DNA of 64,000 bases from a virus. Of the stretch, positions 1-64,000 are shown one piece after another; position 1 is the first letter of the stretch; each line of letters begins with the position of its first letter. The translations under genes were made by a program, and so were the position numbers. The stretch covers positions 1-64,000 of the IMG/VR virus record IMGVR_UViG_3300042880_000321. One strand, written 5' to 3'. The notes beneath the pieces are model-generated. The model was not told where the DNA came from, ran no database searches, and saw nothing but the letters and a program-made list of their open reading frames with translations.

Positions 1-12
1 CTCATTCATGGT

Positions 13-561
13 TTATTCGTCGCTTTCATCTGGGATAGCTTGTTTGAATGCTGCAATTTCATCGGCGTCAGCTTCTCGGAGCCATTCATAATGGCCGGTG
101 TTTACAATGCCGGTTCCGGAACTATTGGATTGATATCGGTATCCCTCGATCAACTCCAATTGATGTTTTCCGATATAGTCCATTGCGGATGCAATGGCGG
201 CTTCTTTCGTCGGGAATTCAAGAAAGAATTTCCAGAATCCGTCAATTTCCACATAGTCACCAAGACAGCGCCGGTCCCCAGTGCATTTCAGCACGGATTC
301 CGATACCATTTGGCCGTGTTCGTCATTATCTGAACATATATACCACGGTTCGCCATTGTCCGGCGCGGACCAATGTTTAGCTTGCATGAAGTAGAATCCA
401 TACGCTTCGGGGATTTCGTCGGGCTCGATTGTTCGGGATTCGTCAATTGCGATTTCGTAAGCACTCGATTCGCCGTCACATCGGATGACAAGCGACGTTC
501 CGAATTCATGGCCATAGGCAAAGTATCGATCGTAAAACGATCCATCATCGTAGAATTTCAT
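13..561 (-). CDS. hypothetical protein, 182 aa
   Basis: Unrecognised. An upstream in-frame ATG exists, but ATG at 561 is chosen because TTGGAG lies just before it, the same Shine-Dalgarno context used by the first gene of this cluster at 1253. The N-terminus is MKFYDDGSFYDRYF; the protein is acidic, soluble and has no membrane segment. It is the last gene of a four-gene minus-strand run and follows 590-859 after a short gap. A further ATG on the minus strand at position 9 suggests the run continues beyond the left edge. Confidence 0.7.
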   Translation of the reverse strand: MKFYDDGSFYDRYFAYGHEFGTSLVIRCDGESSAYEIAIDESRTIEPDEIPEAYGFYFMQAKHWSAPDNGEPWYICSDNDEHGQMVSESVLKCTGDRRCLGDYVEIDGFWKFFLEFPTKEAAIASAMDYIGKHQLELIEGYRYQSNSSGTGIVNTGHYEWLREADADEIAAFKQAIPDESDE

Positions 562-589
562 GGTATTTCTCCAATTGGTTAAGGTAAAA

Positions 590-859
590 CTATACAATCC
601 AGTCAGCACAAGCGCCGACGCATCCATCCCGCCAACAATAGTCGGAGCCTGCCCAACTATCAACGGGCATTCCTTGGATTCCAAGGGCTTTCTTTATTCG
701 TCGGCTGATGGTCTTTTCGCTAGCGGTCGTCGGCACGACGACCGTGCGACGGCGCACCCAACAGTAGTTGCCACTCCAAGAGCCCCCTTCGTTCCAAAGG
801 TCAGTGCATTCGGCACGAATGAAGGCTATCGGGGTACTTTGTTCGCAGATCATTATCAT
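590..859 (-). CDS. hypothetical small phage protein, 89 aa
   Basis: Function unknown. The start is set by an ATGA overlap with the stop of the gene at 856-1053. The middle is rich in Trp and Gly (GGSWSGNYCWVRRR), followed by a basic helix-like stretch SRRIKKALGIQG and several Cys. The coding sequence carries a perfect 9-bp inverted repeat at 724-744 (loop GCA). It is third in the left minus-strand cluster. Confidence 0.6.
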   Translation of the reverse strand: MIMICEQSTPIAFIRAECTDLWNEGGSWSGNYCWVRRRTVVVPTTASEKTISRRIKKALGIQGMPVDSWAGSDYCWRDGCVGACADWIV

Positions 860-1053
860 GTTGATTCTCCGTTTGTGATATCGTCGAGTAATCGGAATAA
901 ATTCGATTGTTTAGCCAATAGCCTATCGAATTTCGCTTGCATCTTCGGCTCTAGATCACCATTGTGATCGGTATAGAACTGTTCTATTTCTTCCATTTCT
1001 CGGCTGACCATTGTCAGCCTATGCTCTATTTCGAATGCGTCTAGTTCGATCAT
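856..1053 (-). CDS. hypothetical protein, 65 aa
   Basis: Small acidic, helical protein with heptad-like spacing of Leu, Ile and Met, so a short coiled coil is possible. Start and stop overlap the neighbours on both sides (1050-1253 upstream, 590-859 downstream) by 4 nt, which is good evidence that this is a translated operon member. No family recognised. Confidence 0.65.
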   Translation of the reverse strand: MIELDAFEIEHRLTMVSREMEEIEQFYTDHNGDLEPKMQAKFDRLLAKQSNLFRLLDDITNGEST

Positions 1054-1253
1054 GGTCGCACCTCATTAAATACCAACCAAGCACGGTAACGAGTCATTAC
1101 CCAATCGTAATCCGCACAATTGAGGGATTCGCGATTGGATGCGATACGCATTAGGATCGATAATCCATGATCTCGGTCACGAATGGCGTCAGCCATTCGC
1201 TTAAATTCGCTTTTTTCGTGCTCGGAGAGCACGAAGGGAGCAATTAAGGGCAT
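1050..1253 (-). CDS. hypothetical protein, 67 aa
   Basis: First gene of the left minus-strand cluster. ATG at 1253 is preceded by an AATTGGAG ribosome-binding site. Small charged protein, no family recognised. The gene contains a perfect 9-bp inverted repeat, TTCGTGCTC / GAGCACGAA with loop GGA, at 1215-1235. An intrinsic-terminator-like hairpin lies directly upstream at 1280-1307, so the gene either has its own promoter or is reached by read-through. Confidence 0.65.
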   Translation of the reverse strand: MPLIAPFVLSEHEKSEFKRMADAIRDRDHGLSILMRIASNRESLNCADYDWVMTRYRAWLVFNEVRP

Positions 1254-1279
1254 TTCAAATTCTCCAATTGGAGTAAACG

Positions 1280-1307
1280 AAAAAGGGAGCCTACGATAGG
1301 CTCCCTT
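1280..1307 (-). terminator. intrinsic terminator of a minus-strand transcript
   Basis: Perfect 10-bp stem AAGGGAGCCT / AGGCTCCCTT (1283-1292 and 1298-1307) with a 5-nt loop. On the minus strand the stem is followed by five T residues. No protein gene precedes it in that direction for about 1.8 kb, so the RNA it would end comes from the structured non-coding region to its right. Confidence 0.7.
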
Positions 1308-2310
1308 GAGACCGACAATCTAGCATTGCACTAGAAAGGAGCTATTCTAGACTGAATCGGAGTAACTAATTCCTATCGTCTAGATTCTCGTATCGGTGGG
1401 TTTGTTTGTATTTCGTAGTCTCTATTCCTATCGTCCATTCTGGATTAGCAGACGACTAGCAATTCCTAGTTGCTAGCCATTACTTTGTTTGCCGTCATTT
1501 CATTCATTCGATAGTTGGAGTCATTTTCGCGGACTCCACAATATTTCCCCTATAGCTCTATTGTGGTGACATTGCGATAGATATCGGTAGTCCCCTGAGA
1601 AGGGTTTGCGTATCTATCGCCCACAATCGCTAACCAGGCTACCTGTTCCCAAAATACGACAGAACAGACAACCGAGAAAACATTGTTTCGCGACTAACGG
1701 GAGCGGACTACTTTTCAAGGTAATCCTATCGACCCTCCCGATAGATTAGACGGAATTACTTACCGTCATTCCCCAACCAGTATATGGGGATTAGTGGCTA
1801 TCCAAATTGTCAAAGAACAGACGGTTTGCCAATACGGCCAACTATTCGGTTGGGTGATACGGTAGGGTTGTTTCCTATGCGTAGGGTATCGGTAAACCAG
1901 GAACGGGGGACTAGCCCTATATGGTGCTACCAGTCGAAAGCGACTCCTATAACGAGTAATCGGTATATCGGGATATGGGAAACCGTTTCCCGTATCCTAG
2001 AGGCTTTAGCCTCTTCGGCGCTTCCAGCGCCCCGGTTTCCATCAGCCTTGCGACCGTTTCCACCGTGTCACCATTTCCCGGCGACACATCCACTATAACG
2101 GCATGACTAGCCAGTGCAAGTGAGCCTATTCTAGAATTCTGCCAAGAATTACCAAAATAAGGCTCCTGACCAACAAAAACAAAGGAAAAACAATATCCAG
2201 AAAATCCCGAAACCAGAAACCAGCTTTCGTCACTGGACACTTGGTATTTGCGAAAGGGCTCAGAGGCCAAAATCGTAAGTCCTTATAGCATAAAGACTTA
2301 CGAAAAACTA
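1308..2310 (-). ncRNA. candidate large structured RNA or structured non-coding region
   Basis: No convincing gene on either strand. The stretch is dense with inverted repeats: 1454-1473 (CTAGCAA/TTGCTAG), 1515-1538 (TGGAGTC/GACTCCA), about 1537-1567 (CCACAAT/ATTGTGG), 1574-1620 (GCGATAGATA/TATCTATCGC), about 1749-1767 (GACGG/CCGTC), about 1976-1996 (GGGAAA/TTTCCC), about 1999-2014 (AGAGGC/GCCTCT) and about 2018-2032 (GGCGC/GCGCC). A minus-strand terminator closes the region on the left, and an extended -10 box (TGC then TATAAG) near 2284-2292 lies at its right end. Minus-strand transcription of a long non-coding RNA is an inference. It could instead be an origin or packaging region. Confidence 0.4.
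2273..2303. promoter_or_regulatory. 9-bp inverted repeat around a candidate minus-strand -10 box
   Basis: TCGTAAGTC (2273-2281) and GACTTACGA (2295-2303) form a perfect 9-bp inverted repeat with a 13-nt centre. Read on the minus strand the centre contains TGCTATAAG, close to the TGC/AGC-TATAAT boxes found before other minus-strand genes. This arrangement would suit an operator over a promoter, or the 5' hairpin of the putative RNA to the left. Confidence 0.4.
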
Positions 2311-2357
2311 GAAATAAAATAACGAGTCAACCCCTGCCCTAGTGGCCACATGGCATA

Positions 2358-2607
2358 GAGGGCCTGCCTAGCAGGCCTAGGCATAGAGGGCCTGCCTAGC
2401 AGGCCTAGGCATAGAGGGCCTGCATAGCAGGCCATAGGCTGAGAGGGCCTGCATAGCAGGTCACCGGTAGAGAGGGCCTGCATAGCAGGCCTACGGTAGA
2501 GAGGGCCTGCATAGCAGGCCTACGGTAGAGAGGGCCTGCATAGCAGGCCTACGGTAGAGAGGGCCTGCATAGCAGGCCTACGGTAGAGAGGGCCTGCATA
2601 GCAGGCC
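2358..2607. repeat. nine tandem 28-29 bp units, each with a 17-nt palindrome
   Basis: Units start at 2358, 2386, 2414, 2443, 2472, 2501, 2530, 2559 and 2588. Each carries GGCCTGC / GCAGGCC around a 3-nt centre (ATA, or CTA in the first two units), followed by a linker such as CTACGGTAGAGA. The third, fourth and last linkers differ. There are no spacers between units. No gene overlaps it. Such arrays suit iterons, a replication or packaging site, or a multi-hairpin transcript; which one is unknown. Confidence 0.9.
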
Positions 2608-2684
2608 ACCTCAACCGAACATAACAAACATTATCAGACGTAGCCTAGGGAATAGGCGTCTAGGTGCTTAGAAATTAAGCGAGT

Positions 2685-2905
2685 GCTGCATTCGTAAGCA
2701 AGGGGGGTCACATTAGCCTTGCTACTATCCGGCTTGCCGGATGGGCGGATGGTTCAGACCCCCTAATATTTTTATCAAAATATTAGAAATACCGGCTTCC
2801 GGGACCGCTTCGCGGTCCTGGATACCGGCTCCGTAGACGGCTCCGCCGTCCTGGATACCGGCACCCTATTACCGACTCGTCTGCCATCCACAAACCTATT
2901 ACCGT
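2685..2905. repeat. cluster of hairpins and short direct repeats
   Basis: Non-coding stretch with successive perfect hairpins: AGCAAGG/CCTTGCT (about 2698-2724), ATCCGGC/GCCGGAT (2727-2742), CTAATATTTT/AAAATATTAG (2763-2786), GACCGC/GCGGTC (about 2803-2817) and GACGGC/GCCGTC (about 2837-2851). The last two sit in a duplicated frame ending CTGGATACCGGC, so flanks are conserved while stems differ. Two copies of CCTATTACCG(A/T)CTCGT follow (about 2865-2910). The rest of the gap, 2911-3132, shows no clear element apart from an A/T-rich stretch near 2970-3000. Confidence 0.75.
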
Positions 2906-3132
2906 CTCGTTTGAAGCCGAATACGAGTCACAAATGTCCAGTTTTAGGCTTTACGGTGTAGAGTTTTCCATTATTTTTTATATTTATGAAAAATGAAAAG
3001 TGCCGAAATTGCAGGGATTATCACTCCCCGCTCCTATGTCCGGTAGCCCTAAAACGCATTCTGCGTTAAGGCGAAAAGTACGCCGTAATTAGAATACTTG
3101 CATCGGTCGCCGGTAGTAGTTATCATAATGCT

Positions 3133-3876
3133 ATGAGCACTTCAATCAGCGACTATACGGCTTTCAAGCAGGCGTGCTTGACTGCGGACCTGAATACCTT
3201 TAAGCGGCACCCGGATATCGTTCCGATATTCGAGCATACGTCTGCCGAGCAAGGAGAAGCTTATCTGAGGATCATTACGCTCCAGCATAGCTACCTCCAT
3301 TTGCATCTACGGTTAGGTAGGTTCACGGCGAATGATGAGATTGGCGGAGCCAATCGCTGTATCACCCTCAAGGATGGCCCTAGCGTGAGCCCTAGCACGC
3401 TCCGATACGTCAAGGTACTAGGAGACTTGATCGGTGCAGGGATGTCGTCAGGAGACGCTATAGTAGAGATTGGAGGGGGTTATGGCGGCCAAGCATTGGT
3501 AACCCGCACGATGCGATCCTGGCAGAGTTATACCATCTTTGATTTGCCGGAGGTCCAATCGCTCCAGGAGCGATACTTAGCCGAGCACGACTTGACGGTA
3601 GAACATGGGGAATTGTTCGTCGGCAGCCGGGTTACTGAGTGGGATTTCTGCCTTAGCAACTATGCATTCTCCGAATGCAATAAGAAGATGCAGGATTGGT
3701 ACTTGGAGCACGTAATCCTGAAGTCGAAGAAGGGTTACATGACCTGTAACTTCATCAGTAGCCAGTTTGGGGTCGATAGCTACTCCCAGGAGGAGCTACT
3801 TTCCCTTATCCCGAATTCTTGGCTAGAAGCGGAGAATCCGCTAACGAGCCCCGCTAACGTCGTCATCCGTTGGTAG
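3133..3876 (+). CDS. putative sugar O-methyltransferase
   Basis: 247-aa SAM-dependent methyltransferase of the class annotated as putative sugar O-methyltransferase. The SAM-binding motif VEIGGGYGGQA lies around residues 113-123, followed by an acidic strand end (IFDLPEV) and the LSNYAFSECNK stretch typical of this class. Likely role: O-methylation of a sugar on a surface or particle glycan; the substrate is not visible. It stands alone on the plus strand after the long non-coding region and overlaps the convergent gene 3841-4263 by 36 bp. Confidence 0.75.
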   Translation: MSTSISDYTAFKQACLTADLNTFKRHPDIVPIFEHTSAEQGEAYLRIITLQHSYLHLHLRLGRFTANDEIGGANRCITLKDGPSVSPSTLRYVKVLGDLIGAGMSSGDAIVEIGGGYGGQALVTRTMRSWQSYTIFDLPEVQSLQERYLAEHDLTVEHGELFVGSRVTEWDFCLSNYAFSECNKKMQDWYLEHVILKSKKGYMTCNFISSQFGVDSYSQEELLSLIPNSWLEAENPLTSPANVVIRW

Positions 3877-4263
3877 AACAACCGGTTTGATGGTGTTTCG
3901 GTTGATTACCGGCCACTTGAGTTGATCCCTACGTTCAGGATCAACTTGTGTCCAGGATTCCTTCAGCATAGGACTGGTTACCACCAGTAGCTTACCGTTG
4001 ACATGCCATATGACCTCGTAGACGCCCGGTGTACGGGTTCTCGGACGACGGTTAAAGTAGTCTTGATCTTCAACCAATACCCAGTCCTGTACCCGATACT
4101 TGCCGTTACCCGGTATCTTCTCCCAGAAAATCACCTGGTCGTAGACGTGGACGCCCTTGGCGTCATAGTAGTGATTCAGTTCGATCAAATCGACATTCCG
4201 TTGTTCTACGCCTGGGCGTAGACCGGGAACGGAGCAGAATAGGCACAGGAACAGGATTTTCAC
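3841..4263 (-). CDS. hypothetical exported protein, 140 aa
   Basis: GTG start at 4263 in a GTGA overlap with the stop of 4260-4487. The N-terminus MKILFLCLFCSVPGLRPG looks like a signal peptide. The rest is mainly beta-like with a central repeat of Trp/Val pairs (QDWVLVEDQDYF, YEVIWHVNGKLLVV). No family recognised. Likely exported across the inner membrane; role unknown. Confidence 0.6.
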   Translation of the reverse strand: MKILFLCLFCSVPGLRPGVEQRNVDLIELNHYYDAKGVHVYDQVIFWEKIPGNGKYRVQDWVLVEDQDYFNRRPRTRTPGVYEVIWHVNGKLLVVTSPMLKESWTQVDPERRDQLKWPVINRNTIKPVVLPTDDDVSGAR

Positions 4264-4487
4264 TCAGGCTTCTCCGCTAAAGTACAGCATTCCTCAAAGA
4301 ACCGATGGATACCCATATCGCGAATCGCGATCCGGATGCTCTGGGCATTCCGAAACCGGCTGCGATCTACTAGATACCAGTCTTTCTCACCGAAATTCCG
4401 GACAAATAGATTACCCTGTCCATTTGTATGCTGCCGAGATGTGATACCCGGGTGCGAGTATTGGCTAGTACAAATGTAGTAACTCAT
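4260..4487 (-). CDS. hypothetical protein, 75 aa
   Basis: Coupled to both neighbours by 4-nt overlaps (ATGA upstream, GTGA downstream), so translation as an operon member is well supported. Sequence features: N-terminal YYICTSQYSHPGITSRQHTNGQ and a basic middle (DRSRFRNAQSIRIAIRD). No domain recognised. Confidence 0.6.
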   Translation of the reverse strand: MSYYICTSQYSHPGITSRQHTNGQGNLFVRNFGEKDWYLVDRSRFRNAQSIRIAIRDMGIHRFFEECCTLAEKPE

Positions 4488-4831
4488 CAGTTATTCTCCG
4501 GATCAAAGCCTTCCATGAGTGACGAACGAAGGATAGCCATCATCGTCTCCGACGCTACCTTACCCGTGACGGCCTCGAACTGCTTCGTCAGTTCGATAGC
4601 CATCGTCTCGTACACCAGCTTCCGGGACTCCGATTCACCGAAATCAGGTGAAAAGCACGCAGCAATGAAGCTGGCAGCCACAGTACACATAGCGGCTGCC
4701 GCCGCTCCGGAGCGATTTGGATCGGCTTCCCGTTCGTCAAGACTTTGCATCACCGGAGACACGGATTTAGTCAATTCCGCAGCAAAAGACTCCACCATCT
4801 CTTCAAAAACCTGCTTATCATAATTCGACAT
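4487..4831 (-). CDS. hypothetical helical protein, 114 aa
   Basis: Acidic, mostly helical protein with an Ala-rich middle (RSGAAAAAMCTVAASFIAAC) that could be a buried helix or a weak membrane segment. First gene of a three-gene minus-strand operon; a TATAGT box (4871-4876, minus strand, preceded by CGC) lies upstream. No family recognised. Confidence 0.6.
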   Translation of the reverse strand: MSNYDKQVFEEMVESFAAELTKSVSPVMQSLDEREADPNRSGAAAAAMCTVAASFIAACFSPDFGESESRKLVYETMAIELTKQFEAVTGKVASETMMAILRSSLMEGFDPENN

Positions 4832-4894
4832 GCTATATTCCCTAATAGACTTTGTTCCAAAACCACCCTTACTATAGCGTATTAACTACCAGAG

Positions 4895-5539
4895 ATGGCC
4901 GCAAAAAAAGAAAAATCCGTCACAGTTGAGACTATTTCGACCGCAATCGCCAAAAAGCTAGGCGCGAGCCGCGCCGAAGTGCACATGGTCGTCAAAGAAG
5001 TCTTCCCCGAGCTGTTTGCACAGCTCCAAGAAGTCGGATTAGTAAAAATCCCGCATTTCGGTAAGTTCCGCTTCAAAATTCCCATCAATTCCGGCCATCC
5101 TCGCCCTCTGATTACCTTCCGGCAGAGTCCTACATGGTCAAAATGGGCTAAAGCCACCATGAAAGACCCCAAATACAAGCCTTTCATCGAATTTATCGTC
5201 GAAAGAGATACCGCTGCTCACGATATCATCGAAAATCGCCGTGTACGGCGGGTTGAATGGATCAAAGGCATCCGACAAGCCGCCTGGGATCGTGAGCGAG
5301 TTCGCATTGCGACCAAGCTCGGAGAAATGCTAGGGCAGACTATCGATCCGAAAACCATCCCCCAAGAGGCGTTGACGCCTCCTCGCATCCGTTACATCCG
5401 GCTGCCGGATCATCCGGTGGGGCTACGTGACATACTAGTAGCTCACGGAGTGTTGGAGCCGCTTGATCCACCCGTCCCTGAGAATCCAGAAGACGCCAAC
5501 CAGCAGAATCTCCAACCAGTTGAAAACCCTCCCGAGTAA
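4895..5539 (+). CDS. HU/IHF-family DNA-binding protein with C-terminal extension
   Basis: 214 aa. Residues 1-65 resemble HU/IHF: a basic N-terminus, helices, then the conserved turn VKIPHFGKFRFK. HU proteins are about 90 aa, so the remaining ~120 residues, ending in a Pro/Asn/Glu-rich tail, are an addition. Role inferred: DNA bending or chromatin-like packing of phage DNA, or assistance to the terminase, whose large subunit follows after one divergent gene. The last 200 bp overlap the convergent gene 5340-5828, an unusually long overlap. Confidence 0.65.
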   Translation: MAAKKEKSVTVETISTAIAKKLGASRAEVHMVVKEVFPELFAQLQEVGLVKIPHFGKFRFKIPINSGHPRPLITFRQSPTWSKWAKATMKDPKYKPFIEFIVERDTAAHDIIENRRVRRVEWIKGIRQAAWDRERVRIATKLGEMLGQTIDPKTIPQEALTPPRIRYIRLPDHPVGLRDILVAHGVLEPLDPPVPENPEDANQQNLQPVENPPE

Positions 5540-5828
5540 CCATTCTGTCCAGTTCCTCGAAAGCCGGGAAGAACTTCACCCAGTCGGTATCCACCGACGC
5601 TACTATGTTAATCAGATCAAAGGCCAGACGAGCACAACTACCATGCCGGCTCTCTAAAAGCTGGCGAATGGCTAGCATCTCCGCTTCGCGGAGTTCAAGT
5701 CGGGTGTACTGTGTCCGCATACCGGTAATCGGCTTACCTTCCATCTTGTTCAGAAGGGCAGTGGCCCTTCTCTCGATAGATGCCAAATACTTTTCAGTGA
5801 CTTTCTGATCCGGAACGAATTTAGCCAT
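5340..5828 (-). CDS. hypothetical protein, 162 aa
   Basis: Start placed at the ATG of MAKFVPDQKVTEKYL (5828); a longer in-frame start exists at 5843. The first ~110 residues are charged and helical with clear coding character; no family recognised. The C-terminal ~65 codons lie antisense to the end of the HU-like gene. Either one of the two C-termini is an unselected read-through or both are used. A TTGAAC-N17-TAAGAT promoter lies just upstream. Confidence 0.6.
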   Translation of the reverse strand: MAKFVPDQKVTEKYLASIERRATALLNKMEGKPITGMRTQYTRLELREAEMLAIRQLLESRHGSCARLAFDLINIVASVDTDWVKFFPAFEELDRMVTREGFQLVGDSAGWRLLDSQGRVDQAAPTLRELLVCHVAPPDDPAAGCNGCEEASTPLGGWFSDR

Positions 5829-5861
5829 TATTATGCGCCTCAAGTTAGATAAGAAAACCTT

Positions 5862-5890
5862 ATCTTAACCAAAGTAGGGGTACTGTTCAA
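5862..5890 (-). promoter_or_regulatory. sigma70-like promoter for 5340-5828
   Basis: On the minus strand: TTGAAC (5890-5885), 17-nt spacer, TAAGAT (5867-5862). The -10 overlaps a small inverted repeat (AGATAAG/CTTATCT, about 5848-5865). It sits in the gap between the divergent genes 5828 and 5893. Confidence 0.5.
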
Positions 5891-5892
5891 CT

Positions 5893-7317
5893 ATGCAAAT
5901 TGACTACTACAAAGAAAAGGCGGACTTGTGCCGCCAAAGCTACTTTCACTTTGTGAAAGCATTTTGGCCGTATGTCTCTACCGAGAAGCTACAAGTCAAC
6001 TGGCATATTCCCTACCTTTGCGACGAAATCCAGCGAAATACCGAGCGAATCTTCGAAGGAAAGCCGAAAGAAGCGGATTTAATCTGCAATATCAGCCCCG
6101 GAACCTCAAAATCCTCGATTTTTACGGTCCTCTATGTCCCTTGGGTATGGACCCGGATGCCGGGATTTCGGTACATCGGAACTAGCTTTGCTGAAGATTT
6201 AGCCTTCGAATTGACCGTAAAAAGCCGCCGAATCATCCAATGCCCCCTATATCAGAAGCTATTTCCGGAAATAGTCCTCAGAGAAGACCTAAATAACAAG
6301 TCCATTTGGTCAAATACCCTCGGCGGCGACAGATACGCCGCCGGTACGGGCGGTAATATCACAGGTCGCCACGCTCACTGTATCGGCATTGACGATCCTA
6401 TCGATCCAAAAGGCGGGTGGTCGAAAGCAAAGCTGCTGGAAGCAGCCAAATACGTCTCAGAAACGCTTCCTAGCCGTAAGGTAGACAAAGCCGTCTCTTG
6501 GACGTACCTAGTGATGCAGCGAATCTCGATCATGGACCCGACAGAGGTGATGCTAACCAAGTTCCCGAACATCAAGATTATCTGCCTCCCAGGCGAAAAG
6601 ACCAGTGCTATCCATCCGCCGGAGCTAGCTGCTTATTATAAGGATGACTTATTTGATCCAGTTAGGTTAAGTAGAAGTGTTCTTAACAGTATCAGGCAGG
6701 AATTAGGGGAATATGGCTACGCCGGTCAGATCTTACAGCAACCGATACCGCCCGGAGGCGGTGCCATCAAGGTAGATAGGATCATCACCGACCATATCGC
6801 GGCACCGGCAGACCGGGATTTCAAGAAAATCGTCCGAGCATGGGATAGAGCATACCTCACCGAAGGCGGCGATTACACGGTAGGAGTAAAGCTAGGCATC
6901 CTAGAGAACGGTCAAGTATGGATTTTAGATATCAAACGGGGCCAATGGAGCACAGATGAACGAGAAAAGATCATCTTGCTGACGGCACACACAGATGGTA
7001 AATCCTGTAGAGTAGGCATGGAGCAAGAGCCCGGCTCCGCCGGGCAAGAAGCCGTCATCCACGCTAGCCGCCGGCTAATGGGCTTCATTGTCAACGTCGA
7101 GCGGTCATCCGCTCGCAAGGACATTCGGGCCGATTTATTTGCCACGCAAATAAATCTAGGCAATGTCCACACCGCGATACGCGGGAAAGTGTGGGACGAA
7201 TACGTCGAAGAACTAAAGCACTTCCCAGACGGTATCCATGACGATCAGGTTGATGCCAGCTCGCTGGCTTTTCAGATATTGACCAAGCCCACTGTACGCC
7301 TGGGCGTACTTAGGTAG
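5893..7317 (+). CDS. terL: terminase large subunit
   Basis: 474-aa packaging motor: cuts concatemeric DNA and pumps it into the prohead with ATP. Degenerate Walker A near residues 66-75 (NISPGTSKSS), Walker B IGIDDP at 164-169, and an RNase H-like nuclease domain with RAWDRA (Asp318) and HDDQVDASS near the C-terminus. Length fits the family. An in-gene 11-bp inverted repeat lies at 7132-7156. A small-subunit terminase was not identified; the HU-like gene upstream is a possible stand-in, by position only. Confidence 0.92.
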   Translation: MQIDYYKEKADLCRQSYFHFVKAFWPYVSTEKLQVNWHIPYLCDEIQRNTERIFEGKPKEADLICNISPGTSKSSIFTVLYVPWVWTRMPGFRYIGTSFAEDLAFELTVKSRRIIQCPLYQKLFPEIVLREDLNNKSIWSNTLGGDRYAAGTGGNITGRHAHCIGIDDPIDPKGGWSKAKLLEAAKYVSETLPSRKVDKAVSWTYLVMQRISIMDPTEVMLTKFPNIKIICLPGEKTSAIHPPELAAYYKDDLFDPVRLSRSVLNSIRQELGEYGYAGQILQQPIPPGGGAIKVDRIITDHIAAPADRDFKKIVRAWDRAYLTEGGDYTVGVKLGILENGQVWILDIKRGQWSTDEREKIILLTAHTDGKSCRVGMEQEPGSAGQEAVIHASRRLMGFIVNVERSSARKDIRADLFATQINLGNVHTAIRGKVWDEYVEELKHFPDGIHDDQVDASSLAFQILTKPTVRLGVLR

Positions 7318-7525
7318 GGTCTTCGGGAGGCGACAACAACGTCGTTATGATGGCTCCGGCAGCTACCGTAGCCAGTATCGGCCAAGTCAGAGCCATGCAG
7401 GCGGCAACCGTATGCCGCACGGCGGCATTCACCCACGGCTCTCTGCCGGTGACATTTAGCACCCGCTCCAGCCTCAAGTACAGGAATACAACCCCAACCG
7501 CATAGACAAAACCAAATAATACCAT
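7310..7525 (-). CDS. small membrane protein, 71 aa
   Basis: Two likely transmembrane segments (residues ~1-17 and ~40-62), with a basic loop between them. Overlaps the end of terL by 8 bp on the opposite strand and pairs with the next membrane protein gene, 7527-7757. Two small membrane proteins side by side in a phage raise the possibility of a holin/antiholin pair, but no endolysin adjoins them, so this is only a suggestion. Confidence 0.6.
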   Translation of the reverse strand: MVLFGFVYAVGVVFLYLRLERVLNVTGREPWVNAAVRHTVAACMALTWPILATVAAGAIITTLLSPPEDPT

Positions 7526-7526
7526 G

Positions 7527-7757
7527 CTATTTGGACTCCAACAGTGATTTAGCTATTCCCGTCAATATAATTCCCAGCACTGTAGCAGGGACATACACCC
7601 AGTACAACACCCAAGCCCAGACAGGCAGAGAGTCGCCAAGGGCTCTCAAAATCGAAAACAATAGTACAAGCCACATAGGAGCGGTGACAAACAGACTCCA
7701 CGACACCATAGCACAGCCCAGCAAACCATTGAATGCTTTCTGTTCTTCTTGATCCAT
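7527..7757 (-). CDS. small membrane protein, 76 aa
   Basis: Acidic N-terminus (MDQEEQKAFNG) followed by two hydrophobic segments (~residues 14-38 and ~45-68) and a short charged tail. First gene of a two-gene minus-strand unit with its own promoter at 7804-7832. Could be a holin-type protein; no signature confirms it. Confidence 0.6.
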   Translation of the reverse strand: MDQEEQKAFNGLLGCAMVSWSLFVTAPMWLVLLFSILRALGDSLPVWAWVLYWVYVPATVLGIILTGIAKSLLESK

Positions 7758-7803
7758 ACCAGCGTCCTCTACGATAAGCCTCCAAAATACCAGTTCTGCC
7801 TAC

Positions 7804-7832
7804 ACTATAGCACAGTCGAGGCACCTTGGTAA
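7804..7832 (-). promoter_or_regulatory. promoter for the membrane-protein pair
   Basis: Minus strand: TTACCA (7832-7827), 17-nt spacer ending in TGC, TATAGT (7809-7804). The TGC just before the -10 makes it an extended -10 type. Divergent from the portal-gene promoter at 7841-7869. Confidence 0.6.
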
Positions 7833-7840
7833 CGGAAAAA

Positions 7841-7869
7841 TTGCACATTAACCCTTGTTCTGTTACAAT
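7841..7869 (+). promoter_or_regulatory. promoter of the head gene cluster
   Basis: TTGCAC (7841-7846), 17-nt spacer, TACAAT (7864-7869), 34 nt before the portal gene start. A good sigma70-type match, suggesting that host RNA polymerase reads the structural genes. Confidence 0.7.
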
Positions 7870-7903
7870 GCAGAATCAGAGTTCCTAATCCAAGGCAGCC
7901 GCA

Positions 7904-9397
7904 ATGACACCGACTTTCCAATTCTTAACGAATCTATACGACCGTGCATTGGCAGGCATTCCCGTCATGGACGGGATCGACGGCACTCGGGATCTGGATA
8001 AAGAGTGTGGCTACCAGAACTTCATCCAAGACAACGACTACATGCGTATGTTTCGGCGAGGCGATGTCGCCTCCCGTGTTGTGACGCTGGAACCGGATGA
8101 GTGCTGGAAAGAATACCCCAAGATATACGAGACGGAAGAGGAACGAGATACCGAGTTCGAAAAGGCGGTAGACCGCCTAGAAGCCAAAACCCGGTTTTTC
8201 TCTTACCTTCACCGTTTAGACCGAATTAGCGGTATTCTCCGTTACGGCGTGATGCTCATCGGCATGGACGATGGGGCATCCCTGGAAATACCGGCACCCG
8301 GCTACGACGAGCATAAAATGCTCGACGGTCCTGGCACCGACACAAATATTATCTACTACCGAGTCTTCACAGAGGCTTCCGTCAGCGTATTGGAGTGGGA
8401 GACAGATCCTACCAATCCACGGTTCAATCATCCTCTGTATTACAACCTGAACTTCAACGAAGTTACCAATTCAAGCAACACGTCATACACGACGGAGAGA
8501 GTCCACTGGTCCCGTATCCTCCATGCCGCAGACAATTTAATTGAGTCTGAAATCCTCGGCCAGCCGAGAATGGAGAATGTCTGGAACCGGTTGATGGACT
8601 TACGCAAAGTCGCCGGAGGTTCCGGCGAGATGTTCTGGAAGGGCGGCTTCCCTGGATTATCGTTCGAAGTCGATCCAAAGCACGGTGAATTCTCTACCGA
8701 AGAGCGGGACGCTCTCCGCGAAGACGTGAAGATGTATGCAGAGGGACTTCAGCGGTACATTACTATGGTCGGCGTATCGGTCAAGTCTATTGCTCCGCAG
8801 ATTGCGGACCCTACGAGCCACACTGACAATCTTCTAAAACTGATCGCCATGACGAAGGCGATCCCTATGCAGACTTTTATGGGCTCCCAGCAAGGGCAGC
8901 TAGATAGTCCACAGGACACGATCACATGGCGTGAGCGCATTATGCTCCGAAAGGAGCGATACGTCACACCATCTTTGATCCGGCCATTCATCGACCGGCT
9001 AATCCAGATCGGTGCTTTACCTACTCCAGTACCCCAAGAAGATCAACCGTTGCCTTACATGGTCAAGTGGGAGCCGATGGCTCCTCTTAACATCATGGAA
9101 CAGGCCAAGGTCGCTAAGGACTTCTCCGAAGCCTTAGCCCGGTATGCTACTGCCGGTGCCGAAGCCATTATTCCGCGAGCGGAATTCTTAGGCAAGGTAA
9201 TGGGATACTCTGGTCAACAGGTACAGGCGATAGAGTCGGCTCCGCCGACTGAGCATTCGTTGGTATTCAAGCAACTTGAGGGCATGACCGGCTCCGCCGG
9301 TGGAAATGCCCCTAGTTCTATACCAAAGGTGCCGAAACCAGGAAATCGCAAAGACCCCGGAAAAACACCTACCAACACCGTACAGAGGGCAAAATGA
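7904..9397 (+). CDS. portal protein (DUF1073-like)
   Basis: 497 aa. Forms the dodecameric ring at the capsid vertex through which DNA enters and leaves. Recognised from the phage_gp-like/DUF1073 pattern: an N-terminal region (RGDVASRVVTLEPDECWKEYP), a central stem region and the late motif QLDSPQDTITWRERIMLRKERY. Lies directly downstream of terL in standard head-gene order. The C-terminal 40 residues are Pro/Lys-rich and probably disordered. ATGA overlap with the next gene. Confidence 0.85.
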   Translation: MTPTFQFLTNLYDRALAGIPVMDGIDGTRDLDKECGYQNFIQDNDYMRMFRRGDVASRVVTLEPDECWKEYPKIYETEEERDTEFEKAVDRLEAKTRFFSYLHRLDRISGILRYGVMLIGMDDGASLEIPAPGYDEHKMLDGPGTDTNIIYYRVFTEASVSVLEWETDPTNPRFNHPLYYNLNFNEVTNSSNTSYTTERVHWSRILHAADNLIESEILGQPRMENVWNRLMDLRKVAGGSGEMFWKGGFPGLSFEVDPKHGEFSTEERDALREDVKMYAEGLQRYITMVGVSVKSIAPQIADPTSHTDNLLKLIAMTKAIPMQTFMGSQQGQLDSPQDTITWRERIMLRKERYVTPSLIRPFIDRLIQIGALPTPVPQEDQPLPYMVKWEPMAPLNIMEQAKVAKDFSEALARYATAGAEAIIPRAEFLGKVMGYSGQQVQAIESAPPTEHSLVFKQLEGMTGSAGGNAPSSIPKVPKPGNRKDPGKTPTNTVQRAK

Positions 9398-9744
9398 AAG
9401 ACTTCAACACACTAGCCGCATTATCAATGGCAGCCGCTCTCCGTCAAGGGGATCGTAGGGAGGCTTTAGCCTCCGCGTTGGACATTACCGATGACCTCGA
9501 TGTGGTGAATTCAGGTATTGAGCCAGGGAAAAAGTACAATGATACTGAATTAGCTGACCTTATCGAGTCACACATGCGACAAATCGAGAAGGGCAACGCC
9601 AATATGAATTGGGCACTCTATATCCCCACCGTTGTCGGTGCTGTAGCTGCCTGGGTAGAAGATATCGCCACTGGAGAATCTGATGGAAAAGCTGATAGCC
9701 AACCTTTCGAACAAAGTCCAAGAGAAGACTCTTCAGGGTCGTAG
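9394..9744 (+). CDS. hypothetical head-cluster protein, 116 aa
   Basis: Starts within the portal stop (ATGA) and its last 61 nt overlap the start of the next gene in another frame. Residues ~65-85 (NWALYIPTVVGAVAAWVEDI) form a moderately hydrophobic helix; the tail is acidic and Ser-rich. Function unknown; the position suggests a head-assembly role. Confidence 0.6.
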   Translation: MKDFNTLAALSMAAALRQGDRREALASALDITDDLDVVNSGIEPGKKYNDTELADLIESHMRQIEKGNANMNWALYIPTVVGAVAAWVEDIATGESDGKADSQPFEQSPREDSSGS

Positions 9745-10948
9745 CTACCTCGTAGCTCCGGTTTCGATGTTGGTTGAAGGCGTTTGGCCCGGCTCCGCCG
9801 GGCCTGTGCTTTATGAAGAAAAAGACATCACCGCTTCTATTTCTGCTTGGAACGCTCGTCCGATTACCATCGGACACCCTGAAGATAATTCAGGTAACAA
9901 GGTTTCCGGATGCACGCCCGAGATGCTAGATAGTCGATCTATCGGCATGGTACTTAATACTAAGTACAATCGGAAGACCAAAAAGCTACAAGCCGAGGCT
10001 TGGTTCGATGCCGAGAGACTCAGCAAGGTCAAAGGGGCCGAAATAGTGCATTCTGCACTCTTGGCCAATACCAAGCTCGAAGTCAGCACCGGCTTGTTTG
10101 TCGAGGCTTTAATGGCTAATGGCAACTACAACGGCAAGGATTACATCGCCAAGGCCACAGCATTCAAGCCAGATCACCTAGCGATCATTCTTGAAGGTGA
10201 AGGGGCTTGTTCGCTCAAAGACGGAGCCGGACTACTGGTCAACAAGTCGGCCAAGCCGACTAGGCCAGAGAGGCTACCGGTATTGATCGACAACGCCAAG
10301 TCGTTGATGAATCAAGTACATGAAGTCCGCGAAGCCGTTGTCGAAGCCTACGAAATGTACAATCCTGAAGGTAATTCGACCTGGGCATATATCGAAGATA
10401 TCTACAACGATTCCGTTGTTTTTTCGCTTTCGACGAACGGTGAATCTGAATACTTCAAACAAAATTATGAAATTGAAAATGAATCAGTTAAACTAATAGG
10501 AGAAAAGGTCAAGGTGACCCGCAAGGTATCCTATTCCGTTCAGAACCAAAAAGAGAAGATGGAAACACAAGAAACCCCAGCCGCTCCAGCGGCACCTGTC
10601 GCAGAAGCCAAGCCGGTGAAGCTAGTGTGCAATTCGGTTGCCGAGCTACTCGAACATGCCGCACCTTCCGTTAAGAACCAAATCGATGATGCAATGGCAG
10701 TAGTCGCGAAGAGTCGCGAAGAACTGATTAGCAAGATCATCGCTAACAGCAAGGACACTTTCACTTCCGACGAACTCGCATCTTTGCCTACGGCACAGTT
10801 GCAAAAGTTCGCAAGTGTTATCAGTTCTGCCGTAGCTCCAGCCGCTCCTGCTAAAGCACCTGTCTACGCAGGTGAAGCGTTTGTCGGCAACCAAGCTGCT
10901 CCGGCCAAGGTCGAAGTAAGCCCCCTTGTTCCACTCTCCACATTCTAA
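9683..10948 (+). CDS. DUF2213-type prohead maturation/scaffold protein
   Basis: 421 aa. The N-terminal half matches the DUF2213 pattern found between portal and capsid genes: WNARPITIGHPED, then conversion of the pattern VEVSTGLFVE seen here as LEVSTGLFVEA, and DHLAIILEGEGACSLKDGAG. This domain is thought to be the prohead protease or maturation component. The C-terminal part is Ala/Glu/Lys-rich and helical, as expected for an internal scaffold. Start supported by GGAG before ATG at 9683. Followed by the decoration and major capsid genes. Confidence 0.8.
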   Translation: MEKLIANLSNKVQEKTLQGRSYLVAPVSMLVEGVWPGSAGPVLYEEKDITASISAWNARPITIGHPEDNSGNKVSGCTPEMLDSRSIGMVLNTKYNRKTKKLQAEAWFDAERLSKVKGAEIVHSALLANTKLEVSTGLFVEALMANGNYNGKDYIAKATAFKPDHLAIILEGEGACSLKDGAGLLVNKSAKPTRPERLPVLIDNAKSLMNQVHEVREAVVEAYEMYNPEGNSTWAYIEDIYNDSVVFSLSTNGESEYFKQNYEIENESVKLIGEKVKVTRKVSYSVQNQKEKMETQETPAAPAAPVAEAKPVKLVCNSVAELLEHAAPSVKNQIDDAMAVVAKSREELISKIIANSKDTFTSDELASLPTAQLQKFASVISSAVAPAAPAKAPVYAGEAFVGNQAAPAKVEVSPLVPLSTF

Positions 10949-10978
10949 TTTCCAGAACCAGAGGAATTTGATACTACT

Positions 10979-11443
10979 ATGGCATTAGCAGCAGCAAACA
11001 CAATTTTGAAGGATTCGTTCGGTCTGGATGTTCCTGACGTAGAACGACCTATCAGCGCCGGAACGACAACCGCTCCGCTCAAGCCGGGCAATCTTGTCCG
11101 AGTTTTGTCAAACGGGTCGTATGATCTCCAAAACACAGCAATCGGCCAAGCGGCTACGATTTTGTTGTGCGAAGACAAGTTCCAAGGCGACCACACAACC
11201 GGCGGTGGTGTAGATCGAATCTACGCATCCGGAGCACGAGCGAGAGCAGTGCATCCAATGCCCGGTATGCTCGGTTACGTCCGAGTACCTACATCCCAGA
11301 CTGTGAGCGTAGGTAGTGAAATGATGTACAACAACGCAGGTCAGTTGGTCGTAGCCAGCGGTTCTCCGTTGAAGATCGTAGCTATCTCGGAAGAAGCGAT
11401 CACAACCACAGCCGAAGACCTCGTACTCGTTCGCTTCGCGTAA
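10979..11443 (+). CDS. capsid decoration / head protein (DUF2190-like)
   Basis: 154 aa, beta-rich and Gly/Ala-rich, preceded by GAGGAA. The pattern GNLVRVLSNGSYDLQN... MLGYVRVPTSQTVSVGSEMMYNN... and its place directly before the major capsid gene match small capsid-stabilising or decoration proteins. No short-loop inverted repeats of 7 bp or more were noticed in this gene, in contrast to most of the window. Confidence 0.65.
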   Translation: MALAAANTILKDSFGLDVPDVERPISAGTTTAPLKPGNLVRVLSNGSYDLQNTAIGQAATILLCEDKFQGDHTTGGGVDRIYASGARARAVHPMPGMLGYVRVPTSQTVSVGSEMMYNNAGQLVVASGSPLKIVAISEEAITTTAEDLVLVRFA

Positions 11444-11476
11444 ACCACAATCAAGAAAGAACCAAAAACAAGAATC

Positions 11477-12598
11477 ATGGAAACACAAGTTCAAGTTGAT
11501 AGCGGATTCTCGGCAACGGACAACGGCTTGATTGCCAACGGTTCCGTCGCCCAGAGACTCCTTTCCACCGGCGGGAATTACGATGCCCTTCGACCATACG
11601 TTGGCGAAGACGGAAAGTCGTACATTTCCGTGCATAACGGAAAGTACGACAACAACGGCAAGCCGTTATACGAAGCAAAGTTCATCGGTAATGCCGGTGC
11701 AGTTCTTTCGAAGAACGAATGGCAATACCTAGATGCCGCCGTTGTTCGCGTAGCGAAGCCTCGGTTGCAGTTGGTAAACTCTATGCGTGCCGCTGGGATG
11801 ACTGAATCCTTCGCGAACGCATACAACTTCGGCGTATATCAATACGAACGAGTAAGCGACATCGACCAAGCGTCGGTTTCGATGAGTCCAAAGAGCCGTG
11901 CGACGATTGATCGGCCTACGACCGATATCGTCAACTTGCCTTTGCCTATTGTCCACAAGGAATTGTCCTTCGAAGCTCGCGAATTGGCTATCAGCCGAAA
12001 TCGCGGTCAAGCAATCAGCACAACCGCCTTGGAATTGGCTTCTGAACGAGTTGCTGAAACCATCGAAAGAATGGCATTGGGAACTTGGGGAACGTACACA
12101 TACGGCGGCGGAACACTGTTCGGCTTGACGAATTTTCCAGGTCGCCAAACAGGAGCGTTCTTGAACCCAACAGTTGGCGGATGGACACCTCAGATGTTGT
12201 ACAACAGCGTCATTGAGATGGTCAAGAAGCAACAAGATCAAAACCAGTTCGGTACATACGATTTGTACTTCAGCACTGGCTTGATGCAGTACATGCTTCG
12301 GGATTACTCTGCTAACTATGCAGGAAGCAACTTGCAGAACAAGATTGCCGAACTTTCGGTTATCAACAGCGTTCAACAAATTGACTACCTCACTGGCAAT
12401 CAGTTGGTTTTGGTTCGAAGAAGTGCTCAAACTGCTTCTATCCTTGTCGGAATGGACATGCGATTGGTTCAGTGGAACACAGACGGTGGCGAGACACTCA
12501 ACATGCGATTGATGGCTTTGATGGTGCCTTTGATCCGTCAGGATCAATCGGGGCAGTCAGGTATCGTCCATTATACCGGCAACGCAACTACTGTCTAA
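11477..12598 (+). CDS. major capsid protein (DUF2184-like)
   Basis: 373 aa, HK97-fold type shell protein expected at several hundred copies per particle. Consistent with the DUF2184 family: VRVAKPRLQLVNSMRAAGMTE region early, ERMALGTWGTYTYGG centrally, and a C-terminal stretch with LVGMDMRLVQWNTDGGETLN. Codon choice looks more restricted than in neighbouring genes, and the gene seems to lack the internal hairpins common elsewhere. A strong terminator follows at 12633. Confidence 0.85.
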   Translation: METQVQVDSGFSATDNGLIANGSVAQRLLSTGGNYDALRPYVGEDGKSYISVHNGKYDNNGKPLYEAKFIGNAGAVLSKNEWQYLDAAVVRVAKPRLQLVNSMRAAGMTESFANAYNFGVYQYERVSDIDQASVSMSPKSRATIDRPTTDIVNLPLPIVHKELSFEARELAISRNRGQAISTTALELASERVAETIERMALGTWGTYTYGGGTLFGLTNFPGRQTGAFLNPTVGGWTPQMLYNSVIEMVKKQQDQNQFGTYDLYFSTGLMQYMLRDYSANYAGSNLQNKIAELSVINSVQQIDYLTGNQLVLVRRSAQTASILVGMDMRLVQWNTDGGETLNMRLMALMVPLIRQDQSGQSGIVHYTGNATTV

Positions 12599-12632
12599 TC
12601 AGTAGTTGAAAGTTGACCAGTTTTCAATCGAA

Positions 12633-12671
12633 CCACTCGGTATAAGCTATAATTATACCGAGTGGTTTTTT
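12633..12671 (+). terminator. strong intrinsic terminator after the capsid gene
   Basis: Perfect 13-bp stem CCACTCGGTATAA / TTATACCGAGTGG (12633-12645, 12653-12665), 7-nt loop, then six T. The loop and right arm also contain AGC-TATAAT (12645-12653), matching the extended -10 box used elsewhere in the window, so the same element could start transcription of the next gene. Confidence 0.9.
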
Positions 12672-12694
12672 CTTACGTCTACGGGTAATTTCTA

Positions 12695-13993
12695 ATGGCC
12701 GATACAATTCGAATCAGACGGGGCACTACAAGTGCCTGGAATGCCGCTAATCCAGTGCTCGCCTTAGGCGAGCAGGGGTATGATACGACGACTAAGCAGT
12801 ATAAAGTCGGTGACGGTACGACGGCTTGGACTTCGTTGGCGTATTCTACGCCTGGGCATATCGCAGCGGGTACGGTGCTGGCGAATCCTAGCGGGGTGCT
12901 TGCGAATCCTGTCGGGGTGGATGCGGCTGGGATGAGGACGTTGATAGGTGCTGATGCCGTTGTAAAACGCAGACCAGTCAATCAATGGAAGTCAGTCTCA
13001 TCAATCGGTAATTCTTTGTTTGAGAACAGCCTGGGTTTGTCACGCACAGCTATCGGATTCCTTGGAGTTCCGATGCACAAAAACTTCGGTGTAGGTGGTG
13101 CTGCAACCTCAGCATTGGCGGCACAAGCGGCTAACGTACCTACTGGCACAGCATGCTTGGTGATGGAAGGGACTAATGACGCAGCAGCAGGAGTTACAGT
13201 TTCGACGCACATCGCAAACATGAAAGCTGCTGTGGCTATTTTACTTTCTCGTGGAGTGACACCGATCGTAATCGCATCACCACCAAGAGACACGACAACA
13301 GCCTTAATAGATTCTTACTCAGTTGCTGAACGCGTGTGGTGTATCGACGAGGGATTGTACTTTTGCGATCCGTGGGGAAAGCTGACAGATACTGATGGTA
13401 CTTGGACTAGTGGTGCGTCTAGCGATGGAGATCATCCAACAAATGCAGCCTACTATACCGCAGGAAAAATGATTGCGGATCAGTTGTTAGGTATCGAGTC
13501 AAACTATTGGGTTCCTCGAACAAATTCAAACGTACTGTCGAATCCACTTTGTCTAACTGATGGGGATACAAACAACAGGCCAGACGGTTGGGCTGGTTTT
13601 TCTCTGCCAACATTTTCAGCACTTGCTACAGGTACGCATCCGATTCGAGGAAATAGAGCTTTAGCCGTAATAAGCCAATCAGCAACGATGGAGTTATACC
13701 ACCAAGCATCGGTTTCACCTGGTGTGCTTCAAGTTGGTGACGAGATTTTAATAACAGGTCTGATGTCACTTGCAAACATGAGCAACTGCCTGATGCGAGT
13801 TTATAGTCAAGAAAATTCATTTTTTCTGACACAAGCCAATCAACCGACTGTTATAGGACTACAGTCGAGATTTGTGGTCACAGGTAATGTTCAGGTGTGG
13901 ATCGAAGCTAGAAGTCTTGCTGGCGGGGCGTTTACCTGCGATCTTACGTTTGGTTGCTTTTCGATTTTGAACTTGACACGAAATAGGTATTAG
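12695..13993 (+). CDS. tail-fibre-like protein with SGNH hydrolase domain
   Basis: 432 aa. Residues 1-52 match the N-terminal attachment module of tail fibres (IRIRRGTTSAWNAANPVL ... YKVGDGTTAWTSL). From ~residue 100 an SGNH/GDSL-type esterase: block I SIGNSLFENS (GNS in place of GDS), block II GVGG, block III EGTND, block V DGDHP. Predicted to deacylate a surface polysaccharide. The last ~150 residues look like a beta-rich binding domain. It lies between capsid and connector genes rather than with the tail genes. The SGNH and C-terminal parts lack the internal hairpins seen in the N-terminal module (12757-12775), suggesting separate origins. Confidence 0.78.
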   Translation: MADTIRIRRGTTSAWNAANPVLALGEQGYDTTTKQYKVGDGTTAWTSLAYSTPGHIAAGTVLANPSGVLANPVGVDAAGMRTLIGADAVVKRRPVNQWKSVSSIGNSLFENSLGLSRTAIGFLGVPMHKNFGVGGAATSALAAQAANVPTGTACLVMEGTNDAAAGVTVSTHIANMKAAVAILLSRGVTPIVIASPPRDTTTALIDSYSVAERVWCIDEGLYFCDPWGKLTDTDGTWTSGASSDGDHPTNAAYYTAGKMIADQLLGIESNYWVPRTNSNVLSNPLCLTDGDTNNRPDGWAGFSLPTFSALATGTHPIRGNRALAVISQSATMELYHQASVSPGVLQVGDEILITGLMSLANMSNCLMRVYSQENSFFLTQANQPTVIGLQSRFVVTGNVQVWIEARSLAGGAFTCDLTFGCFSILNLTRNRY

Positions 13994-14073
13994 CCCCCAT
14001 GCTAAAAGGTACTTCCATGCATCAATCAATCAATACCATTCGCGACCGAAGGCCGACCGTAGCCAAAACCCCC

Positions 14074-14098
14074 TCTACGCCCAAGGCGTAGCTATAAT
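14074..14098 (+). promoter_or_regulatory. inverted repeat next to a TATAAT box
   Basis: CTACGCC/GGCGTAG (14074-14080, 14084-14090) is followed at once by AGC-TATAAT (-10 at 14093-14098), 45 nt before the gene at 14143. No good -35 is present. The rest of the gap 13994-14142 shows nothing else convincing. Confidence 0.45.
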
Positions 14099-14142
14099 AG
14101 TATACGTTTCCAATTCCACCCTCTAGCCTTCTTAAAAGTATT

Positions 14143-14337
14143 ATGGCAAAAGAAGTAGAAAAAGCCGCGAAGCGAAAGTTTGAACTTCTCGGTGGTTTAC
14201 ACCACGTCGGAGATAAAACTTTCAAAGCTCCCGCAGTGGTCGAAAGCGACGATGACCTCGTCAAGATTTACGGACCTGAAAAGTTCCGCGAAGCCTTCGC
14301 ACCTGTAGTGTCGGAACCAGTAAAGGAACCTAGCTAA
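14143..14337 (+). CDS. hypothetical protein, 64 aa
   Basis: Small protein: basic, Ala/Lys-rich start (MAKEVEKAAKRKFELLGGLHH), then KTFKAPAVVESDDDLVKIYG, reminiscent of the small phage proteins that carry a KFxxPAVVxSDxDLxxxxGxxKF pattern. Function unknown. Its stop overlaps the next start. Confidence 0.65.
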   Translation: MAKEVEKAAKRKFELLGGLHHVGDKTFKAPAVVESDDDLVKIYGPEKFREAFAPVVSEPVKEPS

Positions 14338-14609
14338 TGTTCGGTCGTAGAGCCAACAGGCTATCCAATTCCGAGCGCCTCCTAGCAGTTCGCGTAGCAC
14401 GCGAAAAGCTAGCCGCTGCTGGCGGAAATAGCGTCGAATTCGAAAGGCTTGTAAAATCAGATGCTCGGACACAAGCAATTGATCCGGCATTAGTCGCACT
14501 GTTCATCCAGATAGCGATAGCTGTGTTTAAGTATTACATGAGTCGTAACGCCGCAGCATCGGCTATTGCCGATGAGACAGATGCTCAACTTTTGAAAAAG
14601 GTAGCCTAA
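14337..14609 (+). CDS. hypothetical protein with one hydrophobic helix, 90 aa
   Basis: Basic N-terminal half; residues ~50-67 (PALVALFIQIAIAVFKYYM) could span or lie on the membrane. The next gene also begins with a membrane helix, so these two could act together at the membrane, for example in lysis. No family recognised. Confidence 0.6.
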   Translation: MFGRRANRLSNSERLLAVRVAREKLAAAGGNSVEFERLVKSDARTQAIDPALVALFIQIAIAVFKYYMSRNAAASAIADETDAQLLKKVA

Positions 14610-14612
14610 ACT

Positions 14613-14936
14613 ATGGATTATCAACAAATCATTACGTGGGCAGGAGGCTTGCTAATTGGTTCCGGTGTTCTTTGGAGTGGGTGGAAGTTTCTTAAACCGT
14701 TTCTTCCAGTCAACAAGGACCGCGATGCGGTCATCGAAAGACTGATCCAAGGTCTAAACGACCGAATCGTCGGTCCCGAAACCAAAGATGCCGTCTCGGT
14801 CCCTGACCGAGCTACAGCCTTGGCTTACTGCGAAGCAATTCTCCGTCACCTTGAAAAGAAACCTGACCCCAAGAAAGGCGTAGACGCCTTGATTGTTGTC
14901 ATGTCCCAAATAGCGGCTCCCGCTCCGAAGGAGTAA
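14613..14936 (+). CDS. hypothetical membrane-anchored protein, 107 aa
   Basis: Single N-terminal membrane helix (residues ~8-30, WAGGLLIGSGVLWSGWKFL), then a soluble acidic/basic domain. The topology resembles small holin-like or spanin-like proteins, but nothing in the sequence settles this. Carries the internal repeats AAGGCGT/ACGCCTT (14875-14890) and CTCGGTC/GACCGAG. Confidence 0.6.
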   Translation: MDYQQIITWAGGLLIGSGVLWSGWKFLKPFLPVNKDRDAVIERLIQGLNDRIVGPETKDAVSVPDRATALAYCEAILRHLEKKPDPKKGVDALIVVMSQIAAPAPKE

Positions 14937-14941
14937 TTGCC

Positions 14942-15325
14942 GTGAAAGAGTTATTCCCGAAAGGGGCTATGATACTAGGTGGTCTGTTGTTGATAGCGGC
15001 AGGCCGCTTTCCTGCGACTGGGCCTAGTGGTCCTGTAGCCACATTCAAGGATCATACGTTGTTTGTTCTCTACGAGAAACAAACACCAACGGTCGATCAA
15101 GTGATCGCTATCCGAGGAGCAAAGGATTTCGTTTCCTCTGCCGGATTTGCAGGTTATTTATTGATCGACGACGATAACACCGCTTTCAGCGGTCTAATCA
15201 ACAAAGCCAAGGAAAGGGGCGTAGAGCCTCCATTTTTGGCTGCCGGAAAGCCGGAAGCCGGGAAGATCAAAGAGTTTAAGAAAGTAGTGCCGTGGAAAAC
15301 TGGATTCGAGGATATCCTGAAATGA
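14942..15325 (+). CDS. hypothetical exported or anchored protein, 127 aa
   Basis: GTG start with AAGGAG overlapping the end of the preceding gene. The N-terminus has a signal-anchor-like segment (~residues 8-22). The remainder alternates strands and helices (DHTLFVLYEKQTPTVDQ... GYLLIDDDN), loosely like a thioredoxin-fold layout without the CxxC. Overlaps the protease gene by 4 nt. Confidence 0.6.
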   Translation: MKELFPKGAMILGGLLLIAAGRFPATGPSGPVATFKDHTLFVLYEKQTPTVDQVIAIRGAKDFVSSAGFAGYLLIDDDNTAFSGLINKAKERGVEPPFLAAGKPEAGKIKEFKKVVPWKTGFEDILK

Positions 15326-16236
15326 ACGACGAACAAGAACCATTGCAATTGTTCGACGGGGCTGCTGTCGGCACCGGGCTTCTTATGCCCACTGCCGAGA
15401 CTGTCAAGGAATCCCTCAAAGCAGAGGAATACCCGGAAGACTGGTTCCTCGAAGATAAGGACATCGAAAAGTCGCTCAAAGGCGACACATACAAGACTTT
15501 TCGCAGAATGCGAAGTGGTTTAATCATTAACCAAGGGTCAATTGGTAAATGCAATGCAAGTGCAGTTGTGGCTGCTATGCATAACACCCGTATGCGAGAC
15601 GGCATGACCGGCACCTTGTTTGCGGATAGCCATCTCTACATGAATATTAACCGAGGCGTAGACGGAGGCTCTCAGTTAGTAGACGCATTGCATTGGTTGA
15701 CATCCAAGGGCGTATCTCCCGTCAATCTCCAAGTCGGCGGACGGACTGTTAAGTTCCCTCTGACGGCTTTTAGCCGTCGCCAAGTCGCTCCAGCGGTCCT
15801 ACAAGCAGCGGACTCCGCTGCTCCGACCTTTCAGACCTGGGAGCCGTATCGCGTGCCTGTAAGCTCTTACGAGCGATTTAACAGGGCCGTAGCGTCGGCC
15901 TTAGCCAGAGATCACCAAATTATCATCGCGTTACACGCGAGCAATGCCTTTATGTCGTTAGATAGCAAAGGTTACATTCGCCAAGGTCAAGGATACGGGA
16001 ACCATGCCCTAGTCGCACATAGTGCGAAGTGGGTAGGTTCCAAGGACGATCTAGTCCATCCCGACATCCAGAACTCTTGGGGGCCGGCTAAGAATCCAGA
16101 TCTAGGCCGCGTCGGCGGCCAAGGGTGGGGGGAAGACGGATTCGGACTAATCACGATGCGCAGCTTGTGGCAATGTGCCAAAACCCACGTATTCTGGGTC
16201 TACACTGGTTCCAAATTCAATCCAGGTGCCGCATGA
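15322..16236 (+). CDS. papain-like cysteine protease (peptidase C1 fold)
   Basis: 304 aa. The catalytic layout is visible: NQGSIGKCNASA with nucleophile Cys77, GNHALVAHS with His228, and DIQNSWG with Asn251, the Q...C...H...N order of papain enzymes. Start at 15322 by ATGA overlap. No signal peptide, so it acts in the cytoplasm or is packaged. Possible roles, all inferred: maturation of head or tail proteins, degradation of a host protein, or a virion protease. The next gene is a thioredoxin-fold lipoprotein. Several internal hairpins, including a 9-bp stem with a 1-nt loop at 15804-15822. Confidence 0.85.
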   Translation: MNDEQEPLQLFDGAAVGTGLLMPTAETVKESLKAEEYPEDWFLEDKDIEKSLKGDTYKTFRRMRSGLIINQGSIGKCNASAVVAAMHNTRMRDGMTGTLFADSHLYMNINRGVDGGSQLVDALHWLTSKGVSPVNLQVGGRTVKFPLTAFSRRQVAPAVLQAADSAAPTFQTWEPYRVPVSSYERFNRAVASALARDHQIIIALHASNAFMSLDSKGYIRQGQGYGNHALVAHSAKWVGSKDDLVHPDIQNSWGPAKNPDLGRVGGQGWGEDGFGLITMRSLWQCAKTHVFWVYTGSKFNPGAA

Positions 16237-16787
16237 AATATTTGCTACTTTTCCTTTGTCTGCTGTCAGTAGGATGCATTCCTGTTGTTGCCGACAACCC
16301 GCTCGTCCTAGACGAGCCTATTGTTCTGACTTCCGATACGCCGGTTGCTCCTGAAGTTACCCCGCAAGTTACCCCGCAAGTGGAGCCGCCTAAATCCAAA
16401 GTAGAGCCGGTAGTCGTCAAGCCTACTTATCGTTGGACGTATCCGGGCGACCTAGGTACACATCTACGAAGTGTACACGGAGTAGATGTAATCGGTATGT
16501 CGAAGTCTGAGATGCTGCAAATGCACGACGATCTCCACAATTCGCAGCTAGCAGTAAAAGCTCCGGTAGCTAAGGCAAATGTCGTAATTCAGTATACAAT
16601 AGATTCTTGTAGTTGGTGCAAGTACGACGAGAAGAATATCTTCCCTAAATGGGCAGCCCAGGGATGGAATTTCCAAAAAGTTGATGAAACGGCTAACCCG
16701 CGAGGCGTTTACCCTCGCTACGAGATCCGGTGGGCAGGCGGTAAGACGGCGACACACTCAGGCTCTTTGAGCACCTGGAAGAACTAA
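16233..16787 (+). CDS. thioredoxin-fold lipoprotein
   Basis: 184 aa. MKYLLLFLCLLSVGC is a lipoprotein signal with Cys15 as lipidation site. A Pro/Val/Thr-rich linker follows, then a motif with GDLGTHLRSVHGVD, and a glutaredoxin/thioredoxin-like domain with the redox pair CSWC after a beta strand (VVIQYTIDS). Predicted to sit on the periplasmic face of a Gram-negative envelope and alter thiols there. Overlaps the protease gene by 4 nt; co-expression is likely. Unusual cargo for a head-tail region. Confidence 0.75.
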   Translation: MKYLLLFLCLLSVGCIPVVADNPLVLDEPIVLTSDTPVAPEVTPQVTPQVEPPKSKVEPVVVKPTYRWTYPGDLGTHLRSVHGVDVIGMSKSEMLQMHDDLHNSQLAVKAPVAKANVVIQYTIDSCSWCKYDEKNIFPKWAAQGWNFQKVDETANPRGVYPRYEIRWAGGKTATHSGSLSTWKN

Positions 16788-17179
16788 TGCCAGCAACGAC
16801 AACCGAAGAAGCAGTACAAAGAATCATCCAATACGATGCGTCCGTCATCCCTGATGTACAGCCGTTTATTGATGATGCTATTTTGATTGTGAATGCGGTT
16901 ATCGGCACAAGTTCATCGCTGTCGGATGCTCAGTTGGAATTGGTGACCCGATATACCTGTGCACATTTAATGGCCGTAACCGACGTTCGGGTATCGATGG
17001 AACAGGTCAAGAGTCTGATGGTTCGGTACAACCAGCACCTAGACAAAGGCTTAGGGATCACGACTTACGGCACTACGGCAATGTTGCTGGATACTACCGG
17101 CAAGCTAGCAGCTTGGAATAACCGAGTTATTACAGGCGGGGGCATGAAGCAATTCTTCTGGGCAGGAGAAGCATCGTAA
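16787..17179 (+). CDS. head-tail connector (adaptor-like) protein
   Basis: 130 aa, helical, with the pattern VQPFIDDAILIVNAVIG ... LELVTRYTCAHLMAV typical of gp6/DUF4054-like connectors that bind below the portal ring. First of the connector-tail series 16787-20227 in canonical order. No short-loop inverted repeats were noticed. Confidence 0.7.
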   Translation: MPATTTEEAVQRIIQYDASVIPDVQPFIDDAILIVNAVIGTSSSLSDAQLELVTRYTCAHLMAVTDVRVSMEQVKSLMVRYNQHLDKGLGITTYGTTAMLLDTTGKLAAWNNRVITGGGMKQFFWAGEAS

Positions 17180-17647
17180 ATGCAAATTATCAAAACCGCC
17201 CAAAAGGATAGTCTTGTCTATTGGCCGTATGCCGGTGCCGATATGTACGGGCAACCGATCTACGGCGCTCCGGTCGTCATCAAATGCCGATGGGACGAAT
17301 GCTTGAAACAAGTATTCGACGCTGACGGTTCCCCGGTATTCTCTAAGATTGAACTTATAACCCAGATTCGGTTAGCACCGAAAGGGTTAATCAAGAAGGG
17401 CAAAACGATTCCGGTAGACGATTCCGGCTACAACGGTGAAACCCCCAGCTCCGTCATGGACGGAGACGTGTTAGACGGAGGCGGCCCTAGCGACCCGTCT
17501 ACTGCTACTTATGACGGCGGAGAGCCGGATACCATCGTCTATGCATACAATCCCCGAAATCATCCCGATGTTTTCGAGATCATAGCAGTGGACGTTACGC
17601 CAATGCTACGACGCCGAAACGTAACATTATTTGAGGCATACGCATGA
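17180..17647 (+). CDS. head-closure / stopper-like protein
   Basis: 155 aa, beta-rich, one base after the adaptor gene. The N-terminal and C-terminal parts fit a small beta-barrel head-closure protein. Between them lies a Gly/Asp-rich insert (residues ~90-125) with SVMDGDVLDGGGP and TYDGGEPD, near-copies of a motif at the end of the large tail protein 24009-26504. Confidence 0.55.
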   Translation: MQIIKTAQKDSLVYWPYAGADMYGQPIYGAPVVIKCRWDECLKQVFDADGSPVFSKIELITQIRLAPKGLIKKGKTIPVDDSGYNGETPSSVMDGDVLDGGGPSDPSTATYDGGEPDTIVYAYNPRNHPDVFEIIAVDVTPMLRRRNVTLFEAYA

Positions 17648-18303
17648 CATGGCTAAATCAACTAAAAGGATGCGACGATCTCAAAGCGTTTCTACATCAC
17701 ATGCAGGTTTGTGTGATCGTATCGAAGCCCGGCGGAGCTATTTTGTGGGTAAACAAGGCTTTCGAAGAATGGAGTGGTTATTCTTCAGATGAATTAGAGA
17801 AAGCAGGTTGGAGGCAAATAGTTATACCCGGTGCCGATTTTGACCGAGATCCTGATTGCCCCGAACAATGGGAAGCGTATTCCCCGATATATAATATACG
17901 GACCCGATACAACCGCAAAAACGCATCACCTTGCTGGGGAACCTTAACCGCTATGCGGTTCCCTCCGATAGGTGACATTGAGTTTTGTGTGTGTACGTGG
18001 ATTCCTCATCAAGAAACAACCAATGCGGCGTTAGACGCTGCCTTAATTGCCATCCAGAAATCAGAGAAAGCCACCAAAGAACTAAGTGATTCTTTTACAA
18101 CCTACTCACAAATAAGCACGGAGCAACGATTTATCGTGACCGCAACAGAACTAGCTAAGAAGTACCCGAAAGTTACGTGGGCTATCATAGCTTTCGGTTT
18201 CGGATTGTTTGGGTTGAACAATGCTCTAGAGATCCTCAAAACCATCCATTTAGTGCCGCCCGTCGTCACTTTGACGGCACCGGCCAATCCACAAAACCCA
18301 TGA
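17644..18303 (+). CDS. PAS-domain protein with C-terminal membrane anchor
   Basis: 219 aa. Residues ~15-120 show the PAS sensor pattern: VCVIVSKPGGAILWVNKAFEEWSGYSSDELEKAGW, then a core with RYNRKNASPCWGTLTAMRF. A helical linker follows, then one membrane helix (~185-205, WAIIAFGFGLFGLNNAL) and a Pro-rich tail. No kinase or output domain is attached. It sits inside the connector genes, overlapping both neighbours by 4 nt. Role unknown: sensing, membrane timing or lysis control are possible. Not a usual structural gene. Confidence 0.75.
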   Translation: MTWLNQLKGCDDLKAFLHHMQVCVIVSKPGGAILWVNKAFEEWSGYSSDELEKAGWRQIVIPGADFDRDPDCPEQWEAYSPIYNIRTRYNRKNASPCWGTLTAMRFPPIGDIEFCVCTWIPHQETTNAALDAALIAIQKSEKATKELSDSFTTYSQISTEQRFIVTATELAKKYPKVTWAIIAFGFGLFGLNNALEILKTIHLVPPVVTLTAPANPQNP

Positions 18304-18689
18304 AAATAAAAGCCAAGGTCGAGGGTATAAAGGAGCTGCGAGCAGCTCTGGCAAAATACAACAAAGACTCGGCTAAGGCATACCGGGAAGGGCTAGCTAT
18401 CGTAGCTAGGGAATTGCTCCGCAATGCCCAGTTCAATACTCCAGTGGATACCGGAGCCCTCAAGGCGTCCGGGCAGTGGTGGATTATGGGTTCTGGGTGG
18501 AATTCAGTAGCCGTAGTCGGCTTTGGTAACCCGGTGACCGGCTTTGTGAAGAATGGACGCCCCCGCGTCCCTGCGGACTATGCGGTTTTCCAGCACGATC
18601 TCCCGTATGAGCGAAAATATCTAGAAGAGGCCGTAAACGACATCGAAGACAGAGCAACCACCCTTTTCTGGCAAATTCTAGCAGTATGA
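18300..18689 (+). CDS. HK97 gp10-like tail-completion protein
   Basis: 129 aa, start by ATGA overlap at 18300. The pattern LRNAQFNTPVDTGALKASG followed by a beta stretch and AVFQHDLPYERKYLEEA is characteristic of the HK97 gp10 / tail-completion family, which joins the connector to the tail. The downstream gene follows the usual order. Confidence 0.8.
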   Translation: MKIKAKVEGIKELRAALAKYNKDSAKAYREGLAIVARELLRNAQFNTPVDTGALKASGQWWIMGSGWNSVAVVGFGNPVTGFVKNGRPRVPADYAVFQHDLPYERKYLEEAVNDIEDRATTLFWQILAV

Positions 18690-19081
18690 CAATTCGCACC
18701 CCAGCGGAAGTATTCCGCTCCGTAATTCTGACTAGAGCCACCCAATTGGGATATACGGTTTACGTCAACCACATGCAGGATACCCCCGACAAAGCCATTG
18801 TCGTCGTAGACGAAAGAGGGCTCCTCGACCAACGCACTCTCAGAGACACACAAACGGCCCAGGATCGCGTCGAAGTCCAGGTACGTGCCCAGAGCCACGT
18901 TGACGCCGGGAACGTGTTACCGACGCTCTGGGAAGACGTATTGAGGCACGTTTCCGCCACGTCCACTTATGGCGGAATCGTGCAATGTATCACGAAAGCT
19001 AATACAATGGGATGCATGGGGCAAGAGCCACAAACTCGCCGCTGGCGATTCAATCAAGCGTTTTTCATGGTGATATCTTAG
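18686..19081 (+). CDS. tail terminator-like minor protein
   Basis: 131 aa. Alpha/beta protein with RVEVQVRAQSHVDAGNVLPTLWEDV, similar to tail-terminator (gpU-like) proteins that cap the tail tube. ATGA overlap with the gp10-like gene; located immediately before the tube protein gene. Confidence 0.65.
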   Translation: MTIRTPAEVFRSVILTRATQLGYTVYVNHMQDTPDKAIVVVDERGLLDQRTLRDTQTAQDRVEVQVRAQSHVDAGNVLPTLWEDVLRHVSATSTYGGIVQCITKANTMGCMGQEPQTRRWRFNQAFFMVIS

Positions 19082-19082
19082 T

Positions 19083-19538
19083 ATGTCGAACACAATCCTT
19101 CGTAACGGCCATCGTACCTTAATCGAAATCGTCGGTTTGACTGCCCGATTCGAAGAAGTTTCGCTCAACCCATTCGGGGTTGAGGCGGACGATTCGGTCG
19201 AACAGACCAACATGAGGACGAACAACTGGCGAGGTTTCCTCGGCGGTGCTCTTTTGACTGCGACCGAAATGTCGGTCAAGGTGCATTATGCACCCGGTGC
19301 TATCGAGCAACTAGTTCCTATTCTCCGAACTAATCGCGCCATCAGAGTGATTTTCCCAGACGGTGCCAACGTGCTTGTTTACTGCATCGTCCAGTCGTTC
19401 GTCCCAGACGAACACACAACCAACGAAAAGCCAACGGCTACGTTGACCTTGCGTCCGTCCAACCTCACAACCAGCAACCCACCTGCCGAAATTGGACCTG
19501 TTTACGCTACCGGAACTACAACTACTGTAGCTCCGTAA
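19083..19538 (+). CDS. tail tube protein
   Basis: 151 aa, mainly beta. Conserved-looking blocks GHRTLIEIVGLTARFEEVSLNPFG and TNMRTNNWRGFLGGA suggest the tube (major tail) fold; the position between terminator and chaperone genes agrees. The C-terminus ends in YATGTTTTVAP, a Thr/Pro tail of the kind repeated in later tail genes. Confidence 0.75.
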   Translation: MSNTILRNGHRTLIEIVGLTARFEEVSLNPFGVEADDSVEQTNMRTNNWRGFLGGALLTATEMSVKVHYAPGAIEQLVPILRTNRAIRVIFPDGANVLVYCIVQSFVPDEHTTNEKPTATLTLRPSNLTTSNPPAEIGPVYATGTTTTVAP

Positions 19539-19562
19539 TCTTTTCTCTTTACGGACAGTGTG

Positions 19563-19919
19563 ATGTTAAAGTTTAGTGCTAAGACCAAGTTTGAGGAAGT
19601 AACCTTGGAGAGTGACGCTGGCGAAGTGGTTTACACCATTCACCAGCTTACCGGAGCCCAAGCTGACGACTACAGAGCCGCCCAGGCGGCTAAGTTGAAG
19701 TTAGACGGTGCCGGTAACGTGATTGAAATCACCGATTTCAAGGGTCAGTTCACGGAGCTTCTCAAGCGATGCGTCAAGGGGCCAGATGGCAAGTTAGTCG
19801 AGTTCTCGACTCTCGGCGGATGGCCTGATGAGACGCTTCAAGGGCTTCACGCAATAGCCATGACGATCAACAAGATGAATCAGGACAAAGACGAGGAAGT
19901 TGACCCAAAAAAGTCCTAA
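19563..19919 (+). CDS. tail assembly chaperone, short form (gpG-like)
   Basis: 118 aa from ATG at 19563 (GTG three bases earlier also possible). A small acidic protein that would coat the tape measure before tube polymerisation. It ends DPKKS, and its last Lys-Lys codons form an A_AAA_AAG slippery site that gives the extended product 19563-20227. The gene order tube, G/GT, tape measure is the standard one. Confidence 0.85.
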   Translation: MLKFSAKTKFEEVTLESDAGEVVYTIHQLTGAQADDYRAAQAAKLKLDGAGNVIEITDFKGQFTELLKRCVKGPDGKLVEFSTLGGWPDETLQGLHAIAMTINKMNQDKDEEVDPKKS

Positions 19920-20227
19920 GTGACTCAGAGTACCTTTGGTACTACGTGGCACATGAAACAGGCTGTCCAAGTGTCCAAATCCTCAAGGAGTATCTTACTT
20001 ACGAGGATCTGGAAAAATGGATGGCCTATTTTTATAGACGGAAGCAGGAACGCGAAAAGCAGGACTGGTACTTAGCGTCTATTGCTCACATAGTAGCATG
20101 TACGATGGGTCAGAGTAAAACGAAGATCGAAGACCACTTACTGAAATTCAGCAATGAAACTCCAGCCCCTAACCCCGACGCCTCTAAGGCGATGTGGTTG
20201 AAGGCTCTAGGGATTAAAGAAATATGA
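19563..20227 (+). CDS. tail assembly chaperone, frameshifted long form (gpGT-like)
   Basis: A -1 slip at 19907-19913 moves ribosomes into the frame of codons starting at 19913, which reads VLSDSEYLWYYVAHETGC and stays open to 20227. The second part (~105 residues) has a LEKWMAYFYRRKQEREKQDW block like gpT-type domains. The reading frame has no stop between the slip site and 19946, as required. Overlaps the tape measure start by 4 nt. Confidence 0.85.
19907..19913 (+). promoter_or_regulatory. -1 programmed frameshift slippery site A_AAA_AAG
   Basis: Heptamer AAAAAAG in the exact register needed: zero-frame codons are AAA (19908-19910) and AAG (19911-19913), preceded by A. The zero-frame stop TAA follows at 19917. 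It is the same heptamer used in E. coli dnaX. No strong stem-loop was identified just downstream. Confidence 0.88.
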
Positions 20228-22539
20228 GCGGCCCATCTCGCGAACTACCTCCATTAGTCGTAAAGATTACGGCGGATCCGTCTGTATATCTCAAGGCGTT
20301 AGATAAAATGGTCCGGGCTACGCAGAAAGCAGCGGCCCAGATAGAGAAGAGTTTGGGCAAGGCGGCTAAAGGCGGAGGTCCGGGCGGCCCTCCGCGAGGT
20401 CCAGGAGGCGGAGGTAAGTTAGGTTGGCGAACAGAGGTTAAATGGCTCGGCAAGCACTTAGACGGCAGACGTAAGTTCGGTCAAGATTTATCTAAGATGA
20501 TCGACAAACAGACCAGAGAGCAAGCCCAACAGCACTCCAAGAACCTCGGAGACGAGATATCCCGCGAACTCAAAGCTCAGCGCAGTCGCAAACAGATATC
20601 CGATCAGCGTGCCGCTGAAGAACACCGGCAGCTCCGTCGCCAACGGATGCGACAAGTAAGCCGTCTGAAGGAAAAGGGAGTTACCGGACGCAAGGCCCGC
20701 ATGGCGGGCGGCGGGCGTATGGGTGCCATGATGCAGGGTCTAGACGGCGGTAGTATGATGGGTGCCCGTGCTGATATGTACATGCATAAGCAGTCATTAG
20801 GCGGCCTTTTAGGCGGTGTGGCTAGCTTCCTGAAACCAGCAGCGGAGATGGAAACCTACGCCATAACAATCGGTCAATTTTCTAAGAATGCCGAAGAAGC
20901 TAAAGCCACCTTAGCTGAGATGCAGGAATTTGCATTGATATCTCCATACTCTATGGAATCCGTAGTCCAAGGCACATCTCTGATGATGCGATACGGCATG
21001 GCTGCTGGTGATGCTGTCAAGATGACTAAGATGCTGGGTGAGGTAGCCGGAGGCAATAGTGCCAAGATGGAACTGTTGGCTCTCGCAGTCGGCCAGACGA
21101 CTTCTATGGGTAAGCTAATGGGGCAAGAACTCCGTCAGATGACGGAGCACGGCTTCAATCCGCTACAAATTGCCGCCGAAGCGATGCTGGGACCGAACGC
21201 CGATCCTAAAGCCGTCAAAGCTAAGGTGCTGGAACTCAGCAAGCTGATGCGACAAGGAGCCATTGATGCGGGATTGGTTACAGCCGCATTGGAACTATCC
21301 ACATCGAAAGGCGGTAAGTATGCCGGTCAGATGGCGAAACAAGCCAATAGCGTATCTGGATTAACTTCTCAGATTGTAGAATCCCTTAAAATAGCCGCTG
21401 GCGTAATTGGTAAGATTTTCGAAGAGGATACTAAGAAAGTATTGAGGACTGTTTTAGATCAGGTCGGTAAACTCATTAAATATCTACGCGCTCCGGAGAA
21501 TATGGAATTTATTAAGGCATGGGGATACTTCGTCATTAAAGTAATTGCCGCTATAGCTGCGTTTCACGCACTAGGATATGTTATAGCTAAGGTCAAATGG
21601 CTTTTCGGGTCATTGGTAATGGTGTTGCAATTGTTGCTGCCGTTATTCAATTTACTTAAATTTGCAATAATGGGAATAGCTAGAGCTGCTATCGGCCCTG
21701 TAGTAGCCTCATTCTTTACTATGTACGGGGCTATTGTTGCAACAACTGTCGTTGCATTAGCATTAGGGGCGGCTCTCGCCTATGTAATGTATCATGCAAA
21801 CGCAGACATCCAGAAATACAATGAAGAGCTAAAGAAATCCAATGAACTAACAGATAAGTTATCCAAGCATCATGCATCAAAACACGTACAAACGATGCTT
21901 GAGATCCGCACCGAAAAAGATCCTGCCAAACGCAAGGAGCTAGCAGAGAATGCCTTGAAATCGGCCAAAATAGAACTACAAGGCAAGGAGAGCCAGATAT
22001 CGCAACAAGAGCAGCTAGTAGCCAGCTTAGAGCCTACGATAGCGTCAGCATATCAAGGTGGACGTAAAGTATGGGAAGGAGAATCCGCTACTTTAGAGCA
22101 ACTGAAACAACAGAGAGAAGCCCAGGCTAAACGAGTCGCAGAACTACAAGGCATTGTATCACCAGCCGCCCCCGGTGCCGGAGGATTGGTGACCCCGGAT
22201 GCCCCAGACTGGGCTAAAGACCCAGCTAGTGCCGCAGCACACTTCAAGTCGTTCCTTGGAGGAGGGGATGCCGAAGACGGCGATAACATGCCCAGTACAC
22301 AATCTGCTTACCGTAGAGGATCAAGCGAGCACGCTCTAGCCCTATACAACCACGATGCGATGAGTATAGGTGAATCTGCTGCTGCTCGCGAAGAAGCAGA
22401 GAAGAAGCAGAAGGAAAAAGAAAAGATCGATTTACTACAGCAAATCGCAACTAACACTAAAATACAGGCTGGATTAAATTCAGTAGGTACGGTAGCCGGT
22501 GACATGGTCGCTGGTTTCCTGTCCGGAGGTAGAAAATGA
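20224..22539 (+). CDS. tape measure protein
   Basis: 771 aa. Long helical protein with a basic Gly/Pro segment near residue 45-65, a tape-measure core (MQEFALISPYSMESVVQGT...), a hydrophobic stretch ~residues 430-525 with several membrane-like helices, and a charged C-terminal coiled region. It sets tail length; at about 1.5 angstrom per residue a tail of roughly 115 nm is implied. Directly follows the chaperone pair. Confidence 0.88.
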   Translation: MSGPSRELPPLVVKITADPSVYLKALDKMVRATQKAAAQIEKSLGKAAKGGGPGGPPRGPGGGGKLGWRTEVKWLGKHLDGRRKFGQDLSKMIDKQTREQAQQHSKNLGDEISRELKAQRSRKQISDQRAAEEHRQLRRQRMRQVSRLKEKGVTGRKARMAGGGRMGAMMQGLDGGSMMGARADMYMHKQSLGGLLGGVASFLKPAAEMETYAITIGQFSKNAEEAKATLAEMQEFALISPYSMESVVQGTSLMMRYGMAAGDAVKMTKMLGEVAGGNSAKMELLALAVGQTTSMGKLMGQELRQMTEHGFNPLQIAAEAMLGPNADPKAVKAKVLELSKLMRQGAIDAGLVTAALELSTSKGGKYAGQMAKQANSVSGLTSQIVESLKIAAGVIGKIFEEDTKKVLRTVLDQVGKLIKYLRAPENMEFIKAWGYFVIKVIAAIAAFHALGYVIAKVKWLFGSLVMVLQLLLPLFNLLKFAIMGIARAAIGPVVASFFTMYGAIVATTVVALALGAALAYVMYHANADIQKYNEELKKSNELTDKLSKHHASKHVQTMLEIRTEKDPAKRKELAENALKSAKIELQGKESQISQQEQLVASLEPTIASAYQGGRKVWEGESATLEQLKQQREAQAKRVAELQGIVSPAAPGAGGLVTPDAPDWAKDPASAAAHFKSFLGGGDAEDGDNMPSTQSAYRRGSSEHALALYNHDAMSIGESAAAREEAEKKQKEKEKIDLLQQIATNTKIQAGLNSVGTVAGDMVAGFLSGGRK

Positions 22540-23552
22540 CGACAACCCCACTCCCAACAACGACGTTTCCGCCGTTGCCGTTTAATCCACTAATTACACC
22601 CAGAGTCGTAGGCCCGCTAGCCACTCGCTTCCAGCGAGACGAAGACGGCCACCGCACCTACGAAATCGACTGGCACGTACAGACGGCGTTATATGAGCAT
22701 AATATAGCTCATATTCTAGCTAACTGGCCGTTGTTTGGAGTTGGGCATCCGTACCAATTATCGCCATTATGGCCAGAAAGCATCGGCGTAGATACCTGGG
22801 CGTTCTTGACGCCCACTCTCAACATCGCCCCGCATCCCGACGTAGCCGAGTATTCGAAATGTCGTGACTGGGTAGTCACGCAGGTGTGGACTACGAAGCA
22901 TTCATGGCGGTGTAACGTATTCCCAGTGGAGAATCCCCTTCTGGAGCCTGTTCATTTAACAGGTGATTTCGTTCACGAAACCCGAGAGATGACGGTAGAC
23001 AAAGACGGTAAGCCGCTACGATTCCCGAACTTCGAGCCGATTACCGGCCCTCTTACTGAGAATAGAATATCCTATCCTACGCTCAGTATTACATTCAACT
23101 CTGCCGGACTGCCTATCACAACGTACACCCTATTGATGAATAACGTCAATGATGCGGTACTTTGGGGCTTACCTCCGCGATGCGTTCGGTTTGTGGATGC
23201 TAAGTGGGAACGAAAGGTGTACGGTCGCTGCGGCTACTATTTCACAATCACCTACACATTTGAAATAAATCAAAACACATTCGACAATGAGATTCCGGCT
23301 CAAGGTTCTATGGAAAGGGTCAACTTGTCCGCTGACTATATGAACCCAGAAAGTTTCATCCGAGCCAAGTCAAAAAGTGGAGAGAACATTTCTGTTCCGT
23401 TGGATATCAACGGAAGCCGCCTTGAAAAGATAGGTATGACTCCGGGCGGCGATCCTATCTGGAGATACCCGCAGCACATCCTTAAACCAAAAATCTACAA
23501 GGAAGGTAACCTACTTCTCCTTGGCATTCCATCGGATATTTCAAGTCTATAA
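22536..23552 (+). CDS. tail protein, possibly distal tail component
   Basis: 338 aa, beta-rich, beginning with a Thr/Pro stretch (TTTPLPTTTFPPLPFNP). Located just after the tape measure, where distal tail proteins are encoded. Contains KWERKVYGRCGYYFTITYTFEIN in the second half. No catalytic motif. Overlaps both neighbours by 4 nt or less. Confidence 0.55.
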   Translation: MTTTPLPTTTFPPLPFNPLITPRVVGPLATRFQRDEDGHRTYEIDWHVQTALYEHNIAHILANWPLFGVGHPYQLSPLWPESIGVDTWAFLTPTLNIAPHPDVAEYSKCRDWVVTQVWTTKHSWRCNVFPVENPLLEPVHLTGDFVHETREMTVDKDGKPLRFPNFEPITGPLTENRISYPTLSITFNSAGLPITTYTLLMNNVNDAVLWGLPPRCVRFVDAKWERKVYGRCGYYFTITYTFEINQNTFDNEIPAQGSMERVNLSADYMNPESFIRAKSKSGENISVPLDINGSRLEKIGMTPGGDPIWRYPQHILKPKIYKEGNLLLLGIPSDISSL

Positions 23553-24031
23553 TGTCACATCATGAATCCGTCAATCCGTCTCAAATAGGTGCTTCCGGCG
23601 ACCGGGCTACTTTCATCCTGAAAGCCGTTTACCAAGAATACGCCACCTCGCGGGCGATATCCGTCACACATGCTTACGACTTCGTAAACGAGGACGAGGA
23701 GTCTGCTTGGCAGACTGTACAGCGTATCAGTCCGTCGAAAGAACAACCGATCAATTTAGGGCATCTAGAAGGAAAGTATCCTATACTGGTACTTTCCCAC
23801 GACTTACCGAAGCTCGCTCCAAATACCCCGGATATCCTCAAAAACGCACAGGAAGCCAACACCATCGTCCTCACCAACGCCGATGGCGTTGTTGTCGGAC
23901 TGTTACGGGCAAAGCGGTCTACGGTAGTCGAATATCCATTTCCAGTATTCGCCAAGTCCACTACGGCGACCACCCTTTTAAGCATTACTGCGATCCCGGT
24001 GAAGCCGTATGAAAACATACCGACTAAGTGA
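23552..24031 (+). CDS. hypothetical tail-tip protein, 159 aa
   Basis: Beta-rich protein (SGDRATFILKAVYQEYATS) with an alpha/beta C-terminal part. In a run of tail genes between a putative distal tail protein and a large adhesin-like protein. Overlaps the next gene by 23 nt. No family recognised. Confidence 0.55.
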   Translation: MSHHESVNPSQIGASGDRATFILKAVYQEYATSRAISVTHAYDFVNEDEESAWQTVQRISPSKEQPINLGHLEGKYPILVLSHDLPKLAPNTPDILKNAQEANTIVLTNADGVVVGLLRAKRSTVVEYPFPVFAKSTTATTLLSITAIPVKPYENIPTK

Positions 24032-26504
24032 AGCGGATCGCCTGCTATTAGAAAATTTACTTAGACAAGATGGCGCTGCGCCTCCTACTCGTCCACGCGG
24101 CGATAGCGAGATAGAGGTAGCGGTAGACGAGAACGAATACTGGGCAAAGCCGCCTGCTGGTTCCGGTATTCCGGGTGCCGTGTCTGTCGGAGGCACAGTG
24201 ACGCCCTCCGGAGTCTATTGCGCCATCTACAAGCGGAGACTAGGCGAACCGAATCTAGTTCAGATGAAGTACCCGGACAATACTCCGGTACTTCGCCCCG
24301 TCTACAACTATTCTCCTGTCGGTGTTATGGATATGTCTCCCATATCCCAACACAACGACGGGACTTGGGTTGTAGGAGCTACTCCGGTACGCCCATCCCG
24401 CAACTGCGGCTGTTCGGGCTACGGAGTTTGGGTCGCCAACTCTAATTTGATTTGGGAATGGCCTACCGGTCAGTGCGGTGACGCTACGACTACTGCCGCA
24501 CCCGGAACTACGGCAGCACCGTCTTCAACAACAACGACTACTAGCCTTCCTGTTCCTACGACGCCTAGTTCGTATTGCCAAGACTATCGGTGCATGCTGG
24601 TATGCGGCACACCGTCGCCGCCTACGGCGGCCCCTACGACCACAGGAAGCGGAACAACCAGCGAAGCCCCTCCGACTACTACATTCGCTCCCGGATTGAT
24701 CTACTACTTAGCGTCAGGAGCATCCTGTCCTGGTGGCTGTACCTGCTACGGTTTAGGAGATCCTTGTTGGGAAGAAGCGGCGGAAGTGTTATCTGTCTGC
24801 GGCGGAGTCATTACTACGCTTCCTCCGACTACCTGGAATCCGTCCGATACTGCCTGCCAGTGGGCGGTAACGGCTATCGGAACTATCCCGCCGCTCACGC
24901 GGCGATACGCCCATAAGATGCCGGATGAGGCATGGGCACTATGCGGCCCGACGCTCACATCCTACGGTGAGATCTATCCGCTCGGGTTCGATCAAGCCGG
25001 CTACCAGAAGCACAATAATCAAGATAAAGTAGGTATCTACCAAACCGGTTACGTCTTGATGGCAGCGAAACACAGTGCCGTCACCGACAAGAAGCTAATC
25101 TACGCCATGTCCTATTCAGGACAAACGGCTAGTTGGTCAGGTAGCCCATACATCATCACAGATGCCGCCACCGGCACTTACCGAGTCTATTGGGAATCCA
25201 CAGGCGAATCTTTACGGCCCATCGGGCACCATGTGCCTCCGGTATGGCTACCCCAAAGCCCATCCGCCGACTACCTCAAAAGTGTTGGGATCACGCAAAT
25301 CAATTCATCCGTCTACGCCTTTGACGCCAGCTTCGCAGGCGAAGGGCGATACGGCGATGAGGTATTAGCGGAAGGGTTCCTACAGACGCCGGTGCTTACT
25401 CAGCCGCAGTTAGCGAGACACGCTACCGTGTCGAGCCCAGGTAATTGCGGCTTCGTGCGTCCTGATTTCTGTCCTACTGCCGCCGGTGAATGCTGGGTAG
25501 GTCCGTGTGCTCCCGGCGCTAACCACCTGACTCCTACCGATCAGATTTGTTTCCTAGATAAGTGGCCTAGAGGTACGACTACTGGCGGTCCTTACTTAAA
25601 TCCATGCGTAGACGTAGACGGTAATATTTGCAACTGCCCTACGACCTTCCCGCCCGCTGCTACGTCGGCGTGTCCGCCGACTACTTCCCTCGGGCCGGTG
25701 CCGTGTGCCGGTTACTGTGAGTACCTAAGTGACGGTATCCGATGGAACTTGACGAAGCCGGGATGCTCTAGTGAGCTTTCGTGGTGTGGGTGCGCTCAGC
25801 CTAGCTGCGAAGTCGCAGCACCTAATTCTAAAACTTACACCCTGTGCTACGATACCAGGACACCGACTACCTCTGCCCCGACGTGCAAATGTTGCACGCC
25901 GACAACCACTATCGGTCCTACCTGCTCCCATTCGCTCTGTCATTACGAAGTATCCGCAGGTAAATGGACGCTAGTTACGGCCAAAGGCACCTGTCCGCCT
26001 GAATGCCCTTGCCCTGAACCGGAAACCCTGTTACCGCCAATCCACTCTTGTAGCAAACTAAAGCTGAGGTGCGGACCCGCACCAGATTACCGGGAAATCA
26101 AAGTCGATTTCATCGACTGGATAGAGGAAACCGACGCTAAGTCGCCTTTCTTCGGTAAGAAGAAAGCACGCGGGACCGTATTCTGGGCGACCAATGTGAA
26201 GTTGCTTGGCAAGACGGTAACTATGTACGATCATTGGTGTATCCTAGATTTACCTAGCGATGATCTAGTAAATTTCAGAATGATTGCATCGTGGGGAGTC
26301 ACCGAATCTACAGCGTGTAACGCTGCCCCTGGCGATCCGACTCCGTTTCACTGGTCGCTAACTGACCGATGCTGTGACGCATCGCCAGAAGCAGCGGCGA
26401 CATATGATGGAGGAAGTCCTGGTGACTCTATGATCGCCGGCCCAGACGGCGGTGCTCCTGATTCCGCTATGGACGGAGATAATATCAACGGGGGAAGCCC
26501 ATGA
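24009..26504 (+). CDS. large tail protein with Thr/Pro linkers and Cys-rich modules
   Basis: 831 aa. Modules are joined by Thr/Pro/Ala/Ser-rich linkers (for example around residues 155-190, 205-230, 545-560 and 615-645) and contain many Cys in CxC and CxxC spacing, suggesting small disulfide or metal-bound domains. The C-terminus carries a Gly/Asp motif (TYDGGSPGD, DGGAPDSAMDGDNING) shared with 17180-17647. Probably a tail-tip or fibre protein. The linkers resemble O-glycosylated mucin-like segments; glycosylation is inferred. Confidence 0.6.
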   Translation: MKTYRLSEADRLLLENLLRQDGAAPPTRPRGDSEIEVAVDENEYWAKPPAGSGIPGAVSVGGTVTPSGVYCAIYKRRLGEPNLVQMKYPDNTPVLRPVYNYSPVGVMDMSPISQHNDGTWVVGATPVRPSRNCGCSGYGVWVANSNLIWEWPTGQCGDATTTAAPGTTAAPSSTTTTTSLPVPTTPSSYCQDYRCMLVCGTPSPPTAAPTTTGSGTTSEAPPTTTFAPGLIYYLASGASCPGGCTCYGLGDPCWEEAAEVLSVCGGVITTLPPTTWNPSDTACQWAVTAIGTIPPLTRRYAHKMPDEAWALCGPTLTSYGEIYPLGFDQAGYQKHNNQDKVGIYQTGYVLMAAKHSAVTDKKLIYAMSYSGQTASWSGSPYIITDAATGTYRVYWESTGESLRPIGHHVPPVWLPQSPSADYLKSVGITQINSSVYAFDASFAGEGRYGDEVLAEGFLQTPVLTQPQLARHATVSSPGNCGFVRPDFCPTAAGECWVGPCAPGANHLTPTDQICFLDKWPRGTTTGGPYLNPCVDVDGNICNCPTTFPPAATSACPPTTSLGPVPCAGYCEYLSDGIRWNLTKPGCSSELSWCGCAQPSCEVAAPNSKTYTLCYDTRTPTTSAPTCKCCTPTTTIGPTCSHSLCHYEVSAGKWTLVTAKGTCPPECPCPEPETLLPPIHSCSKLKLRCGPAPDYREIKVDFIDWIEETDAKSPFFGKKKARGTVFWATNVKLLGKTVTMYDHWCILDLPSDDLVNFRMIASWGVTESTACNAAPGDPTPFHWSLTDRCCDASPEAAATYDGGSPGDSMIAGPDGGAPDSAMDGDNINGGSP

Positions 26505-27085
26505 GCACGAAGCGATGTTGCTGTGAATGCCCTCTAATAGCTAAACCGTGGAGACGGGCTAGCCTGAACTTCCTGGGAATGGATTTCGAAGTCGAATTTC
26601 CGGAAGAACCGAACGAGGCTTGCTGCCAGCAAGAGATTAGCGTTTGTAAGGATATCGGGCCGATGTTCATCGGCGATTGTTATTCGGGTCTGGATATCGC
26701 ATACGGCTATTGGTATGAGGATATGTCTCCATATCTAGCCATTCCGCCAGGAACTCCTTGGTGTGATTGGCCTTTAGTTGTGGTGCCCAACACAGCGGTT
26801 GATTCCTGCTGTGGGTCTTGGAATTGGAGGGCTGAGCAATATTGGCGATGGCGGATTCGGTTTTGGGTATGGATTCAGGCTAGAGTTAAGTTCATTATTT
26901 GCTACTGCCGCACAGAAGACGGGAAACCGGGCTATCGAATGCGCATTGAGATCGATTGGAAAATGATACGGATAACCAACCGTTCTGAGCTACAGAAGAT
27001 AAGATGGCGTAAGTACACTCGCGTTTGTTGCGAAGAATCTGGTGGCGGTGGCGGCACCACTACCGAAGCTCCTCCCCCTCCATAA
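26501..27085 (+). CDS. Trp/Cys-rich tail-region protein, 194 aa
   Basis: Starts by ATGA overlap. Very rich in Trp, Cys and Tyr (CCCECPLIAKPWRRA, CCGSWNWRAEQYWRWRIRFWVW), ending in a Gly run and TTTEAPPPP. No family recognised. A compact domain fixed by metal or disulfides, with a Thr/Pro tail, seems likely; co-linear with tail genes. Confidence 0.55.
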   Translation: MSTKRCCCECPLIAKPWRRASLNFLGMDFEVEFPEEPNEACCQQEISVCKDIGPMFIGDCYSGLDIAYGYWYEDMSPYLAIPPGTPWCDWPLVVVPNTAVDSCCGSWNWRAEQYWRWRIRFWVWIQARVKFIICYCRTEDGKPGYRMRIEIDWKMIRITNRSELQKIRWRKYTRVCCEESGGGGGTTTEAPPPP

Positions 27086-27102
27086 AGCGTAGCAGAGTAT
27101 TT

Positions 27103-28317
27103 ATGAGCTGTAGTGGTAATTGCCTTGCATATTGGGACGGTGTCGGGTGGTCGATAGAGCTAGGCACTGAATGCGATAGTCTCTGCCAGTGTTTTCCCTC
27201 CGGCACGCCGGAGATCGGCACCTATAGTTTTCCTTGTCTAAGCACAGAGACGACGACACCGGCTCCTACGACTACACCGGCTCCCACGACGACGCCGGAG
27301 GCGACGACTACACCGGCTCCCACGACGACGCCGGAGGCGACGACTACACCGGCTCCCACGACGACGCCGGAGGCGACGACTACACCGGCTCCTACGACGA
27401 CGCCGGAGGCGACGACTACTGAGACTCCCACTACGACGCCGGAGGCGACGACTACTGAGACTCCCACTACGACGCCGGAGGCGACGACTACTGAGACTCC
27501 CACGACGACGGCTACGCCGACGACGACACCGGCTCCCACTACGACCGAAGAGCCCTGGACGACTACTTCTACAACCACGACAACAAAACCCCCGACGACG
27601 CCGGAGGCGACGACTACTGAGACTCCTACTACCCAGCCACCGACTACCCAGCCACCGACTACCCAGCCACCGACTACCCAGCCACCGACTACCCAGCCAC
27701 CGACTACACCACCGGGCGGGACTACGACTTGTGAGCCGGGCTCACAAGTCTGCGTAGCAGAACCACCAGAACCAGCATGGATCGATTTAAGCGGCGACTT
27801 TGTGCCGCCCGAACCTTTCCTATGGTGGCCGGTACTAAGTGGCCCTGCGGGTTGCACAACCCGACCGGCCTTTAGTCCTACGTTTGCTCCTGCGTGCATC
27901 GGGGATTGCCCAGAAATCCCATTAGTTCCTGGATGCTTAGACTCTCTACCCTACCAAGTAGAGAACTATTGTGACATAGAACAGACAAACACTTGTTTAG
28001 GTTTAAGTGATTTTTTCCGAGGGCATCGTTGGACGATCAACGGGTACTCAGGGAGAGGATCGACTGTCATCGGCGGCGAGGGCGGGGTCTGGGAGTCAGG
28101 CGTCATAGCCTTGACTCCTAACTGCGAGGAAGACGTAGGGGCTAATCCTATGGTTATCCGAGTATCGCGACCGGCACAAGAAATAATCCTGTCCACGGGT
28201 GAGAACTGCCACGATGTCTACGGCAACACACAAGGACCGGTCAAACTAGTATTACCCACCATCATACCCGTATGCGTCGTCCGCGATGGGACGACTTCAG
28301 GCCCATGTCCAGTCTAG
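27103..28317 (+). CDS. mucin-like Thr/Pro repeat tail protein
   Basis: 404 aa from ATG at 27103, 17 nt after the previous stop. A short Cys-containing N-terminal domain (~45 aa) is followed by about 155 residues of TTTPAPTTTPEA- and TQPPTTQPP-type repeats, then a ~200-aa Cys-containing globular domain. The layout is that of a stalk with a head. Encoded just before a glycosyltransferase. The DNA of the stalk is a true tandem repeat. An inverted repeat with 12-bp arms and 1-nt loop lies at 27726-27750. Confidence 0.65.
   Translation: MSCSGNCLAYWDGVGWSIELGTECDSLCQCFPSGTPEIGTYSFPCLSTETTTPAPTTTPAPTTTPEATTTPAPTTTPEATTTPAPTTTPEATTTPAPTTTPEATTTETPTTTPEATTTETPTTTPEATTTETPTTTATPTTTPAPTTTEEPWTTTSTTTTTKPPTTPEATTTETPTTQPPTTQPPTTQPPTTQPPTTQPPTTPPGGTTTCEPGSQVCVAEPPEPAWIDLSGDFVPPEPFLWWPVLSGPAGCTTRPAFSPTFAPACIGDCPEIPLVPGCLDSLPYQVENYCDIEQTNTCLGLSDFFRGHRWTINGYSGRGSTVIGGEGGVWESGVIALTPNCEEDVGANPMVIRVSRPAQEIILSTGENCHDVYGNTQGPVKLVLPTIIPVCVVRDGTTSGPCPV
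27250..27710 (+). repeat. in-frame tandem repeats coding the Thr/Pro stalk
   Basis: A 36-bp unit coding ATTTPAPTTTPE and its variant ATTTETPTTTPE recurs about seven times (27250-27530), later joined by at least five copies of a 15-bp unit coding TQPPT (about 27630-27705). Codons for Thr vary between ACG, ACT, ACC and ACA. The copy number is probably unstable between isolates. Confidence 0.85.
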
Positions 28318-28673
28318 ATGATTACGTTCGCGGTAAACTAGGAAACCGAGCTAGGGTATCCGAAGAGATTTATGTTGAGTCTCCGGCACCGGCTTCGCCG
28401 GTGATGGGGGAACTTGGGCCGGTGCTGTGGAGAGAGTTATTTCTGGCTGTGTTTACACAGCAGGAATTCGAGGCTTGGAAATCGCGCGTACCTCGTTACG
28501 GCTGTGCGTGCTCTAGCTTTTTAGGTGTTTGGCTAAAGTTAAACCGGCCTACGTTTCCGTTACCTTTCTCTTTTAAGTGGGCATTAAAAAACGCGGTAAA
28601 CCAGAAGCTCGGTCAGCGGATGCTGACCTTGGAAGCGGCACAAGAATACTGGTCAACCCAAACATTGACGTAG
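28305..28673 (+). CDS. hypothetical protein, 122 aa
   Basis: The reading frame opens at 28272; ATG at 28305 is preferred for its shorter overlap (13 nt) with the previous gene, but no good ribosome-binding site settles it. Contains CACSSFLGVWLKLNRPTFPLPFSFKWALKNAVNQKLG, a basic-aromatic block. Between tail protein and glycosyltransferase genes; function unknown. Confidence 0.55.
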   Translation: MSSLDDYVRGKLGNRARVSEEIYVESPAPASPVMGELGPVLWRELFLAVFTQQEFEAWKSRVPRYGCACSSFLGVWLKLNRPTFPLPFSFKWALKNAVNQKLGQRMLTLEAAQEYWSTQTLT

Positions 28674-28693
28674 GCTGGGACATTAGCTATACT
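28665..28693 (+). promoter_or_regulatory. promoter for the glycosyltransferase gene
   Basis: TTGACG (28665-28670), 17-nt spacer ending in AGC, TATACT (28688-28693), 33 nt before ATG at 28726. The best -35/-10 pair in the window; it overlaps the end of the previous coding sequence. Confidence 0.75.
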
Positions 28694-28725
28694 GATCCTT
28701 TCTACTTCTACAACAAGGATAGCTT

Positions 28726-30750
28726 ATGCCTAAAATAACTTGCGCCATGGCCACATTCGACGATTTTCACGGATGTTGGGCAACGATACAGTCTCTACGT
28801 ATGTATCAGGATATGGAAGATGTGGAGATTGTCGTGCTCGACAACAATCCAAAAGGGCCACACGGCCAAGACCTACGGAATCTCGTTAACAATTCACAGA
28901 ACGCTTCTGTTCCTATTCGTTACCACGAATTTGCAAATAGCGTCGGCACGTCGGCTACTCGGCACAAGTTGTTCGAATTGGCCGAATCTCCATTTGTGAT
29001 TATCCTAGACTGCCACGTTCTCCTGAAAGCCGGTGCCATCGCCAAGATGAAGCAGTTCTGGGAGTCTGCGGACGCCGACATGCAAAAGAATCTCTTCACC
29101 GGGCCTCTGCTCATGGACTGTATGCAACACCATCAGACCCACTTCGAGTGCAAATGGCGTGCCGAAATGTGGGGGACGTGGACTGCTGCGTGGAGAAAAG
29201 AAGGAAAATATTGGATCGCCCAGGAAGCCGAAAACGGCACCAAAGTCCAAATGCGAGAACTCCTAACCGGTAAACTCGGTTTTGAGTTCAAGCATCCGTG
29301 GTCCGGTCACGAGCACGCAGCGAAGAAGCTCGGCTTCGAGTTGGCCGGTTGGGGTGACGATAATGATATCTTCGAGGTGCCGGCACAAGGGCTTGGTATG
29401 TTCGCTGCCGCGAAAGAACACTGGTTAGGGTTTAACCCACACCATAAACACTTTGGAGGTGAGGAGTGTTACATCCACGAAAAGTACCGGCAAGCCGGTA
29501 GGAAGACCTATTGCCTACCTTGGATGGCATGGCAGCACCGATTCGGTCGCCCCGAGGGACCACGGTATCCGATTACCCGCGAAGGAAAGATGCGGAACTA
29601 CGTGCTTGAGTTCCAAGAGCTAGGGCTTGACCTAGAGCCAATTCGGCACCACTTCATCGATGAGATCAAACTCAAGCCGGAGTTATGGGATAAGCTAATC
29701 GCTGATCCCATTAACTTTGACCCCTATTCTGGGTGGGCGGCCAACACCGCCCCCGAAACCATGAAGCCAGTATTGAAGTCGAATTTCGGTATGCCGTTAC
29801 CGTTAAACATCGACGATCTTAACAGCATGGCAGTTGAGATTTCCGCTAATAAGCGGGATCTAGAAAACCACTTCCAGAAGTTCTACGAATACGGCGGACT
29901 GTGCAGTTCGGCATTAGAAATCAGCAAGCGTCGTGAAACGACGATGTGGCTGGCTGCTGCCTTGGTTCAGGGAGCCAAACGCTGTGATCGCACTAAGTGC
30001 GATAAGGAGAAGTGCGATAAGCAATGCCGGATGCCTCGGCTAGTGTCGTATCAAGCGGAGCGAGATACGCTCCTGCAATTGATCGCAGAAGCCGTCGAAG
30101 GCAAACTTCAGTACACGGATGTTGATAATCCAATCACCAATCCAGTGCCGAAGGTAGAAGGTAGGTTTGATTGTCTGTATATTCACTCCCGGCATACCTT
30201 CGCCGACTTGTCGGCGCAGTTGGCTGAATTCGGTCCCCGAATCGATAAGTACATCATGCTTAACGGTACTTCTGGTAGCGGAGGATCCGGCATCAAAGGC
30301 GAGGATGGAAAGACGCCATCGATGCTACATGCCATCAAGATGTTCGTCAAGACGAACCCAGAATGGTTTGTCGTCTATCATACGGAAGCCCAGTATGGTA
30401 TGACGGTGCTGTCTAGGGTGCAAGAGGACCGTGGAACGGTCATTACGCCTTGGCCGATGACGGATGATAACGGGGTTGCATGTGGTCCCGGCGCAGAGCT
30501 TAAAAAGATCCTAAAAACGATAGGCATCGAGTCTACTGCTGATTGCGCCTGCAACCGACATGCGGCTAAGATGGACGCAGACGGGCCTGATCTATGCGAG
30601 AAAAACATAGAAGAAATCCTCGATACTTTGAAGAAGGAAGCTGATAACCGGGGACTGGGAGCAGTCTATGTTAAACCATTCGTCAAGATGGCAGTCATGC
30701 GAGCTATTAAGAAAGCTCGCAAAAAGATTGCTTCCGGTGAGTGTGGTTAG
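28726..30750 (+). CDS. GT2-type glycosyltransferase with C-terminal unknown domain
   Basis: 674 aa. N-terminal GT-A fold: ITCAMATFDD, EIVVLDNNP, then ATRHKLFEL and ILDCHVLL at the place of the metal-binding DxD. A middle part has Cys-spaced CDRTKCDKEKCDKQC. The C-terminal ~180 residues (YIMLNGTSGSGG, KTNPEWFVVYHTEAQYGMTVLSR) loosely resemble the end of CmcI-like cephalosporin-hydroxylase proteins; this is tentative. Own promoter. Likely adds sugar to a phage or host acceptor; it follows the Thr/Pro stalk gene. Confidence 0.7.
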   Translation: MPKITCAMATFDDFHGCWATIQSLRMYQDMEDVEIVVLDNNPKGPHGQDLRNLVNNSQNASVPIRYHEFANSVGTSATRHKLFELAESPFVIILDCHVLLKAGAIAKMKQFWESADADMQKNLFTGPLLMDCMQHHQTHFECKWRAEMWGTWTAAWRKEGKYWIAQEAENGTKVQMRELLTGKLGFEFKHPWSGHEHAAKKLGFELAGWGDDNDIFEVPAQGLGMFAAAKEHWLGFNPHHKHFGGEECYIHEKYRQAGRKTYCLPWMAWQHRFGRPEGPRYPITREGKMRNYVLEFQELGLDLEPIRHHFIDEIKLKPELWDKLIADPINFDPYSGWAANTAPETMKPVLKSNFGMPLPLNIDDLNSMAVEISANKRDLENHFQKFYEYGGLCSSALEISKRRETTMWLAAALVQGAKRCDRTKCDKEKCDKQCRMPRLVSYQAERDTLLQLIAEAVEGKLQYTDVDNPITNPVPKVEGRFDCLYIHSRHTFADLSAQLAEFGPRIDKYIMLNGTSGSGGSGIKGEDGKTPSMLHAIKMFVKTNPEWFVVYHTEAQYGMTVLSRVQEDRGTVITPWPMTDDNGVACGPGAELKKILKTIGIESTADCACNRHAAKMDADGPDLCEKNIEEILDTLKKEADNRGLGAVYVKPFVKMAVMRAIKKARKKIASGECG

Positions 30751-31277
30751 AGATCTTCTTTCTTATATCGGAGATCGAGCAGCAATTGCTGCTCATCTCC
30801 AAACTCAAACTGGTTGTCGTTACACAGTCGCCCGTAAACCGCAAACTCTTCTATCCTATCAATAGCTCGTAACGCGATCCCGTCGCTGACAACATCTCCG
30901 ACGTTCCAACCGCGAATACGGCAGACTTCCGCCGAACTGATATTGTAAGCATCTGCGATTACCGTAGGGTTATCCGCATCGATCAAATAGACCGGCTTGC
31001 CGGTCTTCATAAAAGACGCCTGGAACGGCATAGGAAACCCTCCGTAGGCTATCCCTACTACAACATCTATATCCTTTGCAATAGTGAATGTGAGTTCAAA
31101 AGGATGCACTTCGTACCGATTCCGTAAATGCCCTTTAGCTACGTCTTTCATTCCGGCTAAGTGATAGACGGTTTTGATCTTATCGGCGAACGGCAGCGAA
31201 GCAAAGGCCGCCGTCGTGGCGGCCACTTGCTGCTTGAACGGTAGATTGCAGATATTGCCGGTTAGCAGGATTTTCAC
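30747..31277 (-). CDS. hypothetical Rossmann-like protein, 176 aa
   Basis: MKILLTGNICNLPFKQQV and DIDVVVGIAYGGFPMPFQASFMKTGKPVYLIDADNP suggest a nucleotide-binding alpha/beta fold, perhaps a glycosyltransferase-B-like or SLOG-type domain; not decided. Last gene of the long minus-strand block, convergent with 28726-30750 (4-bp overlap). Coupled to 31274-31717 by ATGA. Confidence 0.55.
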   Translation of the reverse strand: MKILLTGNICNLPFKQQVAATTAAFASLPFADKIKTVYHLAGMKDVAKGHLRNRYEVHPFELTFTIAKDIDVVVGIAYGGFPMPFQASFMKTGKPVYLIDADNPTVIADAYNISSAEVCRIRGWNVGDVVSDGIALRAIDRIEEFAVYGRLCNDNQFEFGDEQQLLLDLRYKKEDL

Positions 31278-31717
31278 TTGTCTAATCCCTTTAGCTTCCG
31301 GTATACAGCCATCTCTCCGGAGGTGAGACGACGAATATTAGTAGGCACGACTAGACTACTCGTAGTCCATGCGTCCTTGCCGTCCACGTAAATGCTAGGC
31401 TCCTCGCCTCGGTTGTACCCAGCGAAGTATCTACGATACCAAGTGCCGCAAGCTAATTGAACCATGACCGGTTCTCCGGTTACGAACTTCGGCTCCGGCC
31501 TAGCCGGATTCGGCCAGTCTTCCGGCTTCACTTCGTTGTGGAACAACGTAGGAAGAACGTCATTGGATCGTTCCTTGCCGTCTTCGGTGTAGGTAATAGT
31601 AACTGACCTGGGAAATTCTGCGATTAGCGGATAACATACGCTTGGACCCCGCCTCTCAATTTCTCCCCACCCATACTGAGGACTCCAAACCTTATCCCCT
31701 ACTTCAAATTTACTCAC
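31274..31717 (-). CDS. hypothetical protein with small beta-barrel motifs, 147 aa
   Basis: FEVGDKVWSPQYGWGEIE and KFVTGEPVMVQLACGTWYRRYF are KOW/Tudor-like small barrel patterns often seen in phage hypotheticals. Coupled by 4-nt overlaps on both sides. Role unknown. Confidence 0.6.
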   Translation of the reverse strand: MSKFEVGDKVWSPQYGWGEIERRGPSVCYPLIAEFPRSVTITYTEDGKERSNDVLPTLFHNEVKPEDWPNPARPEPKFVTGEPVMVQLACGTWYRRYFAGYNRGEEPSIYVDGKDAWTTSSLVVPTNIRRLTSGEMAVYRKLKGLDK

Positions 31718-32451
31718 TTCATACCTCCTCGAAAAATAGAAGCCATCTCATAAATGCTTTTCATAACAGCACTATAGCCCGGTTTCACCGGGCCAGTGAC
31801 CCGAGCTTCCGGAATTTCCCGATATTTCCAGACGCCTGCGTCAATATGTCCGGATGAATGGTTGTCACCGGTAGCTTCCCAGTTGTAGATATAGCTAGGA
31901 TACTTCTGTTGCTTAGGACCGCCGAAGCGGTCTTGTAGCCGTTGGAGGAAATGCGTATCGAAGTCCGCTCGCAGGGTATCTTGGTTCAGATACCCTCCGA
32001 TCTCCTCTAAGGCATCAGTGCGGTACGCACTACTCGCCCAGAAGCGACCGCCGGATTGCTCTATCTGCATCCGTCCGCCCCAGGACGAGAACACCTCCTT
32101 CGGATACGACCACGGGTGATCCTTTAGGATCGCTGCGTGCTGGGAGAGATGGTCCGGTAGGTATCCGTCGTCATCGTCCATGACGCAGACGTAATCGTAG
32201 TGCAGCCCTACACTGTTGAAGCCTAGATCATACTTCGCCATCAAGGAGGGTGCTCGCATTGCCATAGGCTCGAAAAATACTGCCCTGCCCTTTACATCCA
32301 TCATCGCTTTATCCGGCAGTGGATTCACCCGGTCGTCTACGACGACCAAGGTAGCCGGGCCGTCGTAATCCTGATCGTAGAATGCCTGAATCAAGGATTC
32401 CAGCCATTCTTGGCGATGGTTGTAAACTGCCGTCAAACATAAGAAGCTCAT
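31714..32451 (-). CDS. glycosyltransferase family 2 protein
   Basis: 245 aa. Classic GT-A start (FLCLTAVYNHRQEWLESLIQAF), nucleotide-binding VVVDDRVNPLPD and the metal-binding acidic run VCVMDDDDGYLPDHL near residues 105-120. C-terminal part with YRTDALEEIGGY and FLQRL as in small GT2 enzymes. Transfers a sugar from an NDP donor; the acceptor is unknown. In a minus-strand run with recombination genes. Confidence 0.8.
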   Translation of the reverse strand: MSFLCLTAVYNHRQEWLESLIQAFYDQDYDGPATLVVVDDRVNPLPDKAMMDVKGRAVFFEPMAMRAPSLMAKYDLGFNSVGLHYDYVCVMDDDDGYLPDHLSQHAAILKDHPWSYPKEVFSSWGGRMQIEQSGGRFWASSAYRTDALEEIGGYLNQDTLRADFDTHFLQRLQDRFGGPKQQKYPSYIYNWEATGDNHSSGHIDAGVWKYREIPEARVTGPVKPGYSAVMKSIYEMASIFRGGMK

Positions 32452-32750
32452 AAATACTTTTCTTTCAATAGGGTCGCGTTGATGCTTTCCAGCAAGGTGC
32501 CGGTAGCCGGAACCTTGATGCCGAGTCCTTCAAACCCGTTCACATCGAGCGGATTGAAGATTGGTTCGTTGCGAGATGCCCGTAGCCGGTAGACTTCTAC
32601 CCTAGCCTTGCTGCCGGGTATCGTGTCTGTGGGTTCCTGGTACAGAGGCAGCTCCTCGCTGCCGATTGTACCGAACACTAGCAAGGCTTCCGCCTTGCTG
32701 GCTGGGATATGCCGTTGGTGTGTAGGTAGGAAATCGTGATGCGTTGGCAT
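32448..32750 (-). CDS. hypothetical protein, 100 aa
   Basis: Coupled by overlaps to the ATPase gene upstream and the glycosyltransferase downstream. Pro-rich start and a beta-like middle (KARVEVYRLRASRNEPIFNP). No family recognised. Confidence 0.55.
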   Translation of the reverse strand: MPTHHDFLPTHQRHIPASKAEALLVFGTIGSEELPLYQEPTDTIPGSKARVEVYRLRASRNEPIFNPLDVNGFEGLGIKVPATGTLLESINATLLKEKYL

Positions 32751-33334
32751 TAGAGTTCGATTACATTTCCTTTGGAGAATTCAGGGAAGTGGGTTACCAT
32801 GATTATCTGGAATCCGGTTTCTTGGCACAAGGACTCTAGTAGATTTACTAATCTAGGCCGGTGCCCGGCAGATAGGAACCTAAAGGGCTCATCCAAGATG
32901 AGCACTTTGCTCGGTTGCGGTACGCTTAGGATTAGCGTAGCTAATCGCAGAGCGAATGATATCACATCTACTACTCCACCGCCACAGGCGGTGAGTGGGT
33001 CGTATTCGTTACCGGCAGCGTCATTAAGAACGCAACGGGCTTCGGTTTGTTCTCGCTTCTGCTCGAACACCAAAGCAAACCGGTAGCGGTTCTCGGGGAA
33101 TACGGCTTCCAGACAGCGGGTAACCAAGGCAGATATGGAGTGCTGGCACTCCTGTTGGCAGGCGACCGCTATATCCGTTACCTTTGATCCTACGGCGGCC
33201 AGAGCGGTCTTCCGCTCTTGTAGCTGAAAGATATCGGTTTCGGTATCCTGCATCTTCTGGAGCAGGGCGTCTCTGGCCGCTACCTTAGTCGCCAAGGCGA
33301 CTGCTTCGGTTTTGAGGTAGTGTTCGAGTTCCAT
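32750..33334 (-). CDS. SbcC/Rad50-like ATPase, C-terminal half
   Basis: 194 aa. Short coiled-coil start (1-55), then the ABC/SMC C-lobe: signature region CGGGVVDVISFALR (117-130, altered from LSGGE), Walker B VLILDEP (144-150) with D-loop FRFLS, and H-loop MVTHF (His182). There is no Walker A, so it cannot form a full ATP site alone. The matching N-lobe is in 35496-36713. Starts directly after the stop of 33335-33556. Confidence 0.75.
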   Translation of the reverse strand: MELEHYLKTEAVALATKVAARDALLQKMQDTETDIFQLQERKTALAAVGSKVTDIAVACQQECQHSISALVTRCLEAVFPENRYRFALVFEQKREQTEARCVLNDAAGNEYDPLTACGGGVVDVISFALRLATLILSVPQPSKVLILDEPFRFLSAGHRPRLVNLLESLCQETGFQIIMVTHFPEFSKGNVIEL

Positions 33335-33556
33335 CTAGACGATAGCCCGGTATTCGTTTCGGAGGCGGACTATTTCCTCACTCAGTTGATCTAGCTCCTT
33401 CTCGGCCTTGCCGATTTCGGCTACAGCCTCTTCAAGAGACTGAATGCCAAATTCGGTGTCTAGTCGCTCCATGAGCGACTTCTGCCTACCGATAATCTGG
33501 TCCCGTTCTGACTTGAGCTGTTCCAGCTCCTTCTTGACTTTATCCAGGCTTTCCAC
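33335..33556 (-). CDS. small coiled-coil protein, 73 aa
   Basis: GTG start at 33556. Almost entirely a heptad-patterned coiled coil rich in Leu/Glu/Lys (KVKKELEQLKSERDQI). Lies head to tail with the Rad50-like C-lobe gene, so it may supply the second coil arm of the split ATPase. This is inferred from position and composition. Confidence 0.6.
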   Translation of the reverse strand: MESLDKVKKELEQLKSERDQIIGRQKSLMERLDTEFGIQSLEEAVAEIGKAEKELDQLSEEIVRLRNEYRAIV

Positions 33557-33716
33557 AACCGCAATCCTGTTTGACTAGGGTACACTTACCGTTATGTTTG
33601 AATGGACAAGGTATCGACCTAGCCATAGGTATCTCGCAGGTCGCTTTAGCGACTACTTCGAGGCATTCTACGCAAATGACTTCTACTTGGAAATCGGGAT
33701 TCGGTTTATTTCCCAT
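33540..33716 (-). CDS. small Cys-rich putative zinc protein, 58 aa
   Basis: ATG at 33716 lies within the end of the SbcD-like gene; the stop overlaps the start of 33335-33556 by 17 nt. Begins MGNKPNPDFQVEVICVECLE. Cys at 15, 18, 27, 37, 45, 52 and 54 suggest zinc binding. The tight fit between coupled genes supports translation. Confidence 0.6.
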   Translation of the reverse strand: MGNKPNPDFQVEVICVECLEVVAKATCEIPMARSIPCPFKHNGKCTLVKQDCGCGKPG

Positions 33717-34599
33717 TTACCAAATGCTCCAATAGATCGACGTAGACGACTCGCTCCTGTCCGGTACTGTGCCCCACCTGAGCAGCAAGCTGCTCCCGGA
33801 AGCTGGCTTTCGTCACCTGTAGCGTAGCTAGAGAATCGGTAACCGATTCTTCTGCCTTAGCCGTTACGCTCTCTTGCCACTTAGGCTCTAGCTCAGGGAA
33901 GCGTACCGCTTCGTAGGAGCCGTCTGCGTAGACTAGCCCCAGCAGCGGTATGTGGTCCTGCTGTGCTGACGTGGTCGCAAATAGCGACCCGTGGTTCAAG
34001 AACTTACCGGCTTGCCATGCAATATGGTTATCGCCTACGGCGATCAAGTTAAAGTATTGCATCAATTCGGTAGCCTTGCTGACGTTGCTCTCGTCGGTTA
34101 CACCGACGTAGGCATTGGCAGCCGTTGCCCACATATATTTGTGGATCAGACAAATGGCAGGTACTCCCTCTAGAGCAGGCTCGCCCGGAGGCGAGTAGTG
34201 CTCCCAGGGCATACTGAACAAGGCTACGGCATTCCGCATGTTGCCTATCACGCGCCAAGTGTTGGCCGGTATGTCGAAGACAATACCGGCTTTCACTAAC
34301 GCGCCGTAGGCTCCTTGCATACGGTCTTCGTAGCGATGGTTGATGAGGTCGTGCTGACCGGGTATGACGTATAGCTCGAAATCCTTGAGGGCGGAGATTG
34401 CCCAGGAAACAAGGGAGCTAGGCGTATCAGCACGATCAAAGAGATCGCCGGCGACGGCAATCGGGATGGACGGGTAGGCGGTACGGAGTTGATAGAACCG
34501 GGCTTCCATTACGTCGTACCAAGACTTCTCGGCCCGTGAAACGGGGGTGACAGATCTTAAATGCCAGTCGGAAGTCGTGATTAGGATTGGGGTTTTCAT
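33706..34599 (-). CDS. SbcD/Mre11-like nuclease
   Basis: 297 aa from ATG at 34599 (ATGA overlap). Metallophosphoesterase motifs in order: SDWHL (10-14), GDLFD (51-55), GQHD (81-84; GNHD in most relatives), IHK and GDNH. Partner of Rad50/SbcC ATPases (gp47 with gp46 in T4): processes DNA ends and hairpins. Lies between the two halves of the SbcC-like protein. Notable because this genome carries many hairpins, the usual target of SbcCD. Confidence 0.82.
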   Translation of the reverse strand: MKTPILITTSDWHLRSVTPVSRAEKSWYDVMEARFYQLRTAYPSIPIAVAGDLFDRADTPSSLVSWAISALKDFELYVIPGQHDLINHRYEDRMQGAYGALVKAGIVFDIPANTWRVIGNMRNAVALFSMPWEHYSPPGEPALEGVPAICLIHKYMWATAANAYVGVTDESNVSKATELMQYFNLIAVGDNHIAWQAGKFLNHGSLFATTSAQQDHIPLLGLVYADGSYEAVRFPELEPKWQESVTAKAEESVTDSLATLQVTKASFREQLAAQVGHSTGQERVVYVDLLEHLVNGK

Positions 34600-34820
34600 T
34601 CGCCGTACTCCTCTGGCCAAATCAGACTGTATTTAGCCGTGCTTCGTTCCCATTCACTTAAAACATACTCCAAACTAACAGTGCTGGTCATTTGCCAGAG
34701 GTGAGCAGAGTCTAATACCCAAGTACACCAACTGCCTATTCCTAGATACATAAATTTTCTAGGAGCTTCTCCTCCGGAAAAGAATAATATGAATATCTCA
34801 GGCAAGTCTTCGGCTTTCAT
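34596..34820 (-). CDS. hypothetical protein, 74 aa
   Basis: Start at 34820 fixed by ATGA overlap with the DUF551-like gene; a longer frame reaches 34871. Aromatic-rich (FILFFSGGEAPRKFMYLGIGSW). Function unknown. Confidence 0.55.
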   Translation of the reverse strand: MKAEDLPEIFILFFSGGEAPRKFMYLGIGSWCTWVLDSAHLWQMTSTVSLEYVLSEWERSTAKYSLIWPEEYGE

Positions 34821-35032
34821 GGTACTTTCGGTGTCTCCGGTAACGGCATCCAATGAGTGCAGGGATACCATCCGTCGTGTGTTTCCATTGCGATAGCATC
34901 ACCCTCTGTTTTGTGTCCTTCGTACCAACCAAACTCAACGTCGCCAAATCCTTCTTCGTCGATGTGGCAGCAAAACAAAACGAACTCGTGCTCTTTTGGT
35001 AGTTTTTCGGTTATAGGTATCCAGTTGTTCAT
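34817..35032 (-). CDS. DUF551-like protein, 71 aa
   Basis: Matches the DUF551 pattern of small phage proteins: WIPITEKLPKEHEFVLFCC at the start and THWMPLPETP at the end. Role unknown in known relatives. Overlaps both neighbours by 4 nt. Confidence 0.75.
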   Translation of the reverse strand: MNNWIPITEKLPKEHEFVLFCCHIDEEGFGDVEFGWYEGHKTEGDAIAMETHDGWYPCTHWMPLPETPKVP

Positions 35033-35202
35033 TGTCTATCCTTACTGAGTTCGTACCAGATGAAAAAAGCATTGGCCAAGGAATAACAAAACCACGCTCC
35101 CGCGTGCGGGTAGTCCTTGTCCAAGTAGTTGCCAACGGCAACTATCAGATAGAGGACTATGGAAATTGCCATAGCTGCCGTGGTTAGGGTTGCTGTGTTC
35201 AC
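35029..35202 (-). CDS. small membrane protein, 57 aa
   Basis: GTG at 35202 chosen by GTGA overlap with the stop of 35199-35492; a longer frame exists. Two hydrophobic helices (ATLTTAAMAISIVLYLIVAV and AWFCYSLANAFFIWY). Function unknown. Confidence 0.55.
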   Translation of the reverse strand: MNTATLTTAAMAISIVLYLIVAVGNYLDKDYPHAGAWFCYSLANAFFIWYELSKDRQ

Positions 35203-35492
35203 GTAGTCACCTTGAATTTGATCTGGGCTCGGAGTTGATCTAATGCTACTTTTCGCACTTCGTAGGTAGGTGCCGGACAATGAAGCCGACTGACTCTATG
35301 ATCTAGCCGGTCCCAACGATCTACCGATTTGAATTTATGCCGCTTAGATGATCGCTGGTATGCGACCCATGTATCGAGTACGACCCCTAGCTGCTCGCAC
35401 CAATAGAATTCCCATCGGAAACCAGAAAGACCCGTTAGGTCTTCTACGATATTACCTGCTTCGTCTACGAAGACTACCGTACTTAATCCCAT
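35199..35492 (-). CDS. hypothetical protein, 97 aa
   Basis: Alpha/be­ta N-terminal part (STVVFVDEAGNIVEDLTGLSG), basic middle (SSKRHKFKSVDRWDRLDHR) and a C-terminal helix. Follows the Rad50-like N-half gene by 3 nt. No family recognised. Confidence 0.55.
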   Translation of the reverse strand: MGLSTVVFVDEAGNIVEDLTGLSGFRWEFYWCEQLGVVLDTWVAYQRSSKRHKFKSVDRWDRLDHRVSRLHCPAPTYEVRKVALDQLRAQIKFKVTT

Positions 35493-35495
35493 ACT

Positions 35496-36713
35496 TTACT
35501 CCGCAGTAAATCCGTCAATTTTAGTAAAACAACCGGCAGGATTTGCACCTGCGAATTTAGTCTTGTCGATCTGCCTAATGCTTCCGGCTTCGGTTGTTGG
35601 AACCCACCCGCACCGTTCACACGGTGCCGGTTTACTTAATTCCCTGACCGATTCCTCGGTCTTCCGAATCCGGTTGTCTAAATCACCATAGGAAACCCCC
35701 CGGATCGTTTCGACGATCCCTTTAAGCACCGAAATCTTTTGTTTGGATGGCATTACTATAGCGTCCAATCCGGCCAACGTATCCAGAATTTGGCGATTTT
35801 TCGACATAATTTGGATGCCGGCTTCCTGGTGATCGGAAGCAATGACAGCTAATCTATCTCGATAGCTTCGCACCCCGATAAACCCCTCTAGCTTCGCGAT
35901 TCTCGCGTCCAAAAAGGGCAGTGAGTCAAAGGCCGCCTGGGCGGCCAGGATCGATTCTAGCCCCTGTTTTGTGGCTTTACGGGCCTCTACTGCTGCTGTA
36001 TATGCTCTGATGGAATCTAGGCACTGAATCTTGGCGTTTAGGAGCCGTATCGACCACGCATAAGTCTCGCATTCGGTATTCGCTGTTGCCAAATCGGCAC
36101 GCCGATTACTTAGCTCCGACTCCCGTTTCGCCAAATCCTGTAATTGCTTTAGCAATTCCTGCTTCCGATCTAGGTTTTGGTACGGCAGCAGGTCAGTCTT
36201 GCATCGGATTAGCTTATGTTGTTCGCTGTCAATTAGAGTTCCTAATTTGGCAGACTGCGTCCGGAGCCAACTAATCGACTTGTCGATGTCGTCGAGGGCG
36301 ACGATGCGGTTTATTTCACGAGCTAACTGGCCGCCGGTCAACGCCAACAGGAATACGGAATCCATCTGACTTTGGAAATTGACTTCCGTTAGCATTAGCC
36401 TATCTGATACTGCTTTCGGCTGCTGCTTGGCACAGGCTAGGAATTTTTCCTGTCCTACCTTGTAGCCGTATTCCTTGGCGTTCTTGAACCGGATAACCCC
36501 TCCCTGGGGCGTCAAGACGCCCACTTGGAGCGAGGTTTCGCCGTGGGTGACTAATCCGCTTGCGGATTCATGCAAAGCGATAAACCTCAAAGCACGAATA
36601 ATAGCCGATTTCCCGGTATCGGAGGCACCGACCACTACGTTAAGTCCTGGGTTTACCGTCAGCAACAAATCCCGGTGAGCCTGGAAATTGACTAGCTTGA
36701 TCTGGCGAATCAT
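35496..36713 (-). CDS. SbcC/Rad50-like ATPase, N-terminal half with zinc-hook-like end
   Basis: 405 aa. Begins with the Rad50/SMC N-lobe (IRQIKLVNFQAHRDLLLTV) and Walker A GASDTGKS (29-36), then a long coiled coil. CERC at 365-368 resembles the CxxC of a zinc hook; the protein ends ~37 residues later instead of turning back into a second arm. No Walker B or signature. The C-lobe is 2.2 kb away at 32750-33334. T4 gp46 and SbcC carry both in one chain. Confidence 0.75.
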   Translation of the reverse strand: MIRQIKLVNFQAHRDLLLTVNPGLNVVVGASDTGKSAIIRALRFIALHESASGLVTHGETSLQVGVLTPQGGVIRFKNAKEYGYKVGQEKFLACAKQQPKAVSDRLMLTEVNFQSQMDSVFLLALTGGQLAREINRIVALDDIDKSISWLRTQSAKLGTLIDSEQHKLIRCKTDLLPYQNLDRKQELLKQLQDLAKRESELSNRRADLATANTECETYAWSIRLLNAKIQCLDSIRAYTAAVEARKATKQGLESILAAQAAFDSLPFLDARIAKLEGFIGVRSYRDRLAVIASDHQEAGIQIMSKNRQILDTLAGLDAIVMPSKQKISVLKGIVETIRGVSYGDLDNRIRKTEESVRELSKPAPCERCGWVPTTEAGSIRQIDKTKFAGANPAGCFTKIDGFTAE

Positions 36714-37930
36714 AGGATTTCCCCATATTGGTAGTAGCTCTGTTTCGGTAGGTTCCGTGTCCAGAAGGCTTTTTGGAGCCCCGCTTCGTACATCTGCAAG
36801 ATTCCCAGATCCAATTCGGCTAGGGAGTCGATGCCGTTGTACAGCATCAACTCCCGGCGGTTGGCCAAGTGTACCTTGTTCAGGCCGTAGGTGTCAGAGT
36901 CCTCGAAATACTTATCTACGTTGTGGGCGTAAAACGCCTGTCCCAGGCGAGCAAACGCCTGAAACTTCAAACCGGCTACGCCCGGTTGCGGGTCGTGCAT
37001 GTGGGCAGCGATCACGTTATCCCAAACCCAGTTCTTAACCGTTACCCCGTATTTCGTTCTCGACCATCGGTCTTCGAACTTCAAGTTAGCCGCTATCTTC
37101 CGGCAGTCGGAAGTCAAGTACGCCTTCCAGGCGTCTACTAAGGCATCCGTCATACTGAATGCTACGCACCTAGTCTCGTCTCCGACGAGCCATGCTACCG
37201 AAGCCGTATAGACTTTGGAAGCCTGCCTCTCCGGCTTCAAGCTATTGGTTTCGTAGTCGAATGCCGTAAGCGGCGATAGGCTCGCCTCGGCGAGCAGCTC
37301 TTTGATCTCGGCTATCGACTCTGGCATCTGAACCATCTTGGCGTAGTCGGCTATGTGGTCGCCGTAAGGGCGACCCTCAGAATTAAACGCCTTTAGCATT
37401 TGGCGGGTATGGTAGATTTCGCTGACGGCTGGATTCTTACCTAACGCTATTCTGCCAATAGGGAATACCCAGGCATTCAGTTCCTTGCTAGGAATCCCTT
37501 GCCAAAACCATCGATCTGGCATCTCGGCATTCTGATCCCATAGCCAATGGATGACGGATTTCAATGCCGTCTTCCCCCAGATCAATACCTTCTCCGGTTG
37601 CAGGCGTTTGATCTCAGAGATTAGTAGCGGTTGGCAATGTTTCCAGGGCTCCTCTCCGACTGTGTCGGATTCGGAATAGCAGGCTTGGGCCGGAACGATC
37701 ACTAATTCGCGTAGCGAATGTCCGATCTTTCGCAGGTTGCCTTCTATCCGTTCGTATTGTGCTGGTGAGATGTTGCGGTCGGCACTAGGTTTATCGACCA
37801 CTATGACGGCTTTAGCCGTCCCTGGTCTGGCTTTCTGCATCCCGTGGGTGCATTTGCGGAGCAGGCCACATGCTCCGCAGGCTGGGGCTATCGGTTTCGA
37901 TTTGGTGTGTTGGGTGAAGAATGTGAACAT
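36710..37930 (-). CDS. UDG-like domain fused to 3'-5' exonuclease (split polymerase part 1)
   Basis: 406 aa. Residues ~15-185 resemble the uracil-DNA glycosylase-like N-domain of SPO1-type polymerases, with CGACGLLRKC (Cys18, 21, 27) for a possible Fe-S cluster. From ~215 a DnaQ-like exonuclease: Exo I FDYET (Asp225, Glu227), Exo II NLKFED (282-287), Exo III YNGID (364-368). No polymerase palm. The palm is encoded at 46401-47798. Proofreading in trans is inferred. Coupled to the Rad50-like gene by 4 nt. Confidence 0.8.
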   Translation of the reverse strand: MFTFFTQHTKSKPIAPACGACGLLRKCTHGMQKARPGTAKAVIVVDKPSADRNISPAQYERIEGNLRKIGHSLRELVIVPAQACYSESDTVGEEPWKHCQPLLISEIKRLQPEKVLIWGKTALKSVIHWLWDQNAEMPDRWFWQGIPSKELNAWVFPIGRIALGKNPAVSEIYHTRQMLKAFNSEGRPYGDHIADYAKMVQMPESIAEIKELLAEASLSPLTAFDYETNSLKPERQASKVYTASVAWLVGDETRCVAFSMTDALVDAWKAYLTSDCRKIAANLKFEDRWSRTKYGVTVKNWVWDNVIAAHMHDPQPGVAGLKFQAFARLGQAFYAHNVDKYFEDSDTYGLNKVHLANRRELMLYNGIDSLAELDLGILQMYEAGLQKAFWTRNLPKQSYYQYGEIL

Positions 37931-38965
37931 TTATGACTGGATCACCTCCGCACTGACGCAATAGCAGCAACCGTCACTCTTTACCCGAATCATGGTTTCG
38001 CATACCTCTATCGGAGCTGCGTACCGCAGCACATTAGGTAGGACTTCCGGGTTGGTTTTCACCAACAACGTAGGGCCGGTATAGTCTAAATCCCTATCCT
38101 CTTCAAACCAACCGCTACCGCTGTCTGCCCGAACTAACAGGTTTCCGTTTGACAGGGTAAATTCAATCTGCTTTCCTTCTGCCTTCTCTGCGACGAACGG
38201 CATCGCCCTGGCGATGATATCAGCAACGGATACCGGCAGCAATACAGACTGCTTGGCAGTCTCCGTAAAGATGGTGCCGATGTTAGGGTATGCCTCGGCT
38301 ATTAGCCGAACTGATACTATGACGCCTGCATAAGTCCTGAAGTGAACCCAGTTATCGCCATAGGCGATGGCCGCTAGCCCTAATCCATCTAATCCTTTCA
38401 GGCTTTCGGCTCTCACTAGCACGGCTCCCTCTTTGCGACCTGTCGCAACTAGGAACCGGATTGCCTGACGGCAATCGGTAGCCTGGATGCCCTTGGGGCC
38501 AAATGCAACGCAAGTCAAGGCAAACGTAGCCGAATCCTTTGCCGCACAGGGTGCGACCCTGGCTATGGCTTCCCCAAAGATCGGCGGAAGATCGACGTAT
38601 TCGGTAGCTTGCTCGACTTCTTCGAGAGGCAGAACGATATCGTCCATCTTTGGGATCTGTTGTTTACGGCGGTCGGAGCCGCCCTTTAGCTTGATCTTAG
38701 CGGCTTCGCAGGTAATCTCGATTTCGTCATCGGGAGATTTGCGTAAGGTTTGCAGTAGGGTTTTCGAGGGAACGGCACCGTAGCAGTCAAAAGGAACGCC
38801 CTCGGCGTTCGCTAGGGGACTGGAGCAACATATCTCTCCGTTGTAGGTATGGACAATTCCGTTCCGGAATACGAAACAGGAACTTTGCTCCATGTTGTCC
38901 TTGCTACTTAGCCCCAGCGAACACGCTTCCAGCGTGCGTAGCAAATCAGCTCTAACGAACTTCAT
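37931..38965 (-). CDS. DNA polymerase sliding clamp (beta-clamp-like)
   Basis: 344 aa, near the ~365 aa of bacterial DnaN. Three-domain beta-clamp pattern: MKFVRADLLRTLEACSLGLS at the start, a central FGEAIARVAPCAAKDSATFALTCVAFGPKGIQATD, and a C-terminal beta region. Tethers the polymerase to DNA. A clamp loader is encoded at 44877-45818. Use of a clamp with a family A polymerase is unusual compared with T7. Confidence 0.82.
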   Translation of the reverse strand: MKFVRADLLRTLEACSLGLSSKDNMEQSSCFVFRNGIVHTYNGEICCSSPLANAEGVPFDCYGAVPSKTLLQTLRKSPDDEIEITCEAAKIKLKGGSDRRKQQIPKMDDIVLPLEEVEQATEYVDLPPIFGEAIARVAPCAAKDSATFALTCVAFGPKGIQATDCRQAIRFLVATGRKEGAVLVRAESLKGLDGLGLAAIAYGDNWVHFRTYAGVIVSVRLIAEAYPNIGTIFTETAKQSVLLPVSVADIIARAMPFVAEKAEGKQIEFTLSNGNLLVRADSGSGWFEEDRDLDYTGPTLLVKTNPEVLPNVLRYAAPIEVCETMIRVKSDGCCYCVSAEVIQS

Positions 38966-39467
38966 CAGGTGGGCTCCAGCGAAATGTAATTGCGTTCGCG
39001 TTATCCAAATCCGGATACTTGCCGGGCTTTATAGGAAGCTCGGCCATAAAGCCGAGCGACCGGAAAAACAATTGCATCTCGGTGTAGTCTTCTGGAACAT
39101 CGGCTTCGTATTCCTGGATGCCGTGTAAGTTGCCGGTTGCGTAGAGCGGCAATAGGATTCGGGTGCCGATACGGTTACGACGTACTTCTGGGTGAATAAG
39201 GATTCGGGCTATCCGAATCACGGGGCGGTTAAGCACCGCCGCGACCACTACTCCGACGATGTTGTTGGTAGCGCCGTGAACGGCGACGACAACTATGTAC
39301 CGGTTACGCTCATCCTCAACATCTAGCTTCGATGCCCACCATCTACGGGTTTTCGGGGCTTCGGAGAACAAATGGTCGAACTCCTCGATACCGGGGAGAT
39401 CGACCATTTGGGCCTCTCTGTAGTGCGCAAAATCGCTGAGACTTGGCTTATCGTCTTCCATTTTCAA
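38952..39467 (-). CDS. GNAT-family N-acetyltransferase
   Basis: 171 aa. The acetyl-CoA-binding pattern is visible: RIARILIHPEVRRNRIGTRIL, with preceding strand IVGVVVAAV and later strand FFRSLGFMAEL. Substrate unknown; phage relatives may modify host or phage proteins. Overlaps the neighbours on both sides. Confidence 0.75.
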   Translation of the reverse strand: MKMEDDKPSLSDFAHYREAQMVDLPGIEEFDHLFSEAPKTRRWWASKLDVEDERNRYIVVVAVHGATNNIVGVVVAAVLNRPVIRIARILIHPEVRRNRIGTRILLPLYATGNLHGIQEYEADVPEDYTEMQLFFRSLGFMAELPIKPGKYPDLDNANAITFRWSPPDEVR

Positions 39468-39969
39468 TCGCAGATTTGAGTAGTAGTCGTATCTTAGAAT
39501 CGGTTAAGAACAGGTCGTAATTATGTACTAGGAAGTCATCTTCCGCCCGTATATCTAAGCTGCTATAGATGTGTAAGGCCGCCGCCGGCATCACGATTAC
39601 GGCGTCCCGGCGATCTCGTTTATGGATGACGGCCCAATATGGAGTACCTGCGACGGATGCCGACTTCTTAGCTTGGTCGATGAAGTTCCAAAAGCCGCCC
39701 GAAGTCTTCTCATAGAGATCGGCTACGCTTACTAAGGGATATCCTTTTTTGGCTTCTATGCAGACGTAATCTAGAAGGACTTGTCCTTCCTTTGTCATGG
39801 CTGCAATGTCTCCGGCGGCATTAGCCGTCTTCTGTCCTTTCTTAGCCCGTTGAGTAGCTCTGCCGCCCGACTGACTGGATCTCCAGAACCAATCATCATT
39901 GGTTCCGTCGCTCCACCATAAAGAAAGCTGACGGCATAAGTCTCTTTCAAACTGCTGACCTTTACCCAT
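39448..39969 (-). CDS. PD-(D/E)XK nuclease, possible Holliday-junction resolvase
   Basis: 173 aa from ATG at 39969 (MGKGQQFERDLCRQL), preferred over an upstream ATG because it lies 3 nt after the previous stop. Conserved N-terminal E in a helix, then GDIAAM and CIEAKKG giving the D...ExK layout. Such proteins resolve branched DNA or act in restriction. The replication-recombination context favours a resolvase. Confidence 0.65.
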   Translation of the reverse strand: MGKGQQFERDLCRQLSLWWSDGTNDDWFWRSSQSGGRATQRAKKGQKTANAAGDIAAMTKEGQVLLDYVCIEAKKGYPLVSVADLYEKTSGGFWNFIDQAKKSASVAGTPYWAVIHKRDRRDAVIVMPAAALHIYSSLDIRAEDDFLVHNYDLFLTDSKIRLLLKSAIENGRR

Positions 39970-39971
39970 TG

Positions 39972-40313
39972 TTACTCTCTTTCCTGCATGACTGCGAAAG
40001 TACGCATAGCCAGCCATTGTTCTTTGGTAATAGTAAGCGGCTTCGCATACTCCGCATGGCGGAGTTTATTGTAGCCGCAGCCCCAACCTTCTTCCGTGTA
40101 TCCACACAATGAGCAAATCAACCAAGGTCTATCTGCTTGAAGCCATTCGTGTTGTTTGTATGGGAGTTCGTAGATAGCCTCTAACGGATGACTGCAACCG
40201 GCGACAGTGTCTTGGATAAGAGCTACTCGTTCGGCCTTTACAGCGGCAAGCCGCTTATCGATTTCTTCCAATCGGTCGGCTATTAGAATAGGGCGAACAG
40301 AGTTAATTTCCAT
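39972..40313 (-). CDS. hypothetical protein with zinc-ribbon-like Cys
   Basis: 113 aa. Coiled-coil-like N-terminus (ADRLEEIDKRLAAVKAERVAL), then CSHP ... CSLCGYTEEGWGCGY, which could bind one zinc ion. Function unknown. Confidence 0.6.
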   Translation of the reverse strand: MEINSVRPILIADRLEEIDKRLAAVKAERVALIQDTVAGCSHPLEAIYELPYKQHEWLQADRPWLICSLCGYTEEGWGCGYNKLRHAEYAKPLTITKEQWLAMRTFAVMQERE

Positions 40314-40608
40314 TCTTAATTAACTCCCACTTAGCCTTCAGTTCTGGTTTCTGCTCGATCAACTGCTCGATCATCTCCCGTCGGTACACGGAAGCATAAC
40401 GAGCGTGGTTACGCTCACTCAGCGTCCCGCAAAGGAACTGAAGCAAGTGCCGGTCCTTGATACGCATTACGTGCGTAATCATCTGTGGCCGAGGCTGTTG
40501 TTTTTTCTCCAGCTTATTCCAAATGCGTAGGTTCCGGCGAACCTGCGCCTTCAATTTGATTTCATCCTGCTTTCGGATGATTTCCTTTAACCGTTTCTTC
40601 TCATTCAT
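40303..40608 (-). CDS. hypothetical basic protein, 101 aa
   Basis: Strongly basic and helical (MNEKKRLKEIIRKQDEIKLKAQ, MIEQLIEQKPELKAKW). Possibly nucleic-acid-binding; no family recognised. Overlaps the 5' nuclease gene by 8 nt and the next gene by 11. Confidence 0.55.
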   Translation of the reverse strand: MNEKKRLKEIIRKQDEIKLKAQVRRNLRIWNKLEKKQQPRPQMITHVMRIKDRHLLQFLCGTLSERNHARYASVYRREMIEQLIEQKPELKAKWELIKNGN

Positions 40609-41443
40609 AGCTAGGCATTCCTAATTCGTAAAATGCGCCGATGTTATCGGCTAGTCGCAACCATTGAATCCTGCTAGTCTGCTCGACCAAAGGTTTGATC
40701 TCCGCACCCTTGAGCGGCAGGTATACCAGCGGCATGTTCTTACTATAGACCGATAAGTTGTCTACAAAGGTCTTGTATTTGGAATTTTCTTCCTTTATTT
40801 GACCCCGTAGCCATTTGCAGGCGGTCTTCTCCGCAACGCCCGGCAAGCCGGGCACATTGTCACTATCGCATCCTGCCCATGCCTTAGCACTTGCCCACTG
40901 TACCGGCGGAATGTCCCATTCCGTAATGAAATCGACTTCGGTGTAAAGATTACCCTTAACCAGATTGTAGAGCCGAACATTCGGCTTTAAGCATTGATAT
41001 AAGTCCTTGTCGGACGATACCATAACAAATTCTAATTCCGGATGCTTTTGGATGGCTGCCGCCATCATGTCATCGGCTTCGTAACCCCTCTGCATCAGAA
41101 GGTTCTTAGCACCCATCATGTGCAATAGGCCAGGAAGCTGATCGATTTGCTGATACATCCCTTGACGCTTCTCAGCGTCACTAGGACTCTCTTGGGCTCG
41201 CTTGGCTTCCCGGTTGCCTTTGTATTCCGGGTATAATTCCTTCCGTTTGCTGTGTTTGGAATCGAAGCAGAATGCAAGATTCCACGTATTGAACCGCCGC
41301 TCTAACTGTTCGCAGGTCTTCCATATCTGGAAGAGAGCACCCGTGAAACGGGTAGGGTCATCGGGGTGCGTCAAATCGCCAACGGTATGCAACGCTCGGT
41401 GCCCAAGATTGTTCACGTCGATTAGGATAAACGGTTTACGCAT
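40601..41443 (-). CDS. 5'-3' exonuclease / flap endonuclease (FEN-like)
   Basis: 280 aa from ATG at 41443 (8-nt overlap with dam-like gene). FEN/PIN-like motifs: ILIDVNNLGHRALH at the start, EADDMMAA and VSSDKDLYQ for metal ligands, and GCDSDNVPGLPGVAEKTA (helix-hairpin-helix region). Removes RNA primers and flaps, as the stand-alone counterpart of the PolI 5' nuclease domain, which the split polymerase here lacks. Confidence 0.85.
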   Translation of the reverse strand: MRKPFILIDVNNLGHRALHTVGDLTHPDDPTRFTGALFQIWKTCEQLERRFNTWNLAFCFDSKHSKRKELYPEYKGNREAKRAQESPSDAEKRQGMYQQIDQLPGLLHMMGAKNLLMQRGYEADDMMAAAIQKHPELEFVMVSSDKDLYQCLKPNVRLYNLVKGNLYTEVDFITEWDIPPVQWASAKAWAGCDSDNVPGLPGVAEKTACKWLRGQIKEENSKYKTFVDNLSVYSKNMPLVYLPLKGAEIKPLVEQTSRIQWLRLADNIGAFYELGMPSYE

Positions 41444-42248
41444 AGTTACCCCACAAGGCTTCGGTCTTAATGTCTTTGATTTCCTTGGCACTAGCACTGT
41501 TGGGTATGTCTTTGTAGTCTACCCACCAACAATGCTCCTTGGCATAGCTGCTATACAGTTCACTGGGATAACCACTGAGCAGGAACATACCGATTACTTT
41601 GGTGAGGCAATCTAGTAGTCGCGTATGGTCGGCTTCCGTCATCTCACATTCGTAGTCGTTTGTAGTGACTCTCGTTTCGTGGAGGTATGGAGGATCTAAG
41701 TAGAACAGGGCTTTCGGATGATCGTATTTCTTGATGAAAGCCACGGCATCCATGTGTCGAACTTCGACACGTCGAAGCCGTGCATGTGCTTCTGGCAGCC
41801 CGTCTACCGCTGTCAGCCAAGCAGACACATTCTCGTTCATACCTCTCCGAACCCTAGTTGTCGGAGTACAGTAGTCTTTTCCTAGTCCTTGGCGGGACTG
41901 CCGGTAACGAATAAAGAAAGCCGTCGCCCGTCGCACTCGGTCGCTGTCGGCGGCCATTTGCGCCTGGGAGTCTATCCAAACTTGCTGTGACAAAGGAGTG
42001 CCCCACAACTGCCGCAGCATCCTGTCCGGGGTATGGGATAGTACGTCCCAGAAGTTAAATAAATCTCCATTTAGATCGTTCACGGCTTCTGATTTGCCTT
42101 CCGGGTTGTGGGCGAACAGCACAGACAATCCGCCAGCAAACGGTTCGTTGTAGTGGGTATAGCGGTTTCGGTTAGGAAAATGCGATAATATCCACGGAGC
42201 TAGATATGACTTACCTCCATGCCATTTAAGCGGCTGTATCTTACTCAT
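41436..42248 (-). CDS. DNA adenine methylase (Dam-like)
   Basis: 270 aa. Motif I region KWHGGKSYLAPWILSHFP, FAGGLSVLF, and catalytic motif FYLDPPYL (DPPY). D12-class N6-adenine methyltransferase, probably GATC-specific by family; may protect phage DNA from host restriction. Overlaps recA-like and FEN-like genes by 8 nt. Confidence 0.85.
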   Translation of the reverse strand: MSKIQPLKWHGGKSYLAPWILSHFPNRNRYTHYNEPFAGGLSVLFAHNPEGKSEAVNDLNGDLFNFWDVLSHTPDRMLRQLWGTPLSQQVWIDSQAQMAADSDRVRRATAFFIRYRQSRQGLGKDYCTPTTRVRRGMNENVSAWLTAVDGLPEAHARLRRVEVRHMDAVAFIKKYDHPKALFYLDPPYLHETRVTTNDYECEMTEADHTRLLDCLTKVIGMFLLSGYPSELYSSYAKEHCWWVDYKDIPNSASAKEIKDIKTEALWGNYA

Positions 42249-43305
42249 ACCTGGATTTCCTTATCACTTGCATTTGGCTCATGTAGTCCGTGAAGCTGGC
42301 TGTCAGGAGATCCTGAAGCTGTGCTTCCTTATCTTCGGATTCAATGCGAGCGATCAACTCTTCTCGGTAGTAAGTCTTCTCGCCGAACAGCTCCGGTATC
42401 TTGTACCTTCCGCCGGTAATGTACTTATTATCGACCAGCCATTTGAGGGAGCTGCCGATATTGTCGATACCGTGCGTCGGGTAGAACTCTTCGTCGAAGA
42501 TTAGCTTCATGCCGTTTATTCGGTTCTTATGGACCTTGACAGATACGTCGTCCCCAATTTGGACTTTCTTTCCGTTGATTTCCCTCTCGATCTTAGTCTT
42601 TAACTTGGTTTCGAGTTCTACGTGAGCCCAGAACTTGATAGCCCGTCCGCCCGGTACAACGTCCTTCGGTGAGTAGGGGTTGGCTTTCTGTACGTTATCC
42701 CGGTGTTGACTAATTCCTATCAAGATAGAATTAGTCTTAACTAGCTTCGGCACTAGTAACCGCAAGCGGTTAGAGTGGATTTTGCCGTGTTCCATTGCGT
42801 AGGAGCCGTCTGGATCTTTATCCTCTGCCCGTTTCTTGCTGTCCTCTCCGATCTTTTTGATCGCAGACGCCGGTAGCCATGCTTCGAAGGAATCGACCAC
42901 GATTACAGAAGGAGTCTTGATGATCTCATCTAACGCATCGTAGAGGTGATCTAGGCTCTTTGCTTCCATCGCCTCTAGCTTCGCAGCTAGTTTCGATCCG
43001 AAAAACTTCTCGCAGTTGAAGTTCGACCCGTTCTCCCCGTCGAATATGACGCAGCGATGATCGGCGTAGAGCGGCGAGTTCGCCGCCTCCGCCATTAGCA
43101 TCTTGGCGTGAAAGGATTTACCGCTGCCGGAATCCCCATGCAACCAGACGAACATGCCCGGAGATACGGATTTACCGATCTGGCCGGAGACGTGGAGATC
43201 CATCACGTCGCAGCCGAGGCTTAGGTCTGGGGATGACAGTGCCGTCGTGGACGGCATCGCGGCGACGGCGTCTTCTAGTTGTTCGATATTTGATTTCTTA
43301 GCCAT
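42241..43305 (-). CDS. RecA/UvsX-like recombinase
   Basis: 354 aa. Walker A GDSGSGKS (57-64), Walker B VIVVDSF (134-140) and the RecA hallmark GGRAIKFWAHVELE. Loads on ssDNA and drives strand exchange; T4 UvsX analogue. With SSB, SbcCD and resolvase genes it makes a recombination-dependent replication set. Confidence 0.85.
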   Translation of the reverse strand: MAKKSNIEQLEDAVAAMPSTTALSSPDLSLGCDVMDLHVSGQIGKSVSPGMFVWLHGDSGSGKSFHAKMLMAEAANSPLYADHRCVIFDGENGSNFNCEKFFGSKLAAKLEAMEAKSLDHLYDALDEIIKTPSVIVVDSFEAWLPASAIKKIGEDSKKRAEDKDPDGSYAMEHGKIHSNRLRLLVPKLVKTNSILIGISQHRDNVQKANPYSPKDVVPGGRAIKFWAHVELETKLKTKIEREINGKKVQIGDDVSVKVHKNRINGMKLIFDEEFYPTHGIDNIGSSLKWLVDNKYITGGRYKIPELFGEKTYYREELIARIESEDKEAQLQDLLTASFTDYMSQMQVIRKSRYE

Positions 43306-43504
43306 TGTTTTCCTCTACCAGTCTGATTAAGCCTTCTTCCAAGGCAGTTGGGATATGGACGTGTTTATTAAAGCTGTCTTCCGGGTCGTCGTAGCATGCC
43401 TTGTCGTCCACTAGTCCAGGAAACCATCTACCCTTCCAATGGAACATATCAGGGCGTTTCTCTAGCGGAGCACCTGTAGCCGCCACAACGTATTTCTTTT
43501 CCAT
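43298..43504 (-). CDS. hypothetical protein, 68 aa
   Basis: Start at ATG 43504 (MEKKYVVAATGAPL); the frame extends upstream through the terminator at 43517-43551, so the longer form is unlikely. Small, acidic. Overlaps recA-like gene by 8 nt. Confidence 0.55.
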   Translation of the reverse strand: MEKKYVVAATGAPLEKRPDMFHWKGRWFPGLVDDKACYDDPEDSFNKHVHIPTALEEGLIRLVEENNG

Positions 43505-43516
43505 AATTTCCTCGAT

Positions 43517-43551
43517 AAAAAAAGCCGCCTGCCTATTCCTAAGCAGGCGGC
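43517..43551 (-). terminator. intrinsic terminator after the SSB gene
   Basis: On the minus strand a perfect 9-bp stem GCCGCCTGC / GCAGGCGGC (43524-43532, 43543-43551) is followed by seven T (43523-43517). It ends the SSB transcript; partial read-through would feed the recA-like gene. Confidence 0.88.
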
Positions 43552-43584
43552 CCAACCCACCAACACACAACTCACACAGTTGTA

Positions 43585-44418
43585 CTACTTATCCCAGTCC
43601 GCGTCAAACGGTGCCGAGTCATCGGCTGTGGCGATAGCCGCCACAGCCTCTTCCTTAGCGGCCTGAACCGCTTTGCTCTGTCCTGCTGCTGCCATTGGCG
43701 AGCAGTCAATAAATCGACTCTTAGCCTCGTCATACGGTAGCTTCTTGAGGCAGGCATCCAAGTCAACGGCATCCTTAATAAGATCCGACACCTTGACCGT
43801 TTTACCAGTAGACAAGGTAATCGAGCCGCCGTGCTTGTCAAAATCGAACGATGTAGCCTTATAGAACGTCTTGCCCTCGAAGCTAGCAGCTTCCCAGTTG
43901 AAGGTAACTATGCTGCCTTCAGTCGGATGCATGAAAGCCTTAGCATGCTGTTGATTCGGGCGCTTCGCCTTGTTGACGGCGGCCTTCATCAGTTCTTCGG
44001 TAAAGTTGCGGTACGAGTGATCGAGTACCAGCAACTTCTCTACGGGCGTGTCGTCGTAAGTGATAACAAAGACGTTGAACATCCCCAAACGCTGTGCGCG
44101 TTTCTTGATGTTGTGTGACCGAAGATAATCTTCGATAGGACATCTCTCGCCGAACGTCTGAACACAATCGAAGTAGCGGTTCTTGCGATCTGGTCCCAGA
44201 TCCCGGTGCAAGTAGCAATCTCGCGTGTAGTACAACTTTCCCGGTTCCGTCCGTGGGGAGTTCGTCGTGACGTAAGGCACGACGACCAACTGAACTAAAC
44301 CCGCCTTGTCTACCTTCCATCGGCGATCCTTGGGAATATCGACAGGGTAATAGCTCTGTCCTCCTCCCATACGAGAAAGTTCGCCTTCTAAATTCAAATC
44401 ATCAAATTCGTTACTCAT
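43585..44418 (-). CDS. single-stranded DNA-binding protein (gp32-like)
   Basis: 277 aa from ATG at 44418 (8-nt overlap). Pattern as in T4-type gp32: basic/aromatic core with CYLHRD and CVQTFGERCPIEDY for zinc binding, ending in an acidic tail (DDSAPFDADWDK) that recruits replication partners. A strong terminator follows, consistent with high expression. Confidence 0.75.
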   Translation of the reverse strand: MSNEFDDLNLEGELSRMGGGQSYYPVDIPKDRRWKVDKAGLVQLVVVPYVTTNSPRTEPGKLYYTRDCYLHRDLGPDRKNRYFDCVQTFGERCPIEDYLRSHNIKKRAQRLGMFNVFVITYDDTPVEKLLVLDHSYRNFTEELMKAAVNKAKRPNQQHAKAFMHPTEGSIVTFNWEAASFEGKTFYKATSFDFDKHGGSITLSTGKTVKVSDLIKDAVDLDACLKKLPYDEAKSRFIDCSPMAAAGQSKAVQAAKEEAVAAIATADDSAPFDADWDK

Positions 44419-44824
44419 CAGAGTCAACTCCGTATTGGCCGGTTGTAAATCCACGAATCACCAGTTCGGCCAAATACTTACTGGCGCTTCGTTTAACGTC
44501 GAGTGCGTTAACAATAGCTTTTGTGCCGTTCACGGCAAGTTTAGCTTCGATGACTGCATCTGTCAACGCAACCACCTGAGCATCACATTCAATTCGGGAA
44601 GCGATGCCTCCCTCAGTGACTTTCGCAATCCCGTATTCAATTGGTGCGGCACGCACCTTCATTTCCAGTTGGGCCTTGAACAAGCTCAAGGCTTGTTCGG
44701 CCTTGTGCAACTTGTACAGGTCATCAGCAAGAGACGATTCCCATGCTCCTGTGTCGCTAGCTAGCGACGAGAGAGCTTCGGGTAACTTGTCTACGGTAAG
44801 GTCTAAATCTACTGTTTTCGTCAT
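44411..44824 (-). CDS. hypothetical helical protein, 137 aa
   Basis: Acidic, helical, Ala-rich (coiled-coil-like LYKLHKAEQALSLFKAQLEMK). Begins the SSB transcription unit; AGC-TATAGT box upstream. Possibly an SSB or recombinase partner by context only. Confidence 0.6.
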   Translation of the reverse strand: MTKTVDLDLTVDKLPEALSSLASDTGAWESSLADDLYKLHKAEQALSLFKAQLEMKVRAAPIEYGIAKVTEGGIASRIECDAQVVALTDAVIEAKLAVNGTKAIVNALDVKRSASKYLAELVIRGFTTGQYGVDSDE

Positions 44825-44869
44825 TGTATCAATCCTCTTGGACTAGGTTGGTCATAGGCTAACGGTAAT

Positions 44870-44878
44870 ACTATAGCT
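44870..44878 (-). promoter_or_regulatory. extended -10 box AGC-TATAGT before the SSB unit
   Basis: Minus strand AGCTATAGT (44878-44870), 46 nt before ATG at 44824, overlapping the stop of the clamp-loader gene. No clear -35. One of several AGC/TGC-TATAGT or TATAAT boxes in intergenic gaps. Confidence 0.5.
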
Positions 44879-45818
44879 AACGACTTGCCCAAGCAAGGTA
44901 ATAATTTGCTAAAAATCCCGGTTTCTTTGAATCGAAGAACGGGGCTTTCATTGCCGTGATGACTTTCGCCGCCCTGGCGGCATTCTTACTGCATTTCATG
45001 CAAGTCGCTGCGTACCGCAGCAGCATCCACCGGGCAGTCTCGACTTCGTCGTCCGTCATCTTGGATAGGTAGTCGGTGTAGATGCTTTCCCACGACTCCT
45101 TGCCCGGCCACATGACCGCCTTGCAGATAGGGAACAGGTCATGGGATTCATCGCTGTCGATAGCACAGATCCGTTTCACGGATTCGACTTCGAAGCCGGC
45201 GGCGATACATTGTTCTAAAAGCACTAATGCTCGGCGTGCCGAGCCCTGTGCGGAAGAGGCAATTACCTGTAGCGTCTCTCCGGAAAAGTCGTTAGCTCGG
45301 GCTTCCGTCTCCAGGACGCGTTGCATTAGATCCACTAATTCGGCAGTAGTTAAATTAGCTAACGGCATACCGGTGATCCGCGAGCGGATCGCCTTGTCGA
45401 TTTTCTCCGGTTGCGAGGTGCAGACGAAGAAGTAGACGTAGGCTGGGGTGTCTTCGAACACCTTTAGAAGCCCCTGGAACGCTTGCTTAGAGCACGAGTG
45501 GAACTCGTCGAGAATATACACCCAAGGGCCGCCTCCGAGCGGCTTATAGGCCATGTTGTCCTGGATCGACCGGATATCGTCGATACCGGTCTTCTGGCCC
45601 ATGTTCATTTCGATTATGTTTCTAGGGTCGGTGCAACCGACCTCTGCTGCCATAATCCTAGCGAGCGTCGTCTTGCCTACGCCAGGCTCCCCGTAGAAGC
45701 CGAGAACGTGAGGCACGTTCTTGTCCTTGATGAACTGCTTCAACTGACTGACGGCAACGGCTTGGCCGATGACGGCATCGAGGGACTTTGGCCGGTATTT
45801 TTTGTATAGTTCAAGCAT
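44877..45818 (-). CDS. clamp loader ATPase (DnaX/gp44-like)
   Basis: 313 aa from ATG at 45818 (8-nt overlap). AAA+ motifs: YRPKSLDAVIGQ, Walker A GEPGVGKT (43-50), Walker B ILDEFH (102-107), sensor I FVCTSQ and arginine region AIRSRITG. Opens the sliding clamp. Only one loader subunit is visible, so a homomeric loader or a missing small subunit must be assumed. Confidence 0.85.
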   Translation of the reverse strand: MLELYKKYRPKSLDAVIGQAVAVSQLKQFIKDKNVPHVLGFYGEPGVGKTTLARIMAAEVGCTDPRNIIEMNMGQKTGIDDIRSIQDNMAYKPLGGGPWVYILDEFHSCSKQAFQGLLKVFEDTPAYVYFFVCTSQPEKIDKAIRSRITGMPLANLTTAELVDLMQRVLETEARANDFSGETLQVIASSAQGSARRALVLLEQCIAAGFEVESVKRICAIDSDESHDLFPICKAVMWPGKESWESIYTDYLSKMTDDEVETARWMLLRYAATCMKCSKNAARAAKVITAMKAPFFDSKKPGFLANYYLAWASR

Positions 45819-46404
45819 ACTCTCTCCAAAACAAATAGGCATCAATTACTCGTTCTAGTTCCGCTTCTAAGTCTAGAAGCGTACCGTCGTTCCGTATAAT
45901 GTAGTCGGCTTCCTTAGCCGGGTCTATAGCTACCTCGGATTCGTGTGCCGGGTCAGCAGGCTGTTCTCGCGTGCTTTGCACGCATATCAGCAGGCTGTCG
46001 GGTTGTGCTCGAAGGAAGCATACTTCGTTCGGAAAACGTATGCCCTGGATCGCTGTCCTTTCATCTAGTCGCATTCGGGTATCCATTATCTTTAACCAGC
46101 AATCTTCGCCGTGGAAACGGCGACCGCATTCGGTGCCCAGGAGCCGGAGATAACGGCGAACGTCATCTGAATGACGTTTGACGTAATCGACCCCGAACAC
46201 TGACACTAATGTATTGTATTCCGCCGCCGCATCGGAGCGAAAGCCAATGACTTTTAGGACAGGGTTCAATATAGCTAGTTGCTCGTATACCGGATCACTG
46301 AAGCCCCGAACGGTGAAGTTGTATTTCTTATGCAGGATCTTGCAACACTCGTCTTTTCCTGCATTCCGGTTACCGCAGAATCCGATTACTTTGGGTAGGT
46401 TCAT
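45811..46404 (-). CDS. deoxynucleoside monophosphate kinase
   Basis: 197 aa. P-loop GNRNAGKDE near the start, then the lid-like region and VSVFGVDYVKRH, as in T4 gp1-type dNMP kinases. Raises dNTP supply from dNMPs. Overlaps polymerase and clamp-loader genes by a few nt. Confidence 0.78.
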   Translation of the reverse strand: MNLPKVIGFCGNRNAGKDECCKILHKKYNFTVRGFSDPVYEQLAILNPVLKVIGFRSDAAAEYNTLVSVFGVDYVKRHSDDVRRYLRLLGTECGRRFHGEDCWLKIMDTRMRLDERTAIQGIRFPNEVCFLRAQPDSLLICVQSTREQPADPAHESEVAIDPAKEADYIIRNDGTLLDLEAELERVIDAYLFWREYA

Positions 46405-47798
46405 ATCTCTTTCCCGGTGTAGGCTACTTTGTCGCTCCAGCTAACGTCGCTGACTTCTACTTCTACCTTTAGATCCAGAATCAACCAAGGCCATTTTTTC
46501 CTGAGCTTAGTTGTCATAATCTCGCTGGCCATGCCAACGTATTCATGCAACTCTGCTCTCGGCACTAGGGCCAAGAGCGAATCGTGGATCTCCATAAACG
46601 GACGCGATAGCATCTTCCTCTCCTCAATCTCCTTCTGGATATCGATGATGGATTGGAGTAGACAGTGAAAACTGCTGCCCTGAACCGGGGCATTGATAAT
46701 GAAATTCCGTGTCTCTACGCCCCGCCAAAGGAATCCGGTCAAGTTGTAAAAGTACCCCTTAGCCAGATACTCCCGATACCAGTCTTTCTTCCACTGTGCA
46801 TACGTCCGATACCGTTTGCCCCAGAAGTCGTCTTCGACCGACTTGATATGCGAGACGAAGGTGTCACTGTCCATGTTAGCCACCCATTTCTGTTCGCCTT
46901 CGTCGAACTCAATGCCCAGTCGCTTGATGCCCACAGACGAGAGATGCTCCAGCATCCCTGTCTTCCCTGCCGTCTTCCATAACCTCCTAGCCACATCAAC
47001 GTAATAATTGCCGTAGAACCACCCGAACACTGCATCTCCTTTAGCTGCGGTACGCAGCGTTTTGGCTAATGCCTTGTTCTCGGCGGCCCAGTTATCATCA
47101 TATCTGAAGCACTGCTTCGCGGTAGCCGAATGCATATCGAAACCACTTTCGAGGTTATCGATCATCGTTGTGTCTTTGTGGTAGCAGGCAGCTACGTGGA
47201 CTTCTAGAGCTGAGTAGTCGATTTCGACTAAGTACCACCCTTCTGGGGGGCATACGCATCCCTTGACGTATCGCGTAACTGACTTGTTTCTGGACGGTAG
47301 GTTGTTGAGGTTCGGGCTATCCGCCGAACCTCTGAATGATTTCACGTTGTGTAGGTTTAGGAACCCATGCACCCGCCCCTTAACGCAATCGCGTTCTAGG
47401 GCATCGAGGTAGGTTCCTTTCAGCTTGTAGAGTTTTTGTAACTGCAAAAACTCAGCGACGTAGTCGGAGTCGAGAAGTAGCAATGCATCCTCATCGAGAA
47501 TGTATTTCTTCGACTTCTTCGACTTCTTAGCTCCCGGTAGCTTTAGATGGTCGTATAAAACCCATCCTAGTTGATCTCTGGAATTCAGATTGCATTCGGC
47601 ACCGTATTTCCTCTGCTGCGTCTCGAAAATCGAGTGCTTACGGAGCTTGGACTCTCTATCCCGTATCTCAGCCTGGACTTCGCGTTGGGCTACAGCGAGC
47701 TTGTTTGTGTCTACTGGAAGCCCTTCCGATTCCATCTTCGACAAGGCGATTACGCCTTGATGGAACAGTTTGCTAGCCGAACGTGTTGCAGGTTTCAT
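46401..47798 (-). CDS. DNA polymerase family A, polymerase domain (split part 2)
   Basis: 465 aa. Contains only thumb, fingers and palm: SADSPNLNNLPSR, motif A VEIDYSALEVH (Asp194), motif B region RTAAKGDAVFGWFYG (249-262; usually R..K...FG..YG), motif C EIHDS (His405, Asp406). No 5' nuclease or proofreading domain. These are at 40601 and 36710. Coupled by ATGA to the next gene. Confidence 0.88.
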   Translation of the reverse strand: MKPATRSASKLFHQGVIALSKMESEGLPVDTNKLAVAQREVQAEIRDRESKLRKHSIFETQQRKYGAECNLNSRDQLGWVLYDHLKLPGAKKSKKSKKYILDEDALLLLDSDYVAEFLQLQKLYKLKGTYLDALERDCVKGRVHGFLNLHNVKSFRGSADSPNLNNLPSRNKSVTRYVKGCVCPPEGWYLVEIDYSALEVHVAACYHKDTTMIDNLESGFDMHSATAKQCFRYDDNWAAENKALAKTLRTAAKGDAVFGWFYGNYYVDVARRLWKTAGKTGMLEHLSSVGIKRLGIEFDEGEQKWVANMDSDTFVSHIKSVEDDFWGKRYRTYAQWKKDWYREYLAKGYFYNLTGFLWRGVETRNFIINAPVQGSSFHCLLQSIIDIQKEIEERKMLSRPFMEIHDSLLALVPRAELHEYVGMASEIMTTKLRKKWPWLILDLKVEVEVSDVSWSDKVAYTGKEI

Positions 47799-48055
47799 AC
47801 TTCAGGCCACCCAAGCAATGTCCTTAATTTATTCCTTACAGAAGAAAGCCTAATCAAATCCTTTTCGTAAGACTCGGTAACGAATTTCTCTCTTTTTTGT
47901 CGATAGGAATTTTGTGATCTCAACGACTGCAAACACTCATGGGTGTTCTCAATCGCTGTATCGCACGCAACTATTGCCTCGCGTATGATTTCTTCGTCAA
48001 CGCTAACGAATGTAGGTTGATGCCCTTGCATGGTTATAAATGGGTGTCCTTCCAC
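47795..48055 (-). CDS. hypothetical protein, 86 aa
   Basis: GTG at 48055 is assumed; ATG at 48031 is an alternative. Helical with EEIIREAIVACDTAIENTHECL. Function unknown. Upstream neighbour of the polymerase in a coupled pair. Confidence 0.55.
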   Translation of the reverse strand: MEGHPFITMQGHQPTFVSVDEEIIREAIVACDTAIENTHECLQSLRSQNSYRQKREKFVTESYEKDLIRLSSVRNKLRTLLGWPEV

Positions 48056-48057
48056 GG

Positions 48058-48288
48058 CTATTTCTTTCCTATCTGCCCGCGTGCGTTCCGCACGGTTGCC
48101 GTGTTGCCCTTCACCGTGACGCTACCTGCCAGACGCCCTCGGGCGTCCCTTAGCTGGATCGTCGATTGCTTTACGGTAGCCGTGGCGATGATTCGACCTT
48201 GGCTATCACGGAAACGGATTCGGTCATCGGCGGATGCCGATGCTGTGAATAGTATCACAAATGATACAAAAGTGATTAGTGTTTTCAT
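48058..48288 (-). CDS. hypothetical exported protein with short repeats, 76 aa
   Basis: Signal peptide MKTLITFVSFVILFTASASA, then three copies of a ~16-residue repeat (RFRDSQGRIIATATV, QLRDARGRLAGSVTV, TVRNARGQIG), predicted as a small beta meander. Exported to the periplasm. Unusual within a replication block. Overlaps mazG-like gene by 1 nt. Confidence 0.65.
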   Translation of the reverse strand: MKTLITFVSFVILFTASASADDRIRFRDSQGRIIATATVKQSTIQLRDARGRLAGSVTVKGNTATVRNARGQIGKK

Positions 48289-48644
48289 CAGTATTTCTTT
48301 CCTCCGACCTTGGCCCGATTCTCGGGCTTGTGGTCAAGTCGCTGTTGGTTGTAGGCTGCCTTTTCTTCTAAAATCGTGCCGAGAGGTATGCCTAAGAACC
48401 CGGCCAGATCGAATACACGGATCAAAACGTCGGCAAGTTCTACGGCGACCATCTCCCGGTGCGGGAGTTTGTCGTCTTTAAGTCCTTTGCGATGCCCTTC
48501 GAGAGCTTCCGCACATTCGCTGACGATCAATGCCAACTTGGTTGGCACCACTAACGGATTGAACTCTTGGTCCCACCAACCGGCTTTACGGTTGCTCTCG
48601 TGCGTCTCGACGCACAGTTTGTCTAATACTTCTGCTGTATTCAT
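48288..48644 (-). CDS. MazG-like nucleotide pyrophosphohydrolase
   Basis: 118 aa. MazG/HisE-like helical bundle: ALIVSECAEALEGHRKG followed by VELADVLIRVFDLAGFLG (E..E ... E..D metal ligands). Hydrolyses NTPs or alarmone-type nucleotides; phages use it to alter host nucleotide pools. Confidence 0.78.
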   Translation of the reverse strand: MNTAEVLDKLCVETHESNRKAGWWDQEFNPLVVPTKLALIVSECAEALEGHRKGLKDDKLPHREMVAVELADVLIRVFDLAGFLGIPLGTILEEKAAYNQQRLDHKPENRAKVGGKKY

Positions 48645-49330
48645 AGTTTCTTTCTTTTCTTTACAGGTGCTAAAATTCTAGTCATATCCCACCCTTTCCG
48701 AAATCTAGCATAAATAGTATCGTAGTCAATCCCTACTTCCTTGGCCCATGCCGCAATGCATTGTGTTTTGCCTTCATGCGTCAGAAATACATTACGTGCA
48801 GTGTTTCTATTTTGCTCGGTTAAGGTAGCCCATCGGCAGTTACCTGGTTCGTAGTTACCGTCTCTGTTCGGGTGTCTGTCTAGGGACAAGTCTTTGGATG
48901 GGCGTTCGCCCATATCGGAGAGGAAATTTATAAAACCCTGACCGTTTGGTTCTAACCATCGGTCGCAGACGCGGATTCCGCGTCCTCCGTACCTATGGTA
49001 TTTTTTGTTACTTTTAATATAGCACCGCCGTATCATATTAACCCAACAAATATATTCGACCGAACCACATCCTAGGTGCCTGCTACTTATTCTTTTTATG
49101 GACTCTGATCGGGCGCATCCACAACTGGTTGTTCTGTGCGGTCTTAGCGTGTTGGATTCAATCACTTTTATTTCGCCGCAAACGCACTGACAAACCTGAA
49201 ACGAGTGGTGCGTGTCTTTCGTTCCTACCGGCAACAGAAACTTAGGACCAATGGTCGTGAGACGACCGTTTGTTTTAGGTTCGAAAGACTTGGCAATACG
49301 GATACCGTGTACTACAATAAATTCAGACAT
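48641..49330 (-). CDS. HNH homing-type endonuclease
   Basis: 229 aa from ATG at 49330, preceded by AAGGAG. Cys-pair zinc region (QCVCGEIKV ... SCGCARSE), then an HNH-type core (YHRYGGRGIRVCDRW, LSLDRHPNRDGNYEPGNCRWA) and a C-terminal helix-turn-helix module (WAKEVGIDYDTIYARFRKGW). Own promoter and flanking hairpin; likely a mobile insertion between dnaB-like and mazG-like genes. The same C-terminal module is a separate gene at 59471-59626. Confidence 0.82.
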   Translation of the reverse strand: MSEFIVVHGIRIAKSFEPKTNGRLTTIGPKFLLPVGTKDTHHSFQVCQCVCGEIKVIESNTLRPHRTTSCGCARSESIKRISSRHLGCGSVEYICWVNMIRRCYIKSNKKYHRYGGRGIRVCDRWLEPNGQGFINFLSDMGERPSKDLSLDRHPNRDGNYEPGNCRWATLTEQNRNTARNVFLTHEGKTQCIAAWAKEVGIDYDTIYARFRKGWDMTRILAPVKKRKKL

Positions 49331-49360
49331 CGATGACTCCTTGATAGTCGTTGTGTTCAG

Positions 49361-49405
49361 AAAAGCCGAAAGGGTGAACACCTTTCGGCTTTTCGCATTA
49401 TAGCA
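49361..49405 (-). terminator. terminator of the DnaB-like gene overlapping the HNH promoter
   Basis: Perfect 13-bp stem AAAAGCCGAAAGG / CCTTTCGGCTTTT (49361-49373, 49381-49393). On the minus strand it follows the DnaB-like gene. An extended -10 box TGC-TATAAT (49405-49397) lies directly before it, so transcription of the HNH gene would start inside the stem. Confidence 0.75.
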
Positions 49406-49424
49406 GGTAATATTGATTTATGCA

Positions 49425-50810
49425 TCAAATAAATCGACTGACTAGGTGGAATCTGCCTCGATGCGGAGAACCGGCTACTGCTATATGGCGACTAGGAAGA
49501 TCTGCGAGAAATTCCATCTCTCTCAAGACTATGTAGTTTAGTCTACACACCTGCGATTCGCGTTCGTACTCATTCATGTTGATACCGATAGCCGCATTCG
49601 CATGTGCCCAGATGCCTTTAGAACCGGTGAAATTGACTTTCCCCAACCAGAAGCTAGAATATGCTTCCTTATTCACCTGACTTGCCGTCAGCAATAGTAT
49701 CTTGAACTCAGAACTGATTGCCCGTAGGTTCTTCCAAATATGATCGTGGGCTTCGTGTCCTTCTGTATGCGGGGATTTGGCGATCAATCCTGCGTAATCC
49801 ACGCCAAGAACGTCAGGCACCCACCCCTTGTCGGCCCATGCCGACAACTTACGCCGGATATCCTCCACCGTCATCGTATCTGCCGGTGTCGAATGCAACC
49901 GGAACCGGTTAGGCTCGCCTCTAGCGGCCATAGCCGCCCAGGCGACCTTTGCTTCCTCTACCGTATACCCGGAACTGTAATACTGCTCCTGGAACTCTAC
50001 CGTAAGCTCCTTAGCTTCGTTGTAGTCGATCTTGGTCGGTATCTTAACCTTACCCGCCCTGGCGGGTTTGCCTAACCATGCCGTTGACCAACGCCGTAAG
50101 ACTTGTTCCTGGGATAAGTCGCCGATGTTGAAATAGGCTACCCGAAGTCCTTGAATGAGAGCACGCTGGCATAAGCCCGCTAGGTGCGAACTTTTCCCGG
50201 ACTTATCTGCCCCGCACAGGATAACCAGTGCATCTCTATGGAGCGTAGGGCCAAGCCATTGGCCGAGCGCTGTGTCGGCGGGGAACTTGATAATGGATTC
50301 GTATTGTGTCTTTTCGAATGCCGTTTGCACCGCATCCAAAGCCGTGAACGGCTCTAGATAGTCTACCCGTTGGGACAGCTCCGGTAGCTTGAAGGATTGA
50401 ATGGCATTAGTTGCGGCGGTTATGTTTCCATTGCTGATTGCAGCCGTGATGTTGTCTGCTAGCTGTTTGGCTGCCGTGCGGGAAATCAACTTATGTATCA
50501 GTTCGACGACATAATCGGCTCGCATGGTTACCGGCTGCAAGGAGCCGAGAAAGCGACCGACTAAGTCGGTCGAGGCTTTGTCGGCGGACCTTGCCCAGTC
50601 CGAATAGATGGCAGTTAAGACTGCCGGTCCAGGGGCTTCACCGAACTGCTTGAAATGGTTTAGGCACCATTTGACTACGATATTGCTGAACTTCGAAGGA
50701 AAGCAGTTGTCGGGCAATAGGGTCGCAACGCGACCGAGGGTTTCGGTATCTAGGCATAAAGCAGCGATAACCAGACGCTCATCTTGGCTGTCGTATGTTT
50801 CTATCTGCAT
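49425..50810 (-). CDS. replicative DNA helicase (DnaB-like)
   Basis: 461 aa. An N-terminal helical domain with DERLVIAALCL, then a RecA-type motor: Walker A GADKSGKS (200-207) and Walker B VLGVDYAGLI. Unwinds DNA ahead of the polymerase; pairs with the primase gene just upstream. A terminator follows it. Confidence 0.85.
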   Translation of the reverse strand: MQIETYDSQDERLVIAALCLDTETLGRVATLLPDNCFPSKFSNIVVKWCLNHFKQFGEAPGPAVLTAIYSDWARSADKASTDLVGRFLGSLQPVTMRADYVVELIHKLISRTAAKQLADNITAAISNGNITAATNAIQSFKLPELSQRVDYLEPFTALDAVQTAFEKTQYESIIKFPADTALGQWLGPTLHRDALVILCGADKSGKSSHLAGLCQRALIQGLRVAYFNIGDLSQEQVLRRWSTAWLGKPARAGKVKIPTKIDYNEAKELTVEFQEQYYSSGYTVEEAKVAWAAMAARGEPNRFRLHSTPADTMTVEDIRRKLSAWADKGWVPDVLGVDYAGLIAKSPHTEGHEAHDHIWKNLRAISSEFKILLLTASQVNKEAYSSFWLGKVNFTGSKGIWAHANAAIGINMNEYERESQVCRLNYIVLREMEFLADLPSRHIAVAGSPHRGRFHLVSRFI

Positions 50811-51677
50811 TTATTCACCGAATACAAACTTTCTGAGCTTCCTGACTTCCGCTTCTGATGCTTCCCCTGGGTCCGCAGCATCTAATTCTATCCGCACCGT
50901 TTCGCCAGGAAACACGGCTAGCTGTTCAGCTAGAACCTTAGCCCTAGCCTGTGCCTGCGGACTGCTATCAAAAACAATAACCCGTTTCCAGACGCGAGCA
51001 ATTTCAGCTAGCTGAAATTGCGTTACCGCTAGCCCGAACGTGGCTACCGCTCCCCGACCGACGCGAATCGCGTCCAGCGGACCCTCCACTACTATAGCCG
51101 TATCCCGTATGTACTGGTTGCCGAAAAGCAAATGTTTTTCATCAAAACATTTCTGATAGGCTTGGGCCGTTTGGTATCGCGGCTCCTGGCCGCACGCGGC
51201 CCTAGCCGTCCACGATACCGGCCTACGGTTCAAGTAGACCGGAATGAATGCTCGCATCGGGTAATCGGAGAACGGACCCGTCGCCTGGATGCCCCAATAC
51301 TTCTCTAGGTAGCCTAGATTGAAGCCACGTCCTCGGAGATAGTCTGCAACTGCCGGTACTTCGGCTATCGGCATTAAGTTAGTCGGGGGCGTGTAACGCC
51401 CGAGGGATTTGGGGGTTTCTTGTTGGACGTAGGCTCGGTCACCGAGCAGTTCGTTAATCGCAGACCACGGGGCATCCGTAAGCTCCTTTAGGAGCTTACG
51501 GATGTTCCAGTTGCCGCAGGTATAGCAGTTTGCCCAGCTTAAATCGTCCTTGATGCCGAGATGGTAATTTTCATTCGTACATCGGCCACATCGCTGTATT
51601 TGCGTCCAGCCAGATCTTGAATGTTTGTCGGTTTTCGACCAAGGGACCGAGAATCGGTCGAGGAAATCGGTTAGCAT
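50811..51677 (-). CDS. DNA primase (zinc finger plus TOPRIM)
   Basis: 288 aa. Zinc-binding start (Cys30, 33, 51, 54 in CGRC ... CYTC), an intervening region, then TOPRIM motif VVEGPLDAIR and VIVFDSS. Shorter than bacterial DnaG (~580 aa). The gene carries two of the longest internal palindromes of the window: 51473-51504 (15-bp arms) and 50998-51021 (24-bp perfect palindrome). Confidence 0.85.
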   Translation of the reverse strand: MLTDFLDRFSVPWSKTDKHSRSGWTQIQRCGRCTNENYHLGIKDDLSWANCYTCGNWNIRKLLKELTDAPWSAINELLGDRAYVQQETPKSLGRYTPPTNLMPIAEVPAVADYLRGRGFNLGYLEKYWGIQATGPFSDYPMRAFIPVYLNRRPVSWTARAACGQEPRYQTAQAYQKCFDEKHLLFGNQYIRDTAIVVEGPLDAIRVGRGAVATFGLAVTQFQLAEIARVWKRVIVFDSSPQAQARAKVLAEQLAVFPGETVRIELDAADPGEASEAEVRKLRKFVFGE

Positions 51678-51680
51678 ACA

Positions 51681-51908
51681 TTACTCTTCCACCCACCCAC
51701 TACTTGCACTTGCTCGCCACTTAGCCCCCGAGAGCGTCGTGACGCTCCCTGTAGCCACTTCCGTTATCCGGCCATTTCCTAAAACGGCACACTTAAACTT
51801 CCTGCCCTCTCGAACCTGAAGCAAGGCTTTGCTCCCTACTATAACGGCAGCCAAATACCCCTGTACAAAGTAGTCTTGCTGTTCTTCATCATACTCCAGC
51901 TTGAGCAT
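51681..51908 (-). CDS. hypothetical protein, 75 aa
   Basis: Start at 51908, one base after the previous stop. Beta-rich small protein (YLAAVIVGSKALLQVREGRKFK). Function unknown. In the primase operon. Confidence 0.55.
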   Translation of the reverse strand: MLKLEYDEEQQDYFVQGYLAAVIVGSKALLQVREGRKFKCAVLGNGRITEVATGSVTTLSGAKWRASASSGWVEE

Positions 51909-51909
51909 A

Positions 51910-52155
51910 TCAAACCTCGAACTCCCGTAGCCCGTCAATTGCCTTGTGTGCCGCATCTAAAACGCTAGCGAGATCCGAAGCGGCGTTTATCGACCATCCA
52001 GTCGATGAACGCAGCACCATAAATGTTTCGTCGCCCGGTAACTGGTTTTCGAACGATATGTCTAGGATTTCCGTCTCGTCGGTGCTTCCTAGAGTATTAC
52101 CGTCTTGGGTCAATTGGACTTTGGCTTCTGATAGCCTTATTTTGTAGTCTTTCAT
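51910..52155 (-). CDS. hypothetical protein, 81 aa
   Basis: Start at 52155 (MKDYKIRLSEAKVQL), two bases after the previous stop. Small alpha/beta protein (TFMVLRSSTGWSINAASDL). No family recognised. Confidence 0.55.
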   Translation of the reverse strand: MKDYKIRLSEAKVQLTQDGNTLGSTDETEILDISFENQLPGDETFMVLRSSTGWSINAASDLASVLDAAHKAIDGLREFEV

Positions 52156-52157
52156 GC

Positions 52158-52703
52158 TTACCCTCGCTCCGCAAATCGACGGATATCCGTCAGATACTTC
52201 TTCCACTTCGGATGCTCCAGATGGAATACCCGCATTCGCGGGCTACCATAGACTGCCAGCACCGTGAACCACTCGTAGACGAATTCCCTCGCCGTAGGCA
52301 AGAAGCTATGCTCCCTGCCTTTGGCTACCTGAAACAAGTATTCGGTATACCGAATCAATGCATCGGCGACGTATTCCGGATCGATATCGTTACCGGCTTC
52401 CGCTATCCGCTCGCTTACGTCTAAAGCCATCTGCGATACCGGCACCTTCCTCGCCACCGGATCAAACTGCATTTCATGCAGTAGTTCCGAGAGGCGACTG
52501 ACAACGGATTCCGACTTCATTTGGAACGGTTGCCGAGCTAGGTAATTCTGAAGCTGGATAGCTTCGTCGTAAGAAATCCGCCGCAGAACTTGCTTCCACG
52601 ACTCAATTTTGGATTTACCACTTGTTAATTGAGTATACCTGGAATGCAAGACTGCGGCGGGTGTGCCTGTTTGTTCTGTGTGTCTGAGTTGACCGAATGT
52701 CAT
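52158..52703 (-). CDS. hypothetical protein, 181 aa
   Basis: ATG at 52703 chosen from the ATGA overlap with the protease gene; a 21-residue longer frame exists. Helical, with QVLRRISYDEAIQLQNYL and EYVADALIRYTEYLFQVAK. Function unknown; in the replication operon. Confidence 0.55.
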   Translation of the reverse strand: MTFGQLRHTEQTGTPAAVLHSRYTQLTSGKSKIESWKQVLRRISYDEAIQLQNYLARQPFQMKSESVVSRLSELLHEMQFDPVARKVPVSQMALDVSERIAEAGNDIDPEYVADALIRYTEYLFQVAKGREHSFLPTAREFVYEWFTVLAVYGSPRMRVFHLEHPKWKKYLTDIRRFAERG

Positions 52704-53368
52704 TTGTTTATCACCGATTCGAGCATTTGCTTTAGTCTGCTGCCGGCCCCGCACCTTGCTGGCCATGTGACGTTACGCTTGCCGTCTTCTGCTGGATACC
52801 AAGCACTTCCGCCTGAGATGATACCGACGATCTTATCGTCGAGTATCATCGCCCCGCCTGACATACCCGGCATAACAACAGCATCACTATAGACTTCATT
52901 GCTATGAACAAAGGAAACAATTCCGGAAGTTTTCCGAAGTTTTCCGGAAGCGAAGCCGATAAAAGAAGCGCGTACCGTAGAAGGGGCGTATTCTACGCCA
53001 ATAGTCGATACGCCGTCTACCGGCGATAACGGCAGCACGGTGTACTTATGCTTGCCTGTGGGGCTCTCTAGCAACGCTATATCGGCGTCGAAATCGACGT
53101 TGGTGACCTTAGCCTGCGGAATGTCGTCGGTCGCATCGTTACCTAGCTTGTAGGCATAACCGGCGTAGACGGTTTTGTCTTTTAGCTGTACAACATGCCA
53201 CGCTGTTCCGTAGTAGGTTGTCTTGTCGTCTTGGTGAATGACGACGGCGGTGCCTTGGGCACCGTCTGGGGTATAAATACGGAAGATGCCGTTCTTCGTA
53301 GGATCTATGGCGAATAGATCCGAAGTGATGAAAATCAGGACAAGGATTGACATAATTCGCGCAACCAC
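52700..53368 (-). CDS. secreted trypsin-like serine protease
   Basis: 222 aa, GTG at 53368 with AAGGA upstream; ATG at 53353 is an alternative. Signal peptide ARIMSILVLIFITSDLFA, then a trypsin-like fold with TAWHVV (His58), DFDADIALL (Asp96) and MPGMSGGAM (Ser170). Predicted periplasmic. Shorter than DegP, no PDZ domain. May cleave an envelope protein or exclude other phages; the role is unknown. An imperfect 15-bp hairpin is at 52817-52850. Confidence 0.8.
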   Translation of the reverse strand: MVARIMSILVLIFITSDLFAIDPTKNGIFRIYTPDGAQGTAVVIHQDDKTTYYGTAWHVVQLKDKTVYAGYAYKLGNDATDDIPQAKVTNVDFDADIALLESPTGKHKYTVLPLSPVDGVSTIGVEYAPSTVRASFIGFASGKLRKTSGIVSFVHSNEVYSDAVVMPGMSGGAMILDDKIVGIISGGSAWYPAEDGKRNVTWPARCGAGSRLKQMLESVINK

Positions 53369-53553
53369 TTTGGGATTCCTTTTTTGAAGATGTCGTTTCG
53401 CTGGGTCGTAATCGGCAGAGCGAGGCTAATGTCTTCCTTTATAGCACGTCGCATCAAGAAGGTCAAAAGTTCTTCTTCGGACCAATCGTTATCCTTGCAC
53501 ATCCGGCTAAAGGCAGCCTGGACAGGCTGAGGGATTTCGCGGAGGATTGTCAT
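53335..53553 (-). CDS. hypothetical protein, 72 aa
   Basis: Small helical protein (RMCKDNDWSEEELLTFLMRRAI), overlapping the helicase gene by 4 nt and the protease gene by 34 nt. No family recognised. Confidence 0.55.
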   Translation of the reverse strand: MTILREIPQPVQAAFSRMCKDNDWSEEELLTFLMRRAIKEDISLALPITTQRNDIFKKGIPKWLRELCQSLS

Positions 53554-54893
53554 TTGTTTTCCTCTATCATTTGCTCTAACATTTTATGCAAAGGTAGGCT
53601 GTTTGTCTTGGTTCCGTTTATCACTTGATCGTGTATCCCTGCCTTAGCTTGGATTGTCTTGCAGAGTTTTTCCTCAATTGTGTTTTCGGTGAGTAGGAAG
53701 ATTACATCGTTGTCCCTCGTCTGTCCAATACGATCCGTTCTGCCGGAAAGCTGTACAACTGCCCGGCTCGTCCAGGGGAGTTCTGCTACCGCAATCGTCT
53801 TAGCCGCCGTCAGTGTAATCCCAGCCGCCCCGGCGGCTATGTTGATTACTGCCAGACGTTTCTTAGGATCATTCTGAAAATTGTCTACGGCAATCGTCCT
53901 CTTGGCTGCCGGTACATCACCCTGGATGACTACTACCTCGTCCTCGTCGATAGCTCGACGTTTGACTACGTCAATCATCTGTGTGTGGGTACAAAAGACA
54001 ATCAGCTTCTCGTTCGGGTTATCGGCAAAGAACTTCCGAATCCACATCACCACGCCTCTTGCCTTAAGACGGGAAACCAGCATCAGGAGTTTCGTCAAAA
54101 GGGTCAGCTTGTCGATGCCTTTATTCTTGTAGAAATTAGCCCCGCGAACGGCACCAACATATTGACTATGCAACATGTCGTACTTTTCCTTGTGGTCTAG
54201 TTCGACGAAGTCGATCTTAACCTTCTGCTGTGGTAGGTTTAGGATAGCCTTGTCTCGCTTGAGCATGAACGGTTTGATCCGTTCATGCAGCTCCTGGAGA
54301 TTAGTAGCCCCTTGGTAAGACCAACCAAACCGGGGATCGTACTGCGGATCGCAGTACTCCCATAGATATTCTCTAGCAGAAGGAAATAGGTCAGGCCTAA
54401 TCATGTGGAGGATGCTATAAAAACAGGATGGTCTATTAGCCACCGGGGTTCCGCTCATCCCCATCACTCGTGGGCACCGTTTGGCGATAGCCATAGCAGC
54501 TTTCGTCCATCTGGTTTCGCGGTTAGCTAGTTTGTCGCATTCATCGAAGATGATGAATGCGAAACTTTGTTCTACCAACCACTCTCGCTGTGCATCCAGG
54601 ATATCGTAGTTTATGATGACGGCGTCGTGCTGTAGCTCTCCTTCGCAAAGCGTCTTACCGCGAATAATAACCGCCTTGCGGTTCAATTCAGATTCAAACT
54701 CCCGCTTCCATGCCCCTAGTACGCTAGGAGGGCATACAATGAGTATCGGCCATTTATCTAATTTTTCAGCATAGAGCACGCAACTGAGCGTTTTTCCCAT
54801 GCCTACAGCGTCGGCTATTAGTATGCGGCCATCGTTAGCCACAGCAAAATCCACCGCTTCTAGTTGATGTGGTTTAGGGGTTTTTCGGGTCAT
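53550..54893 (-). CDS. SNF2/SF2-type helicase
   Basis: 447 aa. Motif I AVGMGKT, motif II FDECDK (DECD, a DExx variant), motif III GMSGTPVANRP, and the C-terminal lobe with motif V/VI region VVQLSGRTDRIGQT. Length and order match phage SNF2-type DNA translocases. Role: remodelling at replication forks or displacement of bound proteins. Contains 10- and 11-bp internal inverted repeats (54263-54288, 54535-54562). Confidence 0.85.
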   Translation of the reverse strand: MTRKTPKPHQLEAVDFAVANDGRILIADAVGMGKTLSCVLYAEKLDKWPILIVCPPSVLGAWKREFESELNRKAVIIRGKTLCEGELQHDAVIINYDILDAQREWLVEQSFAFIIFDECDKLANRETRWTKAAMAIAKRCPRVMGMSGTPVANRPSCFYSILHMIRPDLFPSAREYLWEYCDPQYDPRFGWSYQGATNLQELHERIKPFMLKRDKAILNLPQQKVKIDFVELDHKEKYDMLHSQYVGAVRGANFYKNKGIDKLTLLTKLLMLVSRLKARGVVMWIRKFFADNPNEKLIVFCTHTQMIDVVKRRAIDEDEVVVIQGDVPAAKRTIAVDNFQNDPKKRLAVINIAAGAAGITLTAAKTIAVAELPWTSRAVVQLSGRTDRIGQTRDNDVIFLLTENTIEEKLCKTIQAKAGIHDQVINGTKTNSLPLHKMLEQMIEENK

Positions 54894-54894
54894 A

Positions 54895-55359
54895 TTAACT
54901 GATTACGACTTTTCTAACTCTTCGCCGTTCTGCGACCTTATCTACGAGTCCATTAAGAATCTCGGTCACCGTTTTCTCGGGCAAGCCGGCTTTGTCGGCC
55001 AGTCCTTTGACCGTGGTAACCATACACCGGCTACCGACCCATGTATCTACGATAGCCTGCTCGTCGGCATCTAGTGGAATATTTACCGAAACATCTACCA
55101 ATTCGCGGGATGCTGTCTTCCGCTTGCGTTGCTGGCGGTTCATGTAGGAAAAGGCGCAAATCTTCGCAAATGCCATCGGCGACCCTCTGCTAGCATCGTA
55201 TCTATCTTGATAAGTAAGCCAGTAAACACAAAAACCAGCGAAATAATCAGAGTATTCTAGCTGCATTTTATGGAACGCGCGCCATTGCCTATGTAGAATA
55301 GAGTGCACGAATAACGCACAGCCGTTAAACTCTTTCGGATCGATCTGAATGTCTTGCAT
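54895..55359 (-). CDS. sigma70-like factor (putative)
   Basis: 154 aa from ATG at 55359 with AAGGA upstream. Residues ~35-85 resemble sigma region 2 (AGFCVYWLTYQDRYDASRGSPMAFAKI), and the C-terminal part has an HTH-like VKGLADKAGLPEKTVTEILN. Shorter than usual group 4 sigma factors (~170-200 aa). First gene of the replication operon, so a regulatory role fits. Identity uncertain; a general DNA-binding protein is the alternative. Confidence 0.45.
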   Translation of the reverse strand: MQDIQIDPKEFNGCALFVHSILHRQWRAFHKMQLEYSDYFAGFCVYWLTYQDRYDASRGSPMAFAKICAFSYMNRQQRKRKTASRELVDVSVNIPLDADEQAIVDTWVGSRCMVTTVKGLADKAGLPEKTVTEILNGLVDKVAERRRVRKVVIS

Positions 55360-55409
55360 AGTAACTGGTGTCCTTCTGTTGGTGTTGGGTGTCGGAATGA
55401 CGGTGCCTG

Positions 55410-55437
55410 ATTCTAGCCATCGGCCTAGCCGATGCAA
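55410..55437 (-). promoter_or_regulatory. promoter of the replication operon
   Basis: Minus strand TTGCAT (55437-55432), 16-nt spacer, TAGAAT (55415-55410), 51 nt before the first gene. The spacer holds most of a CATCGGC/GCCGATG inverted repeat (55418-55434), a possible operator. Confidence 0.55.
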
Positions 55438-55467
55438 GGTGCCGGGCAACTAAAAAGGGGAAATAAT

Positions 55468-56142
55468 TTGGCGAGAATACTTGTTACTTCTTGTAGCCAT
55501 GCGCCGTGTATGCTGCCGCAGTTTCCTAAATTTCTTGAAAAGGTGTACGCCAAATACAATTGCAACCGGTTTATTCATCTAGGTGATTTAGTAGATAATG
55601 CTGCTATTTCTTACCATGAGAAACATCCAGGGCTGTCTAGTGCCCCCGAAGAGTACAAGAAAGCAAAGAAACAGATCCAGGAGTTAGTCAAACGGTTCCC
55701 TAAAGCCGACTTGCTTTTGGGGAACCATGACGCTCTAGGCGAGAGGCAAGCGAAGACTATTGGGCTACTGCCCGAGTGGCTTCGAGATTTCAACGACATT
55801 TGGGGCTTACCTAAATCCTGGACAGTGCATCCTCGATTCCATGAGCTAGAAGTCGATGGAACGATTTTTATGCACGGAGATTCAGGTAAGGGAGGGCAGT
55901 TTGGTGCCATAAAGACGGCTATGGCTAAGTTCCAGAACGTGGTCGCCGGCCATTTGCACGGAGAAGCCGGGGCATGGTACTACGCCAACGGAAACGCTCG
56001 CGTTTTCGGTATGAACGCCGGTTGCGGAGTCGATCATAAAGCCTTGTCGCAGGAATACGGTCGCAAGTTCACCAAGAAGCCGATAGTCGGCTGTGGGGTG
56101 TTGTTGGACGGTCTGCCCTGCTTCATTCCGATGGAAATCTAG
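55468..56142 (+). CDS. calcineurin-like metallophosphoesterase
   Basis: 224 aa with TTG start at 55468, preceded by AAGGGG at good spacing. Motifs in order: TSCSHAP (D/H variant), GDLVDN, GNHD, MHGDSG, GHLHGE. Class includes phage phosphatases and nucleases. Distinct from the SbcD-like gene. First of the plus-strand block 55468-57933. Confidence 0.8.
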   Translation: MARILVTSCSHAPCMLPQFPKFLEKVYAKYNCNRFIHLGDLVDNAAISYHEKHPGLSSAPEEYKKAKKQIQELVKRFPKADLLLGNHDALGERQAKTIGLLPEWLRDFNDIWGLPKSWTVHPRFHELEVDGTIFMHGDSGKGGQFGAIKTAMAKFQNVVAGHLHGEAGAWYYANGNARVFGMNAGCGVDHKALSQEYGRKFTKKPIVGCGVLLDGLPCFIPMEI

Positions 56143-56439
56143 ATGCCGGATATCCACCCCAAACGCATAAAAATCAACGGTAAATACTGGACTTTGGTCA
56201 GTGCGGTGATACCCGGCTACGACGGGTTGGCGGAAAATAACCCTAAAACAACCAAAAAGCACATTTGGATCAATTCAAATACAAAAGGACTCGATCTTCT
56301 GGACACCATCATTCACGAATGCACCCATTGTGCCGTTCCCCGGTGGTCGGAGCCTGCGGTACTGGAGTTCGCAAGCGATCTAGCAAAAATACTGTGGGAT
56401 CTCGGCTACCGTTCCACAGAACTGGGTGATGAGGACTGA
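56143..56439 (+). CDS. small HExxH metalloprotease-like protein
   Basis: 98 aa, start directly after the previous stop. LDTIIHECTHCAVPRW gives the HExxH zinc motif, as in SprT- or ImmA-like small metalloproteases. Too small for a full SprT; substrate unknown. An AGGTATAATATACCT palindrome containing a TATAAT box lies just downstream (56442-56456). Confidence 0.7.
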   Translation: MPDIHPKRIKINGKYWTLVSAVIPGYDGLAENNPKTTKKHIWINSNTKGLDLLDTIIHECTHCAVPRWSEPAVLEFASDLAKILWDLGYRSTELGDED

Positions 56440-56498
56440 TGAGGTATAATATACCTGTACCCGGCACCTTGATACTCTAACCGCCAGAAAGCCAGCTA

Positions 56499-57155
56499 AT
56501 GGCACGTAAACGACGATCTTCTGATCCAGTTGAGCAAGTTGATGAGCATCCTGTCCACGTTTCTAAGAGGCTCCGGCTCAATGGCTCGCAGGAGCGAGCG
56601 TGTGAGGCGGTAAGGGAGTACCCGGTATCTTGCTTTATCGGAAACGCAGGCCCCGGTAAGTCTTTTGTGGCCTTGTATATGGCCCGAGAACTACTACAGA
56701 ACGGCGATGCCGTTAAAGTAGTGGTAGTCAGATCGCCCTTAGAAGTCTCTAGAGGTAAGTGTGGCTACATCCCAGGCGACCTTGCCGCCAAGATGGCACC
56801 TTGGGCCGCTAGTTCTTTCGCTATCGCGAAAGAACTTGGCATCGACAAGAACTTGGAGATATTCCCGCTGTCCTTTATTCAGGGAATGACGTTTACCGAT
56901 ACGGTAGTCATCGTAGAAGAGTGCCAGTCCTTGACTTTGCCTGAGTTCGAAGCAGTCGTTACACGACTAGGACTCGGATCTACGATGATCTTTACCGGCG
57001 ACCCTCACCAAGATTTAGCCCGGAGCAACGGATTAGTTCCGTTTTTGGAGAGGATGGAAAACGTCCGAAGTGTGGCTATCGTCCGCTTCGATCCAAAAGA
57101 CAACCAACGGCATCCGGTGGTAAGGGAAATTTGCGAAGCCTTGTGGAACGATTGA
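56499..57155 (+). CDS. PhoH-like ATPase
   Basis: 218 aa. Walker A GNAGPGKS (48-55), later VEECQSLT and FTGDPHQ, with the PhoH stretch VRSPLEVSRGKCGYIPGDL. PhoH ATPases are common in phages; function not settled (RNA helicase-like). An 11-bp inverted repeat with 4-nt loop lies at 56811-56836. Confidence 0.85.
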   Translation: MARKRRSSDPVEQVDEHPVHVSKRLRLNGSQERACEAVREYPVSCFIGNAGPGKSFVALYMARELLQNGDAVKVVVVRSPLEVSRGKCGYIPGDLAAKMAPWAASSFAIAKELGIDKNLEIFPLSFIQGMTFTDTVVIVEECQSLTLPEFEAVVTRLGLGSTMIFTGDPHQDLARSNGLVPFLERMENVRSVAIVRFDPKDNQRHPVVREICEALWND

Positions 57156-57169
57156 TTCCGGTGTACAAT
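57141..57169 (+). promoter_or_regulatory. promoter for 57256-57933
   Basis: TTGTGG (57141-57146), 17-nt spacer, TACAAT (57164-57169), overlapping the end of phoH-like gene. An 86-nt leader to the next gene would result. Confidence 0.5.
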
Positions 57170-57255
57170 TACGGATCTAAGCACTCTAGCGAAGATACCT
57201 TATACTTAGGTAAATTTGGTTCGATTAACTTTATTTGATTTAGGGTACGACAAAG

Positions 57256-57933
57256 ATGGGAATGATTACTGAATTGGATCTCCAAGACCAAGTTGTCATC
57301 GGCGGAGAAAAGATCGCTGTCCATAAGTGGCAGCTAAACAATCAGCATTTGCAGCAATTCTGCTACGTGCTGAGTCGATTGCAGATGGCAATCCTTGAGA
57401 TGGACTCGAACAACAGCACCGGTCAAATGATCGGAGATGACTCGGAAGCGATCAACCAAGATTGGAAGCGAGCGAAGCTAGAATGGGACTTGGCCAAGAA
57501 GTATCGAAATTTAGCGCCAGCTTCGCAGGAAAAACTCTTGACCGTTTTGGCTATCACCGATAATGAGCAACTCCGCACAGTAAACGTCAAGTGTCGCCGT
57601 GTAATCACTGCCATTGCAACTTTGTTGCAAAAAGTTTTGTTTAGTGACTCCGCTAAATTGCAATACGGCATCGGAGATCGGGATATCAAGCGCTTCGAAG
57701 AGCACATGCTTTACGTCGAAGAATTGGTTGTCATCTACATTGGAGATGGTACCGACAAGAACACAGGCTTGAGCATCCCTGCTCACGAGCACCTCGGAAT
57801 CGTGATTCCACCTATCAACCTGCACGAAGCGGTTGTTTCTGAGCCTTCGCCGGGAGCTGTAGGTACTCCAAGTCAAGATGCCGTGGATACACCGTCTACC
57901 GTCCCTGCTTCGGGTAGCAACACGAAGAAGTAA
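57256..57933 (+). CDS. hypothetical protein, probably highly expressed, 225 aa
   Basis: Soluble helical protein with a Thr/Pro/Ser-rich tail. Sequence around 120-165 (GDRDIKRFEEHMLYVEELVVIYIGDG) not recognised. Own promoter candidate and strong terminator; codon choice is more restricted and it appears to lack internal hairpins, like the capsid genes. Could be a structural or an abundant early protein. Confidence 0.65.
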   Translation: MGMITELDLQDQVVIGGEKIAVHKWQLNNQHLQQFCYVLSRLQMAILEMDSNNSTGQMIGDDSEAINQDWKRAKLEWDLAKKYRNLAPASQEKLLTVLAITDNEQLRTVNVKCRRVITAIATLLQKVLFSDSAKLQYGIGDRDIKRFEEHMLYVEELVVIYIGDGTDKNTGLSIPAHEHLGIVIPPINLHEAVVSEPSPGAVGTPSQDAVDTPSTVPASGSNTKK

Positions 57934-57970
57934 TGCGGGCTAGGCCTAGGGAATGGCAAGTGCCGTTCGG

Positions 57971-57996
57971 AAAGACCCGCGAAAGCGGGTCTTTTT
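57971..57996 (+). terminator. intrinsic terminator between convergent blocks
   Basis: AAAGACCCGC / GCGGGTCTTT (10-bp stem, GAAA loop) then a T run (57992-57996). Ends the plus-strand unit and overlaps the stop of the convergent gene. Confidence 0.88.
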
Positions 57997-58222
57997 ATTC
58001 GATCTCCGGTTCTTCCGCCACCGCGAGGATTCCTGAACAGAATCCTCGCAACCATGCGGACGGCTCCGGAAATAGAAGCGGCCTGCCCGTTAGCTTGGCT
58101 ATAGCGTTACACAAATGCGGCCATTCATCGCTGGTTCCGCTAATACAGCCGCGTGCGGCTTGGTCTATCTGTAGCCAATCATGTGGCGTAAGGGAAGCTA
58201 GGCGTTCTTGTGGAGTGCTCAT
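57995..58222 (-). CDS. hypothetical protein, 75 aa
   Basis: Small acidic protein (HDWLQIDQAARGCISG). Coupled to the gene upstream by a 4-nt overlap. No family recognised. Confidence 0.55.
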   Translation of the reverse strand: MSTPQERLASLTPHDWLQIDQAARGCISGTSDEWPHLCNAIAKLTGRPLLFPEPSAWLRGFCSGILAVAEEPEIE

Positions 58223-58680
58223 TCGCCGTTCTCTTGTTTTTTCCCATTGCGTCGTCTCCGACGACGATGCTGCTCGGTACTGATACCCTGAAGCATGGGA
58301 ATAGTTGATGGTCGCATGGTACGGACCTCCCGTAACACGTCTTCATTACTGCCCGACAGCCACAGCAACGGCACGCCGTTGGGGCTAATCAGAATCCATT
58401 GCTGCGTCAGCTTGTTGATTTTTCTATGAAAAACCAACTCTAAGCCCGTCACCTTGGTTACCTCTTTGACCCATTGCGGTACTTCCGGCACCGGTGCCGG
58501 GGGATCAACCGGCTTCGGCCTTAGCCGAGGACGGTTCATCAATACCTGCTTCACAAGCCGGATATCGTAGCCAGTCATTTCGACCAACTTATCCCAGTTG
58601 CAATCATCGCCTAGCAGCCTAGCAGCGGCCATGATGGCTTGGACGGCTTTGAGGTTAGGGCGAAGAAGGTTACGGGGCAT
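58219..58680 (-). CDS. hypothetical protein, 153 aa
   Basis: ATG at 58680 in a TAATG overlap with the fucosyltransferase gene; a longer frame is less likely. Pro-rich middle, and a helix-turn-helix-like stretch (WDKLVEMTGYDIRLVKQVLMNRPR) in the first half; C-terminus very basic (RRRRRRNGKK). DNA binding is plausible. Confidence 0.6.
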   Translation of the reverse strand: MPRNLLRPNLKAVQAIMAAARLLGDDCNWDKLVEMTGYDIRLVKQVLMNRPRLRPKPVDPPAPVPEVPQWVKEVTKVTGLELVFHRKINKLTQQWILISPNGVPLLWLSGSNEDVLREVRTMRPSTIPMLQGISTEQHRRRRRRNGKKQENGE

Positions 58681-59474
58681 TAGATTCCTACCCATTCTGG
58701 GTACATAAGTTCCGGGGCGGACGAATGCCGTGTCCACTGGTTAGGGTAAATTACGTTGCTAGACTTGGAAAACCTAGCTCCCCACCAGCTAAAGGAACTG
58801 TTCGCTATGATGTGCGCATCGCACAAACTCATAAGGGCTAACGTGTCCATTGCGTCCATATCCACTACGTGAGTGTTATACGGCCCTCTGGGGATGTAGG
58901 CGTGAAGGTTGTCTCGGACGTATTCTACGTCCTCGGTAGCAACAAACACAGAGGTAGGGGAATATTTAGCCATAACTTGCATAGCAAGTTGGTAATAATC
59001 TTCGCCAAGTACCCCATGATGGGCGAATGCATTCGGGTTGGTGACGTAGTCGCCTCTTCTGATGTGCACCATCACCGAATAGCCGGGTTTGGATAGACCT
59101 GGCTGCCTTTCTAGGTGCATAATTCTGCGGTCGAGCAATCGGCTCAAAAACAAGTCAGCAATTTCATCGGTTACGATGTCTTTGTTCTGAAAATAGCCGT
59201 GAAGAATGTAATCGTCGGAGACGATTCCGTTACGGTCGATAGAGTTCCACTCCAAACGTGTTGCAGAGGCCGTAGCGGCCCCGCAGACAGCACCAAACGG
59301 TTCAAGGGCATAATCACGGGGTGTGATGCCCGGAGTGTTCTTGAGGGCTTCTAGCCACGTAGGATCGCAAATAACATTGTCGATGTTATTTTGCTTGGCA
59401 AAATTGAGGGCGGCGGCGTACTGGAAAAGAGTATTTCCCAGGCCGCCTATGATTAGTGGATAGACGGTACTCAT
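58680..59474 (-). CDS. alpha-1,2-fucosyltransferase-like glycosyltransferase (GT11)
   Basis: 264 aa. Family 11 motifs: GGLGNTLFQYA (10-20), HIRRGDYV (137-144, GDP-fucose binding) and HIIANSSFSWWGA (221-233). Transfers fucose (or a related sugar) to a galactose-like acceptor. Length matches GT11 enzymes. Coupled to 59471-59626 by ATGA. Part of a glycan-modifying set with 3133, 28726, 31714 and 62681. Confidence 0.88.
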   Translation of the reverse strand: MSTVYPLIIGGLGNTLFQYAAALNFAKQNNIDNVICDPTWLEALKNTPGITPRDYALEPFGAVCGAATASATRLEWNSIDRNGIVSDDYILHGYFQNKDIVTDEIADLFLSRLLDRRIMHLERQPGLSKPGYSVMVHIRRGDYVTNPNAFAHHGVLGEDYYQLAMQVMAKYSPTSVFVATEDVEYVRDNLHAYIPRGPYNTHVVDMDAMDTLALMSLCDAHIIANSSFSWWGARFSKSSNVIYPNQWTRHSSAPELMYPEWVGI

Positions 59475-59626
59475 TTTCGTATCGGCTTTCTGACGGGTAA
59501 CAAAATAGCCGTCTCAGTGGACCATCCTTTACTTAATCGGTATGATAACAAACGCGCAGGGATGCCTTTTTCTTTAGCCCAATCTGCTAAGATCCCGGCG
59601 GCTAAATTACCTAAATTTTCTTTCAT
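59471..59626 (-). CDS. stand-alone helix-turn-helix module, 51 aa
   Basis: ATGA overlaps on both sides (59626 and 59474) support a real gene. Starts MKENLGNLAAGILADWAKEK; ends GWSTETAILLPVRKPIRK. The pattern WAKEKGI...YRLSKGW matches the C-terminal module of the HNH protein at 48641 (WAKEVGI...ARFRKGW), without its nuclease. Either a remnant or a separate DNA-binding protein. Confidence 0.65.
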   Translation of the reverse strand: MKENLGNLAAGILADWAKEKGIPARLLSYRLSKGWSTETAILLPVRKPIRK

Positions 59627-59823
59627 TTTTTCACCGGCTTCCTCTGTTTCCCCGCCCCCGAGCGGAAACCGCTCATGGCGACCTTGCCTTTGACGACGGC
59701 GTCATCGAACTCAGTTTGCCGTCCTTCTTTCTTGATTTTAGCAATCAGGTTGCATTCCTTGCAAGTGCGCTTGTAGTCTAGTTCGGCACGAACGCCGCAT
59801 TCGCGGCAACGGGGTATGTTCAC
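59623..59823 (-). CDS. zinc-ribbon protein, 66 aa
   Basis: Two CxxC pairs (CRECG ... CKECN, residues ~6-25) form a zinc ribbon; the tail is basic (GAGKQRKPVKK). May bind nucleic acid. Coupled by 4-nt overlaps on both sides. Confidence 0.65.
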   Translation of the reverse strand: MNIPRCRECGVRAELDYKRTCKECNLIAKIKKEGRQTEFDDAVVKGKVAMSGFRSGAGKQRKPVKK

Positions 59824-60005
59824 ACTCGCACCTTTTTGATAATTGGGTAATCGAACAGGCTTTTGTGGTCATTCCATCGATTAACGTCACCGTTAACATT
59901 CAGATAGTATTCGCCTGTCCGTATTTTTCGGTATTCCCCGGTGTACTCATACCCTGCCGGTAGCTCCGGTAGCTCCATATTCACAATAATTTTTTTAGCA
60001 CTCAT
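59820..60005 (-). CDS. hypothetical protein, 61 aa
   Basis: ATG at 60005 (MSAKKIIVNMELPELPAG) chosen because it forms an ATGA overlap with the stop of 60002-60094. Beta-like (EYYLNVNGDVNRW). No family recognised. Confidence 0.6.
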   Translation of the reverse strand: MSAKKIIVNMELPELPAGYEYTGEYRKIRTGEYYLNVNGDVNRWNDHKSLFDYPIIKKVRV

Positions 60006-60094
60006 AGTTTTTCCTTGCATTCGGCGTATAGGAATAGGCCGATAAAAGTCATCACGATAAAAAAGAAAACGGTGTAAAGGATGTCGTAGATCAA
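60002..60094 (-). CDS. very small membrane peptide, 30 aa
   Basis: TTG start at 60094 after AAGAGGA; product begins MIYDILYTVFFFIVMTFIGL, a single membrane helix with a charged end (YAECKEKL). The ATGA overlap with the next gene and the ribosome-binding site support it. Confidence 0.55.
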   Translation of the reverse strand: MIYDILYTVFFFIVMTFIGLFLYAECKEKL

Positions 60095-60112
60095 GTTAAT
60101 CCTCTTCCTGTG

Positions 60113-60352
60113 TTAGTAATTAAACCAAGGATGATCTCCATCCTCGTCACAATCATTGCAGATACCTAAAGTTACGCCGTCTCCGGCATAGCCGGATTTA
60201 TCAGAAGGTGCCCCGCAATACATGCACACATCGCTGGCATCCACATCTGGATCAGGGTCGCATGCGTCGCAGAAAAACTTCTTCACGTTGTTTGGCTCAC
60301 ATAGCCAGCCCCTAGCCTTATTTCCGCAAGGGCAGAGATCGTCATTGCTCAT
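60113..60352 (-). CDS. Cys-rich zinc-binding protein, 79 aa
   Basis: Many Cys in pairs (CPCG, CDAC, CMYCG, CNDC) with acidic linkers: two small zinc ribbons are likely. First gene of the minus-strand run to 57995; promoter box at 60397-60405. Confidence 0.65.
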   Translation of the reverse strand: MSNDDLCPCGNKARGWLCEPNNVKKFFCDACDPDPDVDASDVCMYCGAPSDKSGYAGDGVTLGICNDCDEDGDHPWFNY

Positions 60353-60396
60353 AGTACATTCCTGGAATACGGTAAAAGGGTTTCTCCTCGCCTACC

Positions 60397-60405
60397 ACTA
60401 TAGCT
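60397..60405 (-). promoter_or_regulatory. extended -10 box AGC-TATAGT
   Basis: Minus strand AGCTATAGT (60405-60397), 44 nt before ATG at 60352. Hairpin 60412-60437 lies where a -35 would be. Confidence 0.5.
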
Positions 60406-60411
60406 ATTTCC

Positions 60412-60474
60412 TAATGAATAAAGGGTGGAATTCATTAAAAAATTTGTAACAAATAAAGGGTGGTATTTGTTACA
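60412..60474 (-). terminator. two hairpins with the same loop; right one is a terminator
   Basis: TGTAACAAATA / TATTTGTTACA (60445-60455, 60464-60474), loop AAGGGTGG, followed on the minus strand by T6: a terminator that includes the stop of the polymerase-like gene. A second hairpin, TAATGAAT / ATTCATTA (60412-60419, 60430-60437), has nearly the same loop AAAGGGTGGA with an unrelated stem. Confidence 0.75.
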
Positions 60475-61582
60475 GGATTTTCTCTTTTAATTTCGGATTC
60501 AGGCCGAATTTACCAAATTCTTTCTGCATTGCCTTGGTAGCCCTGCCTACGTCTTTAGTCGGCAAAATGATTTCATCATGGATAGTGATGATGTTGGTCT
60601 TATCGAGATGCGGGACGACCTTCTGTATTAGCAAATCTGATTCAAATCGTTGACAACTGTGTGCCACAGTCTGGTAGCCGTTACTTTGTTTGGCGTGGGT
60701 TAGGTAAGAGGCGAAGGATGGGAAGTGTTTTTCCAGGACGTGGAACTCGTCCATCTTCTCCATTTTATGGGTTCTTTCGAACAGCATCCTAACAAAACCA
60801 TTCTTCACTTGGTCCCGTATCTCCGGCGTCACAGATAGGCCCATTAAGGCCCCTAGCTCTGCGTATAAATCGCTTTCTTGGCACAAGGCTATCCAGTGTC
60901 GTATATCCGGGCGGTCGCCGTAGGCGGACAATAAGACGGCTCCTAGACATAACGGCTGACAGGCCGTTATGTCGATGGCGGAAAGTGGGTAGGCTAGCTT
61001 GTGCTGGAGAAGGTATCGGTGTTTGAAAGCGGTGAAGTTGGAATGCCATCGACCGAAATCACAGTAGCCTGCATAGAAGTGTTGGGAGCGGATACGCTCC
61101 CAGGTATAGGCTTGCCAGAAATTGTCGAACTCGGGAGCCTCATCCGGTAATTTGAACCGGTAGAAGTCGGCTACTAACTTATTGCCGACTGCTCCATAGT
61201 CCTCGTCGAGAGGACAAGGGAGCCGAATTTTCCGTTTAAGGGTGTATAATTCAACTTCGCCGGTGCGATATTCATCGCGAAGGCGGACGGATTTCGGGAA
61301 CTTGTTGCCATCGAAGTTGGAATACCGATCATTGAAGTCGAAGACATGGGAGTAGTCAGTGGCGGCTCTGCGACGAATTTTGTCCCAGTGGCCACCGAAC
61401 AAGGACCGCCCGTGTGCTTGAGAAAATGGTATGTAGTAGCCGTAATCCCGTCTTTTTTCGCTGGTGACGGTCATCTGCATCAACTGGAAAGAGAAGCGAG
61501 CCAGTTGATCGGCAAATTCCCCGGTGAAGTTGCTTCCCTTCGGTACGGGAATATTGCAGCATTGCGTGCTTTTGGTTACCAT
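60470..61582 (-). CDS. divergent family A polymerase-like protein
   Basis: 370 aa, unlike the main polymerase. RWHSNFTAFKHRYL, then a motif A-like AIDITACQPL (Asp204), a basic helix in motif B position (RDQVKNGFVRMLFER, Lys260) and motif C-like TIHDEI (His335, Asp336). The order and spacing suggest a palm domain related to PolA or single-subunit polymerases. No exonuclease domain. Separate promoter region and terminator. Function unknown; a second polymerase or primase-polymerase is inferred. Confidence 0.55.
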   Translation of the reverse strand: MVTKSTQCCNIPVPKGSNFTGEFADQLARFSFQLMQMTVTSEKRRDYGYYIPFSQAHGRSLFGGHWDKIRRRAATDYSHVFDFNDRYSNFDGNKFPKSVRLRDEYRTGEVELYTLKRKIRLPCPLDEDYGAVGNKLVADFYRFKLPDEAPEFDNFWQAYTWERIRSQHFYAGYCDFGRWHSNFTAFKHRYLLQHKLAYPLSAIDITACQPLCLGAVLLSAYGDRPDIRHWIALCQESDLYAELGALMGLSVTPEIRDQVKNGFVRMLFERTHKMEKMDEFHVLEKHFPSFASYLTHAKQSNGYQTVAHSCQRFESDLLIQKVVPHLDKTNIITIHDEIILPTKDVGRATKAMQKEFGKFGLNPKLKEKIL

Positions 61583-62120
61583 AATTAGAATCTTGATTTA
61601 GGTTGTTTGGGAATCTGAATCGAGCTAGGAAAGCCGGCGTTGCAACACGTCGGCTTTCTGCATTTACGGGTTAAATTCTACCAGCTTTTCGTAGAGTAGC
61701 CGGTTTTCGCGTTTTGGAAAACTGTTTCGTTTACGAAATTTGAAAATTTGCTAAAGATACCCAGGCCTGTTCCAGGCCCCCCCCAACCACCAAACCTAGG
61801 AACCCTATACACTGTACCAGGTACCCAGTACCCTGCACCAGGTACCCAGTACCCTGCACCAGGTACCCAGTACCCTGTACAACACCACCTGGAAGGTATA
61901 AACCTCTCTTCCATTATGTACCCCAGACAAATTCACTTTTTGCAGATTTCCCAGGGATTACAGCACAAAAACCACTGTTTTTAGTGCAGTGGGTGGCACC
62001 ACAAAACGGGCATAAATAGGCACCCGCTAACGGGGTGCGGAACGCACCCCGGTAACCTCAAATCCCAGCACCCGGCAGCCCCTTCCAGTAGAATTACTTA
62101 TTCAACAAAAGGAACTACAG
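61583..62120. other. intergenic region between divergent genes
   Basis: No gene supported. Holds a hairpin at 61630-61657 (about 11 bp with one G-T pair, loop TGCAAC), a C-run near 61780, a 21-bp tandem repeat (61816-61878) and GGGTGCG/CGCACCC (near 62030-62050). The two divergent start sites lie at its ends; AAAGGAAC precedes ATG at 62121. Confidence 0.7.
61816..61878. repeat. 21-bp tandem repeat, three copies
   Basis: Unit ACCAGGTACCCAGTACCCTGC repeats from 61816, 61837 and 61858. Since 21 is divisible by 3, repetitive frames appear on both strands, but neither has coding support. Confidence 0.85.
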
Positions 62121-62678
62121 ATGGCAGACCGCGTAATTACCTGGGCACTATCCACGCAATATCGAAACGGATTGTACAACTCCACGTTCCGTTTTGACAT
62201 GATACAGGCGGCTTTCGACCACATGGCCAAATACTGGCAAGTCTCGTTCCCCCGCGTCTCTCGCGGGGCGAGAGTCTCCATAGTACAGGCCAACACTTCT
62301 AAAAACCCCACCTGGGCCGCTTGGACCAGCGGCAATACGATTCATATCTCCCCTACGTTCAATTTCGCACGAGATCCCAGAATTTGCGCTAAGGTCATTC
62401 TCCATGAGTTTTGCCATGCCGCCGGGGGCGGCAGTCATTCCAGTAATCCGGCAGCTTTAATGGCTCCAAATGGAGGGACTAGCGATGGATGGGTACAGGA
62501 TGATCTCCGATGGCTCCGAGCCTATAAGCTCCGTGGCGGCCTGCCGCCAGTAGGCTCGTTAAATGAATTTAGGAACGCCACGACAAAAGGACTGGCATCC
62601 GCATATGCGGATGAAGTAGAATTGGCTTTTGGCTGTAATCACTGGTCTATTTTCGATTGGTTCAAAAAAGCCCCTTAA
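62121..62678 (+). CDS. zincin metalloprotease (matrixin-like)
   Basis: 185 aa. Zinc motif HEFCHAAGGGSH (His95, Glu96, His99, His106), with a Met-turn-like ALMAPNG (Met114). No signal peptide; may act in the virion, cytoplasm or after lysis. An 18-bp perfect palindrome lies at 62596-62613. Directly followed by the GT2-sulfotransferase gene. Confidence 0.8.
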   Translation: MADRVITWALSTQYRNGLYNSTFRFDMIQAAFDHMAKYWQVSFPRVSRGARVSIVQANTSKNPTWAAWTSGNTIHISPTFNFARDPRICAKVILHEFCHAAGGGSHSSNPAALMAPNGGTSDGWVQDDLRWLRAYKLRGGLPPVGSLNEFRNATTKGLASAYADEVELAFGCNHWSIFDWFKKAP

Positions 62679-62680
62679 TT

Positions 62681-64000
62681 ATGAGCATTGCGTTTGTATC
62701 GACTTGTAAAAACCGTTGGCAGCATCTAAGAGAGACTCTTCGACAGAATCTCTTAGACAATAAACTAGAAGATACCAAGTTCGTAGTCGTTGACTACAAC
62801 TCTGCGGATGAGATGGCCTACGAGATCCACAGGGATTATCAAGACGAAATGGCCTCCGGCAAGCTGACTTACTATCGCTATTTTGGCCAGCATACTTTCC
62901 GGATGGCACATGCCAAGAACCTAGCTCACCGTCTCGGTATCCGAGAAGGAGCTAATGTTCTCTGCAACCTGGATGCAGACAACTACACAGAGACTAATTT
63001 CGATGCTTACATTCGTAATCATTTCGCTACTGATCGGAGAGTTCTTCTTTGGGCGAATATGGTCAAAGGAGTCATGCCCAAAGGCATCTCGGGGCGAATA
63101 GTTTGCTCCAAGGACGCTTTCCTCCTGGCAGGAGGCTACGATGAGAAATATTCCACCTATTCCCCTGATGACAAGGATTTCCGCGCTCGGTTGATCAGAA
63201 TGGAAAATGAGCCCATCGAGATTGACCCTACGTTCCTCAATGCCATTCGGCATACTGACAAGATGCGGTTCAAAGAATATCCAGAAGCAGCGGATTCAGA
63301 CGCCGAAGAGTTTTCCATTAGCCAAACTAATAGAGTCGTGAACAACGGCTACTTCGGTTGTGGGATGGTTCACAGGAACTTTGTGCCAGAAGCCATCGAA
63401 CTGAATCCATTGCCTACTCGCATTTTCGGCATCGGAGCCCACAAGACAGCGACCACGTCGCTGCATAATGCCTTCCAAATACTAGGCTACCCATCAGGAC
63501 ATTGGAAAAATGCACATTGGGCAAAGTCCATTTACAACCAGATCCTCCAGGAAGGACGGTCCCTGACGCTAGAAAAGTGCTATGCACTTTGCGACCTGCC
63601 GATTCCGTTCTTATTCCGACAACTTGATGTCGCCTATCCTCGCAGCAAATTCATCTTGACTACACGTCCCGAGAAGGAATGGCTAGAGTCGGTCAGAAAG
63701 CACTGGAATCCTGAATTTAATCCGCAACAAGCGTACTGGAAGAACGATCCGTTCACTAAGATCATCCATAGGGCCGTGTACGGCCAGAACCACTTCGATC
63801 CCGAAGTGATGATCCAAAAGTACCGCCAGCACAACGCAGACGTGCTAGAATACTTTAAGGATCGTCCCGACGATCTGTTGGTGATGGATATGGCAGACAC
63901 TTCAACGAGCCCTTGGGCAAAGTTATGTCCGTTTTTAGGCGTCCGGGTGCCGAATTGCCAATATCCAACTTCCAACGTAGCCCCGGAAAAACAAACGGAA
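62681..64000 (+). CDS. GT2 glycosyltransferase fused to sulfotransferase (partial, runs off window)
   Basis: ATG at 62681, two bases after the previous stop; 440 codons open to the window edge. Residues 1-~235: GT-A domain (AFVSTCKNRWQHL, VVDYNSADEM, NLDADNYT as DxD, GGYDEKYSTYSPDDKDF acceptor region). From ~245: sulfotransferase with PAPS-binding IGAHKTATTSLHNAF and later LTTRPEKEWLESV. Adds a sugar and may sulfate the same glycan. The fusion is unusual in phage. Confidence 0.82.
   Translation, partial: MSIAFVSTCKNRWQHLRETLRQNLLDNKLEDTKFVVVDYNSADEMAYEIHRDYQDEMASGKLTYYRYFGQHTFRMAHAKNLAHRLGIREGANVLCNLDADNYTETNFDAYIRNHFATDRRVLLWANMVKGVMPKGISGRIVCSKDAFLLAGGYDEKYSTYSPDDKDFRARLIRMENEPIEIDPTFLNAIRHTDKMRFKEYPEAADSDAEEFSISQTNRVVNNGYFGCGMVHRNFVPEAIELNPLPTRIFGIGAHKTATTSLHNAFQILGYPSGHWKNAHWAKSIYNQILQEGRSLTLEKCYALCDLPIPFLFRQLDVAYPRSKFILTTRPEKEWLESVRKHWNPEFNPQQAYWKNDPFTKIIHRAVYGQNHFDPEVMIQKYRQHNADVLEYFKDRPDDLLVMDMADTSTSPWAKLCPFLGVRVPNCQYPTSNVAPEKQTE

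Follow-up and report, generated by a model that had tools for sequence, protein, structure and literature searches.

Why does a phage genome carry hundreds of small, perfect DNA hairpins within its genes? The stretch analyzed here (the window) comprises the 64,000 nucleotides from position 1 to 64,000 of IMG/VR record IMGVR_UViG_3300042880_000321, an uncultured bacterial virus. A sequence-only reading had suggested an excess of short-loop perfect inverted repeats in its coding DNA, with template-switch repair, selection for RNA structure, or DNA structure used in replication or packaging as possible causes. Hairpin-forming repeats are usually avoided or kept to regulatory DNA; in the window, hundreds lie in coding sequence under DNA-level selection.

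Size and distribution of the hairpins

Direct counting in the window gave 237 perfect inverted repeats with arms of at least 7 bp and loops of 0-8 nt, where "well over a hundred" had been estimated, and 16 with arms of at least 10 bp. A Bernoulli model predicts ~35 and ~0.55, respectively. Shuffles that preserved protein and codon use, with non-coding DNA unchanged, contained 63 ± 6 repeats with arms of at least 7 bp (maximum 82), placing the real count far outside the shuffle range. Thus, the suggested excess is real. It is also size-specific, a feature that had escaped the sequence-only reading: nearly all of it consists of 6-7 bp stems with 2-4 nt loops. Exact arms of 6, 7 and 8 bp occur 36, 54 and 3 times at loop 2, 92, 59 and 7 times at loop 3, and 40, 22 and 8 times at loop 4, against a background per loop length of ~11, 5 and 1.5 at loops 9-16. 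Counts are at or close to background for 5-bp arms and for loops of at least 9 nt. In coding DNA, 281 hairpins with 6-7 bp arms and 2-4 nt loops compare with 44.4 ± 6.1 expected from 300 codon-preserving shuffles (maximum 64, z = 39). The window (1..64000) carries ~290 such dispersed hairpins, one per ~220 bp, in coding and non-coding DNA and in genes of both orientations, a surplus of ~250 over chance. Most are genic, as had been claimed, because most of the window is coding; the densities are 4.53 per kb in ORFs and 4.42 per kb outside.

Eight of the nine long sites listed earlier are perfect as given, among them 27726..27750 (12-bp arm, 1-nt loop) and 51473..51504 (15-bp arm, 2-nt loop). 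The remaining one, 52817-52850, is imperfect over its full span and contains a perfect 7-bp/3-nt hairpin at 52825-52841. With 16 repeats counted, that list was incomplete, missing, for example, arms of 15 bp (12631-12667), 14 bp (49360-49394), 11 bp (1283-1307) and 10 bp (43624-43648). Arm sequences are generally unrelated, as had been stated, with the exception of a tandem array at 2352..2609. Its nine repeats of 28-29 bp carry GGCCTGC-nnn-GCAGGCC, degenerate in one copy, and most share one 7-bp stem; the array was excluded from the comparative statistics.

The hairpins are also present in close relatives, and are absent from 68 more distant rows of the family tree and from six isolate phages. 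Stem size is set by lineage: 6-7 bp here, and 7-12 bp or longer in sister lineages. Most hairpin-bearing contigs are fragments, from which gene presence or absence is unreadable. Phages that infect Bacteroidota are among the best terminase matches, and the PolA relatives from one scan of genome contigs were all distant, lying in MAG contigs of archaea and Bacteroidales. Two contigs, L068 and L069, have no hairpins.

An ordinary background, arising from base composition, intrinsic terminators or assembly artefact, could account for a few long intergenic repeats that resemble terminators (49360-49394 and 57971-57994). It is contradicted by codon-preserving shuffles that fall far below the real counts, by hairpin-free relatives and isolates of similar GC content, and by the recurrence of hairpins across contigs from different records. 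The hairpins also do not resemble intrinsic terminators, being mostly genic and having flanks without a strong T-run. This explanation is refuted, and we give it practically no weight.

Selection on folded DNA

Synonymous divergence at four-fold sites in stems is 0.40 of the gene-matched expectation (0.053-0.075 versus 0.15-0.19 elsewhere). At larger divergence, compensatory change preserves pairing: it amounts to 19.5% in stems, against 8% for non-pairing double changes, the control values being 12.9% and 13.6%. Hairpins in clade C coincide in position in 21% of cases at 50-65% protein identity, ten-fold above the chance level of 2%. Natural selection on folded DNA, on either strand, maintains the hairpins. 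Stems of 5 bp show little enrichment even when all-GC (10 versus 6), whereas half-GC 6-bp stems are enriched four-fold (44 versus 11). Since short GC-rich stems are little enriched, it is stem length that is selected and not stability, and we rejected a stability threshold as the selected property.

The loops show strong preferences. G-N-A/T-N-C triloops make up 45, 38 and 48% in three lineages, versus ~19% in control inverted repeats; A-N-G/C-N-T triloops are not raised overall. G-N-N-A tetraloops, a C-G closing pair (43%) and a GC-rich inner stem are also preferred, and the outer stem pairs are near-neutral. The 7-3-7 hairpin CACCGGC-TTC-GCCGGTG (28387..28403), for example, has a C-G closing pair and, on the opposite strand, presents a G-A-A loop.

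Selection could instead act on mRNA structure, in regulation, stability or attenuation. Most hairpins do sit within coding DNA, and hairpin loops of this kind are also stable as RNA. However, where an allele has a single pair broken, G.U is not preferred over A.C on the sense strand (36:27 and 71:90; controls 101:69 and 427:405), G-N-A/G-N-N-A loops are enriched equally in sense and antisense, and non-coding density equals coding density. On these three grounds the hairpins act as folded DNA and not as mRNA. The RNA cause proposed from sequence is thus not supported, and a role in sense mRNA is effectively refuted and highly improbable. In clade A only, G-N-A/G-N-N-A loops are biased to the minus strand (96:52); this bias is absent in clades C and B2.

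A mutational product would need no function: template switching at small stable hairpins, perhaps by the second polymerase described below, would make and continually re-perfect inverted repeats. Its appeal lies in the GC-rich inner stem and near-neutral outer pairs, which resemble nucleation plus copying, in one-arm replacements, seen at 10 of the 36 clade-C sites with a gain or loss at low divergence, and in the lack of excess of one-mismatch hairpins (260 versus 243). There is also precedent in prokaryotic short inverted repeats, and the process has been proposed for nematomorph mitochondria (PMC8794818, PMC6649704). We looked genome-wide for mutation clusters copied as the reverse complement, with mirror, complement and direct copies as controls. 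Clade A, to which the window belongs, had 13 of 515, versus 11 and 7 for the mirror and complement controls, and in a second set 0 versus 2 and 1 of 296; in clade C they barely exceeded the controls, with 6 versus 3 and 3 of 790. Most gains and losses alter both arms, often at third codon positions. At 9170..9185 in the portal gene (7-2-7, ATTCCGC-GA-GCGGAAT), hairpin-less relatives differ by clustered, mainly synonymous changes in both arms, and the non-hairpin allele at 25804..25819 (7-2-7, GCTGCGA-AG-TCGCAGC) differs in both arms at third positions. Under neutral conversion, pairs with both members at third codon positions should also undergo compensatory change as fast as neutral sites change. 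Compensatory change in such pairs was 1.2%, against ~14% single-site divergence, with no surplus of it among close relatives. With few candidate events and copied clusters at or near control levels, the template-switch cause offered earlier is not borne out as the main generator, and we disfavor a purely mutational origin as improbable. Template-switch-like single cases were seen at L086:6279 (left arm) and L063:15819.

A second polymerase as candidate hairpin reader

The window encodes a 370-aa protein (pol2; 60470..61582, minus strand) that alignments, AlphaFold2 and Foldseek identify as a divergent second family-A-fold polymerase. It has the motifs D204..Q209, R256..K260 and H335-D336-E337, an AlphaFold2 model with pLDDT 75, and Foldseek matches in the PDB to T7 DNA polymerase/Klenow (probability 1.00). 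It contains no 3'-5' exonuclease and is separate from the replicative PolA (46401..47798, minus strand), a 465-aa polymerase domain without an exonuclease domain, which we used for the family tree. A further minus-strand gene (36710..37930) matches the phage DNA polymerase region upstream of the polymerase domain (phrog_17 552-820), and from this alignment its product is probably the 3'-5' exonuclease of a split polymerase. A DnaG-like primase with a zinc-binding motif (50811..51677, minus strand), a PhoH-like gene (56499..57155, plus strand), whose homologues mark the pol2 locus by synteny in clade C, and RusA-like resolvase, SbcC-like and metallophosphoesterase genes are also present. Two other candidates were rejected. 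A primase reading hairpins through loss of its zinc domain is contradicted by the CxxC..CxxC motif in hairpin-bearing and hairpin-free lineages, and a clade-unique replisome gene by hairpin-free relatives that have the replication genes too.

In a profile search, pol2 was found only in hairpin-bearing IMG/VR records: all seven pol2-positive records bear hairpins, and the nine hairpin-free records examined, 40-86 kb long, yielded no pol2. In one relative, G012, to which G030 is near-identical, the locus PhoH-[pol2-NinG/HNH]-fam43-fam0 lacks exactly pol2 and its NinG/HNH-like neighbor, the rest being syntenic. Of 98 ancestral hairpins, 71% have been disrupted there, versus 11-21% in sisters at similar flank divergence; genome-wide, breakage is 62% versus 17-29%. 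The neighbor is not universal, being absent beside pol2 in the window and in G019. G010, apparently without pol2, has 1.1 long hairpins per kb, compared to 1.7 in pol2-bearing G011; either pol2 was recently lost there or it is dispensable for hairpins. Huge phages with distant pol2 relatives (~27% identity) have no hairpins. No initiation-site motif beside hairpins was found in all lineages. The link between pol2 and hairpins is correlative and rests mainly on one deletion lineage, in which a change of host or lifestyle could have cost the phage pol2 and also made its hairpins unnecessary.

Our leading, though tentative, interpretation is that the hairpins may be dispersed structural sites, probably initiation sites, for pol2. 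A hairpin would fold when its strand is exposed in replication, or extrude from supercoiled DNA, and a stem with a stable loop cap would remain folded. Pol2 would then recognize it by stem length, not sequence, and start primer or DNA-strand synthesis locally, in analogy to mitochondrial RNA polymerase at the OriL stem-loop and to the N4 virion RNA polymerase at promoter hairpins with 7-bp stems and 3-nt loops. We infer the reaction of pol2, the polymer made and direct hairpin binding. With more reserve, we consider it possible that, across a whole tailed-phage clade, length-coded hairpins punctuate the double-stranded DNA genome every few hundred bases, genes included, and are where a dedicated second polymerase initiates irrespective of sequence, each lineage co-evolving its own stem length. 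Of the three causes raised from sequence, DNA structure is the supported one; within it, packaging fits less well than a second polymerase active in replication or repair.

Somewhat less likely again, and doubtful in our view, is that the selected structures serve another DNA-level process, with only an indirect tie to pol2. A phage or host factor in replication, recombination, packaging or anti-defense might bind cruciforms or single-stranded DNA, and the resolvase, SbcC-like and metallophosphoesterase genes would suit such a role. All evidence for selected folded DNA holds without the pol2 step, G010 keeps hairpins without detectable pol2, and different hosts would also give lineage-specific stem lengths. 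However, such a process does not predict that hairpins decay in the very lineage with the pol2 deletion.

Relation to known hairpin systems

The hairpins make it possible to ask directly what a DNA-structure signal spread over a whole genome can do, and they point to an uncharacterized polymerase as the likely reader, with a natural deletion available as a test. If the link to pol2 holds, the genome would be marked by shape and not by sequence.

The early-promoter hairpins of phage N4, read by its virion RNA polymerase, have a 7-bp stem and a 3-nt loop with a sheared G:A pair; they extrude at physiological superhelicity, and their reader belongs to the PolA/T7-RNAP superfamily (PMC4496689). 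The window's hairpins are likewise small, with 6-7 bp stems, 2-4 nt loops and a GC-rich center, the G-N-A loop and GC-rich closing pairs being a strong preference and not a rule (45% versus 19%). N4 differs in having three promoters with conserved bases, compared to hundreds of unrelated stems on both strands within genes, and a giant virion RNA polymerase (~3500 aa), which is lacking here, where the largest listed ORF in the window is 831 aa. At the mitochondrial light-strand origin OriL, POLRMT, a T7-related RNA polymerase, recognizes a stem-loop on exposed single-stranded DNA that hinders SSB binding, and begins a primer there (PMC4256270). In the phage, too, a folded hairpin is the proposed start of synthesis, priming being suggested by this analogy. 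OriL, however, occurs once and has a T-stretch in its loop, whereas the phage hairpins are genome-wide, with lineage-specific stems and 2-4 nt loops.

A comparable enzyme is divPolA2, the additional, divergent PolA found in barbaviruses and their relatives; those who described it leave room for a role as RNA polymerase (PMC11348598). Like it, pol2 has a family-A palm, lacks an exonuclease and accompanies a regular DNA polymerase gene, and a barbavirus polymerase is among its structural matches, as a weak match. The published representative AUR84708 gave no profile match to pol2 (hhalign probability 1.7%), and the Vibrio phage with divPolA2 differs in having no hairpin excess.

Many perfect inverted repeats in protein-coding genes also occur in Nematomorpha mitochondria, where coding palindromes are up to 284 bp long, with repeat conversion as a suspected cause (PMC6649704). 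In both cases repeats are gained and lost and imperfect ones are not in excess; in the phage, however, size is short and fixed, selection is measurable and conversion footprints are unenriched. Short perfect inverted repeats are over-represented in prokaryotes, according to Ladoukakis and Eyre-Walker 2008 as cited in PMC8794818, and a tree-of-life survey found inverted repeats concentrated in intergenic regions across domains (PMC13155455). The window shares this over-representation, but its excess is equally large in coding DNA, far stronger, and specific to size and clade.

Hairpins of one size class and their distribution

Against shuffles that preserve every protein and its codon use, the excess of short-loop hairpins in coding DNA described in the sequence-only reading was upheld: the window contains 237 perfect inverted repeats (arms of at least 7, loops of 0-8), compared to 63 ± 6 in the shuffles. 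The surplus is one object, a single size class. Exact arms of 6, 7 and 8 number 36, 54 and 3 at loop 2, 92, 59 and 7 at loop 3, and 40, 22 and 8 at loop 4, over a background of ~11, 5 and 1.5 per loop at loops of at least 9. Within ORFs, which are mechanical gene calls, we counted 281 hairpins with 6-7 bp arms and 2-4 nt loops versus 44.4 ± 6.1 expected (shuffle maximum 64, n = 300). Per kb, there are 4.53 in ORFs and 4.42 outside, and the spacing is near random, with few hairpins less than ~35 nt apart. A tandem array at 2352-2609 consists of nine 28-29 bp repeats, most with a perfect GGCCTGC-nnn-GCAGGCC; this 7-3-7 hairpin equals the dispersed ones in size, and the array may serve as an origin-like or high-affinity site. 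At the end of the record, two tail-like ORFs very rich in glycine (L022, 66167-68782) carry 0.8 and 0.0 hairpins per kb, a scarcity that probably reflects their repetitive composition.

The excess is also present in close relatives, with equal hairpin density in contigs of 80-98% nucleotide identity to the window. In a PolA tree of 99 rows, the trait is confined to one fully supported clade of 31 rows. No hairpins were found in the 68 rows outside this clade, in rows L068 and L069 inside it, or in T7, lambda, N4, T4, P2559Y and PJN03, the last two being phages with related terminases. Whole-contig counts agree with the distribution over tree rows; most relatives are contig fragments. Stems of 6-7 bp occur in the window's group A and in B2 (L058, L059 and L077), and longer stems, typically 7-12 and up to ~15 bp, in B1 (L060-L062) and group C (42-47% identical). 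Stem length is therefore a property of the lineage. The relative L063 has 74 stems of at least 9 bp versus 6.0 ± 0.9 in shuffles. In many hairpin-free far relatives (e.g. L009, L010, L012 and L069), short-loop hairpins fall below the long-loop background at a ratio of 0.3-0.8, as if hairpins were avoided. An HNH endonuclease family, at 48641-49381 in the window, has multiple copies per genome throughout the hairpin clade.

Selection on folded DNA

Third codon positions diverge by 0.056 in stems versus 0.135 in control repeats whose loops measure 9-30 (13 related contig sets), and four-fold sites by 0.053-0.075 in stems versus 0.15-0.19 elsewhere. The gene-matched ratio for stems is 0.40 over 4042 site comparisons, in which relatives are not independent; for the same reason, single p-values for close relatives are descriptive only. 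Clade C has lower stem divergence in every divergence band. Its stem pairs at 60-80% identity co-change instead of breaking, with 19.5% compensatory versus 8% non-pairing double changes, compared to 12.9% and 13.6% in control pairs. Within clade C, hairpin positions coincide in 21% at 50-65% protein identity, where 2% is expected; between clades A and C, coincidence does not exceed chance. Taken together, the conserved stems and partly coinciding positions indicate that hairpins are long-lived yet turning over. Where a hairpin was gained or lost, both arms usually differ, in many cases at third codon positions.

Three causes had been offered in the sequence-only reading. Template switching that perfects stems was assessed via mutation clusters in which the altered sequence reads as the reverse complement of a neighbouring stretch, with mirror and complement copies as controls. 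Such clusters numbered 13 of 515 in clade A (mirror 11, complement 7), 0 of 296 in a second clade A set (2 and 1), and 6 of 790 in clade C (3 and 3), where they were barely commoner; among larger clade C clusters the count was 3 of 472 (0 and 0). Conversion fast enough for perfect stems would be expected to produce compensatory change at neutral rates in pairs with third codon positions on both sides, yet such change reached 1.2% versus ~14% single-site divergence. Some hairpins may start by template switching, but it fails to account for their maintenance, and the cluster counts at or near control level and the low compensatory rate led us to reject it as the main source. RNA structure was likewise discarded as the selected form: single-broken-pair alleles in the sense strand are balanced between G.U and A.C (36 versus 27 in clade A, 71 versus 90 in clade C), which argues against mRNA.

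The third cause, DNA structure, was borne out, as computation shows a genome-wide, clade-specific and size-specific hairpin set selected as folded DNA. Triloops of G-N-A or its complement make up 45, 38 and 48% in three lineages versus ~19% in control repeats, over which A-N-G triloops show no rise, and G-N-N-A tetraloops are similarly enriched. Loops of these types stabilise small DNA hairpins. Their enrichment therefore indicates that the folded form matters, and their sense and antisense frequencies are equal. The loop-closing pair is C-G in 35-43%, and the inner stem is GC-rich, over four pairs in clades A and B2 and over two in C, with near-neutral outer pairs. Selection acts on stem length rather than stability: enrichment is slight for all-GC 5-bp stems and four-fold for half-GC 6-bp stems. 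Compared with inverted repeats surveyed in prokaryotes and viruses (PMC13155455), the excess is stronger and differs in placement, and, in contrast to nematomorph coding palindromes (PMC6649704), the hairpins are of fixed size with measurable selection.

In clade A, G-N-A and G-N-N-A loops are commoner on the minus strand (96 versus 52) irrespective of gene direction, a bias that clades B2 and C do not share. Clade A flanks show a preference for C at 3-4 nt beyond the 5' foot of the stem, mirrored by G on the 3' side (pooled at offset 3, 36% C versus 16% G, beyond unpaired positions; codon periodicity may account for this); clade C does not show this preference.

Pol2, a candidate hairpin reader

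A screen for genes common to hairpin-bearing whole contigs and absent from five hairpin-free contigs yielded, among others, a dNMP kinase, a PhoH-like gene, HNH genes, some structural genes and pol2, which encodes an unannotated 370-aa protein (60470-61582, minus strand). D204, Q209, K260 and H335-D336 are conserved among pol2 relatives. An AlphaFold2 model (pLDDT 75) has probability-1.00 structural matches in T7 DNA polymerase, Klenow-type enzymes and polymerase theta, which makes pol2 a second, divergent family-A-fold polymerase. It resembles divPolA2, which has been discussed as a possible RNA polymerase (PMC11348598), but cannot be aligned to it in sequence. Profile searching of IMG/VR turned up six pol2 loci; including the window, all seven pol2-bearing records have hairpins of the short or long type, compared to pol2 in none of nine hairpin-free records of 40-86 kb. 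Two huge uncultured phage genomes of 640-735 kb (L175 and L176; LR756501 and LR756502) encode distant pol2 relatives (~27% identity), with no hairpin excess in the surrounding 40 kb.

The gene order in clade C is PhoH, pol2, a small gene that is NinG/HNH-like by a weak Pfam match, fam43, fam0 and fam31. In contig G012, fam43, fam0 and fam31 come straight after PhoH, bar one small ORF, and the locus is the same in G030, a near-identical contig of a different record; pol2 and the NinG/HNH-like gene are missing there, with no remnant found. In L081, from this deletion lineage, 71% of 98 inferred ancestral hairpins and 16% of pairs are broken, with a stem-to-flank divergence ratio of 0.57, versus 11-21%, 2-4% and 0.08-0.28 in six relatives of comparable flank divergence (L081 against L076, Fisher p = 2e-12, descriptive as relatives are not independent). 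Across whole genomes, G012 has broken 62% of the hairpins common to the other two, versus 17% and 29% in reciprocal tests, at somewhat higher flank divergence (0.18 versus 0.13-0.15). Long hairpins in B1 number 1.14 per kb in contig G010, where pol2 was not found, versus 1.74 in G011, where it is present. Loss of the reader would be expected to leave such a pattern. With one clear case of pol2 loss (G012/L081) and one weak case (G010), the dependence of hairpins on pol2 is supported but correlative, and a third cause might underlie the loss of both.

Pol2 may start synthesis at the hairpins. The known systems that come closest are the OriL stem-loop of mitochondrial RNA polymerase (PMC4256270) and the promoters of the N4 virion RNA polymerase. 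These promoters have a 7-bp stem and a 3-nt loop in which G and A are joined in a sheared pair, and are extruded at sub-physiological superhelical density (PMC4496689).

The record (68,943 bases, the window being bases 1-64000) has the terminase, portal and tape measure genes of a tailed phage and a nearly complete replication set: PolA, clamp, clamp loader, DnaB-like helicase, primase, a RecA-like protein and a 5'-3' exonuclease. PolA (46401-47798) is a polymerase domain without the exonuclease, and a separate gene at 36710-37930 matches the part that lies upstream in phage polymerases, probably the exonuclease, so that this replicative family-A polymerase is split into two parts ~8.5 kb apart. 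The PolA gene of a close relative (G005:C1:16736-18127) has an internal TGA, either an assembly error or a broken gene.
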